DNA of 64,000 nt, from contig NC_082610.1 in the NCBI RefSeq assembly GCF_030936135.1, forward strand, positions 21,710,428 to 21,774,427. The letters run 5' to 3'. This DNA comes from Gavia stellata (Eukaryota; Chordata; Aves; Gaviiformes; Gaviidae). Positions 1 to 64,000 of this stretch are shown here, in pieces; positions within the stretch are counted from its first letter, which is position 1; the number at the start of each line of letters is the position of its first letter. The notes beneath the pieces are model-generated. The model was not told where the DNA came from. It did not search any database and was given only the letters and a program-made list of their open reading frames with translations. The position numbers were made by a program, and so were the translations under genes.

Positions 1-231
1 GAGCTGCTGCTCCCTGCCCAAAGCCGCCTTCAGCTCCCGCGTTTCGGTAGCGAAGCAGCGGCGCAGCTCCTGGGTGCGGTGCCGCTCTTCCTCCAGCTCA
101 GCCCGTAGCGCTTCCAGCTCCCGCCTCTGCTCCTCCTTCTGCGCAAGGCTGCTGGGGGCCTGCACCGGGCCCCGGCGGGGCGAGGGGCGGCTGCGCGCCA
201 CGAGCCCCCTGCCCGCAACATCCCGCGTCAT
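1..231 (-). CDS. RIM-binding-protein-like gene, copy 0 (N-terminal part only)
   Basis: Only the first 77 codons are present; the rest lies left of the window. The ATG is at 229-231 on the minus strand and is preceded by GACACC, so position -3 is A, a good vertebrate initiation context. The visible part is the basic Arg/Pro-rich N-terminus followed by the start of coiled coil 1 ([16 protein letters not shown]). It matches copies 1-13 without a frame break. It has the largest promoter minisatellite in the window. Confidence 0.9.
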   Translation of the reverse strand, partial: MTRDVAGRGLVARSRPSPRRGPVQAPSSLAQKEEQRRELEALRAELEEERHRTQELRRCFATETRELKAALGREQQL

Positions 232-349
232 GGTGTCGGCCACCAAACGCTGCTGCCCAAGGTCAGCAAGTGTTGCGTTCCTGGGGCTGCGAAGCCAAGA
301 CAGCGTCTGCCACGGCCGGGGCGGGTGAGCGTGGCCTTATGTGCATGTC

Positions 350-616
350 CTGGCCCCGAGCTCACAGTGGAGGGGAGGGGCAGCATGGCCTTATATGGTA
401 TGACCTGGGTGCCTGCGGGACACCTTAAGGACCTACCTTATATGGTAGGACCTGGCCCCGAGCTCACAGTGGAGGGGAGGGGCAGCATGGCCTTATATGG
501 TAGGACCTGGCCCCGAGCTCACAGTGGAGGGGAGGGGCAGCATGGCCTTATATGGTATGACCTGGCCCCGAGCTCACAGTGGAGGGGAGGGGCAGCATGG
601 CCTTATATGGTATGAC
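350..616 (-). promoter_or_regulatory. 55-bp minisatellite promoter of copy 0 (five repeats, one divergent)
   Basis: Repeats run 350-404, a divergent 47-bp repeat 405-451, then 452-506, 507-561 and 562-616. Each carries + strand CCTTATATGG, read as CCATATAAGG on the gene strand, at 389-398, 436-445, 491-500, 546-555 and 601-610. That sequence fits the SRF CArG consensus CC(A/T)6GG exactly and also contains a TATA-like TATAAGG. Regular repeats also carry GGAGGGGAGGGG, a typical Sp1/KLF/MAZ-type site. The block starts 118 bp upstream of the ATG. Promoter function is inferred from position and motifs. Confidence 0.7.
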
Positions 617-3078
617 CTGGCCCCTCTGCGCACAAAGGAAAGCGGGCGGCATTTTCCCCCAGAACAACGGAGAAGACAAAGAGGGGTTCCAAGCCATGCG
701 CAAGAGAACCAAGTGACCTCTTCTGTACAAGTGGGTTTGCTGCTAGAAGGAACCAGACCAAAGTGGCTGAAAGCGGCAAAGTTGCAACAAAACTGTGCAA
801 ACAGCTATTAAATATTTCACCCCCACCTTGACATTCCTCTTCAAGACTGCCCTCAGAAATGGCCGGGGGGTCATATGGAGCTGTGAGCAGCCCCGGCCCA
901 CGCAGCACCCTCTGCACAGCAGAAGGAGCCTGCCCTGCCGGGGCTTGCTCTTCCCAGCCACAGCTGCTCCCCAAAATGCTGCGGGCGGCTCCCCGGGCAG
1001 GCTGAGTGCTGACCCTGGCAGGTGGCAGAGCCCCTGCCCCAGCACACAGCCCCCTGGGGCGTAGGGACCCTGCTTGGAAGGACTGTCCTGGGCAGCCCTG
1101 GGTGCACAGCCAGCTTCACGCCCCGCATCAGCCGTACCCGGGAGAAGGCAGCTCTCATGGCCTGTCCCTCTGACGATGCAGTAGGGAAGCCGTGCTCAGC
1201 AGCACGTCTTCCGGCAACCTGGATAAACTGTGAGGCTTGTTCAGACAGATGCCTTGGATGTACCGGATTTTGGAGAGCCCTCCGGGATATTCATGTGCAC
1301 TGCCCTGCAGCCAGCATCTTACCATGTAAAGACCTGTGAAGATTTCTCCCACCCTGGGAGCTCGGCTGTCCTGCCGCTAACCTCTCTCTGCGTCGCTCCA
1401 CTCCCCTCGCTGCCTGCAGGCGGTGCCCTCAGCCCTGCTGCGCTTTGCAGGGCAGCTGCTCCTGGGCAGAGCTGTCTCTCGCAAGCAATGCCCGCTTGCT
1501 ATGAGCTCCCTCCGTCCCTGGAGCCCAGCCCAGCTCAGGAGCAGAGGCCCAGCCCAAGGCGTCACTTGCTCTGCCCCTTCTGGGCTCCCTGGAGATGGCC
1601 CAGGGGCTCCAGGGCTGACAGCTCCTGAATGGCAGCAGAGTCACCCTTGGGGAAGGGACTTTTGAGCTGACTGCGCTAGTCACCGATTGTCCCTCTCTGA
1701 AGAGTGGAGAGAGACCGATTCCAAAAGCATGGTTTGTCCTTCCACAGCATGGCCGTCTATGGGAGCTGTAAACGTTCCCCTCTGGACACGGATATTCTTG
1801 AGCCGAAACAAAAAGAACATGCAGGCAGTGACAGGGAGCTGTTGGTTGGCCCTTGTGCCAGGCGGGGATTCAGCTGAAGCAATGCAGACATCTCATCCCC
1901 AGCTGGAAGCCCTCGGGAGGAAGCAGCATTCAGCTCCCCCCATGCAGCCCACAGACCCCCACTGTTAAGGGGTGTCAAGCCTGGCCACCACTTCCAGCCA
2001 CTCCGGCCCAGCACCCCCTCGTGCCATGCCGCTGGAGCCCAGTACAGACCAGGAGCACCCAGCAGAGTTCTGCCTGGCTGCTGGAGCCCAGCCCGGTGCC
2101 TGGGGACCTGGAGCCTTTGCCCAGGCTGAGGGATGCAGCTGCCACTTTTCCGCGTGCAGCTGTTACTTGTAGCGAAGCTGAGCGTGCATCCCAGAGATTC
2201 ACACGCACAGACGCACAGACGCACGGACGTGGACACGCAGAGGACACTGACACGGCCAGTCACACAGACTGCCACAGATGAGGCGCTGCCGTCAACAGCA
2301 CCCACACGCAGGACTCACATAAAACACAAACAGAGGCGGCCATGCCCCCTCCTCCTCGTGGGCTGCCAGAGGCAGGAGGCCGCTAGTGTAGGCACACCCA
2401 CACACACACATGCCCACACGACACTCTCTACCTTCACAAGCGCACGCATGTGCATGGGTCCCCTGAGTACTGGCAGAGCCCCCCTTGGTCCCCCGGTACC
2501 CCTGCCCGGACCCCGGCCCTCTGACCCACCCCACGGGTCCCCTACTCGCTGCCTGGTCCCTCTAGGTGCTCCCTGCAAACATTCAGCACTCCCACATCTG
2601 TCCCGCAGGCACCCAACACTCGCCCGTCTCCCCAGGTGCCAGCGTGGGCCCTCTGCCTGCCTGATATCCCAGTCCGGACGCGAGGCCCCGCCTAGTCACC
2701 AGCTGCTCCAGCTTGAAGTTTGCTGGTGAAATCACACGCACACCCCCTGCACCCCGGGTTTGGGGAAGATGCAGACACTCACAGAGCCTCTTACTTGCCT
2801 CCCTTGTGCTGGTCCCCCCCTGAGGTGGTTTTCAGGACACACACCGTTCCCAGCCCCGTGCCTGCTGGCCGAGACCCCCACTCGCTCCAGTAGCTGCACC
2901 GGGACCCATACCAGTAGCTGGCACCACAAGCCAGGGCTGCCTACACCCCCTGCTTGGCTGCGGTAGCTGGCAGCCAGTCCACCCACGCCAGCTCCCCCTG
3001 TAACCGGCACATCGTCCTTCCAGTTCCCACACACATGGCTTGAGAGTGAGATGACACAGAGAGATCGTTCAGGAAAAA

Positions 3079-3084
3079 TTTAAT
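3079..3084 (-). terminator. Poly(A) signal ATTAAA, copy 1
   Basis: Reads ATTAAA on the gene strand, starting 43 bases after the stop codon. A TGTGTCATCTCACTC and CATGTGTGTGGG stretch follows, a suitable GT-rich downstream element. The implied 3' UTR is only about 60 nt. Confidence 0.75.
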
Positions 3085-3126
3085 AAGAAGGTATAAGAAG
3101 ACAGGACAGACAGCATCTGTGTCCTG

Positions 3127-5217
3127 CTACCAATCACTTGTCCCTGGAGAGTCTCCGCTGGCATCAGGTTGTCCCTCATCTGAAACTTCTTCAACAAGAT
3201 TAGAGGGGACGAATCCTCTTGTGCCATCGGTCAGCTCTCCCACATACCAACCGTCTTCATCCACGTCTCCAAAGACGTACACGTATTGTCCAGCAACTAG
3301 AGGAAGCTCTAGTTCAGGCCGCTCGTTGGGACCATCGAAAGGATCATAGCTGTATCGAGCTATGAACGCTCGAAGCTCTGCCGGTTGTTTTCTCATCGCC
3401 TCCAGCAGGAGGGACTCCTTGTCTGCTACCAGGTTAGCCTGGCACGGCCTGGAAACGCTACGCTTGGATCTTGCTCTTTCCAGCCGTTCCAGTTCCTGAA
3501 ATAGCTGCTGGCGTTGTTCCTTTAGCTTCTCATACCAATCATTCAGTTCAATCAGCTGGGCTCGAAACAGTGGCAGGGTTTCTTGGAGTTCCCTCTGCAA
3601 GCACGCGCCTTCCTCTTCTTTCCTCTGGAGCGCTAGCTTTGCCTCCTCATGTTCCTTCTCCAGCTGTTGACTTCTTTCTGCCATTTCTCTCATGGCTTTC
3701 AGTTCACGCTCTGCCTCTTCCAGTTGGCTTTGAAGACAGACGTTTCTTTGGATGGCAGAATCTCGCTCGCCTGCCACTCGTGCTAGTAGTCCTTTCAGGT
3801 CAAGGTTTTCCGCTTGAACCTCTTCTGTCAAAGCCATCTGCCCATGGAGGCGAGCATTTTCTTGAGCCAGGCGGGTGTTTCCATTTGTCATCTCCGTGAG
3901 CTGCACCTGTAACTGCTCACGAGTTCGGCTGTGGGTGCTCACATCATAGGAGCCCTCTTCGTCTGCAGCCACTTGGGCCTGAAGCTCCACAGCTGCCTTC
4001 CGTGAGGAGTCGTCCTGCTTGTCCTGAGCCAGCAAAGCTCCGTCAGCCTCTCCTGTTTCTCCATCGCTCTGCTGAGGAAACGATGCCACACGCAGTTCCT
4101 CAGTAGAGCGTTGGATGGGCAGTGGCACTCGAGTATTGATCAGGCGATTGCTGGCCACCTGCAGTTGCCTGGATCTTTCTTCCAGCCGCGAGGCGAGGCC
4201 AGCTAGTTGAGCACTTTTCTGCCGCAGCCAATCTGCCTCCTTGCGGGCTTCTGGAGAGCCTTTCTTTTTCAGGAGGCGGCTCTCCATCTCAAGGGCCCTC
4301 TCTTGCCTCTCCAGGTCTTCCAGAAGACGCTGCAGGTGGGTGTTCTGCTCCAGGAGCTGGCTGCACGTGCTGCCAAGCAGCACCAAGTCTTCCGCCTCTG
4401 GCACCTGGAGCTGAGCATCTGCCACTGCCTTGCATGTTGTTTGCTGCCCAGCACTGTGGCTTTCGGGCAGTCTTTCCTGTAGTGCCGCCAGGGCCCGGGG
4501 CCCGTTTCTGCCAGAAGAGCAGGAGCTCTGCATCTCCTGATGGCCCTGGTGCGCAGGAGGGCCTTCGGGCTGGGCCGTGCTGGGGGAGGCGGGCAGCTCG
4601 CCCTCCAACTGCTGCAGGATGTATTTGGTGAAGAGTGTCCTCTCCAGCTGCAGCTGGTTCTGGAGGTGGCGGATGCGGGCGGGCTGGTAGCCATCTCTCT
4701 CCCAGCAGAGCTTGCTGAGGACATCCTGGAGCTTGCTCCGGGCCTCCCTGCCGCTGCTGCTGGGCCTCACCATCTCCTCGGCCAGCTGCCGCTGCAGGGC
4801 CCGCGTCTGGCCAAGGGCGGTGGTGCACTCGTGCCGCAGCAGCTCCTGTTCCTCGCGGAGCTCAGCCTCCTTCCAGCGCAGCAGCTGGCGGGTCTCCACC
4901 ACCCGCTGCCGCTGGTTCAACTCCAGAAGCCGCTGCACCTCCTGAGCCTGTCGCTGCTCCCACTCGGACTGGAGCCGCTCTGCCAGGAGCTGCTGCTCCC
5001 TGCCCAAAGCCGCCTTCAGCTCCCGCGTTTCGGTAGCGAAGCAGCGGCGCAGCTCCTGGGTGCGGTGCCGCTCTTCCTCCAGCTCAGCCCGTAGCGCTTC
5101 CAGCTCCCGCCTCTGCTCCTCCTTCTGCGCAAGGCTGCTGGGGGCCTGCACCGGGCCCCGGCGGGGCGAGGGGCGGCTGCGCGCCACGAGCCCCCTGCCC
5201 GCAACATCCCGCGTCAT
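3127..5217 (-). CDS. RIM-binding-protein (RIMBP)-family protein, one SH3, copy 1 (intact, 696 aa)
   Basis: Reference copy. The start is the ATG at 5215-5217; an upstream in-frame TTG is not a likely vertebrate start, and a TAA closes the frame further up. Residues 1-30 are basic and Arg/Pro-rich. Coiled coil 1 is about 31-150 (includes [10 protein letters not shown]). A RIMBP-like conserved segment spans 161-204 (ARIRHLQ, LFTKYIL). Coiled coil 2 is about 275-360 and coiled coil 3 about 405-585 ([26 protein letters not shown]). A basic linker (SKRSVSR) leads to an SH3 at about 615-678 with [19 protein letters not shown] and [17 protein letters not shown]3 domains bind proline-rich partners such as RIMs and calcium channels. 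The protein stops 18 residues after the SH3, so the FN3 repeats and SH3-II/III of full-length relatives are missing. There is no signal peptide or membrane segment. An intronless frame fits a retrogene origin, as proposed for RIMBP3. Assignment to RIMBP3 rather than TSPOAP1 is uncertain. Confidence 0.9.
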   Translation of the reverse strand: MTRDVAGRGLVARSRPSPRRGPVQAPSSLAQKEEQRRELEALRAELEEERHRTQELRRCFATETRELKAALGREQQLLAERLQSEWEQRQAQEVQRLLELNQRQRVVETRQLLRWKEAELREEQELLRHECTTALGQTRALQRQLAEEMVRPSSSGREARSKLQDVLSKLCWERDGYQPARIRHLQNQLQLERTLFTKYILQQLEGELPASPSTAQPEGPPAHQGHQEMQSSCSSGRNGPRALAALQERLPESHSAGQQTTCKAVADAQLQVPEAEDLVLLGSTCSQLLEQNTHLQRLLEDLERQERALEMESRLLKKKGSPEARKEADWLRQKSAQLAGLASRLEERSRQLQVASNRLINTRVPLPIQRSTEELRVASFPQQSDGETGEADGALLAQDKQDDSSRKAAVELQAQVAADEEGSYDVSTHSRTREQLQVQLTEMTNGNTRLAQENARLHGQMALTEEVQAENLDLKGLLARVAGERDSAIQRNVCLQSQLEEAERELKAMREMAERSQQLEKEHEEAKLALQRKEEEGACLQRELQETLPLFRAQLIELNDWYEKLKEQRQQLFQELERLERARSKRSVSRPCQANLVADKESLLLEAMRKQPAELRAFIARYSYDPFDGPNERPELELPLVAGQYVYVFGDVDEDGWYVGELTDGTRGFVPSNLVEEVSDEGQPDASGDSPGTSDW

Positions 5218-5335
5218 TGCGACGGCCACCAAACGCTGCTGCCCAAGGTCAGCAAGTGTTGCGTTCCTGGGGCTGCGAAGCCAAGACAGCGTCTGCCACG
5301 GCCGGGGCGGGTGAGCGTGGCCTTATGTGCATGTC

Positions 5336-5445
5336 CTGGCCCCGAGCTCACAGTGGAGGGGAGGGGCAGCATGGCCTTATATGGTAGGACCTGGCCCCGA
5401 GCTCACAGTGGAGGGGAGGGGCAGCATGGCCTTATATGGTATGAC
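5336..5445 (-). promoter_or_regulatory. 55-bp minisatellite promoter of copy 1 (two repeats)
   Basis: Two perfect-period repeats (5336-5390, 5391-5445) with CArG/TATA-like CCATATAAGG at 5375-5384 and 5430-5439, about 160-220 bp upstream of the ATG. A decayed copy of the motif (CATAAGG, 5321-5330) lies closer to the gene. Confidence 0.7.
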
Positions 5446-7907
5446 CTGGCCCCTCTGCGCACAAAGGAAGGCGGGCGGCATTTTCCCCCAGAACAACGGA
5501 GAAGACAAAGAGGGGTTCCAAGCCATGCGCAAGAGAACCAAGTGACCTCTTCTGTACAAGTGGGTTTGCTGCTAGAAGGAACCAGACCAAACTGGCTGAA
5601 AGCGGCAAAGTTGCAACAAAACTGTGCAAACAGCTATTAAATATTTCACCCCCACCTTGACATTCCTCTTCAAGACTGCCCTCAGAAATGGCCGGGGGGT
5701 CATATGGAGCTGTGAGCAGCCCCGGCCCACGCAGCACCCTCTGCACAGCAGAAGGAGCCTGCCCTGCCGGGGCTTGCTCTTCCCAGCCACAGCTGCTCCC
5801 CAAAATGCTGCGGGCGGCTCCCCGGGCAGGCTGAGTGCTGACCCTGGCAGGCGGCAGAGCCCCTGCCCCAGCACACAGCCCCCTGGGGCGTAGGGACCCT
5901 GCTTGGAAGGACTGTCCTGGGCAGCCCTGGGTGCACAGCCAGCTTCACGCCCCGCATCAGCCGTACCCGGGAGAAGGCAGCTCTCATGGCCTGTCCCTCT
6001 GACGATGCAGTAGGGAAGCCGTGCTCAGCAGCACGTCTTCCGGCAACCTGGATAAACTGTGAGGCTTGTTCAGACAGATGCCTTGGATGTACCGGATTTT
6101 GGAGAGCCCTCCGGGATATTCATGTGCACTGCCCTGCAGCCAGCATCTTACCATGTAAAGACCTGTGAAGATTTCTCCCACCCTGGGAGCTCGGCTGTCC
6201 TGCCGCTAACCTCTCTCTGCGTCGCTCCACTCCCCTCGCTGCCTGCAGGCAGTGCCCTCAGCCCTGCTGCGCTTTGCAGGGCAGCTGCTCCTGGGCAGAG
6301 CTGTCTCTCGCAAGCAATGCCCGCTTGCTATGAGCTGCCTCTGTCCCTGGAGCCCAGCCCAGCTCAGGAGCAGAGGCCCAGCCCAAGGCGTCACTTGCTC
6401 TGCCCCTTCTGGGCTCCCTGGAGATGGCCCAGGGGCTCCAGGGCTGACAGCTCCTGAATGGCAGCAGAGTCACCCTTGGGGAAGGGACTTTTGAGCTGAC
6501 TGCGCTAGTCACCGATTGTCCCTCTCTGAAGAGTGGAGAGAGACCGATTCCAAAAGCATGGTTTGTCCTTCCACAGCATGGCCGTCTATGGGAGCTGTAA
6601 ACGTTCCCCTCTGGACACGGATATTCTTGAGCCGAAACAAAAAGAACATGCAGGCAGTGACAGGGAGCTGTTGGTTGGCCCTTGTGCCAGGCGGGGATTC
6701 AGCTGAAGCAATGCAGGCATCTCATCCCCAGCTGGAAGCCCTCGGGAGGAAGCAGCATTCAGCTCCCCCCATGCAGCCCACAGACCCCCACTGTTAAGGG
6801 GTGTCAAGCCTGGCCACCACTTCCAGCCACTCCGGCCCAGCACCCCCTCGTGCCATGCCGCTGGAGCCCAGTACAGACCAGGAGCACCCAGTAGAGTTCT
6901 GCCTGGCTGCTGGAGCCCAGCCCGGTGCCTGGGGACCTGGAGCCTTTGCCCAGGCTGAGGGATGCAGCTGCCACTTTTCCGCGTGCAGCTGTTACTTGTA
7001 GCGAAGCTGAGCGTGCATCCCAGAGATTCACACGCACAGACGCACAGACGCACGGACGTGGACACGCAGAGGACACTGACACGGCCAGTCACACAGACTG
7101 CCACAGATGAGGCGCTGCCGTCAACAGCACCCACACGCAGGACTCACATAAAACACAAACAGAGGCGGCCATGTCCCCTCCTCCTCGTGGGCTGCCAGAG
7201 GCAGGAGGCCGCTAGTGTAGGCACACCCACACACACACATGCCCACACGACACTCTCTACCTTCACAAGCGCACGCATGTGCATGGGTCCCCTGAGTACT
7301 GGCAGAGCCCCCCTTGGTCCCCCGGTACCCCTGCCCGGACCCCGGCCCTCTGACCCACCCCACGGGTCCCCTACTCGCTGCCTGGTCCCTCTAGGTGCTC
7401 CCTGCAAACATTCAGCACTCCCACATCTGTCCCGCAGGCACCCAACACTCGCCCGTCTCCCCAGGTGCCAGCGTGGGCCCTCTGCCTGCCTGATATCCCA
7501 GTCCGGACGCGAGGCCCCGCCTAGTCACCAGCTGCTCCAGCTTGAAGTTTGCTGGTGAAATCACACGCACACCCCCTGCACCCCGGGTTTGGGGAAGATG
7601 CAGACACTCACAGAGCCTCTTACTTGCCTCCCTTGTGCTGGTCCCCCCCTGAGGTGGTTTTCAGGACACACACCGTTCCCAGCCCCGTGCCTGCTGGCCG
7701 AGACCCCCACTCGCTCCAGTAGCTGCACCGGGACCCATACCAGTAGCTGGCACCACAAGCCAGGGCTGCCTACACCCCCTGCTTGGCTGCGGTAGCTGGC
7801 AGCCAGTCCACCCACGCCAGCTCCCCCTGTAACCGGCACATCGTCCTTCCAGTTCCCACACACATGGCTTGAGAGTGAGATGACACAGAGAGATCGTTCA
7901 GGAAAAA

Positions 7908-7913
7908 TTTAAT
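7908..7913 (-). terminator. Poly(A) signal ATTAAA, copy 2
   Basis: Gene-strand ATTAAA, 43 bases after the stop codon, with the same GT-rich sequence downstream. Confidence 0.75.
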
Positions 7914-7955
7914 AAGAAGGTATAAGAAGACAGGACAGACAGCATCTGTGTCCTG

Positions 7956-10046
7956 CTACCAATCACTTGTCCCTGGAGAGTCTCCGCTGGCATCAGGTTG
8001 TCCCTCATCTGAAACTTCTTCAACAAGATTAGAGGGGACGAATCCTCTTGTGCCATCGGTCAGCTCTCCCACATACCAACCGTCTTCATCCACGTCTCCA
8101 AAGACGTACACGTATTGTCCAGCAACTAGAGGAAGCTCTAGTTCAGGCCGCTCGTTGGGACCATCGAAAGGATCATAGCTGTATCGAGCTATGAACGCTC
8201 GAAGCTCTGCCGGTTGTTTTCTCATCGCCTCCAGCAGGAGGGACTCCTTGTCTGCTACCAGGTTAGCCTGGCACGGCCTGGAAACGCTACGCTTGGATCT
8301 TGCTCTTTCCAGCCGTTCCAGTTCCTGAAATAGCTGCTGGCGTTGTTCCTTTAGCTTCTCATACCAATCATTCAGTTCAATCAGCTGGGCTCGAAACAGT
8401 GGCAGGGTTTCTTGGAGTTCCCTCTGCAAGCACGCGCCTTCCTCTTCTTTCCTCTGGAGCGCTAGCTTTGCCTCCTCATGTTCCTTCTCCAGCTGTTGAC
8501 TTCTTTCTGCCATTTCTCTCATGGCTTTCAGTTCACGCTCTGCCTCTTCCAGTTGGCTTTGAAGACAGACGTTTCTTTGGATGGCAGAATCTCGCTCGCC
8601 TGCCACTCGTGCTAGTAGTCCTTTCAGGTCAAGGTTTTCCGCTTGAACCTCTTCTGTCAAAGCCATCTGCCCATGGAGGCGAGCATTTTCTTGAGCCAGG
8701 CGGGTGTTTCCATTTGTCATCTCCGTGAGCTGCACCTGTAACTGCTCACCAGTTCGGCTGTGGGTGCTCACATCATAGGAGCCCTCTTCGTCTGCAGCCA
8801 CTTGGGCCTGAAGCTCCACAGCTGCCTTCCGTGAGGAGTCGTCCTGCTTGTCCTGAGCCAGCAAAGCTCCATCAGCCTCTCCTGTTTCTCCATCGCTCTG
8901 CTGAGGAAACGATGCCACACGCAGTTCCTCAGTAGAGCGTTGGATGGGCAGTGGCACTCGAGTATTGATCAGGCGATTGCTGGCCACCTGCAGTTGCCTG
9001 GATCTTTCTTCCAGCCGCGAGGCGAGGCCAGCTAGTTGAGCACTTTTCTGCCGCAGCCAATCTGCCTCCTTGCGGGCTTCTGGAGAGCCTTTCTTTTTCA
9101 GGAGGCGGCTCTCCATCTCAAGGGCCCTCTCTTGCCTCTCCAGGTCTTCCAGAAGACGCTGCAGGTGGGTGTTCTGCTCCAGGAGCTGGCTGCACGTGCT
9201 GCCAAGCAGCACCAAGTCTTCCGCCTCTGGCACCTGGAGCTGAGCATCTGCCACTGCCTTGCATGTTGTTTGCTGCCCAGCACTGTGGCTTTCGGGCAGT
9301 CTTTCCTGTAGTGCCGCCAGGGCCCGGGGCCCGTTTCTGCCAGAAGAGCAGGAGCTCTGCATCTCCTGATGGCCCTGGTGCGCAGGAGGGCCTTCGGGCT
9401 GGGCCGTGCTGGGGGAGGCGGGCAGCTCGCCCTCCAACTGCTGCAGGATGTATTTGGTGAAGAGTGTCCTCTCCAGCTGCAGCTGGTTCTGGAGGTGGCG
9501 GATGCGGGCGGGCTGGTAGCCATCTCTCTCCCAGCAGAGCTTGCTGAGGACATCCTGGAGCTTGCTCCGGGCCTCCCTGCCGCTGCTGCTGGGCCTCACC
9601 ATCTCCTCGGCCAGCTGCCGCTGCAGGGCCCGCGTCTGGCCAAGGGCGGTGGTGCACTCGTGCCGCAGCAGCTCCTGTTCCTCGCGGAGCTCAGCCTCCT
9701 TCCAGCGCAGCAGCTGGCGGGTCTCCACCACCCGCTGCCGCTGGTTCAACTCCAGAAGCCGCTGCACCTCCTGAGCCTGTCGCTGCTCCCACTCGGACTG
9801 GAGCCGCTCTGCCAGGAGCTGCTGCTCCCTGCCCAAAGCCGCCTTCAGCTCCCGCGTTTCGGTAGCGAAGCAGCGGCGCAGCTCCTGGGTGCGGTGCCGC
9901 TCTTCCTCCAGCTCAGCCCGTAGCGCTTCCAGCTCCCGCCTCTGCTCCTCCTTCTGCGCAAGGCTGCTGGGGGCCTGCACCGGGCCCCGGCGGGGCGAGG
10001 GGCGGCTGCGCGCCACGAGCCCCCTGCCCGCAACATCCCGCGTCAT
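7956..10046 (-). CDS. RIM-binding-protein-like protein, copy 2 (intact, 696 aa)
   Basis: Complete frame from the ATG at 10044-10046 to TAG. The protein matches copy 1 except Arg433 to Gly (SRTGEQ) just before coiled coil 3. The leader is the GACACC type, unlike copy 1. SH3 residues (ARYSYDPF, Trp657, Pro671) are all kept. Confidence 0.9.
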   Translation of the reverse strand: MTRDVAGRGLVARSRPSPRRGPVQAPSSLAQKEEQRRELEALRAELEEERHRTQELRRCFATETRELKAALGREQQLLAERLQSEWEQRQAQEVQRLLELNQRQRVVETRQLLRWKEAELREEQELLRHECTTALGQTRALQRQLAEEMVRPSSSGREARSKLQDVLSKLCWERDGYQPARIRHLQNQLQLERTLFTKYILQQLEGELPASPSTAQPEGPPAHQGHQEMQSSCSSGRNGPRALAALQERLPESHSAGQQTTCKAVADAQLQVPEAEDLVLLGSTCSQLLEQNTHLQRLLEDLERQERALEMESRLLKKKGSPEARKEADWLRQKSAQLAGLASRLEERSRQLQVASNRLINTRVPLPIQRSTEELRVASFPQQSDGETGEADGALLAQDKQDDSSRKAAVELQAQVAADEEGSYDVSTHSRTGEQLQVQLTEMTNGNTRLAQENARLHGQMALTEEVQAENLDLKGLLARVAGERDSAIQRNVCLQSQLEEAERELKAMREMAERSQQLEKEHEEAKLALQRKEEEGACLQRELQETLPLFRAQLIELNDWYEKLKEQRQQLFQELERLERARSKRSVSRPCQANLVADKESLLLEAMRKQPAELRAFIARYSYDPFDGPNERPELELPLVAGQYVYVFGDVDEDGWYVGELTDGTRGFVPSNLVEEVSDEGQPDASGDSPGTSDW

Positions 10047-10164
10047 GGTGTCGGCCACCAAACGCTGCTGCCCAAGGTCAGCAAGTGTTGCGTTCCTGGG
10101 GCTGCGAAGCCAAGACAGCGTCTGCCACGGCCGGGGCGGGTGAGCGTGGCCTTATGTGCATGTC

Positions 10165-10329
10165 CTGGCCCCGAGCTCACAGTGGAGGGGAGGGGCAGCA
10201 TGGCCTTATATGGTAGGACCTGGCCCCGAGCTCACAGTGGAGGGGAGGGGCAGCATGGCCTTATATGGTAGGACCTGGCCCCGAGCTCACAGTGGAGGGG
10301 AGGGGCAGCATGGCCTTATATGGTATGAC
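10165..10329 (-). promoter_or_regulatory. 55-bp minisatellite promoter of copy 2 (three repeats)
   Basis: Three 55-bp repeats starting at 10165, 10220 and 10275, each with CCATATAAGG. The ends read TAGGAC, TAGGAC and TATGAC, showing small differences between repeats. Confidence 0.7.
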
Positions 10330-12791
10330 CTGGCCCCTCTGCGCACAAAGGAAGGCGGGCGGCATTTTCCCCCAGAACAACGGAGAAGACAAAGAGGGGT
10401 TCCAAGCCATGCGCAAGAGAACCAAGTGACCTCTTCTGTACAAGTGGGTTTGCTGCTAGAAGGAACCAGACCAAACTGGCTGAAAGCGGCAAAGTTGCAA
10501 CAAAACTGTGCAAACAGCTATTAAATATTTCACCCCCACCTTGACATTCCTCTTCAAGACTGCCCTCAGAAATGGCCGGGGGGTCATATGGAGCTGTGAG
10601 CAGCCCCGGCCCACGCAGCACCCTCTGCACAGCAGAAGGAGCCTGCCCTGCCGGGGCTTGCTCTTCCCAGCCACAGCTGCTCCCCAAAATGCTGCGGGCG
10701 GCTCCCCGGGCAGGCTGAGTGCTGACCCTGGCAGGCGGCAGAGCCCCTGCCCCAGCACACAGCCCCCTGGGGCGTAGGGACCCTGCTTGGAAGGACTGTC
10801 CTGGGCAGCCCTGGGTGCACAGCCAGCTTCACGCCCCGCATCAGCCGTACCCGGGAGAAGGCAGCTCTCATGGCCTGTCCCTCTGACGATGCAGTAGGGA
10901 AGCCGTGCTCAGCAGCACGTCTTCCGGCAACGTGGATAAACTGTGAGGCTTGTTCAGACAGATGCCTTGGATGTACCGGATTTTGGAGAGCCCTCCGGGA
11001 TATTCATGTGCACTGCCCTGCAGCCAGCATCTTACCATGTAAAGACCTGTGAAGATTTCTCCCACCCTGGGAGCTCGGCTGTCCTGCCGCTAACCTCTCT
11101 CTGCGTCGCTCCACTCCCCTCGCTGCCTGCAGGCGGTGCCCTCAGCCCTGCTGCGCTTTGCAGGGCAGCTGCTCCTGGGCAGAGCTGTCTCTCGCAAGCA
11201 ATGCCCGCTTGCTATGAGCTGCCTCCGTCCCTGGAGCCCAGCCCAGCTCAGGAGCAGAGGCCCAGCCCAAGGCGTCACTTGCTCTGCCCCTTCTGGGCTC
11301 CCTGGAGATGGCCCAGGGGCTCCAGGGCTGACAGCTCCTGAATGGCAGCAGAGTCACCCTTGGGGAAGGGACTTTTGAGCTGACTGCGCTAGTCACCGAT
11401 TGTCCCTCTCTGAAGAGTGGAGAGAGACCGATTCCAAAAGCATGGTTTGTCCTTCCACAGCATGGCCGTCTATGGGAGCTGTAAACGTTCCCCTCTGGAC
11501 ACGGATATTCTTGAGCCGAAACAAAAAGAACATGCAGGCAGTGACAGGGAGCTGTTGGTTGGCCCTTGTGCCAGGCGGGGATTCAGCTGAAGCAATGCAG
11601 ACATCTCATCCCCAGCTGGAAGCCCTCGGGAGGAAGCAGCATTCAGCTCCCCCCATGCAGCCCACAGACCCCCACTGTTAAGGGGTGTCAAGCCTGGCCA
11701 CCACTTCCAGCCACTCCGGCCCAGCACCCCCTCGTGCCATGCCGCTGGAGCCCAGTACAGACCAGGAGCACCCAGCAGAGTTCTGCCTGGCTGCTGGAGC
11801 CCAGCCCGGTGCCTGGGGACCTGGAGCCTTTGCCCAGGCTGAGGGATGCAGCTGCCACTTTTCCGCGTGCAGCTGTTACTTGTAGCGAAGCTGAGCGTGC
11901 ATCCCAGAGATTCACACGCACAGACGCACAGACGCACGGACGTGGACACGCAGAGGACACTGACACGGCCAGTCACACAGACTGCCACAGATGAGGCGCT
12001 GCCGTCAACAGCACCCACACGCAGGACTCACATAAAACACAAACAGAGGCGGCCATGTCCCCTCCTCCTCGTGGGCTGCCAGAGGCAGGAGGCCGCTAGT
12101 GTAGGCACACCCACACACACACATGCCCACACGACACTCTCTACCTTCACAAGCGCACGCATGTGCATGGGTCCCCTGAGTACTGGCAGAGCCCCCCTTG
12201 GTCCCCCGGTACCCCTGCCCGGACCCCGGCCCTCTGACCCACCCCACGGGTCCCCTACTCGCTGCCTGGTCCCTCTAGGTGCTCCCTGCAAACATTCAGC
12301 ACTCCCACATCTGTCCCGCAGGCACCCAACACTCGCCCGTCTCCCCAGGTGCCAGCGTGGGCCCTCTGCCTGCCTGATATCCCAGTCCGGACGCGAGGCC
12401 CCGCCTAGTCACCAGCTGCTCCAGCTTGAAGTTTGCTGGTGAAATCACACGCACACCCCCTGCACCCCGGGTTTGGGGAAGATGCAGACACTCACAGAGC
12501 CTCTTACTTGCCTCCCTTGTGCTGGTCCCCCCCTGAGGTGGTTTTCAGGACACACACCGTTCCCAGCCCCGTGCCTGCTGGCCGAGACCCCCACTCGCTC
12601 CAGTAGCTGCACCGGGACCCATACCAGTAGCTGGCACCACAAGCCAGGGCTGCCTACACCCCCTGCTTGGCTGCGGTAGCTGGCAGCCAGTCCACCCACG
12701 CCAGCTCCCCCCGTAACCGGCACATCGTCCTTCCAGTTCCCACACACATGGCTTGAGAGTGAGATGACACAGAGAGATCGTTCAGGAAAAA

Positions 12792-12797
12792 TTTAAT
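12792..12797 (-). terminator. Poly(A) signal ATTAAA, copy 3
   Basis: Gene-strand ATTAAA, 43 bases after the stop codon of copy 3. Confidence 0.75.
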
Positions 12798-12839
12798 AAG
12801 AAGGTATAAGAAGACAGGACAGACAGCATCTGTGTCCTG

Positions 12840-14930
12840 CTACCAATCACTTGTCCCTGGAGAGTCTCCGCTGGCATCAGGTTGTCCCTCATCTGAAACT
12901 TCTTCAACAAGATTAGAGGGGACGAATCCTCTTGTGCCATCGGTCAGCTCTCCCACATACCAACCGTCTTCATCCACGTCTCCAAAGACGTACACGTATT
13001 GTCCAGCAACTAGAGGAAGCTCTAGTTCAGGCCGCTCGTTGGGACCATCGAAAGGATCATAGCTGTAATCGAGCTATGAACGCTCGAAGCTCTGCCGGTT
13101 GTTTTCTCATCGCCTCCAGCAGGAGGGACTCCTTGTCTGCTACCAGGTTAGCCTGCACGGCCTGGAAACGCTACGCTTGGATCTTGCTCTTTCCAGCCGT
13201 TCCAGTTCCTGAAATAGCTGCTGGCGTTGTTCCTTTAGCTTCTCATACCAATCATTCAGTTCAATCAGCTGGGCTCGAAACAGTGGCAGGGTTTCTTGGA
13301 GTTCCCTCTGCAAGCACGCGCCTTCCTCTTTCTTTCCTCTGGAGCGCTAGCTTTGCCTCCTCATGTTCCTTCTCCAGCTGTTTGACTTCTTTCTGCCATT
13401 TCTCTCATGGCTTTCAGTTCACGCTCTGCCTCTTCCAGTTGGCTTTGAAGACAGACGTTTCTTTGGATGGCAGAATCTCGCTCGCCTGCCACTCGTGCTA
13501 GTAGTCCTTTCAGGTCAAGGTTTTCCGCTTGAACCTCTTCTGTCAAAGCCATCTGCCCATGGAGGCGAGCATTTTCTTGAGCCAGGCGGGTGTTTCCATT
13601 TGTCATCTCCGTGAGCTGCACCTGTAACTGCTCACGAGTTCGGCTGTGGGTGCTCACATCATAGGAGCCCTCTTCGTCTGCAGCCACTTGGGCCTGAAGC
13701 TCCACAGCTGCCTTCCGTGAGGAGTCGTCCTGCTTGTCCTGAGCCAGCAAAGCTCCATCAGCCTCTCCTGTTTCTCCATCGCTCTGCTGAGGAAACGATG
13801 CCACACGCAGTTCCTCAGTAGAGCGTTGGATGGGCAGTGGCACTCGAGTATTGATCAGCGATTGCTGGCCACCTGCAGTTGCCTGGATCTTTCTTCCAGC
13901 CGCGAGGCGAGGCCAGCTAGTTGAGCACTTTTCTGCCGCAGCCAATCTGCCTCCTTGCGGGCTTCTGGAGAGCCTTTCTTTTTCAGGAGGCGGCTCTCAT
14001 CTCAAGGGCCCTCTCTTGCCTCTCCAGGTCTTCCAGAAGACGCTGCAGGTGGGTGTTCTGCTCCAGGAGCTGGCTGCACGTGCTGCCAAGCAGCACCAAG
14101 TCTTCCGCCTCTGGCACCTGGAGCTGAGCATCTGCCACTGCCTTGCATGTTGTTTGCTGCCCAGCACTGTGGCTTTCGGGCAGTCTTTCCTGTAGTGCCG
14201 CCAGGGCCCGGGGCCCGTTTCTGCCAGAAGAGCAGGAGCTCTGCATCTCCTGATGGCCCTGGTGCGCAGGAGGGCCTTCGGGCTGGGCCGTGCTGGGGAG
14301 GCGGGCAGCTCGCCCTCCAACTGCTGCAGGATGTATTTGGTGAAGAGTGTCCTCTCCAGCTGCAGCTGGTTCTGGAGGTGGCGGATGCGGGCGGGCTGGT
14401 AGCCATCTCTCTCCCAGCAGAGCTTGCTGAGGACATCCTGGAGCTTGCTCCGGGCCTCCCCTGCCGCTGCTGCTGGGCCTCACCATCTCCTCGGCCAGCT
14501 GCCGCTGCAGGGCCCGCGTCTGGCCAAGGGCGGTGGTGCACTCGTGCCGCAGCAGCTCCTGTTCCTCGCGGAGCTCAGCCTCCTTCCAGCGCAGCAGCTG
14601 GCGGGTCTCCACCACCCGCTGCCGCTGGTTCAACTCCAGAAGCCGCTGCACCTCCTGAGCCTGTCGCTGCTCCCACTCGGACTGGAGCCGCTCTGCAGGA
14701 GCTGCTGCTCCCTGCCCAAAGCCGCCTTCAGCTCCCGCGTTTCGGTTAGCGAAGCAGCGGCGCAGCTCCTGGGTGCGGTGCCGCTCTTCCTCCAGCTCAG
14801 CCCGTAGCGCTTCCAGCTCCCGCCTCTGCTCCTCCTTCTGCGCAAGGCTGCTGGGGGCCTGCACCGGGCCCCGGCGGGGCGAGGGGCGGCTGCGCGCCAC
14901 GAGCCCCCTGCCCGCAACATCCCGCGTCAT
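12840..14930 (-). CDS. RIM-binding-protein-like gene, copy 3 (frame broken, probably by assembly errors)
   Basis: Spans the same 2,091 bp as an intact copy, but only because ten single-base indels cancel: insertions near 13067, 13330, 13380, 14460 and 14747, and deletions near 13155, 13858, 13998, 14298 and 14696. Several sit in short homopolymers (CCC, TTT, GGGGG). Conceptual translation is split into several frames. The even scatter of one-base indels with almost no substitutions is what unpolished long-read consensus looks like. I expect the real locus to be intact, though a true pseudogene cannot be excluded. The leader is the GTCGCA type. Confidence 0.6.
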
Positions 14931-15049
14931 TGCGACGGCCACCAAACGCTGCTGCCCAAGGTCAGCAAGTGTTGCGTTCCTGGGGCTGCGAAGCCAAGAC
15001 AGCGTCTGCCACGGCCGGGGCGGGGTGAGCGTGGCCTTATGTGCATGTC

Positions 15050-15159
15050 CTGGCCCCGAGCTCACAGTGGAGGGGAGGGGCAGCATGGCCTTATATGGTA
15101 GGACCTGGCCCCGAGCTCACAGTGGAGGGGAGGGGCAGCATGGCCTTATATGGTATGAC
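15050..15159 (-). promoter_or_regulatory. 55-bp minisatellite promoter of copy 3 (two repeats)
   Basis: Two repeats, each with CCATATAAGG. An extra G just downstream on the gene strand (GGGGCGGGGTGAGC near 15020) shifts the leader frame but not the motifs. Confidence 0.65.
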
Positions 15160-17622
15160 CTGGCCCCTCTGCGCACAAAGGAAGGCGGGCGGCATTTTCC
15201 CCCAGAACAACGGAGAAGACAAAGAGGGGTTCCAAGCCATGCGCAAAGAGAACCAAGTGACCTCTTCTGTACAAGTGGGTTTGCTGCTAGAAGGAACCAG
15301 ACCAAGCTGGCTGAAAGCGGCAAAGTTGCAACAAAACTGTGCAAACAGCTATTAAATATTTTCACCCCCACCTTGACATTCCTCTTCAAGACTGCCCTCA
15401 GAAATGGCCGGGGGGTCATATGGAGCTGTGAGCAGCCCCGGCCCACGCAGCACCCTCTGCACAGCAGAAGGAGCCTGCCCTGCCGGGGCTTGCTCTTCCC
15501 AGCCACAGCTGCTCCCCAAAATGCTGCGGGCGGCTCCCCGGGCAGGCTGAGTGCTGACCCTGGCAGGCGGCAGAGCCCCTGCCCCAGCACACAGCCCCCT
15601 AGGGGCGTAGGGACCCTGCTTGGAAGGACTGTCCTGGGCAGCCCTGGGTGCACAGCCAGCTTCACGCCCCGCATCAGCCGTACCCGGGAGAAGGCAGCTC
15701 TCATGGCCTGTCCCTCTGACGATGCAGTAGGGAAAGCCGTGCTCAGCAGCACGTCTTCCGGCAACCTGGATAAACTGTGAGGCTTTGTTCAGACAGATGC
15801 CTTGGATGTACCGGATTTTGGAGAGCCCTCCGGGATATTCATGTGCACTGCCCTGCAGCCAGCATCTTACCATGTAAAGACCTGTGAAGATTTCTCCCAC
15901 CCTGGGAGCTCGGCTGTCCTGCCGCTAACCTCTCTCTGCGTCGCTCCACTCCCCTCGCTGCCTGCAGGCGGTGCCCTCAGCCCTGCTGCGCTTTGCAGGG
16001 CAGCTGCTCCTGGCAGAGCTGTCTCTCGCAAGCAATGCCCGCTTGCTATGAGCTCCCTCCGTCCCTGGAGCCCAGCCCAGCTCAGGAGCAGAGGCCCAGC
16101 CCAAGGCGTCACTTGCTCTGCCCCTTCTGGGCTCCCTGGAGATGGCCCAGGGGCTCCAGGGCTGACAGCTCCTGAATGGCAGCAGAGTCACCCTTGGGGA
16201 AGGGACTTTTGAGCTGACTGCGCTAGTCACCGATTGTCCCTCTCTGAAGAGTGGAGAGAGACCGATTCCAAAAGCATGGTTTGTCCTTCCACAGCATGGC
16301 CGTCTATGGGAGCTGTAAACGTTCCCTCTGGACACGGATATTCTTGAGCCGAAACAAAAAGAACATGCAGGCAGTGACAGGGAGCTGTTGGTTGGCCCTT
16401 GTGCCAGGCGGGGATTCAGCTGAAGCAATGCAGACATCTCATCCCAGCTGGAAGCCCTCGGGGAGGAAGCAGCATTCAGCTCCCCCCATGCAGCCCACAG
16501 ACCCCCACTGTTAAGGGGTGTCAAGCCTGGCCACCACTTCCAGCCACTCCGGCCCAGCACCCCCTCGTGCCATGCCGCTGGAGCCCAGTACAGACCAGGA
16601 GCACCCAGCAGAGTTCTGCCTGGCTGCTGGAGCCCAGCCCGGTGCCTGGGGACCTGGAGCCTTTGCCCAGCTGAGGATGCAGCTGCCACTTTTCCGCGTG
16701 CAGCTGTTACTTGTAGCGAAGCTGAGCGTGCATCCCAGAGATTCACACGCAACAGACGCACAGACGCACGGACGTGGACACGCAGAGGACACTGACACGG
16801 CCAGTCACACAGACTGCCACAGATGAGGCGCTGCCGTCAACAGCACCCACACGCAGGACTCACATAAAACACAAACAGAGGCGGCCATGCCCCCTCCTCC
16901 TCGTGGGCTGCCAGAGGCAGGAGGCCGCTAGTGTAGGCACACCCACACACACACATGCCCACACGACACTCTCTACCTTCACAAGCGCACGCATGTGCAT
17001 GGGTCCCCTGAGTACTGGCAGAGCCCCCCTTGGTCCCCCGGTACCCCTGCCCGGACCCCGGCCCTCTGACCCACCCCACGGGTCCCCTACTCGCTGCCTG
17101 GTCCCTCTAGGTGCTCCTGCAAACATTCAGCACTCCCACATCTGTCCCGCAGGCACCCAACACTCGCCCGTCTCCCAGGTGCCAGCGTGGGCCCTCTGCC
17201 TGCCTGATATCCCAGTCCGGACGCGAGGCCCGCCTAGTCACCAGCTGCTCCAGCTTGAAGTTTGCTGGTGAAATCACACGCACACCCCCCTGCACCCCGG
17301 GTTTGGGGAAGATGCAGACACTCACAGAGCCTCTACTTGCCTCCCTTGTGCTGGTCCCCCCCTGAGGTGGTTTTCAGGACACACACCGTTCCCAGCCCCG
17401 TGCCTGCTGCCGAGACCCCCACTCGCTCCAGTAGCTGCACCTGGGACCCATACCAGTAGCTGGCACCACAAGCCAGGGCTGCCTACACCCCCTGCTTGGC
17501 TGCGGTAGCTGGCAGCCAGTCCACCCTACGCCAGACTCCCCCTGTAACCGGCACATCGTCCTTCCAGTTCCCACACACATGGCTTGAGAGTGAGATGACA
17601 CAGAGAGATCGTTCAGGAAAAA

Positions 17623-17628
17623 TTTAAT
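17623..17628 (-). terminator. Poly(A) signal ATTAAA, copy 4
   Basis: Gene-strand ATTAAA, 44 bases after the expected stop; the extra base comes from CTGGTGTCC near 17663. Confidence 0.7.
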
Positions 17629-17671
17629 AAGAAGGTATAAGAAGACAGGACAGACAGCATCTGGTGTCCTG

Positions 17672-19836
17672 CTACCAATCACTTGGCCCTGGGAGAGTCT
17701 CCGCTGGCATCAGGTTGTCCCTCATCTGAAACTTCTTCAACAAGATTAGAGGGGACGAATCCTCTTGTGCCTTCGGTCAGCTCTCCCACATACCAACCGT
17801 CTTCATCCACGTCTCCAAAGACGTACACGTATTGTCCAGCAACTAGAGGAAGCTCTAGTTCAGGCCGCTCGTTGGGACCATCGAAAGGATCATAGCTGTA
17901 TCGAGCTATGAACGCTCGAAGCTCTGCCGGTTGTTTTCTCATCGCCTCCAGCAGGAGGGACTCCTGTCTGCTACCAGGTTAGCCTGGCACGCCTGGAAAC
18001 GCTACGCTTGGATCTTGCTCTTTCCAGCCGTTCCAGTTCCTGAAATAGCTGCTGGCGTTGTTCCTGTAGCTTCTTCATACCAATCATTCAGTTCAATCAG
18101 CTGGGCTCGAAACAGTGGCAGGGTTTCTTGGAGTTCCCTCTGCAAGCACGCGCCTTCCTCTTCTTTCCTCTGGAGCGCTAGCTTGGCCTCCTCATGTTCC
18201 TTCTCCAGCTGTTGACTTCTTTCTCTGCCATTTCTCTCATGGCTTTCAGTTCACGCTCTGCCTCTTCCAGTTGGCTTTGAAGACAGACGTTTCTTTGGAT
18301 GGCAGAATCTCGCTCGCCTGCCACTCGTGCTAGTAGTCCTTTCAGGTCAAGGTTTTCCGCTTGAACCTCTTCTGTCAAAGCCATCTGCCCATGGAGGCGA
18401 GCATTTTCTTGAGCCAGGCGGGTGTTTCCATTTGTCATCTCCGTGAGCTGCACCTGTAACTGCTCACGAGTTCGGCTGTGGGTGCTCACATCATAGGAGC
18501 CCTCTTCGTCTGCAGCCACTTGGGCCTGAAGCTCCACAGCTGCCTTCCGTGAGGAGTCGTCCTGCTTGTCCTGAGCCAGCAAAGCTCCATCAANNNNNNN
18601 NNNNNNNNNNNNNNNNNNNNNNNNNNNNNNNNNNNNNNNNNNNNNNNNNNNNNNNNNNNNNNNNNNNNNNNNNNNNNNNNNNNNNNNNNNNNNNNNNNNN
18701 NNNNNNNNNNNNNNNNNNNNNNNNNNNNNNNNNNNNNNNNNNNNNNNNNNNNNNNNNNNNNNNNNNNNNNNNNNNNNNNNNNNNNNNNNNNNNTACCTGC
18801 AGTTGCCTGGATCTTTCTTCCAGCCGCGAGGCGAGGCCAGCTAGTTGAGCACTTTTCTGCCGCAGCCAATCTGCCTCCTTGCGGGCTTCTGGAGAGCCTT
18901 TCTTTTTCAGGAGGCGGCTCTCCATCTCAAGGGCCCTCTCTTGCCTCTCCAGGTCTTCCAGAAGACGCTGCAGGTGGGTGTTCTGCTCCAGGAGCTGGCT
19001 GCACGTGCTGCCAAGCAGCACCAAGTCTTCCGCCTCTGGCACCTGGAGCTGAGCATCTGCCACTGCCTTGCATGTTGTTTGCTGCCCAGCACTGTGGCTT
19101 TCGGGCAGTCTTTCCTGTAGTGCCGCCAGGGCCCGGGGCCCGTTTCTGCCAGAAGAGCAGGAGCTCTGCATCTCCTGATGGCCCTGGTGCGCAGGAGGGC
19201 CTTCGGGCTGGGCCGTGCTGGGGGAGGCGGGCAGCTCGCCCTCCAACTGCTGCAGGATGTATTTGGTGAAGAGTGTCCTCTCCAGCTGCAGCTGGTTCTG
19301 GAGGTGGCGGATGCGGGCGGGCTGGTAGCCATCTCTCTCCCAGCAGAGCTTGCTGAGGACATCCTGGAGCTTGCTCCGGGCCTCCCTGCCGCTGCTGCTG
19401 GGCCTCACCATCTCCTCGGCCAGCTGCCGCTGCAGGGCCCGCGTCTGGCCAAGGGCGGTGGTGCACTCGTGCCGCAGCAGCTCCTGTTCCTCGCGGAGCT
19501 CAGCCTCCTTCCAGCGCAGCAGCTGGCGGGTCTCCACCACCCGCTGCCGCTGGTTCAACTCCAGAAGCCGCTGCACCTCCTGAGCCTGTCGCTGCTCCCA
19601 CTCGGACTGGAGCCGCTCTGCCAGGAGCTGCTGCTCCCTGCCCAAAGCCGCCTTCAGCTCCCGCGTTTCGGTAGCGAAGCAGCGGCGCAGCTCCTGGGTG
19701 CGGTGCCGCTCTTCCTCCAGCTCAGCCCGTAGCGCTTCCAGCTCCCGCCTCTGCTCCTCCTTCTGCGCAAGGCTTCCCGGCGGGGCGAGGGGCGGCTGCG
19801 CGCCACGAGCCCCCTGCCCGCAACATCCCGCGTCAT
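17672..19836 (-). CDS. RIM-binding-protein-like gene, copy 4 (interrupted by the N gap; frame broken)
   Basis: Expected stop at 17672-17674 and ATG at 19834-19836. The frame is cut by 200 Ns (18594-18793), which replace about 111 bp present in other copies. Single-base indels occur left of the gap, including one that changes the last residues to end in RAK. Near 19775 about 20 bp of the Arg/Pro-rich N-terminus are missing. The stretch 18794-19768 is clean and matches coiled coil 1 and the ARIRHLQ segment. If the gap hides whole units, the two flanks belong to different gene copies. Confidence 0.55.
18594..18793. other. Assembly gap of exactly 200 N
   Basis: A run of 200 unknown bases inside copy 4. 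The round length suggests a default scaffolding gap, not a measured distance. Flanks read CCATCAA before it and TACCTGCAG after it; in other copies these points are about 111 bp apart, so the missing sequence could be 111 bp or that plus any number of units. Confidence 0.97.
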
Positions 19837-19955
19837 GGTGTCGGCCACCAAACGCTGCTGCCCAAGGTCAGCAAGTGTTGCGTTCCTGGGGGCTGCGAAG
19901 CCAAGACAGCGTCTGCCACGGCCGGGGCGGGTGAGCGTGGCCTTATGTGCATGTC

Positions 19956-20121
19956 CTGGCCCCGAGCCTACAGTGGAGGGGAGGGGCAGCATGGCCTTAT
20001 ATGGTAGGACCTGGCCCCGAGCTCACAGTTGGAGGGGAGGGGCAGCATGGCCTTATATGGTATGACCTGGCCCCGAGCTCACAGTGGAGGGGAGGGGCAG
20101 CATGGCCTTATATGGTAGGAC
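19956..20121 (-). promoter_or_regulatory. 55-bp minisatellite promoter of copy 4 (three repeats)
   Basis: Three repeats, one lengthened to 56 bp by an extra T (CACAGTTGGAGG near 20029); the first reads GAGCCTACAG instead of GAGCTCACAG. All three CCATATAAGG motifs are kept. The distal repeat ends TAGGAC. Confidence 0.65.
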
Positions 20122-22611
20122 CTGGCCCCTCTGCGCACAAAGGAAGGCGGGCGGCATTTTCCCCCCAGAACAACGGAGAAGACAAAGAGGGGTTCCAAGC
20201 CATGCGCAAGAGAACCAAGTGACCTCTTCTGTACAAGTGGTTTGCTGCTAGAAGGAACCAGACCAAACTGGCTGAAAGCGGCAAAGTTGCAACAAAACTG
20301 TGCAAACAGCTATTAAATATTTCACCCCCACCTTGACATTCCTCTTCAAGACTGCCCTCAGAAATGGCCGGGGGGTCATATGGAGCTGTGAGCAGCCCCG
20401 GCCCACGCAGCACCCTCTGCACAGCAGAAGGAGCCTGCCCTGCCGGGGCTTGCTCTTCCCAGCCACAGCTGCTCCCCAAAATGCTGCGGGCGGCTCCCCG
20501 GGCAGGCTGAGTGCTGACCCTGGCAGGCGGCAGAGCCCCTGCCCCAGCACACAGCCCCCTGGGGCGTAGGGACCCTGCTTGGAAGGACTGTCCTGGGCAG
20601 CCCTGGGTGCACAGCCAGCTTCACGCCCCGCATCAGCCGTAACCCGGGAGAAGGCAGCTCTCATGGCCTGTCCCTCTGACGATGCAGTAGGGAAGCCGTG
20701 CTCAGCAGCACGTCTTCCGGCAACCTGGATAAAACTGTTGAGGCTTGTTCAGACAGATGCCTTGGATGTACCGGATTTTGGAGAGCCCTCCGGGATATTC
20801 ATGTTATGTGCCACTGCCCTGCAGCCAGCATCTTACCAGTAAAGACCTGTGAAGATTTCTCCACCTGGGAGCTCGGCTGCTCCTGCCGCTAACCTCTCTC
20901 TGCGTCGCTCCACTCCCCTCGCTGCCTGCAGGCGGTGCCCTCAGGCCCTGCTGCGCTTTGCAGGGCAGCTGCTCCTGGGCAGAGCTGTCTCTCGCAAGCA
21001 ATGCCCGCTTGCTATGAGCTGCCTCCGTCCTGGAGCCCAGCCCAGCTCAGGAGCAGAGGCCCAGCCCAAGGCGTCACTTGCTCTGCCCCTTCTGGGCTCC
21101 CTGGAGATGGCCCAGGGGCTCCAGGGCTGACAGCTCCTGAATGGGCAGCAGAGTCACCCTTGGGGAAGGGGACTTTTGAGCTGACTGTGCTAGTCACCGA
21201 TTGTCCCTCTCTGAAGAGTGGAGAGAGACCGATTCCAAAAGCATGGTTTGTCCTTCCACAGCATGGCCGTCTATGGGAGCTGTAAACGTTCCCCTCTGGA
21301 CACCGGATATTCTTGAGCCGAAACAAAAAGAACATGCAGGCAGTGACAGGGAGCTGTTGGTTGGCCCTTGTGCCAGGCGGGGATTCAGCTGAAGCAATGC
21401 AGACATCTCATCCCCAGCTGGAAGCCCTCGGGGAGGGAAGCAGCATTCAGCTCCCCCCCATGCAGCCCCACAGACCCCCACTGTTAAGGGGTGTCAAGCC
21501 TGGCCACCACTTCCAGCCACTCCGGCCCAGCACCCCCTCGTGCCATGCCGCTGGAGCCCAGTACAGACCAGGAGCACCCAGCAGAGTTCTGCCTGGCTGC
21601 TGGAGCCCAGCCCCGGTGCCTGGGGACCTGGAGCCTTTGCCCAGGCTGAGGGATGCAGCTGCCACTTTTCCGCGTGCAGCTGTTACTTGTAGCGAAGCTG
21701 GAGCGTGCCATCCCAGACATTCACACGCACAGACGCACAGACGCCACGGACGTGGACACGCAGAGGACACTGACACGGCCAGTCACACAGACTGCCACAG
21801 ATGAGGCGCTGCCGTCAACAGCACCCACACGCAGGACTCACATAAAACACAAACAGAGGCGGCCATGTCCCCTCCTCCTCGTGGGCTGCCAGAGGCAGGA
21901 GGCGCTAGTGTAGGCACACCCACACACACACATGCCCACACGACACTCTCTACCTTCACAACAGCGCACGCAGATAGTGCATGGGTCCCCTGAGTACTGG
22001 CAGAGCCCCCCTTGGTCCCCGGCCGGTACCCTGCCCGGACCCCGGCCCTCTGACCCACCCCACGGGTCCCCTACTCGCTGCCTGGTCCCTCTAGTGCTCC
22101 CTGCAAACATTCAGCACTCCCACATCTGTCCCGCAGGCACCCAACACTCGCCCGTCTCCCCAGGTGCCAGCGTGGGCCCTCTGCCTGCCTGATATCCCAG
22201 TCCGGACGCGAGGCCCCGCCTAGTCACCAGCTTGCTCCAGCTTGAAAGTTTGCTGGTGAAATCACACGCACACCCCCTGCACCCGGGTTTGGGGAAGATG
22301 CAAGACACTCACAGAGCCTCTTACTTGCCTCCCTTTGTGCTGGTCCCCCCCTGAGGTGGTTTTCAGGACACACACCGTTCCCAGCCCCGTGCCTGCTGGC
22401 CGAGACCCCCACTCGCTCCAGTAGCTGCACCGGGACCCAATACCGAGTAGCTGGCACCACAAGCCAGGGCTGCCTACACCCCCTGCTTGGCTGCGGTAGC
22501 TGGCAGCCAGTCCACCCACGCCAGCTCCCCCTGTAACCGGCACATCGTCCTTCCAGTTCCCACACACATGGCTTGAGAGTGAGATGACACAGAGAGATCG
22601 TTCAGGAAAAA

Positions 22612-22617
22612 TTTAAT
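22612..22617 (-). terminator. Poly(A) signal ATTAAA, copy 5
   Basis: Gene-strand ATTAAA, 44 bases after the expected stop (extra C in TAAGCAAGAC). Confidence 0.7.
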
Positions 22618-22660
22618 AAGAAGGTATAAGCAAGACAGGACAGACAGCATCTGTGTCCTG

Positions 22661-24753
22661 CTACCAATCACTTGTCCCTGGAGAGTCTCCGCTGGCATCA
22701 GGTTGTCCCTCATCTGAAACTCTCTTCAACAAGATTAGAGGGGACGAATCCTCTTGTGCCATCGGTCAGCTCTCCCACATACCAACCGTCTTCATCCACG
22801 TCTCCAAAGACGTACACGTATTGTCCAGCAACTAGAGGAAGCTCTAGTTCAGGCCGCTCGTTGGGACCATCGAAAAGGATCATAGCTGTATCGAGCTATG
22901 AACGCTCGAAGCTCTGCCGGTTGTTTTCTCATCGCCTCCAGCAGGAGGGACTCCTTGTCTGCTACCAGGTTAGCCTGGCACGGCCTGGAAACGCTACGCT
23001 TGGATCTTGCTCTTTTCCAGCCGTTCCAGTTCCTGAAATAGCTGCTGGCGTTGTTCCTTTAGCTTCTCATACCAATCATTCAGTTCAATCAGCTGGGCTC
23101 GAAACAGTGGCAGGGTTTCTTGGAGTTCCCTCTGCAAGCACGCGCCTTCCTCTTCTTTCCTCTGGAGCGCTAGCTTTGCCTCCTCATGTTCCTTCTCCAG
23201 CTGTTGACTTCTTCTGCCATTTCTCTCATGGCTTTCAGTTCACGCTCTGCCTCTTCCAGTTGGCTTTGAAGACAGACGTTCTTTGGGATGGCAGAATCTC
23301 GCTCGCCTGCCACTCGTGCTAGTAGTCCTTTCAGGTCAAGGTTTTCCGCTTGAACCTCTTCTGTCAAAGCCATCTGCCCATGGAGGCGAGCATTTTCTTG
23401 AGCCAGGCGGGTGTTTCCATTTGTCATCTCCGTGAGCTGCACCTGTAACTGCTCACGAGTTCGGCTGTGGGTGCTCACATCATAGGAGCCCTCTTCGTCT
23501 GCAGCCACTTGGGCCTGAAGCTCCACAGCTGCCTTCCGTGAGGAGTCGTCCTGCTTGTCCTGAGCCAGCAAAGCTCCATCAGCCTCTCCTGTTTCTCCAT
23601 CGCTCTGCTGAGGAAACGATGCCACACGCAGTTCCTCAGTAGAGCGTTGGATGGGCAGTGGCACTCGAGTATTGATCAGGCGATTGCTGGCCACCTGCAG
23701 TTGCCTGGATCTTTCTTCCAGCCGCGAGGCGAGGCCAGCTAGTTGAGCACTTTTCTGCCGCAGCCAATCTGCCTCCTTGCGGGCTTCTGGAGAGCCTTTC
23801 TTTTTCAGGAGGCGGCTCTCCATCTCAAGGGCCCTCTCTTGCCTCTCCAGGTCTTCCAGAAGACGCTGCAGGTGGGTGTTCTGCTCCAGGAGCTGGCTGC
23901 ACGTGCTGCCAAGCAGCACCAAGTCTTCCGCCTCTGGCACCTGGAGCTGAGCATCTGCCACTGCCTTGCATGTTGTTTGCTGCCCAGCACTGTGGCTTTC
24001 GGGCAGTCTTTCCTGTAGTGCCGCCAGGGCCCGGGGCCCGTTTCTGCCAGAAGAGCAGGAGCTCTGCATCTCCTGATGGCCCTGGTGCGCAGGAGGGCCT
24101 TCGGGCTGGGCCGTGCTGGGGGAGGCGGGCAGCTCGCCCTCCAACTGCTGCAGGATGTATTTGGTGAAGAGTGTCCTCTCCAGCTGCAGCTGGTTCTGGA
24201 GGTGGCGGATGCGGGCGGGCTGGTAGCCATCTCTCTCCCAGCAGAGCTTGCTGAGGACATCCTGGAGCTTGCTCCGGGCCTCCCTGCCGCTGCTGCTGGG
24301 CCTCACCATCTCCTCGGCCAGCTGCCGCTGCAGGGCCCGCGTCTGGCCAAGGGCGGTGGTGCACTCGTGCCGCAGCAGCTCCTGTTCCTCGCGGAGCTCA
24401 GCCTCCTTCCAGCGCAGCAGCTGGCGGGTCTCCACCACCCGCTGCCGCTGCTTCAACTCCAGAAGCCGCTGCACCTCCTGAGCCTGTCGCTGCTCCCACT
24501 CGGACTGGAGCCGCTCTGCCAGGAGCTGCTGCTCCCTGCCCAAAGCCGCCTTCAGCTCCCGCGTTTCGGTAGCGAAGCAGCGGCGCAGCTCCTGGGTGCG
24601 GTGCCGCTCTTCCTCCAGCTCAGCCCGTAGCGCTTCCAGCTCCCGCCTCTGCTCCTCCTTCTGCGCAAGGCTGCTGGGGGCCTGCACCGGGCCCCGGCGG
24701 GGCGAGGGGCGGCTGCGCGCCACGAGCCCCCTGCCCGCAACATCCCGCGTCAT
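22661..24753 (-). CDS. RIM-binding-protein-like gene, copy 5 (C-terminal half frame-shifted, probably by assembly errors)
   Basis: The frame is clean from the ATG (24751-24753) to about 23290, covering coiled coils 1 and 2 and the start of 3. Net +2 bases follow: insertions near 22721, 22875, 23015 and 23287 and deletions near 23212 and 23280. The break would remove the SH3. All breaks fall inside the low-quality region, whose right border lies within this gene. Residue 101 is Lys (LELKQRQ), a change shared only with copy 8. The leader is the GTCGCA type. Confidence 0.6.
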
Positions 24754-24871
24754 TGCGACGGCCACCAAACGCTGCTGCCCAAGGTCAGCAAGTGTTGCGT
24801 TCCTGGGGCTGCGAAGCCAAGACAGCGTCTGCCACGGCCGGGGCGGGTGAGCGTGGCCTTATGTGCATGTC

Positions 24872-24981
24872 CTGGCCCCGAGCTCACAGTGGAGGGGAGG
24901 GGCAGCATGGCCTTATATGGTAGGACCTGGCCCCGAGCTCACAGTGGAGGGGAGGGGCAGCATGGCCTTATATGGTATGAC
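24872..24981 (-). promoter_or_regulatory. 55-bp minisatellite promoter of copy 5 (two repeats)
   Basis: Two repeats at 24872 and 24927 with intact CCATATAAGG motifs. Confidence 0.7.
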
Positions 24982-27445
24982 CTGGCCCCTCTGCGCACAA
25001 AGGAAGGCGGGCGGCATTTTCCCCCAGAACAACGGAGAAGACGAAGAGGGGTTCCAAGCCATGCGCAAGAGAACCAAGTGACCTCTTCTGTACAAGTGGG
25101 TTTGCTGCTAGAAGGAACCAGACCAAACTGGCTGAAAGCGGCAAAGTTGCAACAAAACTGTGCAAACAGCTATTAAATATTTCACCCCCACCTTGACATT
25201 CCTCTTCAAGACTGCCCTCAGAAATGGCCGGGGGGTCATATGGAGCTGTGAGCAGCCCCGGCCCACGCAGCACCCTCTGCACAGCAGAAGGAGCCTGCCC
25301 TGCCGGGGCTTGCTCTTCCCAGCCACAGCTGCTCCCCAAAATGCTGCGGGCGGCTCCCCGGGCAGGCTGAGTGCTGACCCTGGCAGGCGGCAGAGCCCCT
25401 GCCCCAGCACACAGCCCCCTGGGGCGTAGGGACCCTGCTTGGAAAGGACTGTCCTGGGCAGCCCTGGGTGCACAGCCAGCTTCACGCCCCGCATCAGCCG
25501 TACCCGGGAGAAGGCAGCTCTCATGGCCTGTCCCTCTGACGATGCAGTAGGGAAGCTGTGCTCAGCAGCACGTCTTCCGGCAACCTGGATAAACTGTGAG
25601 GCTTGTTCAGACAGATGCCTTGGATGTACCGGATTTTGGAGAGCCCTCCGGGATATTCATGTGCACTGCCCTGCAGCCAGCATCTTACCATGTAAAGACC
25701 TGTGAAGATTTCTCCCACCCTGGGAGCTCGGCTGTCCTGCCGCTAACCTCTCTCTGCGTCGCTCCACTCCCCTCGCTGCCTGCAGGCAGTGCCCTCAGCC
25801 CTGCTGCGCTTTGCAGGGCAGCTGCTCCTGGGCAGAGCTGTCTCTCGCAAGCAATGCCCGCTTGCTATGAGCTGCCTCTGTCCCTGGAGCCCAGCCCAGC
25901 TCAGGAGCAGAGGCCCAGCCCAAGGCGTCACTTGCTCTGCCCCTTCTGGGCTCCCTGGAGATGGCCCAGGGGCTCCAGGGCTGACAGCTCCTGAATGGCA
26001 GCAGAGTCACCCTTGGGGAAGGGACTTTTGAGCTGACTGCGCTAGTCACCGATTGTCCCTCTCTGAAGAGTGGAGAGAGACCGATTCCAAAAGCATGGTT
26101 TGTCCTTCCACAGCATGGCCGTCTATGGGAGCTGTAAACGTTCCCCTCTGGACACGGATATTCTTGAGCCGAAACAAAAAGAACATGCAGGCAGTGACAG
26201 GGAGCTGTTGGTTGGCCCTTGTGCCAGGCGGGGATTCAGCTGAAGCAATGCAGACATCTCATCCCCAGCTGGAAGCCCTCGGGAGGAAGCAGCATTCAGC
26301 TCCCCCCATGCAGCCCACAGACCCCCACTGTTAAGGGGTGTCAAGCCTGGCCACCACTTCCAGCCACTCCGGCCCAGCACCCCCTCGTGCCATGCCGCTG
26401 GAGCCCAGTACAGACCAGGAGCACCCAGCAGAGTTCTGCCTGGCTGCTGGAGCCCAGCCCGGTGCCTGGGGACCTGGAGCCTTTGCCCAGGCTGAGGGAT
26501 GCAGCTGCCACTTTTCCGCGTGCAGCTGTTACTTGTAGCGAAGCTGAGCGTGCATCCCAGACATTCACACGCACAGACGCACAGACGCACGGACGTGGAC
26601 ACGCAGAGGACACTGACACGGCCAGTCACACAGACTGCCACAGATGAGGCGCTGCCGTCAACAGCACCCACACGCAGGACTCACATAAAACACAAACAGA
26701 GGCGGCCATGTCCCCTCCTCCTCGTGGGCTGCCAGAGGCAGGAGGCCGCTAGTGTAGGCACACCCACACACACACATGCCCACACGACACTCTCTACCTT
26801 CACAAGCGCACGCATGTGCATGGGTCCCCTGAGTACTGGCAGAGCCCCCCTTGGTCCCCCGGTACCCCTGCCCGGACCCCGGCCCTCTGACCCACCCCAC
26901 GGGTCCCCTACTCGCTGCCTGGTCCCTCTAGGTGCTCCCTGCAAACATTCAGCACTCCCACATCTGTCCCGCAGGCACCCAACACTCGCCCGTCTCCCCA
27001 GGTGCCAGCGTGGGCCCTCTGCCTGCCTGATATCCCAGTCCGGACGCGAGGCCCCGCCTAGTCACCAGCTGCTCCAGCTTGAAGTTTGCTGGTGAAATCA
27101 CACGCACACCCCCCTGCACCCCGGGTTTGGGGAAGATGCAGACACTCACAGAGCCTCTTACTTGCCTCCCTTGTGCTGGTCCCCCCCTGAGGTGGTTTTC
27201 AGGACACACACCGTTCCCAGCCCCGTGCCTGCTGGCCGAGACCCCCACTCGCTCCAGTAGCTGCACCGGGACCCATACCAGTAGCTGGCACCACAAGCCA
27301 GGGCTGCCTACACCCCCTGCTTGGCTGCGGTAGCTGGCAGCCAGTCCACCCACGCCAGCTCCCCCTGTAACCGGCACATCGTCCTTCCAGTTCCCACACA
27401 CATGGCTTGAGAGTGAGATGACACAGAGAGATCGTTCAGGAAAAA

Positions 27446-27451
27446 TTTAAT
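27446..27451 (-). terminator. Poly(A) signal ATTAAA, copy 6
   Basis: Gene-strand ATTAAA, 43 bases after the stop codon. Confidence 0.75.
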
Positions 27452-27493
27452 AAGAAGGTATAAGAAGACAGGACAGACAGCATCTGTGTCCTG

Positions 27494-29585
27494 CTACCAA
27501 TCACTTGTCCCTGGAGAGTCTCCGCTGGCATCAGGTTGTCCCTCATCTGAAACTTCTTCAACAAGATTAGAGGGGACGAATCCTCTTGTGCCATCGGTCA
27601 GCTCTCCCACATACCAACCGTCTTCATCCACGTCTCCAAAGACGTACACGTATTGTCCAGCAACTAGAGGAAGCTCTAGTTCAGGCCGCTCGTTGGGACC
27701 ATCGAAAGGATCATAGCTGTATCGAGCTATGAACGCTCGAAGCTCTGCCGGTTGTTTTCTCATCGCCTCCAGCAGGAGGGACTCCTTGTCTGCTACCAGG
27801 TTAGCCTGGCACGGCCTGGAAACGCTACGCTTGGATCTTGCTCTTTCCAGCCGTTCCAGTTCCTGAAATAGCTGCTGGCGTTGTTCCTTTAGCTTCTCAT
27901 ACCAATCATTCAGTTCAATCAGCTGGGCTCGAAACAGTGGCAGGGTTTCTTGGAGTTCCCTCTGCAAGCACGCGCCTTCCTCTTCTTTCCTCTGGAGCGC
28001 TAGCTTTGCCTCCTCATGTTCCTTCTCCAGCTGTTGACTTCTTTCTGCCATTTCTCTCATGGCTTTCAGTTCACGCTCTGCCTCTTCCAGTTGGCTTTGA
28101 AGACAGACGTTTCTTTGGATGGCAGAATCTCGCTCGCCTGCCACTCGTGCTAGTAGTCCTTTCAGGTCAAGGTTTTCCGCTTGAACCTCTTCTGTCAAAG
28201 CCATCTGCCCCATGGAGGCGAGCATTTTCTTGAGCCAGGCGGGTGTTTCCATTTGTCATCTCCGTGAGCTGCACCTGTAACTGCTCACGAGTTCGGCTGT
28301 GGGTGCTCACATCATAGGAGCCCTCTTCGTCTGCAGCCACTTGGGCCTGAAGCTCCACAGCTGCCTTCCGTGAGGAGTCGTCCTGCTTGTCCTGAGCCAG
28401 CAAAGCTCCATCAGCCTCTCCTGTTTCTCCATCGCTCTGCTGAGGAAACGATGCCACACGCAGTTCCTCAGTAGAGCGTTGGATGGGCAGTGGCACTCGA
28501 GTATTGATCAGGCGATTGCTGGCCACCTGCAGTTGCCTGGATCTTTCTTCCAGCCGCGAGGCGAGGCCAGCTAGTTGAGCACTTTTCTGCCGCAGCCAAT
28601 CTGCCTCCTTGCGGGCTTCTGGAGAGCCTTTCTTTTTCAGGAGGCGGCTCTCCATCTCAAGGGCCCTCTCTTGCCTCTCCAGGTCTTCCAGAAGACGCTG
28701 CAGGTGGGTGTTCTGCTCCAGGAGCTGGCTGCACGTGCTGCCAAGCAGCACCAAGTCTTCCGCCTCTGGCACCTGGAGCTGAGCATCTGCCACTGCCTTG
28801 CATGTTGTTTGCTGCCCAGCACTGTGGCTTTCGGGCAGTCTTTCCTGTAGTGCCGCCAGGGCCCGGGGCCCGTTTCTGCCAGAAGAGCAGGAGCTCTGCA
28901 TCTCCTGATGGCCCTGGTGCGCAGGAGGGCCTTCGGGCTGGGCCGTGCTGGGGGAGGCGGGCAGCTCGCCCTCCAACTGCTGCAGGATGTATTTGGTGAA
29001 GAGTGTCCTCTCTAGCTGCAGCTGGTTCTGGAGGTGGCGGATGCGGGCGGGCTGGTAGCCATCTCTCTCCCAGCAGAGCTTGCTGAGGACATCCTGGAGC
29101 TTGCTCCGGGCCTCCCTGCCGCTGCTGCTGGGCCTCACCATCTCCTCGGCCAGCTGCCGCTGCAGGGCCCGCGTCTGGCCAAGGGCGGTGGTGCACTCGT
29201 GCCGCAGCAGCTCCTGTTCCTCGCGGAGCTCAGCCTCCTTCCAGCGCAGCAGCTGGCGGGTCTCCACCACCCGCTGCCGCTGGTTCAACTCCAGAAGCCG
29301 CTGCACCTCCTGAGCCTGTCGCTGCTCCCACTCGGACTGGAGCCGCTCTGCCAGGAGCTGCTGCTCCCTGCCCAAAGCCGCCTTCAGCTCCCGCGTTTCG
29401 GTAGCGAAGCAGCGGCGCAGCTCCTGGGTGCGGTGCCGCTCTTCCTCCAGCTCAGCCCGTAGCGCTTCCAGCTCCCGCCTCTGCTCCTCCTTCTGCGCAA
29501 GGCTGCTGGGGGCCTGCACCGGGCCCCGGCGGGGCGAGGGGCGGCTGCGCGCCACGAGCCCCCTGCCCGCAACATCCCGCGTCAT
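27494..29585 (-). pseudogene. RIM-binding-protein-like gene, copy 6 (single-base frameshift)
   Basis: One extra C in a C-run (CTGCCCCATGG, 28208-28211; other copies have three Cs) shifts the frame at about residue 459, after ENARLHG. Translation would then read about a dozen foreign residues and stop, giving about 472 aa without the rest of coiled coil 3 and without the SH3. The remainder, including the whole SH3, is otherwise perfect. It lies outside the densest error region but is a homopolymer indel, so a residual sequencing error is as likely as a real null allele. GACACC-type leader. Confidence 0.6.
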
Positions 29586-29703
29586 GGTGTCGGCCACCAA
29601 ACGCTGCTGCCCAAGGTCAGCAAGTGTTGCGTTCCTGGGGCTGCGAAGCCAAGACAGCGTCTGCCACGGCCGGGGCGGGTGAGCGTGGCCTTATGTGCAT
29701 GTC

Positions 29704-29868
29704 CTGGCCCCGAGCTCACAGTGGAGGGGAGGGGCAGCATGGCCTTATATGGTAGGACCTGGCCCCGAGCTCACAGTGGAGGGGAGGGGCAGCATGGCCT
29801 TATATGGTATGACCTGGCCCCGAGCTCACAGTGGAGGGGAGGGGCAGCATGGCCTTATATGGTATGAC
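29704..29868 (-). promoter_or_regulatory. 55-bp minisatellite promoter of copy 6 (three repeats)
   Basis: Repeats at 29704, 29759 and 29814, each with CCATATAAGG; ends TAGGAC, TATGAC, TATGAC. Confidence 0.7.
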
Positions 29869-32330
29869 CTGGCCCCTCTGCGCACAAAGGAAGGCGGGCG
29901 GCATTTTCCCCCAGAACAACGGAGAAGACAAAGAGGGGTTCCAAGCCATGCGCAAGAGAACCAAGTGACCTCTTCTGTACAAGTGGGTTTGCTGCTAGAA
30001 GGAACCAGACCAAACTGGCTGAAAGCGGCAAAGTTGCAACAAAACTGTGCAAACAGCTATTAAATATTTCACCCCCACCTTGACATTCCTCTTCAAGACT
30101 GCCCTCAGAAATGGCCGGGGGGTCATATGGAGCTGTGAGCAGCCCCGGCCCACGCAGCACCCTCTGCACAGCAGAAGGAGCCTGCCCTGCCGGGGCTTGC
30201 TCTTCCCAGCCACAGCTGCTCCCCAAAATGCTGCGGGCGGCTCCCCGGGCAGGCTGAGTGCTGACCCTGGCAGGCGGCAGAGCCCCTGCCCCAGCACACA
30301 GCCCCCTGGGGCGTAGGGACCCTGCTTGGAAGGACTGTCCTGGGCAGCCCTGGGTGCACAGCCAGCTTCACGCCCCGCATCAGCCGTACCCGGGAGAAGG
30401 CAGCTCTCATGGCCTGTCCCTCTGACGATGCAGTAGGGAAGCCGTGCTCAGCAGCACGTCTTCCGGCAACGTGGATAAACTGTGAGGCTTGTTCAGACAG
30501 ATGCCTTGGATGTACCGGATTTTGGAGAGCCCTCCGGGATATTCATGTGCACTGCCCTGCAGCCAGCATCTTACCATGTAAAGACCTGTGAAGATTTCTC
30601 CCACCCTGGGAGCTCGGCTGTCCTGCCGCTAACCTCTCTCTGCGTCGCTCCACTCCCCTCGCTGCCTGCAGGCGGTGCCCTCAGCCCTGCTGCGCTTTGC
30701 AGGGCAGCTGCTCCTGGGCAGAGCTGTCTCTCGCAAGCAATGCCCGCTTGCTATGAGCTGCCTCCGTCCCTGGAGCCCAGCCCAGCTCAGGAGCAGAGGC
30801 CCAGCCCAAGGCGTCACTTGCTCTGCCCCTTCTGGGCTCCCTGGAGATGTCCCAGGGGCTCCAGGGCTGACAGCTCCTGAATGGCAGCAGAGTCACCCTT
30901 GGGGAAGGGACTTTTGAGCTGACTGCGCTAGTCACCGATTGTCCCTCTCTGAAGAGTGGAGAGAGACCGATTCCAAAAGCATGGTTTGTCCTTCCACAGC
31001 ATGGCCGTCTATGGGAGCTGTAAACGTTCCCCTCTGGACACGGATATTCTTGAGCCGAAACAAAAAGAACATGCAGGCAGTGACAGGGAGCTGTTGGTTG
31101 GCCCTTGTGCCAGGCGGGGATTCAGCTGAAGCAATGCAGACATCTCATCCCCAGCTGGAAGCCCTCGGGAGGAAGCAGCATTCAGCTCCCCCCATGCAGC
31201 CCACAGACCCCCACTGTTAAGGGGTGTCAAGCCTGGCCACCACTTCCAGCCACTCCGGCCCAGCACCCCCTCGTGCCATGCCGCTGGAGCCCAGTACAGA
31301 CCAGGAGCACCCAGCAGAGTTCTGCCTGGCTGCTGGAGCCCAGCCCGGTGCCTGGGGACCTGGAGCCTTTGCCCAGGCTGAGGGATGCAGCTGCCACTTT
31401 TCCGCGTGCAGCTGTTACTTGTAGCGAAGCTGAGCGTGCATCCCAGACATTCACACGCACAGACGCACAGACGCACGGACGTGGACACGCAGAGGACACT
31501 GACACGGCCAGTCACACAGACTGCCACAGATGAGGCGCTGCCGTCAACAGCACCCACACGCAGGACTCACATAAAACACAAACAGAGGCGGCCATGTCCC
31601 CTCCTCCTCGTGGGCTGCCAGAGGCAGGAGGCCGCTAGTGTAGGCACACCCACACACACACATGCCCACAGGACACTCTCTACCTTCACAAGCGCACGCA
31701 TGTGCATGGGTCCCCTGAGTACTGGCAGAGCCCCCCTTGGTCCCCCGGTACCCCTGCCCGGACCCCGGCCCTCTGACCCACCCCACGGGTCCCCTACTCG
31801 CTGCCTGGTCCCTCTAGGTGCTCCCTGCAAACATTCAGCACTCCCACATCTGTCCCGCAGGCACCCAACACTCGCCCGTCTCCCCAGGTGCCAGCGTGGG
31901 CCCTCTGCCTGCCTGATATCCCAGTCCGGACGCGAGGCCCCGCCTAGTCACCAGCTGCTCCAGCTTGAAGTTTGCTGGTGAAATCACACGCACACCCCCT
32001 GCACCCCGGGTTTGGGGAAGATGCAGACACTCACAGAGCCTCTTACTTGCCTCCCTTGTGCTGGTCCCCCCCTGAGGTGGTTTTCAGGACACACACCGTT
32101 CCCAGCCCCGTGCCTGCTGGCCGAGACCCCCACTCGCTCCAGTAGCTGCACCGGGACCCATACCAGTAGCTGGCACCACAAGCCAGGGCTGCCTACACCC
32201 CCTGCTTGGCTGCGGTAGCTGGCAGCCAGTCCACCCACGCCAGCTCCCCCTGTAACCGGCACATCGTCCTTCCAGTTCCCACACACATGGCTTGAGAGTG
32301 AGATGACACAGAGAGATCGTTCAGGAAAAA

Positions 32331-32336
32331 TTTAAT
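32331..32336 (-). terminator. Poly(A) signal ATTAAA, copy 7
   Basis: Gene-strand ATTAAA, 43 bases after the stop codon. Confidence 0.75.
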
Positions 32337-32378
32337 AAGAAGGTATAAGAAGACAGGACAGACAGCATCTGTGTCCTG

Positions 32379-34469
32379 CTACCAATCACTTGTCCCTGGA
32401 GAGTCTCCGCTGGCATCAGGTTGTCCCTCATCTGAAACTTCTTCAACAAGATTAGAGGGGACGAATCCTCTTGTGCCATCGGTCAGCTCTCCCACATACC
32501 AACCGTCTTCATCCACGTCTCCAAAGACGTACACGTATTGTCCAGCAACTAGAGGAAGCTCTAGTTCAGGCCGCTCGTTGGGACCATCGAAAGGATCATA
32601 GCTGTATCGAGCTATGAACGCTCGAAGCTCTGCCGGTTGTTTTCTCATCGCCTCCAGCAGGAGGGACTCCTTGTCTGCTACCAGGTTAGCCTGGCACGGC
32701 CTGGAAACGCTACGCTTGGATCTTGCTCTTTCCAGCCGTTCCAGTTCCTGAAATAGCTGCTGGCGTTGTTCCTTTAGCTTCTCATACCAATCATTCAGTT
32801 CAATCAGCTGGGCTCGAAACAGTGGCAGGGTTTCTTGGAGTTCCCTCTGCAAGCACGCGCCTTCCTCTTCTTTCCTCTGGAGCGCTAGCTTTGCCTCCTC
32901 ATGTTCCTTCTCCAGCTGTTGACTTCTTTCTGCCATTTCTCTCATGGCTTTCAGTTCACGCTCTGCCTCTTCCAGTTGGCTTTGAAGACAGACGTTTCTT
33001 TGGATGGCAGAATCTCGCTCGCCTGCCACTCGTGCTAGTAGTCCTTTCAGGTCAAGGTTTTCCGCTTGAACCTCTTCTGTCAAAGCCATCTGCCCATGGA
33101 GGCGAGCATTTTCTTGAGCCAGGCGGGTGTTTCCATTTGTCATCTCCGTGAGCTGCACCTGTAACTGCTCACGAGTTCGGCTGTGGGTGCTCACATCATA
33201 GGAGCCCTCTTCGTCTGCAGCCACTTGGGCCTGAAGCTCCACAGCTGCCTTCCGTGAGGAGTCGTCCTGCTTGTCCTGAGCCAGCAAAGCTCCATCAGCC
33301 TCTCCTGTTTCTCCATCGCTCTGCTGAGGAAACGATGCCACACGCAGTTCCTCAGTAGAGCGTTGGATGGGCAGTGGCACTCGAGTATTGATCAGGCGAT
33401 TGCTGGCCACCTGCAGTTGCCTGGATCTTTCTTCCAGCCGCGAGGCGAGGCCAGCTAGTTGAGCACTTTTCTGCCGCAGCCAATCTGCCTCCTTGCGGGC
33501 TTCTGGAGAGCCTTTCTTTTTCAGGAGGCGGCTCTCCATCTCAAGGGCCCTCTCTTGCCTCTCCAGGTCTTCCAGAAGACGCTGCAGGTGGGTGTTCTGC
33601 TCCAGGAGCTGGCTGCACGTGCTGCCAAGCAGCACCAAGTCTTCCGCCTCTGGCACCTGGAGCTGAGCATCTGCCACTGCCTTGCATGTTGTTTGCTGCC
33701 CAGCACTGTGGCTTTCGGGCAGTCTTTCCTGTAGTGCCGCCAGGGCCCGGGGCCCGTTTCTGCCAGAAGAGCAGGAGCTCTGCATCTCCTGATGGCCCTG
33801 GTGCGCAGGAGGGCCTTCGGGCTGGGCCGTGCTGGGGGAGGCGGGCAGCTCGCCCTCCAACTGCTGCAGGATGTATTTGGTGAAGAGTGTCCTCTCCAGC
33901 TGCAGCTGGTTCTGGAGGTGGCGGATGCGGGCGGGCTGGTAGCCATCTCTCTCCCAGCAGAGCTTGCTGAGGACATCCTGGAGCTTGCTCCGGGCCTCCC
34001 TGCCGCTGCTGCTGGGCCTCACCATCTCCTCGGCCAGCTGCCGCTGCAGGGCCCGCGTCTGGCCAAGGGCGGTGGTGCACTCGTGCCGCAGCAGCTCCTG
34101 TTCCTCGCGGAGCTCAGCCTCCTTCCAGCGCAGCAGCTGGCGGGTCTCCACCACCCGCTGCCGCTGGTTCAACTCCAGAAGCCGCTGCACCTCCTGAGCC
34201 TGTCGCTGCTCCCACTCGGACTGGAGCCGCTCTGCCAGGAGCTGCTGCTCCCTGCCCAAAGCCGCCTTCAGCTCCCGCGTTTCGGTAGCGAAGCAGCGGC
34301 GCAGCTCCTGGGTGCGGTGCCGCTCTTCCTCCAGCTCAGCCCGTAGCGCTTCCAGCTCCCGCCTCTGCTCCTCCTTCTGCGCAAGGCTGCTGGGGGCCTG
34401 CACCGGGCCCCGGCGGGGCGAGGGGCGGCTGCGCGCCACGAGCCCCCTGCCCGCAACATCCCGCGTCAT
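32379..34469 (-). CDS. RIM-binding-protein-like protein, copy 7 (intact, 696 aa)
   Basis: Complete frame from ATG 34467-34469, GACACC-type leader. From the ATG onward its protein is the same as copy 1 at every position I compared, so it can be taken as the consensus product. All coiled-coil blocks and the SH3 are present. Confidence 0.9.
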   Translation of the reverse strand: MTRDVAGRGLVARSRPSPRRGPVQAPSSLAQKEEQRRELEALRAELEEERHRTQELRRCFATETRELKAALGREQQLLAERLQSEWEQRQAQEVQRLLELNQRQRVVETRQLLRWKEAELREEQELLRHECTTALGQTRALQRQLAEEMVRPSSSGREARSKLQDVLSKLCWERDGYQPARIRHLQNQLQLERTLFTKYILQQLEGELPASPSTAQPEGPPAHQGHQEMQSSCSSGRNGPRALAALQERLPESHSAGQQTTCKAVADAQLQVPEAEDLVLLGSTCSQLLEQNTHLQRLLEDLERQERALEMESRLLKKKGSPEARKEADWLRQKSAQLAGLASRLEERSRQLQVASNRLINTRVPLPIQRSTEELRVASFPQQSDGETGEADGALLAQDKQDDSSRKAAVELQAQVAADEEGSYDVSTHSRTREQLQVQLTEMTNGNTRLAQENARLHGQMALTEEVQAENLDLKGLLARVAGERDSAIQRNVCLQSQLEEAERELKAMREMAERSQQLEKEHEEAKLALQRKEEEGACLQRELQETLPLFRAQLIELNDWYEKLKEQRQQLFQELERLERARSKRSVSRPCQANLVADKESLLLEAMRKQPAELRAFIARYSYDPFDGPNERPELELPLVAGQYVYVFGDVDEDGWYVGELTDGTRGFVPSNLVEEVSDEGQPDASGDSPGTSDW

Positions 34470-34587
34470 GGTGTCGGCCACCAAACGCTGCTGCCCAAGG
34501 TCAGCAAGTGTTGCGTTCCTGGGGCTGCGAAGCCAAGACAGCGTCTGCCACGGCCGGGGCGGGTGAGCGTGGCCTTATGTGCATGTC

Positions 34588-34752
34588 CTGGCCCCGAGCT
34601 CACAGTGGAGGGGAGGGGCAGCATGGCCTTATATGGTAGGACCTGGCCCCGAGCTCACAGTGGAGGGGAGGGGCAGCATGGCCTTATATGGTATGACCTG
34701 GCCCCGAGCTCACAGTGGAGGGGAGGGGCAGCATGGCCTTATATGGTAGGAC
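34588..34752 (-). promoter_or_regulatory. 55-bp minisatellite promoter of copy 7 (three repeats)
   Basis: Repeats at 34588, 34643 and 34698 with CCATATAAGG in each. The distal repeat ends TAGGAC, as in copies 4 and 11. Confidence 0.7.
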
Positions 34753-37214
34753 CTGGCCCCTCTGCGCACAAAGGAAGGCGGGCGGCATTTTCCCCCAGAA
34801 CAACGGAGAAGACAAAGAGGGGTTCCAAGCCATGCGCAAGAGAACCAAGTGACCTCTTCTGTACAAGTGGGTTTGCTGCTAGAAGGAACCAGACCAAACT
34901 GGCTGAAAGCGGCAAAGTTGCAACAAAACTGTGCAAACAGCTATTAAATATTTCACCCCCACCTTGACATTCCTCTTCAAGACTGCCCTCAGAAATGGCC
35001 GGGGGGTCATATGGAGCTGTGAGCAGCCCCGGCCCACGCAGCACCCTCTGCACAGCAGAAGGAGCCTGCCCTGCCGGGGCTTGCTCTTCCCAGCCACAGC
35101 TGCTCCCCAAAATGCTGCGGGCGGCTCCCCGGGCAGGCTGAGTGCTGACCCTGGCAGGCGGCAGAGCCCCTGCCCCAGCACACAGCCCCCTGGGGCGTAG
35201 GGACCCTGCTTGGAAGGACTGTCCTGGGCAGCCCTGGGTGCACAGCCAGCTTCACGCCCCGCATCAGCCGTACCCGGGAGAAGGCAGCTCTCATGGCCTG
35301 TCCCTCTGACGATGCAGTAGGGAAGCCGTGCTCAGCAGCACGTCTTCCGGCAACCTGGATAAACTGTGAGGCTTGTTCAGACAGATGCCTTGGATGTACC
35401 GGATTTTGGAGAGCCCTCCGGGATATTCATGTGCACTGCCCTGCAGCCAGCATCTTACCATGTAAAGACCTGTGAAGATTTCTCCCACCCTGGGAGCTCG
35501 GCTGTCCTGCCGCTAACCTCTCTCTGCGTCGCTCCACTCCCCTCGCTGCCTGCAGGCGGTGCCCTCAGCCCTGCTGCGCTTTGCAGGGCAGCTGCTCCTG
35601 GGCAGAGCTGTCTCTCGCAAGCAATGCCCGCTTGCTATGAGCTGCCTCCGTCCCTGGAGCCCAGCCCAGCTCAGGAGCAGAGGCCCAGCCCAAGGCGTCA
35701 CTTGCTCTGCCCCTTCTGGGCTCCCTGGAGATGGCCCAGGGGCTCCAGGGCTGACAGCTCCTGAATGGCAGCAGAGTCACCCTTGGGGAAGGGACTTTTG
35801 AGCTGACTGTGCTAGTCACCGATTGTCCCTCTCTGAAGAGTGGAGAGAGACCGATTCCAAAAGCATGGTTTGTCCTTCCACAGCATGGCCGTCTATGGGA
35901 GCTGTAAACGTTCCCCTCTGGACACGGATATTCTTGAGCCGAAACAAAAAGAACATGCAGGCAGTGACAGGGAGCTGTTGGTTGGCCCTTGTGCCAGGCG
36001 GGGATTCAGCTGAAGCAATGCAGACATCTCATCCCCAGCTGGAAGCCCTCGGGAGGAAGCAGCATTCAGCTCCCCCCATGCAGCCCACAGACCCCCACTG
36101 TTAAGGGGTGTCAAGCCTGGCCACCACTTCCAGCCACTCCGGCCCAGCACCCCCTCGTGCCATGCCGCTGGAGCCCAGTACAGACCAGGAGCACCCAGCA
36201 GAGTTCTGCCTGGCTGCTGGAGCCCAGCCCGGTGCCTGGGGACCTGGAGCCTTTGCCCAGGCTGAGGGATGCAGCTGCCACTTTTCCGCGTGCAGCTGTT
36301 ACTTGTAGCGAAGCTGAGCGTGCATCCCAGACATTCACACGCACAGACGCACAGACGCACGGACGTGGACACGCAGAGGACACTGACACGGCCAGTCACA
36401 CAGACTGCCACAGATGAGGCGCTGCCGTCAACAGCACCCACACGCAGGACTCACATAAAACACAAACAGAGGCGGCCATGTCCCCTCCTCCTCGTGGGCT
36501 GCCAGAGGCAGGAGGCCGCTAGTGTAGGCACACCCACACACACACATGCCCACACGACACTCTCTACCTTCACAAGCGCACGCATGTGCATGGGTCCCCT
36601 GAGTACTGGCAGAGCCCCCCTTGGTCCCCCGGTACCCCTGCCCGGACCCCGGCCCTCTGACCCACCCCACGGGTCCCCTACTCGCTGCCTGGTCCCTCTA
36701 GGTGCTCCCTGCAAACATTCAGCACTCCCACATCTGTCCCGCAGGCACCCAACACTCGCCCGTCTCCCCAGGTGCCAGCGTGGGCCCTCTGCCTGCCTGA
36801 TATCCCAGTCCGGACGCGAGGCCCCGCCTAGTCACCAGCTGCTCCAGCTTGAAGTTTGCTGGTGAAATCACACGCACACCCCCTGCACCCCGGGTTTGGG
36901 GAAGATGCAGACACTCACAGAGCCTCTTACTTGCCTCCCTTGTGCTGGTCCCCCCCTGAGGTGGTTTTCAGGACACACACCGTTCCCAGCCCCGTGCCTG
37001 CTGGCCGAGACCCCCACTCGCTCCAGTAGCTGCACCGGGACCCATACCAGTAGCTGGCACCACAAGCCAGGGCTGCCTACACCCCCTGCTTGGCTGCGGT
37101 AGCTGGCAGCCAGTCCACCCACGCCAGCTCCCCCTGTAACCGGCACATCGTCCTTCCAGTTCCCACACACATGGCTTGAGAGTGAGATGACACAGAGAGA
37201 TCGTTCAGGAAAAA

Positions 37215-37220
37215 TTTAAT
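37215..37220 (-). terminator. Poly(A) signal ATTAAA, copy 8
   Basis: Gene-strand ATTAAA, 43 bases after the stop codon. Confidence 0.75.
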
Positions 37221-37262
37221 AAGAAGGTATAAGAAGACAGGACAGACAGCATCTGTGTCCTG

Positions 37263-39353
37263 CTACCAATCACTTGTCCCTGGAGAGTCTCCGCTGGCAT
37301 CAGGTTGTCCCTCATCTGAAACTTCTTCAACAAGATTAGAGGGGACGAATCCTCTTGTGCCATCGGTCAGCTCTCCCACATACCAACCGTCTTCATCCAC
37401 GTCTCCAAAGACGTACACGTATTGTCCAGCAACTAGAGGAAGCTCTAGTTCAGGCCGCTCGTTGGGACCATCGAAAGGATCATAGCTGTATCGAGCTATG
37501 AACGCTCGAAGCTCTGCCGGTTGTTTTCTCATCGCCTCCAGCAGGAGGGACTCCTTGTCTGCTACCAGGTTAGCCTGGCACGGCCTGGAAACGCTACGCT
37601 TGGATCTTGCTCTTTCCAGCCGTTCCAGTTCCTGAAATAGCTGCTGGCGTTGTTCCTTTAGCTTCTCATACCAATCATTCAGTTCAATCAGCTGGGCTCG
37701 AAACAGTGGCAGGGTTTCTTGGAGTTCCCTCTGCAAGCACGCGCCTTCCTCTTCTTTCCTCTGGAGCGCTAGCTTTGCCTCCTCATGTTCCTTCTCCAGC
37801 TGTTGACTTCTTTCTGCCATTTCTCTCATGGCTTTCAGTTCACGCTCTGCCTCTTCCAGTTGGCTTTGAAGACAGACGTTTCTTTGGATGGCAGAATCTC
37901 GCTCGCCTGCCACTCGTGCTAGTAGTCCTTTCAGGTCAAGGTTTTCCGCTTGAACCTCTTCTGTCAAAGCCATCTGCCCATGGAGGCGAGCATTTTCTTG
38001 AGCCAGGCGGGTGTTTCCATTTGTCATCTCCGTGAGCTGCACCTGTAACTGCTCACGAGTTCGGCTGTGGGTGCTCACATCATAGGAGCCCTCTTCGTCT
38101 GCAGCCACTTGGGCCTGAAGCTCCACAGCTGCCTTCCGTGAGGAGTCGTCCTGCTTGTCCTGAGCCAGCAAAGCTCCATCAGCCTCTCCTGTTTCTCCAT
38201 CGCTCTGCTGAGGAAACGATGCCACACGCAGTTCCTCAGTAGAGCGTTGGATGGGCAGTGGCACTCGAGTATTGATCAGGCGATTGCTGGCCACCTGCAG
38301 TTGCCTGGATCTTTCTTCCAGCCGCGAGGCGAGGCCAGCTAGTTGAGCACTTTTCTGCCGCAGCCAATCTGCCTCCTTGCGGGCTTCTGGAGAGCCTTTC
38401 TTTTTCAGGAGGCGGCTCTCCATCTCAAGGGCCCTCTCTTGCCTCTCCAGGTCTTCCAGAAGACGCTGCAGGTGGGTGTTCTGCTCCAGGAGCTGGCTGC
38501 ACGTGCTGCCAAGCAGCACCAAGTCTTCCGCCTCTGGCACCTGGAGCTGAGCATCTGCCACTGCCTTGCATGTTGTTTGCTGCCCAGCACTGTGGCTTTC
38601 GGGCAGTCTTTCCTGTAGTGCCGCCAGGGCCCGGGGCCCGTTTCTGCCAGAAGAGCAGGAGCTCTGCATCTCCTGATGGCCCTGGTGCGCAGGAGGGCCT
38701 TCGGGCTGGGCCGTGCTGGGGGAGGCGGGCAGCTCGCCCTCCAACTGCTGCAGGATGTATTTGGTGAAGAGTGTCCTCTCCAGCTGCAGCTGGTTCTGGA
38801 GGTGGCGGATGCGGGCGGGCTGGTAGCCATCTCTCTCCCAGCAGAGCTTGCTGAGGACATCCTGGAGCTTGCTCCGGGCCTCCCTGCCGCTGCTGCTGGG
38901 CCTCACCATCTCCTCGGCCAGCTGCCGCTGCAGGGCCCGCGTCTGGCCAAGGGCGGTGGTGCACTCGTGCCGCAGCAGCTCCTGTTCCTCGCGGAGCTCA
39001 GCCTCCTTCCAGCGCAGCAGCTGGCGGGTCTCCACCACCCGCTGCCGCTGCTTCAACTCCAGAAGCCGCTGCACCTCCTGAGCCTGTCGCTGCTCCCACT
39101 CGGACTGGAGCCGCTCTGCCAGGAGCTGCTGCTCCCTGCCCAAAGCCGCCTTCAGCTCCCGCGTTTCGGTAGCGAAGCAGCGGCGCAGCTCCTGGGTGCG
39201 GTGCCGCTCTTCCTCCAGCTCAGCCCGTAGCGCTTCCAGCTCCCGCCTCTGCTCCTCCTTCTGCGCAAGGCTGCTGGGGGCCTGCACCGGGCCCCGGCGG
39301 GGCGAGGGGCGGCTGCGCGCCACGAGCCCCCTGCCCGCAACATCCCGCGTCAT
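37263..39353 (-). CDS. RIM-binding-protein-like protein, copy 8 (intact, 696 aa)
   Basis: Complete frame from ATG 39351-39353, GACACC-type leader. One change from consensus: Asn101 to Lys in coiled coil 1 (LELKQRQ), shared with copy 5 although the two loci are three units apart and have different leaders. That is evidence of sequence exchange. Confidence 0.9.
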   Translation of the reverse strand: MTRDVAGRGLVARSRPSPRRGPVQAPSSLAQKEEQRRELEALRAELEEERHRTQELRRCFATETRELKAALGREQQLLAERLQSEWEQRQAQEVQRLLELKQRQRVVETRQLLRWKEAELREEQELLRHECTTALGQTRALQRQLAEEMVRPSSSGREARSKLQDVLSKLCWERDGYQPARIRHLQNQLQLERTLFTKYILQQLEGELPASPSTAQPEGPPAHQGHQEMQSSCSSGRNGPRALAALQERLPESHSAGQQTTCKAVADAQLQVPEAEDLVLLGSTCSQLLEQNTHLQRLLEDLERQERALEMESRLLKKKGSPEARKEADWLRQKSAQLAGLASRLEERSRQLQVASNRLINTRVPLPIQRSTEELRVASFPQQSDGETGEADGALLAQDKQDDSSRKAAVELQAQVAADEEGSYDVSTHSRTREQLQVQLTEMTNGNTRLAQENARLHGQMALTEEVQAENLDLKGLLARVAGERDSAIQRNVCLQSQLEEAERELKAMREMAERSQQLEKEHEEAKLALQRKEEEGACLQRELQETLPLFRAQLIELNDWYEKLKEQRQQLFQELERLERARSKRSVSRPCQANLVADKESLLLEAMRKQPAELRAFIARYSYDPFDGPNERPELELPLVAGQYVYVFGDVDEDGWYVGELTDGTRGFVPSNLVEEVSDEGQPDASGDSPGTSDW

Positions 39354-39471
39354 GGTGTCGGCCACCAAACGCTGCTGCCCAAGGTCAGCAAGTGTTGCGT
39401 TCCTGGGGCTGCGAAGCCAAGACAGCGTCTGCCACGGCCGGGGCGGGTGAGCGTGGCCTTATGTGCATGTC

Positions 39472-39636
39472 CTGGCCCCGAGCTCACAGTGGAGGGGAGG
39501 GGCAGCATGGCCTTATATGGTAGGACCTGGCCCCGAGCTCACAGTGGAGGGGAGGGGCAGCATGGCCTTATATGGTAGGACCTGGCCCCGAGCTCACAGT
39601 GGAGGGGAGGGGCAGCATGGCCTTATATGGTATGAC
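39472..39636 (-). promoter_or_regulatory. 55-bp minisatellite promoter of copy 8 (three repeats)
   Basis: Repeats at 39472, 39527 and 39582, each with CCATATAAGG, ending TAGGAC, TAGGAC, TATGAC as in copy 2. Confidence 0.7.
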
Positions 39637-42098
39637 CTGGCCCCTCTGCGCACAAAGGAAGGCGGGCGGCATTTTCCCCCAGAACAACGGAGAAGACAAA
39701 GAGGGGTTCCAAGCCATGCGCAAGAGAACCAAGTGACCTCTTCTGTACAAGTGGGTTTGCTGCTAGAAGGAACCAGACCAAACTGGCTGAAAGCGGCAAA
39801 GTTGCAACAAAACTGTGCAAACAGCTATTAAATATTTCACCCCCACCTTGACATTCCTCTTCAAGACTGCCCTCAGAAATGGCCGGGGGGTCATATGGAG
39901 CTGTGAGCAGCCCCGGCCCACGCAGCACCCTCTGCACAGCAGAAGGAGCCTGCCCTGCCGGGGCTTGCTCTTCCCAGCCACAGCTGCTCCCCAAAATGCT
40001 GCGGGCGGCTCCCCGGGCAGGCTGAGTGCTGACCCTGGCAGGCGGCAGAGCCCCTGCCCCAGCACACAGCCCCCTGGGGCGTAGGGACCCTGCTTGGAAG
40101 GACTGTCCTGGGCAGCCCTGGGTGCACAGCCAGCTTCACGCCCCGCATCAGCCGTACCCGGGAGAAGGCAGCTCTCATGGCCTGTCCCTCTGACGATGCA
40201 GTAGGGAAGCCGTGCTCAGCAGCACGTCTTCCGGCAACGTGGATAAACTGTGAGGCTTGTTCAGACAGATGCCTTGGATGTACCGGATTTTGGAGAGCCC
40301 TCCGGGATATTCATGTGCACTGCCCTGCAGCCAGCATCTTACCATGTAAAGACCTGTGAAGATTTCTCCCACCCTGGGAGCTCGGCTGTCCTGCCGCTAA
40401 CCTCTCTCTGCGTCGCTCCGCTCCCCTCGCTGCCTGCAGGCAGTGCCCTCAGCCCTGCTGCGCTTTGCAGGGCAGCTGCTCCTGGGCAGAGCTGTCTCTC
40501 GCAAGCAATGCCCGCTTGCTATGAGCTGCCTCCGTCCCTGGAGCCCAGCCCAGCTCAGGAGCAGAGGCCCAGCCCAAGGCGTCACTTGCTCTGCCCCTTC
40601 TGGGCTCCCTGGAGATGTCCCAGGGGCTCCAGGGCTGCCAGCTCCTGAATGGCAGCAGAGTCACCCTTGGGGAAGGGACTTTTGAGCTGACTGCGCTAGT
40701 CACCGATTGTCCCTCTCTGAAGAGTGGAGAGAGACCGATTCCAAAAGCATGGTTTGTCCTTCCACAGCATGGCCGTCTATGGGAGCTGTAAACGTTCCCC
40801 TCTGGACACGGATATTCTTGAGCCGAAACAAAAAGAACATGCAGGCAGTGACAGGGAGCTGTTGGTTGGCCCTTGTGCCAGGCGGGGATTCAGCTGAAGC
40901 AATGCAGACATCTCATCCCCAGCTGGAAGCCCTCGGGAGGAAGCAGCATTCAGCTCCCCCCATGCAGCCCACAGACCCCCACTGTTAAGGGGTGTCAAGC
41001 CTGGCCACCACTTCCAGCCACTCTGGCCCAGCACCCCCTCGTGCCATGCCGCTGGAGCCCAGTACAGACCAGGAGCACCCAGCAGAGTTCTGCCTGGCTG
41101 CTGGAGCCCAGCCCGGTGCCTGGGGACCTGGAGCCTTTGCCCAGGCTGAGGGATGCAGCTGCCACTTTTCCGCGTGCAGCTGTTACTTGTAGCGAAGCTG
41201 AGCGTGCATCCCAGAGATTCACACGCACAGACGCACAGACGCACGGACGTGGACACGCAGAGGACACTGACACGGCCAGTCACACAGACTGCCACAGATG
41301 AGGCGCTGCCGTCAACAGCACCCACACGCAGGACTCACATAAAACACAAACAGAGGCGGCCATGTCCCCTCCTCCTCGTGGGCTGCCAGAGGCAGGAGGC
41401 CGCTAGTGTAGGCACACCCACACACACACATGCCCACACGACACTCTCTACCTTCACAAGCGCACGCATGTGCATGGGTCCCCTGAGTACTGGCAGAGCC
41501 CCCCTTGGTCCCCTGGTACCCCTGCCCGGACCCCGGCCCTCTGACCCACCCCACGGGTCCCCTACTCGCTGCCTGGTCCCTCTAGGTGCTCCCTGCAAAC
41601 ATTCAGCACTCCCACATCTGTCCCGCAGGCACCCAACACTCGCCCGTCTCCCCAGGTGCCAGCGTGGGCCCTCTGCCTGCCTGATATCCCAGTCCGGACG
41701 CGAGGCCCCGCCTAGTCACCAGCTGCTCCAGCTTGAAGTTTGCTGGTGAAATCACACGCACACCCCCTGCACCCCGGGTTTGGGGAAGATGCAGACACTC
41801 ACAGAGCCTCTTACTTGCCTCCCTTGTGCTGGTCCCCCCCTGAGGTGGTTTTCAGGACACACACCGTTCCCAGCCCCGTGCCTGCTGGCCGAGACCCCCA
41901 CTCGCTCCAGTAGCTGCACCGGGACCCATACCAGTAGCTGGCACCACAAGCCAGGGCTGCCTACACCCCCTGCTTGGCTGCGGTAGCTGGCAGCCAGTCC
42001 ACCCACGCCAGCTCCCCCTGTAACCGGCACATCGTCCTTCCAGTTCCCACACACATGGCTTGAGAGTGAGATGACACAGAGAGATCGTTCAGGAAAAA

Positions 42099-42104
42099 TT
42101 TAAT
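42099..42104 (-). terminator. Poly(A) signal ATTAAA, copy 9
   Basis: Gene-strand ATTAAA, 43 bases after the stop codon. Confidence 0.75.
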
Positions 42105-42146
42105 AAGAAGGTATAAGAAGACAGGACAGACAGCATCTGTGTCCTG

Positions 42147-44237
42147 CTACCAATCACTTGTCCCTGGAGAGTCTCCGCTGGCATCAGGTTGTCCCTCATC
42201 TGAAACTTCTTCAACAAGATTAGAGGGGACGAATCCTCTTGTGCCATCGGTCAGCTCTCCCACATACCAACCGTCTTCATCCACGTCTCCAAAGACGTAC
42301 ACGTATTGTCCAGCAACTAGAGGAAGCTCTAGTTCAGGCCGCTCGTTGGGACCATCGAAAGGATCATAGCTGTATCGAGCTATGAACGCTCGAAGCTCTG
42401 CCGGTTGTTTTCTCATCGCCTCCAGCAGGAGGGACTCCTTGTCTGCTACCAGGTTAGCCTGGCACGGCCTGGAAACGCTACGCTTGGATCTTGCTCTTTC
42501 CAGCCGTTCCAGTTCCTGAAATAGCTGCTGGCGTTGTTCCTTTAGCTTCTCATACCAATCATTCAGTTCAATCAGCTGGGCTCGAAACAGTGGCAGGGTT
42601 TCTTGGAGTTCCCTCTGCAAGCACGCGCCTTCCTCTTCTTTCCTCTGGAGCGCTAGCTTGGCCTCCTCATGTTCCTTCTCCAGCTGTTGACTTCTTTCTG
42701 CCATTTCTCTCATGGCTTTCAGTTCACGCTCTGCCTCTTCCAGTTGGCTTTGAAGACAGACGTTTCTTTGGATGGCAGAATCTCGCTCGCCTGCCACTCG
42801 TGCTAGTAGTCCTTTCAGGTCAAGGTTTTCCGCTTGAACCTCTTCTGTCAAAGCCATCTGCCCATGGAGGCGAGCATTTTCTTGAGCCAGGCGGGTGTTT
42901 CCATTTGTCATCTCCGTGAGCTGCACCTGTAACTGCTCACGAGTTCGGCTGTGGGTGCTCACATCATAGGAGCCCTCTTCGTCTGCAGCCACTTGGGCCT
43001 GAAGCTCCACAGCTGCCTTCCGTGAGGAGTCGTCCTGCTTGTCCTGAGCCAGCAAAGCTCCGTCAGCCTCTCCTGTTTCTCCATCGCTCTGCTGAGGAAA
43101 CGATGCCACACGCAGTTCCTCAGTAGAGCGTTGGATGGGCAGTGGCACTCGAGTATTGATCAGGCGATTGCTGGCCACCTGCAGTTGCCTGGATCTTTCT
43201 TCCAGCCGCGAGGCGAGGCCAGCTAGTTGAGCACTTTTCTGCCGCAGCCAATCTGCCTCCTTGCGGGCTTCTGGAGAGCCTTTCTTTTTCAGGAGGCGGC
43301 TCTCCATCTCAAGGGCCCTCTCTTGCCTCTCCAGGTCTTCCAGAAGACGCTGCAGGTGGGTGTTCTGCTCCAGGAGCTGGCTGCACGTGCTGCCAAGCAG
43401 CACCAAGTCTTCCGCCTCTGGCACCTGGAGCTGAGCATCTGCCACTGCCTTGCATGTTGTTTGCTGCCCAGCACTGTGGCTTTCGGGCAGTCTTTCCTGT
43501 AGTGCCGCCAGGGCCCGGGGCCCGTTTCTGCCAGAAGAGCAGGAGCTCTGCATCTCCTGATGGCCCTGGTGCGCAGGAGGGCCTTCGGGCTGGGCCGTGC
43601 TGGGGGAGGCGGGCAGCTCGCCCTCCAACTGCTGCAGGATGTATTTGGTGAAGAGTGTCCTCTCCAGCTGCAGCTGGTTCTGGAGGTGGCGGATGCGGGC
43701 GGGCTGGTAGCCATCTCTCTCCCAGCAGAGCTTGCTGAGGACATCCTGGAGCTTGCTCCGGGCCTCCCTGCCGCTGCTGCTGGGCCTCACCATCTCCTCG
43801 GCCAGCTGCCGCTGCAGGGCCCGCGTCTGGCCAAGGGCGGTGGTGCACTCGTGCCGCAGCAGCTCCTGTTCCTCGCGGAGCTCAGCCTCCTTCCAGCGCA
43901 GCAGCTGGCGGGTCTCCACCACCCGCTGCCGCTGGTTCAACTCCAGAAGCCGCTGCACCTCCTGAGCCTGTCGCTGCTCCCACTCGGACTGGAGCCGCTC
44001 TGCCAGGAGCTGCTGCTCCCTGCCCAAAGCCGCCTTCAGCTCCCGCGTTTCGGTAGCGAAGCAGCGGCGCAGCTCCTGGGTGCGGTGCCGCTCTTCCTCC
44101 AGCTCAGCCCGTAGCGCTTCCAGCTCCCGCCTCTGCTCCTCCTTCTGCGCAAGGCTGCTGGGGGCCTGCACCGGGCCCCGGCGGGGCGAGGGGCGGCTGC
44201 GCGCCACGAGCCCCCTGCCCGCAACATCCCGCGTCAT
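42147..44237 (-). CDS. RIM-binding-protein-like protein, copy 9 (intact, 696 aa)
   Basis: Complete frame from ATG 44235-44237, GTCGCA-type leader. The protein equals the consensus. It carries the silent GCTAGCTTGGCC variant near 42655 shared with copies 4 and 10, and the silent AGCTCCGTCAGC variant shared with copies 1, 11, 12 and 13. Confidence 0.9.
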   Translation of the reverse strand: MTRDVAGRGLVARSRPSPRRGPVQAPSSLAQKEEQRRELEALRAELEEERHRTQELRRCFATETRELKAALGREQQLLAERLQSEWEQRQAQEVQRLLELNQRQRVVETRQLLRWKEAELREEQELLRHECTTALGQTRALQRQLAEEMVRPSSSGREARSKLQDVLSKLCWERDGYQPARIRHLQNQLQLERTLFTKYILQQLEGELPASPSTAQPEGPPAHQGHQEMQSSCSSGRNGPRALAALQERLPESHSAGQQTTCKAVADAQLQVPEAEDLVLLGSTCSQLLEQNTHLQRLLEDLERQERALEMESRLLKKKGSPEARKEADWLRQKSAQLAGLASRLEERSRQLQVASNRLINTRVPLPIQRSTEELRVASFPQQSDGETGEADGALLAQDKQDDSSRKAAVELQAQVAADEEGSYDVSTHSRTREQLQVQLTEMTNGNTRLAQENARLHGQMALTEEVQAENLDLKGLLARVAGERDSAIQRNVCLQSQLEEAERELKAMREMAERSQQLEKEHEEAKLALQRKEEEGACLQRELQETLPLFRAQLIELNDWYEKLKEQRQQLFQELERLERARSKRSVSRPCQANLVADKESLLLEAMRKQPAELRAFIARYSYDPFDGPNERPELELPLVAGQYVYVFGDVDEDGWYVGELTDGTRGFVPSNLVEEVSDEGQPDASGDSPGTSDW

Positions 44238-44355
44238 TGCGACGGCCACCAAACGCTGCTGCCCAAGGTCAGCAAGTGTTGCGTTCCTGGGGCTGCGAAG
44301 CCAAGACAGCGTCTGCCACGGCCGGGGCGGGTGAGCGTGGCCTTATGTGCATGTC

Positions 44356-44465
44356 CTGGCCCCGAGCTCACAGTGGAGGGGAGGGGCAGCATGGCCTTAT
44401 ATGGTAGGACCTGGCCCCGAGCTCACAGTGGAGGGGAGGGGCAGCATGGCCTTATATGGTATGAC
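44356..44465 (-). promoter_or_regulatory. 55-bp minisatellite promoter of copy 9 (two repeats)
   Basis: Two repeats at 44356 and 44411 with intact CCATATAAGG motifs. Confidence 0.7.
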
Positions 44466-46927
44466 CTGGCCCCTCTGCGCACAAAGGAAGGCGGGCGGCA
44501 TTTTCCCCCAGAACAACGGAGAAGACAAAGAGGGGTTCCAAGCCATGCGCAAGAGAACCAAGTGACCTCTTCTGTACAAGTGGGTTTGCTGCTAGAAGGA
44601 ACCAGACCAAACTGGCTGAAAGCGGCAAAGTTGCAACAAAACTGTGCAAACAGCTATTAAATATTTCACCCCCACCTTGACATTCCTCTTCAAGACTGCC
44701 CTCAGAAATGGCCGGGGGGTCATATGGAGCTGTGAGCAGCCCCGGCCCACGCAGCACCCTCTGCACAGCAGAAGGAGCCTGCCCTGCCGGGGCTTGCTCT
44801 TCCCAGCCACAGCTGCTCCCCAAAATGCTGCGGGCGGCTCCCCGGGCAGGCTGAGTGCTGACCCTGGCAGGCGGCAGAGCCCCTGCCCCAGCACACAGCC
44901 CCCTGGGGCGTAGGGACCCTGCTTGGAAGGACTGTCCTGGGCAGCCCTGGGTGCACAGCCAGCTTCACGCCCCGCATCAGCCGTACCCGGGAGAAGGCAG
45001 CTCTCATGGCCTGTCCCTCTGACGATGCAGTAGGGAAGCCGTGCTCAGCAGCACGTCTTCCGGCAACCTGGATAAACTGTGAGGCTTGTTCAGACAGATG
45101 CCTTGGATGTACCGGATTTTGGAGAGCCCTCCGGGATATTCATGTGCACTGCCCTGCAGCCAGCATCTTACCATGTAAAGACCTGTGAAGATTTCTCCCA
45201 CCCTGGGAGCTCGGCTGTCCTGCCGCTAACCTCTCTCTGCGTCGCTCCGCTCCCCTCGCTGCCTGCAGGCAGTGCCCTCAGCCCTGCTGCGCTTTGCAGG
45301 GCAGCTGCTCCTGGGCAGAGCTGTCTCTCGCAAGCAATGCCCGCTTGCTATGAGCTGCCTCCGTCCCTGGAGCCCAGCCCAGCTCAGGAGCAGAGGCCCA
45401 GCCCAAGGCGTCACTTGCTCTGCCCCTTCTGGGCTCCCTGGAGATGTCCCAGGGGCTCCAGGGCTGCCAGCTCCTGAATGGCAGCAGAGTCACCCTTGGG
45501 GAAGGGACTTTTGAGCTGACTGCGCTAGTCACCGATTGTCCCTCTCTGAAGAGTGGAGAGAGACCGATTCCAAAAGCATGGTTTGTCCTTCCACAGCATG
45601 GCCGTCTATGGGAGCTGTAAACGTTCCCCTCTGGACACGGATATTCTTGAGCCGAAACAAAAAGAACATGCAGGCAGTGACAGGGAGCTGTTGGTTGGCC
45701 CTTGTGCCAGGCGGGGATTCAGCTGAAGCAATGCAGACATCTCATCCCCAGCTGGAAGCCCTCGGGAGGAAGCAGCATTCAGCTCCCCCCATGCAGCCCA
45801 CAGACCCCCACTGTTAAGGGGTGTCAAGCCTGGCCACCACTTCCAGCCACTCTGGCCCAGCACCCCCTCGTGCCATGCCGCTGGAGCCCAGTACAGACCA
45901 GGAGCACCCAGCAGAGTTCTGCCTGGCTGCTGGAGCCCAGCCCGGTGCCTGGGGACCTGGAGCCTTTGCCCAGGCTGAGGGATGCAGCTGCCACTTTTCC
46001 GCGTGCAGCTGTTACTTGTAGCGAAGCTGAGCGTGCATCCCAGAGATTCACACGCACAGACGCACAGACGCACGGACGTGGACACGCAGAGGACACTGAC
46101 ACGGCCAGTCACACAGACTGCCACAGATGAGGCGCTGCCGTCAACAGCACCCACACGCAGGACTCACATAAAACACAAACAGAGGCGGCCATGTCCCCTC
46201 CTCCTCGTGGGCTGCCAGAGGCAGGAGGCCGCTAGTGTAGGCACACCCACACACACACATGCCCACACGACACTCTCTACCTTCACAAGCGCACGCATGT
46301 GCATGGGTCCCCTGAGTACTGGCAGAGCCCCCCTTGGTCCCCCGGTACCCCTGCCCGGACCCCGGCCCTCTGACCCACCCCACGGGTCCCCTACTCGCTG
46401 CCTGGTCCCTCTAGGTGCTCCCTGCAAACATTCAGCACTCCCACATCTGTCCCGCAGGCACCCAACACTCGCCCGTCTCCCCAGGTGCCAGCGTGGGCCC
46501 TCTGCCTGCCTGATATCCCAGTCCGGACGCGAGGCCCCGCCTAGTCACCAGCTGCTCCAGCTTGAAGTTTGCTGGTGAAATCACACGCACACCCCCTGCA
46601 CCCCGGGTTTGGGGAAGATGCAGACACTCACAGAGCCTCTTACTTGCCTCCCTTGTGCTGGTCCCCCCCTGAGGTGGTTTTCAGGACACACACCGTTCCC
46701 AGCCCCGTGCCTGCTGTCCGAGACCCCCACTCGCTCCAGTAGCTGCACCGGGACCCATACCAGTAGCTGGCACCACAAGCCAGGGCTGCCTACACCCCCT
46801 GCTTGGCTGCGGTAGCTGGCAGCCAGTCCACCCACGCCAGCTCCCCCTGTAACCGGCACATCGTCCTTCCAGTTCCCACACACATGGCTTGAGAGTGAGA
46901 TGACACAGAGAGATCGTTCAGGAAAAA

Positions 46928-46933
46928 TTTAAT
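46928..46933 (-). terminator. Poly(A) signal ATTAAA, copy 10
   Basis: Gene-strand ATTAAA, 43 bases after the stop codon. Confidence 0.75.
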
Positions 46934-46975
46934 AAGAAGGTATAAGAAGACAGGACAGACAGCATCTGTGTCCTG

Positions 46976-49066
46976 CTACCAATCACTTGTCCCTGGAGAG
47001 TCTCCGCTGGCATCAGGTTGTCCCTCATCTGAAACTTCTTCAACAAGATTAGAGGGGACGAATCCTCTTGTGCCATCGGTCAGCTCTCCCACATACCAAC
47101 CGTCTTCATCCACGTCTCCAAAGACGTACACGTATTGTCCAGCAACTAGAGGAAGCTCTAGTTCAGGCCGCTCGTTGGGACCATCGAAAGGATCATAGCT
47201 GTATCGAGCTATGAACGCTCGAAGCTCTGCCGGTTGTTTTTTCATTGCCTCCAGCAGGAGGGACTCCTTGTCTGCTACCAGGTTAGCCTGGCACGGCCTG
47301 GAAACGCTACGCTTGGATCTTGCTCTTTCCAGCCGTTCCAGTTCCTGAAATAGCTGCTGGCGTTGTTCCTTTAGCTTCTCATACCAATCATTCAGTTCAA
47401 TCAGCTGGGCTCGAAACAGTGGCAGGGTTTCTTGGAGTTCCCTCTGCAAGCACGCGCCTTCCTCTTCTTTCCTCTGGAGCGCTAGCTTGGCCTCCTCATG
47501 TTCCTTCTCCAGCTGTTGACTTCTTTCTGCCATTTCTCTCATGGCTTTCAGTTCACGCTCTGCCTCTTCCAGTTGGCTTTGAAGACAGACGTTTCTTTGG
47601 ATGGCAGAATCTCGCTCGCCTGCCACTCGTGCTAGTAGTCCTTTCAGGTCAAGGTTTTCCGCTTGAACCTCTTCTGTCAAAGCCATCTGCCCATGGAGGC
47701 GAGCATTTTCTTGAGCCAGGCGGGTGTTTCCATTTGTCATCTCCGTGAGCTGCACCTGTAACTGCTCACGAGTTCGGCTGTGGGTGCTCACATCATAGGA
47801 GCCCTCTTCGTCTGCAGCCACTTGGGCCTGAAGCTCCACAGCTGCCTTCCGTGAGGAGTCGTCCTGCTTGTCCTGAGCCAGCAAAGCTCCATCAGCCTCT
47901 CCTGTTTCTCCATCGCTCTGCTGAGGAAACGATGCCACACGCAGTTCCTCAGTAGAGCGTTGGATGGGCAGTGGCACTCGAGTATTGATCAGGCGATTGC
48001 TGGCCACCTGCAGTTGCCTGGATCTTTCTTCCAGCCGCGAGGCGAGGCCAGCTAGTTGAGCACTTTTCTGCCGCAGCCAATCTGCCTCCTTGCGGGCTTC
48101 TGGAGAGCCTTTCTTTTTCAGGAGGCGGCTCTCCATCTCAAGGGCCCTCTCTTGCCTCTCCAGGTCTTCCAGAAGACGCTGCAGGTGGGTGTTCTGCTCC
48201 AGGAGCTGGCTGCACGTGCTGCCAAGCAGCACCAAGTCTTCCGCCTCTGGCACCTGGAGCTGAGCATCTGCCACTGCCTTGCATGTTGTTTGCTGCCCAG
48301 CACTGTGGCTTTCGGGCAGTCTTTCCTGTAGTGCCGCCAGGGCCCGGGGCCCGTTTCTGCCAGAAGAGCAGGAGCTCTGCATCTCCTGATGGCCCTGGTG
48401 CGCAGGAGGGCCTTCGGGCTGGGCCGTGCTGGGGGAGGCGGGCAGCTCGCCCTCCAACTGCTGCAGGATGTATTTGGTGAAGAGTGTCCTCTCCAGCTGC
48501 AGCTGGTTCTGGAGGTGGCGGATGCGGGCGGGCTGGTAGCCATCTCTCTCCCAGCAGAGCTTGCTGAGGACATCCTGGAGCTTGCTCCGGGCCTCCCTGC
48601 CGCTGCTGCTGGGCCTCACCATCTCCTCGGCCAGCTGCCGCTGCAGGGCCCGCGTCTGGCCAAGGGCGGTGGTGCACTCGTGCCGCAGCAGCTCCTGTTC
48701 CTCGCGGAGCTCAGCCTCCTTCCAGCGCAGCAGCTGGCGGGTCTCCACCACCCGCTGCCGCTGGTTCAACTCCAGAAGCCGCTGCACCTCCTGAGCCTGT
48801 CGCTGCTCCCACTCGGACTGGAGCCGCTCTGCCAGGAGCTGCTGCTCCCTGCCCAAAGCCGCCTTCAGCTCCCGCGTTTCGGTAGCGAAGCAGCGGCGCA
48901 GCTCCTGGGTGCGGTGCCGCTCTTCCTCCAGCTCAGCCCGTAGCGCTTCCAGCTCCCGCCTCTGCTCCTCCTTCTGCGCAAGGCTGCTGGGGGCCTGCAC
49001 CGGGCCCCGGCGGGGCGAGGGGCGGCTGCGCGCCACGAGCCCCCTGCCCGCAACATCCCGCGTCAT
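46976..49066 (-). CDS. RIM-binding-protein-like protein, copy 10 (intact, 696 aa)
   Basis: Complete frame from ATG 49064-49066. One conservative change, Arg609 to Lys (EAMKKQ), just before the SH3. The leader reads GTCGCC before the ATG, intermediate between the two common types (GTCGCA and GACACC). Confidence 0.9.
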   Translation of the reverse strand: MTRDVAGRGLVARSRPSPRRGPVQAPSSLAQKEEQRRELEALRAELEEERHRTQELRRCFATETRELKAALGREQQLLAERLQSEWEQRQAQEVQRLLELNQRQRVVETRQLLRWKEAELREEQELLRHECTTALGQTRALQRQLAEEMVRPSSSGREARSKLQDVLSKLCWERDGYQPARIRHLQNQLQLERTLFTKYILQQLEGELPASPSTAQPEGPPAHQGHQEMQSSCSSGRNGPRALAALQERLPESHSAGQQTTCKAVADAQLQVPEAEDLVLLGSTCSQLLEQNTHLQRLLEDLERQERALEMESRLLKKKGSPEARKEADWLRQKSAQLAGLASRLEERSRQLQVASNRLINTRVPLPIQRSTEELRVASFPQQSDGETGEADGALLAQDKQDDSSRKAAVELQAQVAADEEGSYDVSTHSRTREQLQVQLTEMTNGNTRLAQENARLHGQMALTEEVQAENLDLKGLLARVAGERDSAIQRNVCLQSQLEEAERELKAMREMAERSQQLEKEHEEAKLALQRKEEEGACLQRELQETLPLFRAQLIELNDWYEKLKEQRQQLFQELERLERARSKRSVSRPCQANLVADKESLLLEAMKKQPAELRAFIARYSYDPFDGPNERPELELPLVAGQYVYVFGDVDEDGWYVGELTDGTRGFVPSNLVEEVSDEGQPDASGDSPGTSDW

Positions 49067-49184
49067 GGCGACGGCCACCAAACGCTGCTGCCCAAGGTCA
49101 GCAAGTGTTGCGTTCCTGGGGCTGCGAAGCCAAGACAGCGTCTGCCACGGCCGGGGCGGGTGAGCGTGGCCTTATGTGCATGTC

Positions 49185-49294
49185 CTGGCCCCGAGCTCAC
49201 AGTGGAGGGGAGGGGCAGCATGGCCTTATATGGTAGGACCTGGCCCCGAGCTCACAGTGGAGGGGAGGGGCAGCATGGCCTTATATGGTATGAC
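49185..49294 (-). promoter_or_regulatory. 55-bp minisatellite promoter of copy 10 (two repeats)
   Basis: Two repeats at 49185 and 49240 with intact CCATATAAGG motifs. Confidence 0.7.
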
Positions 49295-51756
49295 CTGGCC
49301 CCTCTGCGCACAAAGGAAGGCGGGCGGCATTTTCCCCCAGAACAACGGAGAAGACAAAGAGGGGTTCCAAACCATGCGCAAGAGAACCAAGTGACCTCTT
49401 CTGTACAAGTGGGTTTGCTGCTAGAAGGAACCAGACCAAACTGGCTGAAAGCGGCAAAGTTGCAACAAAACTGTGCAAACAGCTATTAAATATTTCACCC
49501 CCACCTTGACATTCCTCTTCAAGACTGCCCTCAGAAATGGCCGGGGGGTCATATGGAGCTGTGAGCAGCCCCGGCCCACGCAGCACCCTCTGCACAGCAG
49601 AAGGAGCCTGCCCTGCCGGGGCTTGCTCTTCCCAGCCACAGCTGCTCCCCAAAATGCTGCGGGCGGCTCCCCGGGCAGGCTGAGTGCTGACCCTGGCAGG
49701 CGGCAGAGCCCCTGCCCCAGCACACAGCCCCCTGGGGCGTAGGGACCCTGCTTGGAAGGACTGTCCTGGGCAGCCCTGGGTGCACAGCCAGCTTCACGCC
49801 CCGCATCAGCCGTACCCGGGAGAAGGCAGCTCTCATGGCCTGTCCCTCTGACGATGCAGTAGGGAAGCCGTGCTCAGCAGCACGTCTTCCGGCAACGTGG
49901 ATAAACTGTGAGGCTTGTTCAGACAGATGCCTTGGATGTACCGGATTTTGGAGAGCCCTCCGGGATATTCATGTGCACTGCCCTGCAGCCAGCATCTTAC
50001 CATGTAAAGACCTGTGAAGATTTCTCCCACCCTGGGAGCTCGGCTGTCCTGCCGCTAACCTCTCTCTGCGTCGCTCCACTCCCCTCGCTGCCTGCAGGCA
50101 GTGCCCTCAGCCCTGCTGCGCTTTGCAGGGCAGCTGCTCCTGGGCAGAGCTGTCTCTCGCAAGCAATGCCCGCTTGCTATGAGCTGCCTCTGTCCCTGGA
50201 GCCCAGCCTAGCTCAGGAGCAGAGGCCCAGCCCAAGGCGTCACTTGCTCTGCCCCTTCTGGGCTCCCTGGAGATGGCCCAGGGGCTCCAGGGCTGCCAGC
50301 TCCTGAATGGCAGCAGAGTCACCCTTGGGGAAGGGACTTTTGAGCTGACTGCGCTAGTCACCGATTGTCCCTCTCTGAAGAGTGGAGAGAGACCGATTCC
50401 AAAAGCATGGTTTGTCCTTCCACAGCATGGCCGTCTATGGGAGCTGTAAACGTTCCCCTCTGGACACGGATATTCTTGAGCCGAAACAAAAAGAACATGC
50501 AGGCAGTGACAGGGAGCTGTTGGTTGGCCCTTGTGCCAGGCGGGGATTCAGCTGAAGCAATGCAGACATCTCATCCCCAGCTGGAAGCCCTCGGGAGGAA
50601 GCAGCATTCAGCTCCCCCCATGCAGCCCACAGACCCCCACTGTTAAGGGGTGTCAAGCCTGGCCACCACTTCCAGCCACTCCGGCCCAGCACCCCCTCGT
50701 GCCATGCCGCTGGAGCCCAGTACAGACCAGGAGCACCCAGTAGAGTTCTGCCTGGCTGCTGGAGCCCAGCCCGGTGCCTGGGGACCTGGAGCCTTTGCCC
50801 AGGCTGAGGGATGCAGCTGCCACTTTTCCGCGTGCAGCTGTTACTTGTAGCGAAGCTGAGCGTGCATCCCAGACATTCACACGCACAGACGCACAGACGC
50901 ACGGACGTGGACATGCAGAGGACACTGACACGGCCAGTCACACAGACTGCCACAGATGAGGCGCTGCCGTCAACAGCACCCACACGCAGGACTCACATAA
51001 AACACAAACAGAGGCGGCCATGTCCCCTCCTCCTCGTGGGCTGCCAGAGGCAGGAGGCCGCTAGTGTAGGCACACCCACACACACACATGCCCACACGAC
51101 ACTCTCTACCTTCACAAGCGCACGCATGTGCATGGGTCCCCTGAGTACTGGCAGAGCCCCCCTTGGTCCCCCGGTACCCCTGCCCGGACCCCGGCCCTCT
51201 GACCCACCCCACGGGTCCCCTACTCGCTGCCTGGTCCCTCTAGGTGCTCCCTGCAAACATTCAGCACTCCCACATCTGTCCCGCAGGCACCCAACACTCG
51301 CCCGTCTCCCCAGGTGCCAGCGTGGGCCCTCTGCCTGCCTGATATCCCAGTCCGGACGCGAGGCCCCGCCTAGTCACCAGCTGCTCCAGCTTGAAGTTTG
51401 CTGGTGAAATCACACGCACACCCCCTGCACCCCGGGTCTGGGGAAGATGCAGACACTCACAGAGCCTCTTACTTGCCTCCCTTGTGCTGGTCCCCCCCTG
51501 AGGTGGTTTTCAGGACACACACCGTTCCCAGCCCCGTGCCTGCTGGCCGAGACCCCCACTCGCTCCAGTAGCTGCACCGGGACCCATACCAGTAGCTGGC
51601 ACCACAAGCCAGGGCTGCCTACACCCCCTGCTTGGCTGCGGTAGCTGGCAGCCAGTCCACCCACGCCAGCTCCCCCTGTAACCGGCACATCGTCCTTCCA
51701 GTTCCCACACACATGGCTTGAGAGTGAGATGACACAGAGAGATCGTTCAGGAAAAA

Positions 51757-51762
51757 TTTAAT
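51757..51762 (-). terminator. Poly(A) signal ATTAAA, copy 11
   Basis: Gene-strand ATTAAA, 43 bases after the stop codon. Confidence 0.75.
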
Positions 51763-51804
51763 AAGAAGGTATAAGAAGACAGGACAGACAGCATCTGTGT
51801 CCTG

Positions 51805-53895
51805 CTACCAATCACTTGTCCCTGGAGAGTCTCCGCTGGCATCAGGTTGTCCCTCATCTGAAACTTCTTCAACAAGATTAGAGGGGACGAATCCTCTTGT
51901 GCCATCGGTCAGCTCTCCCACATACCAACCGTCTTCATCCACGTCTCCAAAGACGTACACGTATTGTCCAGCAACTAGAGGAAGCTCTAGTTCAGGCCGC
52001 TCGTTGGGACCATCGAAAGGATCATAGCTGTATCGAGCTATGAACGCTCGAAGCTCTGCCGGTTGTTTTCTCATCGCCTCCAGCAGGAGGGACTCCTTGT
52101 CTGCTACCAGGTTAGCCTGGCACGGCCTGGAAACGCTACGCTTGGATCTTGCTCTTTCCAGCCGTTCCAGTTCCTGAAATAGCTGCTGGCGTTGTTCCTT
52201 TAGCTTCTCATACCAATCATTCAGTTCAATCAGCTGGGCTCGAAACAGTGGCAGGGTTTCTTGGAGTTCCCTCTGCAAGCACGCGCCTTCCTCTTCTTTC
52301 CTCTGGAGCGCTAGCTTTGCCTCCTCATGTTCCTTCTCCAGCTGTTGACTTCTTTCTGCCATTTCTCTCATGGCTTTCAGTTCACGCTCTGCCTCTTCCA
52401 GTTGGCTTTGAAGACAGACGTTTCTTTGGATGGCAGAATCTCGCTCGCCTGCCACTCGTGCTAGTAGTCCTTTCAGGTCAAGGTTTTCCGCTTGAACCTC
52501 TTCTGTCAAAGCCATCTGCCCATGGAGGCGAGCATTTTCTTGAGCCAGGCGGGTGTTTCCATTTGTCATCTCCGTGAGCTGCACCTGTAACTGCTCACGA
52601 GTTCGGCTGTGGGTGCTCACATCATAGGAGCCCTCTTCGTCTGCAGCCACTTGGGCCTGAAGCTCCACAGCTGCCTTCCGTGAGGAGTCGTCCTGCTTGT
52701 CCTGAGCCAGCAAAGCTCCGTCAGCCTCTCCTGTTTCTCCATCGCTCTGCTGAGGAAACGATGCCACACGCAGTTCCTCAGTAGAGCGTTGGATGGGCAG
52801 TGGCACTCGAGTATTGATCAGGCGATTGCTGGCCACCTGCAGTTGCCTGGATCTTTCTTCCAGCCGCGAGGCGAGGCCAGCTAGTTGAGCACTTTTCTGC
52901 CGCAGGCAATCTGCCTCCTTGCGGGCTTCTGGAGAGCCTTTCTTTTTCAGGAGGCGGCTCTCCATCTCAAGGGCCCTCTCTTGCCTCTCCAGGTCTTCCA
53001 GAAGACGCTGCAGGTGGGTGTTCTGCTCCAGGAGCTGGCTGCACGTGCTGCCAAGCAGCACCAAGTCTTCCGCCTCTGGCACCTGGAGCTGAGCATCTGC
53101 CACTGCCTTGCATGTTGTTTGCTGCCCAGCACTGTGGCTTTCGGGCAGTCTTTCCTGTAGTGCTGCCAGGGCCCGGGGCCCGTTTCTGCCAGAAGAGCAG
53201 GAGCTCTGCATCTCCTGATGGCCCTGGTGCGCAGGAGGGCCTTCGGGCTGGGCCGTGCTGGGGGAGGCGGGCAGCTCGCCCTCCAACTGCTGCAGGATGT
53301 ATTTGGTGAAGAGTGTCCTCTCCAGCTGCAGCTGGTTCTGGAGGTGGCGGATGCGGGCGGGCTGGTAGCCATCTCTCTCCCAGCAGAGCTTGCTGAGGAC
53401 ATCCTGGAGCTTGCTCCGGGCCTCCCTGCCGCTGCTGCTGGGCCTCACCATCTCCTCGGCCAGCTGCCGCTGCAGGGCCCGCGTCTGGCCAAGGGCGGTG
53501 GTGCACTCGTGCCGCAGCAGCTCCTGTTCCTCGCGGAGCTCAGCCTCCTTCCAGCGCAGCAGCTGGCGGGTCTCCACCACCCGCTGCCGCTGGTTCAACT
53601 CCAGAAGCCGCTGCACCTCCTGAGCCTGTCGCTGCTCCCACTCGGACTGGAGCCGCTCTGCCAGGAGCTGCTGCTCCCTGCCCAAAGCCGCCTTCAGCTC
53701 CCGCGTTTCGGTAGCGAAGCAGCGGCGCAGCTCCTGGGTGCGGTGCCGCTCTTCCTCCAGCTCAGCCCGTAGCGCTTCCAGCTCCCGCCTCTGCTCCTCC
53801 TTCTGCGCAAGGCTGCTGGGGGCCTGCACCGGGCCCCGGCGGGGCGAGGGGCGGCTGCGCACCACGAGCCCCCTGCCCGCAACATCCCGCGTCAT
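51805..53895 (-). CDS. RIM-binding-protein-like protein, copy 11 (intact, 696 aa)
   Basis: Complete frame from ATG 53893-53895, GACACC-type leader. Two changes from consensus: Ala12 to Val in the basic N-terminus and Trp330 to Cys in coiled coil 2 (EADCLRQ). The second replaces a large aromatic residue and is the least conservative change among the intact copies. Confidence 0.9.
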   Translation of the reverse strand: MTRDVAGRGLVVRSRPSPRRGPVQAPSSLAQKEEQRRELEALRAELEEERHRTQELRRCFATETRELKAALGREQQLLAERLQSEWEQRQAQEVQRLLELNQRQRVVETRQLLRWKEAELREEQELLRHECTTALGQTRALQRQLAEEMVRPSSSGREARSKLQDVLSKLCWERDGYQPARIRHLQNQLQLERTLFTKYILQQLEGELPASPSTAQPEGPPAHQGHQEMQSSCSSGRNGPRALAALQERLPESHSAGQQTTCKAVADAQLQVPEAEDLVLLGSTCSQLLEQNTHLQRLLEDLERQERALEMESRLLKKKGSPEARKEADCLRQKSAQLAGLASRLEERSRQLQVASNRLINTRVPLPIQRSTEELRVASFPQQSDGETGEADGALLAQDKQDDSSRKAAVELQAQVAADEEGSYDVSTHSRTREQLQVQLTEMTNGNTRLAQENARLHGQMALTEEVQAENLDLKGLLARVAGERDSAIQRNVCLQSQLEEAERELKAMREMAERSQQLEKEHEEAKLALQRKEEEGACLQRELQETLPLFRAQLIELNDWYEKLKEQRQQLFQELERLERARSKRSVSRPCQANLVADKESLLLEAMRKQPAELRAFIARYSYDPFDGPNERPELELPLVAGQYVYVFGDVDEDGWYVGELTDGTRGFVPSNLVEEVSDEGQPDASGDSPGTSDW

Positions 53896-54013
53896 GGTGT
53901 CGGCCACCAAACGCTGCTGCCCAAGGTCAGCAAGTGTTGCGTTCCTGGGGCTGCGAAGCCAAGACAGCGTCTGCCACGGCCGGGGCGGGTGAGCGTGGCC
54001 TTATGTGCATGTC

Positions 54014-54178
54014 CTGGCCCCGAGCTCACAGTGGAGGGGAGGGGCAGCATGGCCTTATATGGTAGGACCTGGCCCCGAGCTCACAGTGGAGGGGAGGGGC
54101 AGCATGGCCTTATATGGTAGGATCTGGCCCCGAGCTCACAGTGGAGGGGAGGGGCAGCATGGCCTTATATGGTAGGAC
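54014..54178 (-). promoter_or_regulatory. 55-bp minisatellite promoter of copy 11 (three repeats)
   Basis: Repeats at 54014, 54069 and 54124, all with CCATATAAGG and all ending TAGGAC or TAGGAT. The junction near 54120 reads GGATCTGG instead of GGACCTGG. Confidence 0.7.
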
Positions 54179-55555
54179 CTGGCCCCTCTGCGCACAAAGG
54201 AGGGCGGGCGGCATTTTCCCCCAGAACAACGGAGAAGACAAAGATGGGTTCCAAGCCATGCGCAAGAGAACCAAGTGACCTCTTCTGTACAAGTGGGTTT
54301 GCTGCTACAAGAAACCAGACCAAACTGGCTGAAAGCGGCAAAGTTGCAACAAAACTGTGCAAACAGCTAATAAATATTTCACCCCCACCTTGACATTCCT
54401 CTTCAAGACTGCCCTCAGAAATGGCCGGGGGGTCATATGGAGCTGTGAGCAGCCCCGGCCCACGCAGCACCCTCTGCACAGCAGAAGGAGCCTGCCCTGC
54501 CGGGGCTTGCTCTTCCCAGCCACAGCTGCTCCCCAAAATGCTGCGGGCGGCTCCCCGGGCAGGCTGAGTGCTGACCCTGGCAGGCGGCAGAGCCCCTGCC
54601 CCAGCACACAGCCCCCTGGGGCGTAGGGACCCTGCTTGGAAGGACTGTCCTGGGCAGCCCTGGGTGCACAGCCAGCTTCACGCCCCGCATCAGCCGTACC
54701 CGGGAGAAGGCAGCTCTCATGGCCTGTCCCTCTGACGATGCAGTAGGGAAGCCGTGCTCAGCAGCACATCTTCCGGCAACCTGGATAAACTGTGAGGCTT
54801 GTTCAGACAGATGCCTTGGATGTACCGGATTTTGGAGAGCCCTCCGGGATATTCATGTGCACTGCCCTGCAGCCAGCATCTTACCATGTAAAGACCTGGG
54901 AAGATTTCTCCCACCCTGGGAGCTCGGCTGTCCTGCCGCTAACCTCTCTCTGCGTCGCTCCGCTCCCCTCGCTGCCTGCAGGCAGTGCCCTCAGCCCTGC
55001 TGCGCTTTGCAGGGCAGCTGCTCCTGGGCAGAGCTGTCTCTCGCAAGCAATGCCCGCTTGCTATGAGCTCCCTCCGTCCCTGGAGCCCAGCCCAGCTCAG
55101 GAGCAGAGGCCCAGCCCAAGGCGTCACTTGCTCTGCCCCTTCTGGGCTCCCTGGAGATGTCCCAGGGGCTCCAGGGCTGACAGCTCCTGAAAGGCAGCAG
55201 AGTCACCCTTGGGGAAGGGACTTTTGAGCTGACTGCGCTAGTCACCGATTGTCCCTCTCTGAAGAGTGGAGAGAGACCGATTCCAAAAGCATGGTTTGTC
55301 CTTCCACAGCATGGCCGTCTATGGGAGCTGTAAACGTTCCCCTCTGGACACGGATATTCTTGAGCCGAAACAAAAAGAACATGCAGGCAGTGACAGGGAG
55401 CTGTTGGTTGGCCCTTGTGCCAGGCGGGGATTCAGCTGAAGCAATGCAGACATCTCATCCCCAGCTGGAAGCCCTCGGGAGGAAGCAGCATTCAGCTCCC
55501 CCCATGCAGCCCACAGACCCCCACTGTTAAGGGGTGTCAAGCCTGGCCACCACTT

Positions 55556-55659
55556 CCAGCCACTCCGGCCAAGCACCCCCTCGTGCCCCTCCAGCCACTC
55601 CGGCCAAGCACCCCCTCGTGCCCCTCCAGCCACTCCGGCCCAGCACCCCCTCGTGCCAT
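55556..55659. repeat. Local 35-bp tandem triplication
   Basis: Two 35-bp units (55556-55590, 55591-55625) beginning CCAGCCACTCCGGCCAAGC precede the single ancestral segment (55626-55659) found in every other unit. The extra units have CCAAGC where the ancestral one has CCCAGC. With a one-base deletion near 55741 this accounts for the 69-bp excess of this unit over 4,884 bp. Confidence 0.9.
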
Positions 55660-56709
55660 GCCGCTGGAGCCCAGTACAGACCAGGAGCACCCAGTAGAGT
55701 TCTGCCTGGCTGCTGGAGCCCAGCCCGGTGCCTGGGGACCTGAGCCTTTGCCCAGGCTGAGGGATGCAGCTGCCACTTTTCCGCGTGCAGCTGTTACTTG
55801 TAGCGAAGCTGAGCGTGCATCCCAGAGATTCACACGCACAGACGCACAGACGCATGGACGTGGACACGCAGAGGACACTGACACGGCCAGTCACACAGAC
55901 TGCCACAGATGAGGCGCTGCCGTCAACAGCACCCACACGCAGGACTCACATAAAACACAAACAGAGGCGGCCATGTCCCCTCCTCCTCGTGGGCTGCCAG
56001 AGGCAGGAGGCCGCTAGTGTAGGCACACCCACACACACACATGCCCACACGACACTCTCTACCTTCACAAGCGCACGCATGTGCATGGGTCCCCTGAGTA
56101 CTGGCAGAGCCCCCCTTGGTCCCCTGGTACCCCTGCCCGGACCCCGGCCCTCTGACCCACCCCACGGGTCCCCTACTCGCTGCCTGGTCCCTCTAGGTGC
56201 TCCCTGCAAACATTCAGCACTCCCACATCTGTCCCGCAGGCACCCAACACTCGCCCGTCTCCCCAGGTGCCAGCGTGGGCCCTCTGCCTGCCTGATATCC
56301 CAGTCCGGACGCGAGGCCCCGCCTAGTCACCAGCTGCTCCAGCTTGAAGTTTGCTGGTGAAATCACACGCACACCCCCTGCACCCCGGGTTTGGGGAAGA
56401 TGCAGACACTCACAGAGCCTCTTACTTGCCTCCCTTGTGCTGGTCCCCCCCTGAGGTGGTTTTCAGGACACACACCGTTCCCAGCCCCGTGCCTGCTGGC
56501 CGAGACCCCCACTCGCTCTAGTAGCTGCACCGGGACCCATACCAGTAGCTGGCACCACAAGCCAGGGCTGCCTACACCCCCTGCTTGGCTGCGGTAGCTG
56601 GCAGCCAGTCCACCCACGCCAGCTCCCCCTGTAACCGGCACATCGTCCTTCCAGTTCCCACACACATGGCTTGAGAGTGAGATGACACAGAGAGATCGTT
56701 CAGGAAAAA

Positions 56710-56715
56710 TTTAAT
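56710..56715 (-). terminator. Poly(A) signal ATTAAA, copy 12
   Basis: Gene-strand ATTAAA, 43 bases after the stop codon. Confidence 0.75.
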
Positions 56716-56757
56716 AAGAAGGTATAAGAAGACAGGACAGACAGCATCTGTGTCCTG

Positions 56758-58848
56758 CTACCAATCACTTGTCCCTGGAGAGTCTCCGCTGGCATCAGGT
56801 TGTCCCTCATCTGAAACTTCTTCAACAAGATTAGAGGGGACGAATCCTCTTGTGCCATCGGTCAGCTCTCCCACATACCAACCGTCTTCATCCACGTCTC
56901 CAAAGACGTACACGTATTGTCCAGCAACTAGAGGAAGCTCTAGTTCAGGCCGCTCGTTGGGACCATCGAAAGGATCATAGCTGTATCGAGCTATGAACGC
57001 TCGAAGCTCTGCCGGTTGTTTTCTCATCGCCTCCAGCAGGAGGGACTCCTTGTCTGCTACCAGGTTAGCCTGGCACGGCCTGGAAACGCTACGCTTGGAT
57101 CTTGCTCTTTCCAGCCGTTCCAGTTCCTGAAATAGCTGCTGGCGTTGTTCCTTTAGCTTCTCATACCAATCATTCAGTTCAATCAGCTGGGCTCGAAACA
57201 GTGGCAGGGTTTCTTGGAGTTCCCTCTGCAAGCACGCGCCTTCCTCTTCTTTCCTCTGGAGTGCTAGCTTTGCCTCCTCATGTTCCTTCTCCAGCTGTTG
57301 ACTTCTTTCTGCCATTTCTCTCATGGCTTTCAGTTCACGCTCTGCCTCTTCCAGTTGGCTTTGAAGACAGACGTTTCTTTGGATGGCAGAATCTCGCTCG
57401 CCTGCCACTCGTGCTAGTAGTCCTTTCAGGTCAAGGTTTTCCGCTTGAACCTCTTCTGTCAAAGCCATCTGCCCATGGAGGCGAGCATTTTCTTGAGCCA
57501 GGCGGGTGTTTCCATTTGTCATCTCCGTGAGCTGCACCTGTAACTGCTCACGAGTTCGGCTGTGGGTGCTCACATCATAGGAGCCCTCTTCGTCTGCAGC
57601 CACTTGGGCCTGAAGCTCCACAGCTGCCTTCCGTGAGGAGTCGTCCTGCTTGTCCTGAGCCAGCAAAGCTCCGTCAGCCTCTCCTGTTTCTCCATCGCTC
57701 TGCTGAGGAAACGATGCCACACGCAGTTCCTCAGTAGAGCGTTGGATGGGCAGTGGCACTCGAGTATTGATCAGGCGATTGCTGGCCACCTGCAGTTGCC
57801 TGGATCTTTCTTCCAGCCGCGAGGCGAGGCCAGCTAGTTGAGCACTTTTCTGCCGCAGCCAATCTGCCTCCTTGCGGGCTTCTGGAGAGCCTTTCTTTTT
57901 CAGGAGGCGGCTCTCCATCTTAAGGGCCCTCTCTTGCCTCTCCAGGTCTTCCAGAAGACGCTGCAGGTGGGTGTTCTGCTCCAGGAGCTGGCTGCACGTG
58001 CTGCCAAGCAGCACCAAGTCTTCCGCCTCTGGCACCTGGAGCTGAGCATCTGCCACTGCCTTGCATGTTGTTTGCTGCCCAGCACTGTGGCTTTCGGGCA
58101 GTCTTTCCTGTAGTGCCGCCAGGGCCCGGGGCCCGTTTCTGCCAGAAGAGCAGGAGCTCTGCATCTCCTGATGGCCCTGGTGCGCAGGAGGGCCTTCGGG
58201 CTGGGCCGTGCTGGGGGAGGCGGGCAGCTCGCCCTCCAACTGCTGCAGGATGTATTTGGTGAAGAGTGTCCTCTCCAGCTGCAGCTGGTTCTGGAGGTGG
58301 CGGATGCGGGCGGGCTGGTAGCCATCTCTCTCCCAGCAGAGCTTGCTGAGGACATCCTGGAGCTTGCTCCGGGCCTCCCTGCCGCTGCTGCTGGGCCTCA
58401 CCATCTCCTCGGCCAGCTGCCGCTGCAGGGCCCGCGTCTGGCCAAGGGCGGTGGTGCACTCGTGCCGCAGCAGCTCCTGTTCCTCGCGGAGCTCAGCCTC
58501 CTTCCAGCGCAGCAGCTGGCGGGTCTCCACCACCCGCTGCCGCTGGTTCAACTCCAGAAGCCGCTGCACCTCCTGAGCCTGTCGCTGCTCCCACTCGGAC
58601 TGGAGCCGCTCTGCCAGGAGCTGCTGCTCCCTGCCCAAAGCCGCCTTCAGCTCCCGCGTTTCGGTAGCGAAGCAGCGGCGCAGCTCCTGGGTGCGGTGCC
58701 GCTCTTCCTCCAGCTCAGCCCGTAGCGCTTCCAGCTCCCGCCTCTGCTCCTCCTTCTGCGCAAGGCTGCTGGGGGCCTGCACCGGGCCCCGGCGGGGCGA
58801 GGGGCGGCTGCGCGCCACGAGCCCCCTGCCCGCAACATCCCGCGTCAT
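56758..58848 (-). CDS. RIM-binding-protein-like protein, copy 12 (intact, 696 aa)
   Basis: Complete frame from ATG 58846-58848, GACACC-type leader. One change from consensus: Glu310 to Lys (RALKMESR) in coiled coil 2, a charge reversal. The SH3 is unchanged. Confidence 0.9.
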   Translation of the reverse strand: MTRDVAGRGLVARSRPSPRRGPVQAPSSLAQKEEQRRELEALRAELEEERHRTQELRRCFATETRELKAALGREQQLLAERLQSEWEQRQAQEVQRLLELNQRQRVVETRQLLRWKEAELREEQELLRHECTTALGQTRALQRQLAEEMVRPSSSGREARSKLQDVLSKLCWERDGYQPARIRHLQNQLQLERTLFTKYILQQLEGELPASPSTAQPEGPPAHQGHQEMQSSCSSGRNGPRALAALQERLPESHSAGQQTTCKAVADAQLQVPEAEDLVLLGSTCSQLLEQNTHLQRLLEDLERQERALKMESRLLKKKGSPEARKEADWLRQKSAQLAGLASRLEERSRQLQVASNRLINTRVPLPIQRSTEELRVASFPQQSDGETGEADGALLAQDKQDDSSRKAAVELQAQVAADEEGSYDVSTHSRTREQLQVQLTEMTNGNTRLAQENARLHGQMALTEEVQAENLDLKGLLARVAGERDSAIQRNVCLQSQLEEAERELKAMREMAERSQQLEKEHEEAKLALQRKEEEGACLQRELQETLPLFRAQLIELNDWYEKLKEQRQQLFQELERLERARSKRSVSRPCQANLVADKESLLLEAMRKQPAELRAFIARYSYDPFDGPNERPELELPLVAGQYVYVFGDVDEDGWYVGELTDGTRGFVPSNLVEEVSDEGQPDASGDSPGTSDW

Positions 58849-58966
58849 GGTGTCGGCCACCAAACGCTGCTGCCCAAGGTCAGCAAGTGTTGCGTTCCTG
58901 GGGCTGCGAAGCCAAGACAGCGTCTGCCACGGCCGGGGCGGGTGAGCGTGGCCTTATGTGCATGTC

Positions 58967-59131
58967 CTGGCCCCGAGCTCACAGTGGAGGGGAGGGGCAG
59001 CATGGCCTTATATGGTAGGACCTGGCCCCGAGCTCACAGTGGAGGGGAGGGGCAGCATGGCCTTATATGGTATGACCTGGCCCCGAGCTCACAGTGGAGG
59101 GGAGGGGCAGCATGGCCTTATATGGTATGAC
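58967..59131 (-). promoter_or_regulatory. 55-bp minisatellite promoter of copy 12 (three repeats)
   Basis: Repeats at 58967, 59022 and 59077 with CCATATAAGG in each; ends TAGGAC, TATGAC, TATGAC, matching copy 6. Confidence 0.7.
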
Positions 59132-61593
59132 CTGGCCCCTCTGCGCACAAAGGAAGGCGGGCGGCATTTTCCCCCAGAACAACGGAGAAGACAAAGAGGG
59201 GTTCCAAGCCATGCGCAAGAGAACCAAGTGACCTCTTCTGTACAAGTGGGTTTGCTGCTAGAAGGAACCAGACCAAACTGGCTGAAAGCGGCAAAGTTGC
59301 AACAAAACTGTGCAAACAGCTATTAAATATTTCACCCCCACCTTGACATTCCTCTTCAAGACTGCCCTCAGAAATGGCCGGGGGGTCATATGGAGCTGTG
59401 AGCAGCCCCGGCCCACGCAGCACCCTCTGCACAGCAGAAGGAGCCTGCCCTGCCGGGGCTTGCTCTTCCCAGCCACAGCTGCTCCCCAAAATGCTGCGGG
59501 CGGCTCCCCGGGCAGGCTGAGTGCTGACCCTGGCAGGCGGCAGAGCCCCTGCCCCAGCACACAGCCCCCTGGGGCGTAGGGACCCTGCTTGGAAGGACTG
59601 TCCTGGGCAGCCCTGGGTGCACAGCCAGCTTCACGCCCCGCATCAGCCGTACCCGGGAGAAGGCAGCTCTCATGGCCTGTCCCTCTGACGATGCAGTAGG
59701 GAAGCCGTGCTCAGCAGCACATCTTCCGGCAACGTGGATAAACTGTGAGGCTTGTTCAGACAGATGCCTTGGATGTACCGGATTTTGGAGAGCCCTCCGG
59801 GATATTCATGTGCACTGCCCTGCAGCCAGCATCTTACCATGTAAAGACCTGGGAAGATTTCTCCCACCCTGGGAGCTCGGCTGTCCTGCCGCTAACCTCT
59901 CTCTGCGTCGCTCCACTCCCCTCGCTGCCTGCAGGCGGTGCCCTCAGCCCTGCTGCGCTTTGCAGGGCAGCTGCTCCTGGGCAGAGCTGTCTCTCGCAAG
60001 CAATGCCCGCTTGCTATGAGCTGCCTCCGTCCCTGGAGCCCAGCCCAGCTCAGGAGCAGAGGCCCAGCCCAAGGCGTCACTTGCTCTGCCCCTTCTGGGC
60101 TCCCTGGAGATGTCCCAGGGGCTCCAGGGCTGCCAGCTCCTGAATGGCAGCAGAGTCACCCTTGGGGAAGGGACTTTTGAGCTGACTGCGCTAGTCACCG
60201 ATTGTCCCTCTCTGAAGAGTGGAGAGAGACCGATTCCAAAAGCATGGTTTGTCCTTCCACAGCATGGCCGTCTATGGGAGCTGTAAACGTTCCCCTCTGG
60301 ACACGGATATTCTTGAGCCGAAACAAAAAGAACATGCAGGCAGTGACAGGGAGCTGTTGGTTGGCCCTTGTGCCAGGCGGGGATTCAGCTGAAGCAATGC
60401 AGACATCTCATCCCCAGCTGGAAGCCCTCGGGAGGAAGCAGCATTCAGCTCCCCCCATGCAGCCCACAGACCCCCACTGTTAAGGGGTGTCAAGCCTGGC
60501 CACCACTTCCAGCCACTCCGGCCCAGCACCCCCTCGTGCCATGCCGCTGGAGCCCAGTACAGACCAGGAGCACCCAGCAGAGTTCTGCCTGGCTGCTGGA
60601 GCCCAGCCCGGTGCCTGGGGACCTGGAGCCTTTGCCCAGGCTGAGGGATGCAGCTGCCACTTTTCCGCGTGCAGCTGTTACTTGTAGCGAAGCTGAGCGT
60701 GCATCCCAGAGATTCACACGCACAGACGCACAGACGCACGGACGCGGACACGCAGAGGACACTGACACGGCCAGTCACACAGACTGCCACAGATGAGGCG
60801 CTGCCGTCAACAGCACCCACACGCAGGACTCACATAAAACACAAACAGAGGCGGCCATGTCCCCTCCTCCTCGTGGGCTGCCAGAGGCAGGAGGCCGCTA
60901 GTGTAGGCACACCCACACACACACATGCCCACAGGACACTCTCTACCTTCACAAGCGCACGCATGTGCATGGGTCCCCTGAGTACTGGCAGAGCCCCCCT
61001 TGGTCCCCCGGTACCCCTGCCCGGACCCCGGCCCTCTGACCCATCCCACGGGTCCCCTACTCGCTGCCTGGTCCCTCTAGGTGCTCCCTGCAAACATTCA
61101 GCACTCCCACATCTGTCCCGCAGGCACCCAACACTCGCCCGTCTCCCCAGGTGCCAGCGTGGGCCCTCTGCCTGCCTGATATCCCAGTCCGGACGCGAGG
61201 CCCCGCCTAGTCACCAGCTGCTCCAGCTTGAAGTTTGCTGGTGAAATCACACGCACACCCCCTGCACCCCGGGTTTGGGGAAGATGCAGACACTCACAGA
61301 GCCTCTTACTTGCCTCCCTTGTGCTGGTCCCCCCCTGAGGTGGTTTTCAGGACACACACCGTTCCCAGCCCCGTGCCTGCTGGCCGAGACCCCCACTCGC
61401 TCCAGTAGCTGCACCGGGACCCATACCAGTAGCTGGCACCACAAGCCAGGGCTGCCTACACCCCCTGCTTGGCTGCGGTAGCTGGCAGCCAGTCCACCCA
61501 CGCCAGCTCCCCCTGTAACCGGCACATCGTCCTTCCAGTTCCCACACACATGGCTTGAGAGTGAGATGACACAGAGAGATCGTTCAGGAAAAA

Positions 61594-61599
61594 TTTAAT
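61594..61599 (-). terminator. Poly(A) signal ATTAAA, copy 13
   Basis: Gene-strand ATTAAA, 43 bases after the stop codon. Kept although this copy has lost its start codon. Confidence 0.75.
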
Positions 61600-61641
61600 A
61601 AGAAGGTATAAGAAGACAGGACAGACAGCATCTGTGTCCTG

Positions 61642-63732
61642 CTACCAATCACTTGTCCCTGGAGAGTCTCCGCTGGCATCAGGTTGTCCCTCATCTGAAA
61701 CTTCTTCAACAAGATTAGAGGGGACGAATCCTCTTGTGCCATCGGTCAGCTCTCCCACATACCAGCCGTCTTCATCCACGTCTCCAAAGACGTACACGTA
61801 TTGTCCAGCAACTAGAGGAAGCTCTAGTTCAGGCCGCTCGTTGGGACCATCGAAAGGATCATAGCTGTATCGAGCTATGAACGCTCGAAGCTCTGCCGGT
61901 TGTTTTCTCATCGCCTCCAGCAGGAGGGACTCCTTGTCTGCTACCAGGTTAGCCTGGCACGGCCTGGAAACGCTACGCTTGGATCTTGCTCTTTCCAGCC
62001 GTTCCAGTTCCTGAAATAGCTGCTGGCGTTGTTCCTTTAGCTTCTCATACCGATCATTCAGTTCAATCAGCTGGGCTCGAAACAGTGGCAGGGTTTCTTG
62101 GAGTTCCCTCTGCAAGCACGCGCCTTCCTCTTCTTTCCTCTGGAGCGCTAGCTTTGCCTCCTCATGTTCCTTCTCCAGCTGTTGACTTCTTTCTGCCATT
62201 TCTCTCATGGCTTTCAGTTCACGCTCTGCTTCTTCCAGTTGGCTTTGAAGACAGACGTTTCTTTGGATGGCAGAATCTCGCTCGCCTGCCACTCGTGCTA
62301 GTAGTCCTTTCAGGTCAAGGTTTTCCGCTTGAACCTCTTCTGTCAAAGCCATCTGCCCATGGAGGCGAGCATTTTCTTGAGCCAGGCGGGTGTTTTCATT
62401 TGTCATCTCCGTGAGCTGCACCTGTAACTGCTCACGAGTTCGGCTGTGGGTGCTCACATCATAGGAGCCTTCTTCGTCTGCAGCCACTTGGGCCTGAAGC
62501 TCCACAGCCGCCTTCCGTGAGGAGTCGTCCTGCTTGTCCTGCGCCAGCAAAGCTCCGTCAGCCTCTCCTGTTTCTCCATCGCTCTGCTGAGGAAACGATG
62601 CCACACACAGTTCCTCAGTAGAGCGTCGGATGGGCAGTGGCACTCGAGTATTGATCAGGCGATTGCTGGCCACCTGCAGTTGCCTGGATCTTTCTTCCAG
62701 CCGCGAGGCGAGGCCAGCTAGTTGAGCACTTTTCTGCCGCAGCCAATCTGCCTCCTTGCGGGCTTCTGGAGAGCCTTTCTTTTTCAGGAGGCGGCTCTCC
62801 ATCTCAAGGGCCCTCTCTTGCCTCTCCAGGTCTTCCAGAAGACGCTGCAGGTGGGTGTTCTGCTCCAGGAGCTGGCTGCACGTGCTGCCAAGCAGCACCA
62901 AGTCTTCCGCCTCTGGCACCTGGAGCTGAGCATCTGCCACTGCCTTGCATGTTGTTTGCTGCCCAGCACTGTGGCTTTCGGGCAGTCTTTCCTGTAGTGC
63001 CGCCAGGGCCCGGGGCCCGTTTCTGCCAGAAGAGCAGGAGCTCTGCATCTCCTGATGGCCCTGGTGCGCAGGAGGGCCTTCGGGCTGGGCCGTGCTGGGG
63101 GAGGCGGGCAGCTCGCCCTCCAACTGCTGCAGGATGTATTTGGTGAAGAGTGTCCTCTCCAGCTGCAGCTGGTTCTGGAGGTGGTGGATGCGGGCGGGCT
63201 GGTAGCCATCTCTCTCCCAGCAGAGCTTGCTGAGGACATCCTGGAGCTTGCTCCGGGCCTCCCTGCCGCTGCTGCTGGGCCTCACCATCTCCTCGGCCAG
63301 CTGCCGCTGCAGGGCCCGTGTCTGGCCAAGGGCGGTGGTGCACTCGTGCCGCAGCAGCTCCTGTTCCTCGCGGAGCTCAGCCTCCTTCCAGCGCAGCAGC
63401 TGGCGGGTCTCCACCACCCGCTGCCGCTGGTTCAACTCCAGAAGCCGCTGCACCTCCTGAGCCTGTCGCTGCTCCCACTCGGACTGGAGCCGCTCTGCCA
63501 GGAGCTGCTGCTCCCTGCCCAAAGCCGCCTTCAGCTCCCGGGTTTCGGTAGCGAAGCAGCGGCGCAGCTCCTGGGTGCGGTGCCGCTCTTCCTCCAGCTC
63601 AGCCCGTAGCGCTTCCAGCTCCCGCCTCTGCTCCTCCTTCTGCGCAAGGCTGCTGGGGGCCTGCACCGGGGCCCGGCGGGGCGAGGGGCGGCTGCGCGCC
63701 ACGAGCCCCCTGCCCGCAACATCCCGCGTTAT
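61642..63732 (-). pseudogene. RIM-binding-protein-like gene, copy 13 (open frame, start codon lost)
   Basis: The 696-codon frame is unbroken, but the start codon reads ATA (63730-63732; + strand TAT where all others have CAT). No upstream in-frame ATG is available before a TAA, and the next in-frame Met is in EEMVRPSS near residue 149, so a re-initiated product would lack coiled coil 1. Six further changes: Gly21Ala, Arg183His, Gln369Arg, Arg376Cys, Gly446Glu and Trp561Arg. Silent changes are also commoner than elsewhere. The SH3 residues are intact. It could be a decayed edge copy, a copy starting at a non-AUG codon, or an older version of the unit. Confidence 0.7.
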
Positions 63733-64000
63733 GGTGTCGGCCACCAAACGCTGCTGCCCAAGGTCAGCAAGTGTTGCGTTCCTGGGGCTGCGAAGCCAAG
63801 ACAGCGTCTGCCACGGCCGGGGCGGGTGAGCATGGCCTTACGTGCATGTCCTGGCCCCGAGCTCACAGTGGAGGGGAGGGGCAGCATGGCCTTACATGGT
63901 AGGACCTGGCCCCGAGCTCACAGTGGAGGGGAGGGGCAGCATGGCCTTATATGGTATGACCTGGCCCCTCTGCGCACAAAGGAGGGCGGGTGGCATTTTC
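63733..64000. other. Start of the spacer upstream of copy 13 (cut by window end)
   Basis: Holds the leader and promoter repeats of copy 13 and the first bases beyond them. Private changes are GTGAGCATGG (63832), CCTTACGTGC (63841) and GGGTGGCATT near 63990. It is not seen whether another unit follows. Confidence 0.75.
63851..63960 (-). promoter_or_regulatory. 55-bp minisatellite promoter of copy 13 (two repeats, one motif damaged)
   Basis: Two repeats at 63851 and 63906. The gene-proximal one reads CCTTACATGG on the + strand, so the gene strand has CCATGTAAGG, which breaks both the CArG consensus and the TATA-like core. The distal motif is intact. Confidence 0.65.

Follow-up and report, generated by a model that had tools for sequence, protein, structure and literature searches.

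A tandem array of about sixty single-exon RIM-binding-protein-like genes in Gavia stellata

A 64,000-nucleotide stretch of Gavia stellata DNA (the window, C17:21710428-21774427, where C17 is contig NC_082610.1 of 22.39 Mb) is an inner slice of one larger array on the same contig, in which kilobase-scale units with a gene in each follow one another head to tail over hundreds of kilobases, the layout of a coding macrosatellite. As the best explanation, which we consider fairly probable, we propose that this macrosatellite derives from a RIMBP1-type retrogene, is homogenised by exchange and encodes a protein under selection.

Extent and layout of the array

BLAST located 14 minus-strand gene copies in the window, of which 13 are whole and one is cut by the left edge; none lies on the plus strand. 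Eight of the whole copies are strictly intact (ATG start, 696 aa), one is open with an ATA start, three are frameshifted and one is split by a gap of 200 N. Of all 24-mers, 95% recur within the window, with main spacings of 4884 and 4829 bp, far above chance. The features are listed below by window position and strand.

1..231, minus: 5' part of a gene copy that the window edge truncates; the complete copy, at C17:21708568-21710673, is intact
3127..5217, minus: gene copy, intact, 696 aa
7956..10046, minus: gene copy, intact, 696 aa
12840..14930, minus: gene copy with 10 indels, frameshifted, adjoining the gap
17672..19836, minus: gene copy split by the 200-N gap
18594..18793, no strand: assembly gap, 200 N
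22661..24753, minus: gene copy, frameshifted (4 indels), adjoining the gap
27494..29585, minus: gene copy with a single 1-bp insertion
32379..34469, minus: gene copy, intact
37263..39353, minus: gene copy, intact
42147..44237, minus: gene copy, intact; the reference copy
42150..42404, minus: C-terminal part of the reference copy, aa 612-696, SH3 domain (Pfam and PDB match)
42099..42104, minus: ATTAAA poly(A)-type signal 3' of the reference copy; at equal distance in 40 of 40 units
44355..44473, minus: minisatellite of 55 bp on the promoter side, containing CCATATAAGG; the window has 13 sister tracts
46976..49066, minus: gene copy, intact
51805..53895, minus: gene copy, intact
55555..55657, no strand: minisatellite of 35 bp in the spacer, with 2.9 copies; a single window unit has it expanded
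56758..58848, minus: gene copy, intact
61642..63732, minus: gene copy, open frame, ATA replacing ATG

The genome (1.32 Gb in 1185 contigs, one assembly) was searched, and sequence was read over 250 kb (C17:21600001-21850000), over two pieces at the right end that add up to 40 kb (21940001-21960000 and 21980001-22000000) and at a few loci from the searches; C17 from 21.85 to 21.94 Mb is known from search rows alone. Protein and SH3 searches, together with spacing, place 61 direct-order copies at C17:21635204-21955942, the final one truncated, and two inverted gene copies at 21987-21994 kb. The array spans 321 kb and lies 0.4 Mb from the contig end. A search with the array protein returned at least 66 rows, all on C17, at least 55 of which cover the full length with no stop (64 of 387 candidates scored), and a search with the RIMBP2 SH3 domain gave 74 matches, 63 of them on C17 (96 of 96 candidates scored). 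Copy counts are lower bounds, and the tallies per contig and per type were made by hand.

The standard unit is 4828-5041 bp long and contains one 696-aa single-exon minus-strand gene, a 55-bp promoter-side repeat and an ATTAAA signal; GC is 61%. The differences in unit length consist in part of whole copies of the 55-bp repeat directly upstream of the ATG. Throughout the 250 kb read, ATTAAA lies 42-43 nt past the stop codon (40 of 40 units), and a CC(A/T)6GG word (CCATATAAGG in the reference unit), which we take to be CArG- and TATA-like, occurs one to six times per unit within 420 bases upstream of the gene. The sequence-only reading, which had described at least 14 near-identical tandem copies, at least eight intact frames, and a promoter and poly(A) signal in every unit, is borne out by the eight strictly intact copies, the promoter-side repeat with its CC(A/T)6GG words and the fixed ATTAAA, and it understated the array, which has 61 direct and two inverted copies on C17. 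It did not give the strand, which is minus for every copy in the window.

Rfam gave no match at the gathering threshold. The left flank holds 138 frames of at least 70 aa, and ten of them, scanned with Pfam, yielded one match above the cut-off, to the reverse transcriptase RVT_1 (a fragment at L011:2564-3097); matches to GP52 and Suv3_C_1 in the same ten of 138 frames were weak and below the Pfam cut-offs. Right-flank frames are gag/pol-like by eye, and a long open frame of 711 aa close to the inverted copies of the gene (L032:7318-9450) looks retroelement-like. No host neighbour gene was identified among the ten Pfam-scanned left-flank frames and the right-flank frames judged by eye.

The encoded protein and its origin

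The 696-aa reference protein carries a RIMB1_N domain at residues 287-415 (Pfam, 79.3 bits against a cut-off of 28.5, E = 2.9e-22) and an SH3 domain at residues 630-678. Its best PDB match is the SH3 domain of RIM binding protein 2 (1wie, 1.1e-26), aligned at residues 612-692. The array SH3 is 62% identical to that of human RIMBP2 over 74 aa, and its protein sequence is the same in 32 of the 33 copies compared. E-, L-, R- and Q-rich stretches suggest a coiled coil from composition alone. With Pfam, a single SH3 region and no FN3 domain were found in the 696-aa protein. A RIMBP-type SH3 together with RIMB1_N places the protein in the broad RIM-binding protein family, and the best structural match falls inside this family and not outside it. 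The RIMBP-like label first given to the gene therefore holds at family level.

Two spliced genes of this family were recognised on C25 and C21. Two RIMB1_N exons on C25, and SH3-I exons on both contigs, have AG and GT at their borders, as judged by eye, and the array gene runs across these junctions as a continuous 696-aa frame in a single coding exon. Ig_RIMBP2 (PF25523) has five matches in the genome, all of them on C25 or C21 (15 of 15 candidates scored), and the minus-strand order RIMB1_N, SH3-I, Ig on C25 is as in one RIMBP gene. No RIMB1_N match was found on C21 among the matches listed (150 of 176 candidates scored), which points to a RIMBP1-type parent such as the gene on C25; which of the two genes is RIMBP1 and which RIMBP2 we infer from domains and synteny. 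The array gene thus shares RIMB1_N with the C25 gene and SH3-I with both, whereas RIMBP1 (TSPOAP1) and RIMBP2 are spliced and carry Ig_RIMBP2 on C25 and C21. Since their introns and Ig/FN3-type domain are absent from the array gene, the latter would be a truncated RIMBP retro-derivative, and its sequence fits an old processed copy ending after SH3-I.

It is also conceivable that the array gene is the orthologue of mammalian RIMBP3, from a retrocopy older than the bird-mammal split that was later truncated and amplified, and the sequence-only reading had made a link to RIMBP3. On the domain features tested, membership in RIMBP3 of the mammalian type fails, as the protein has one SH3 region and no FN3, and Ig_RIMBP2 is confined to the two spliced genes. 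The array does not lie on the contig of DGCR6, which we take to be a 22q11-type marker near RIMBP3 (C17 as opposed to C21), synteny being weak evidence for a retrogene. Both genes are single-exon, and a RIMB1-type N-terminal domain occurs in the array protein; moreover, three Rimbp3-type genes are given for chicken, in a scheme that counts TSPOAP1 as Rimbp3 (excerpt of PMC7565545). In excerpts of PMC8850557, however, RIM-BP3, a single-exon gene with three copies in human, is stated to be mammal-only, and RIM-BPs are described as carrying three SH3 and two to three FN3 domains. The array has about 20 times as many copies as human RIM-BP3. We regard orthology as unlikely and assign the gene to the RIMBP family without placing it in RIMBP3.

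According to the preferred explanation, a RIMBP1-type gene would have given rise to a processed, intron-less copy ending after the first SH3 domain, which, with a promoter-side repeat and a poly(A) signal of its own, would have become a self-contained unit. Unequal exchange would then have produced an array of about 60 units near the contig end. Continuing exchange or conversion would keep the units nearly uniform, change copy number and spread variants, and selection would maintain an adaptor-like protein.

Homogenisation and copy number

Across 34 units and 4810 columns, neighbouring units differ by 20.2 on average, compared with 26.8 for all pairs (p = 5e-5 against shuffled order), and local homogenisation is evident from these differences between units. 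An LTR-flanked insert of about 6.7 kb occupies the identical site in three units (C17:21776898, 21822474 and 21838861, the third seen in part). It has 619-bp direct end repeats, which differ at 7 and 5 of 619 positions, and the two whole inserts show a 5-bp target duplication. A 619-bp insert is present at this site in one further unit (locus L029), and the spacing alone suggests a fourth unit of similar insert-bearing length. One insertion copied along with its unit is the simplest account of the LTR inserts, and such copying supports the spread of units by exchange.

Part of the copy number may be artificial, either because a second haplotype was left uncollapsed or because sequence around the gap was falsely joined. 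With the exception of unit 3, each of units 1-10 has its closest or a near-closest relative among units 16-27, at a difference of 0.02-0.23%, about the allelic level, and an offset of 73-83 kb. The array also includes a 200-N gap and indel-rich units. The paired blocks lie in C17:21640245-21772068. The pairing would reflect either a recent block duplication or two haplotypes placed end to end near the gap; in the case of haplotypes, the count would be 10-17 lower, at about 44-51, yet the array would remain. On the other hand, units 30-31 and 34-39 differ by 0.5-0.7% from their closest relatives and three units share the insert, so that many copies are distinct. Inflation is an unlikely reading.

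A second amplified family

RIMB1_N has at least 150 matches (150 of 176 candidates scored), of which 60 lie on C17 and 86 are spread over 17 further contigs, with 34 of these 86 on C1132. A second family, with at least 77 copies on contigs other than C17 (105 of 371 candidates scored), occurs on C1132 (928733 bases), C1125 (187 kb), C186, C1017 and C388, among others, and includes loci L037 and L038. The amplified RIMBP-like gene of the sequence-only reading is thus recovered in the C17 array, but it is not the only one. Among the matches listed, the short type has frames of 426 aa (404 in one), and 44 of its 45 full-length matches lack a stop; the long type has frames of 472-1052 aa, mostly 620-814, and none of its 32 N-terminal matches has a stop. 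The commonest lengths of the long type differ by 48-49 aa, corresponding to an internal repeat seen in L037. Some copies on C1132 recur 224-226 kb apart (264953/490490/714424 and 391541/616923). The RIMBP2 SH3 search (96 of 96 candidates scored) gave no match on second-family contigs. The sequence 3' of the L037 gene matches the C17 spacer at 78% identity along 1.2 kb, which indicates that the units share ancestry.

Intron-less pieces on C3 and C1 have a deletion and frame changes, and the promoter-side repeat is retained in them at about 70-84%. Eight SH3 rows belong neither to C17 nor to the spliced genes; five have stops and three do not. The SH3-I-like stretches without stops (C3:13653779, C25:130655 and C1:108978629) possibly belong to other intron-less relatives.

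Constraint on the coding frame

Variants were compared in 33 open-frame copies (31 intact, two with ATA) out of 39 extracted, the other six being frameshifted. They carry 65 variant alleles, 30 synonymous and 35 not, with a mean CDS divergence of 0.43%. Expected numbers were derived from context-specific mutation rates in the spacers of 34 of the 40 units. Four frameshifted copies were kept in this set, and the six units excluded were three beside the gap, two with an insert and the last one. Under this spacer spectrum, 27 synonymous changes were observed against 26.6 expected, 33 nonsynonymous against 66.9, and no stop against 3.8 (binomial p = 0.005, which is approximate because the counts treat variants as independent and conversion makes them non-independent). 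With synonymous changes as expected, amino-acid changes halved and stops absent, the pattern indicates purifying selection, and selection appears to keep the protein intact. Gene diversity is 0.41%, lower than in any of the four spacer bins (0.50-0.89%) or in the promoter bin (1.0%). These results, with the similarity of neighbouring units, agree with the earlier proposal of homogenisation and selection.

Frame damage is unevenly placed. A total of 33 of 40 units have no gene indel, and the seven with indels are confined to two patches, units 5-7 at 21.660-21.671 Mb and, around the gap, units 18-21 at 21.723-21.740 Mb. In four of these seven the spacer contains indels as well (2-32 per unit), suggesting poor consensus. 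Units 5, 7 and 21 each have a single 1-bp gene indel with no spacer indel seen, and here the damage is possibly real. A pseudogene reading of the frameshifts is not favoured because of this confinement and the accompanying spacer indels. In the window, indel-rich units flank the gap on both sides (12840-27493), probably as a result of low-quality consensus.

The array might alternatively be a largely neutral or selfish satellite with a coding relic, whose frames are intact merely through recent homogenisation. At a CDS divergence of 0.43%, few disabling changes would have accumulated, and dN/dS is 1.19 for C1132 versus C1125, at a low dS of 0.046, and 1.05 for C17 versus the degenerate C1 piece, both against constraint. 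In comparisons of C17 with C3 (itself degenerate), C1125 and C1132, dN/dS is 0.64-0.68. The deficit of nonsynonymous changes and stops beside an undiminished synonymous count, and the near absence of stops from the short type of the second family, speak against neutrality, which we consider distinctly unlikely.

Comparable systems and possible function

The nearest layout is that of the human RS447 macrosatellite with USP17 at 4p16.1, which has protein-coding units of 4.7 kb, 20-103 of them in one sample and about 60 on average in another (excerpt of PMC3599962), next to 61 copies of 4.8-5.0 kb on C17. RS447 codes for an unrelated protein, a deubiquitinase, whereas the C17 units carry minisatellites and some have LTR inserts. 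CT47 (Xq24, 4.8 kb) and D4Z4/DUX4 are likewise tandem units that each code for a gene, of germline type (excerpt of PMC3599962); D4Z4 is subtelomeric and DUX4 is a retrogene (excerpts of PMC3599962 and PMC3616921). Their proteins differ from that of the C17 array, for which germline expression is an analogy.

We infer that many array copies are transcribed and that their product is a coiled-coil/SH3 adaptor. The gene is perhaps expressed in the germline. RIM-BP3 associates with the spermatid manchette and HOOK1 (excerpts of PMC8850557 and PMC5260884), and by analogy the array product may act in the male germline, although it lacks most RIM-BP3 domains. That it acts in neurons instead, where it would compete in part with RIMBP1/2 at presynaptic sites, is highly improbable: the conserved SH3, 62% identical to that of human RIMBP2 and nearly invariant among copies, means that ligand binding may persist, but nothing positive supports a neuronal role and intron-less amplified genes are often germline-expressed.

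Avian ampliconic gene families are known mainly from sex chromosomes. HIT has three matches in the genome, all on C44 (11 of 11 candidates scored), and CHD1-like_C has three, on C44, C13 and C25 (6 of 6 candidates scored); both marker types are presumably Z-linked. No extra HINTW- or CHD1W-like copy was seen among these candidates, so no W contig was recognised. The array contig C17 differs from C44, where the Z-type markers tried lie. At the level of titles and the beginnings of abstracts, no report of an avian RIMBP array was found.

As a more speculative and improbable extension, the co-option of a RIMBP1-derived retrogene could have been independent of that of mammalian RIMBP3, and the gene could then have given rise to two amplified families with at least 140 assembled copies. 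One is the C17 array, whose genes carry the SH3 domain; the other, on different contigs, lacks SH3, has internal repeats in part of its copies, and could titrate or counter the first. If true, the two families would resemble sperm competition, or a drive element and its suppressor in an arms race. The array may parallel mammalian RIMBP3 in that a RIM-binding-protein retrogene would have been recruited twice. About 60 mostly intact single-exon genes lying off C44, together with the SH3-less family, would provide a test case for dosage, sperm competition or drive.
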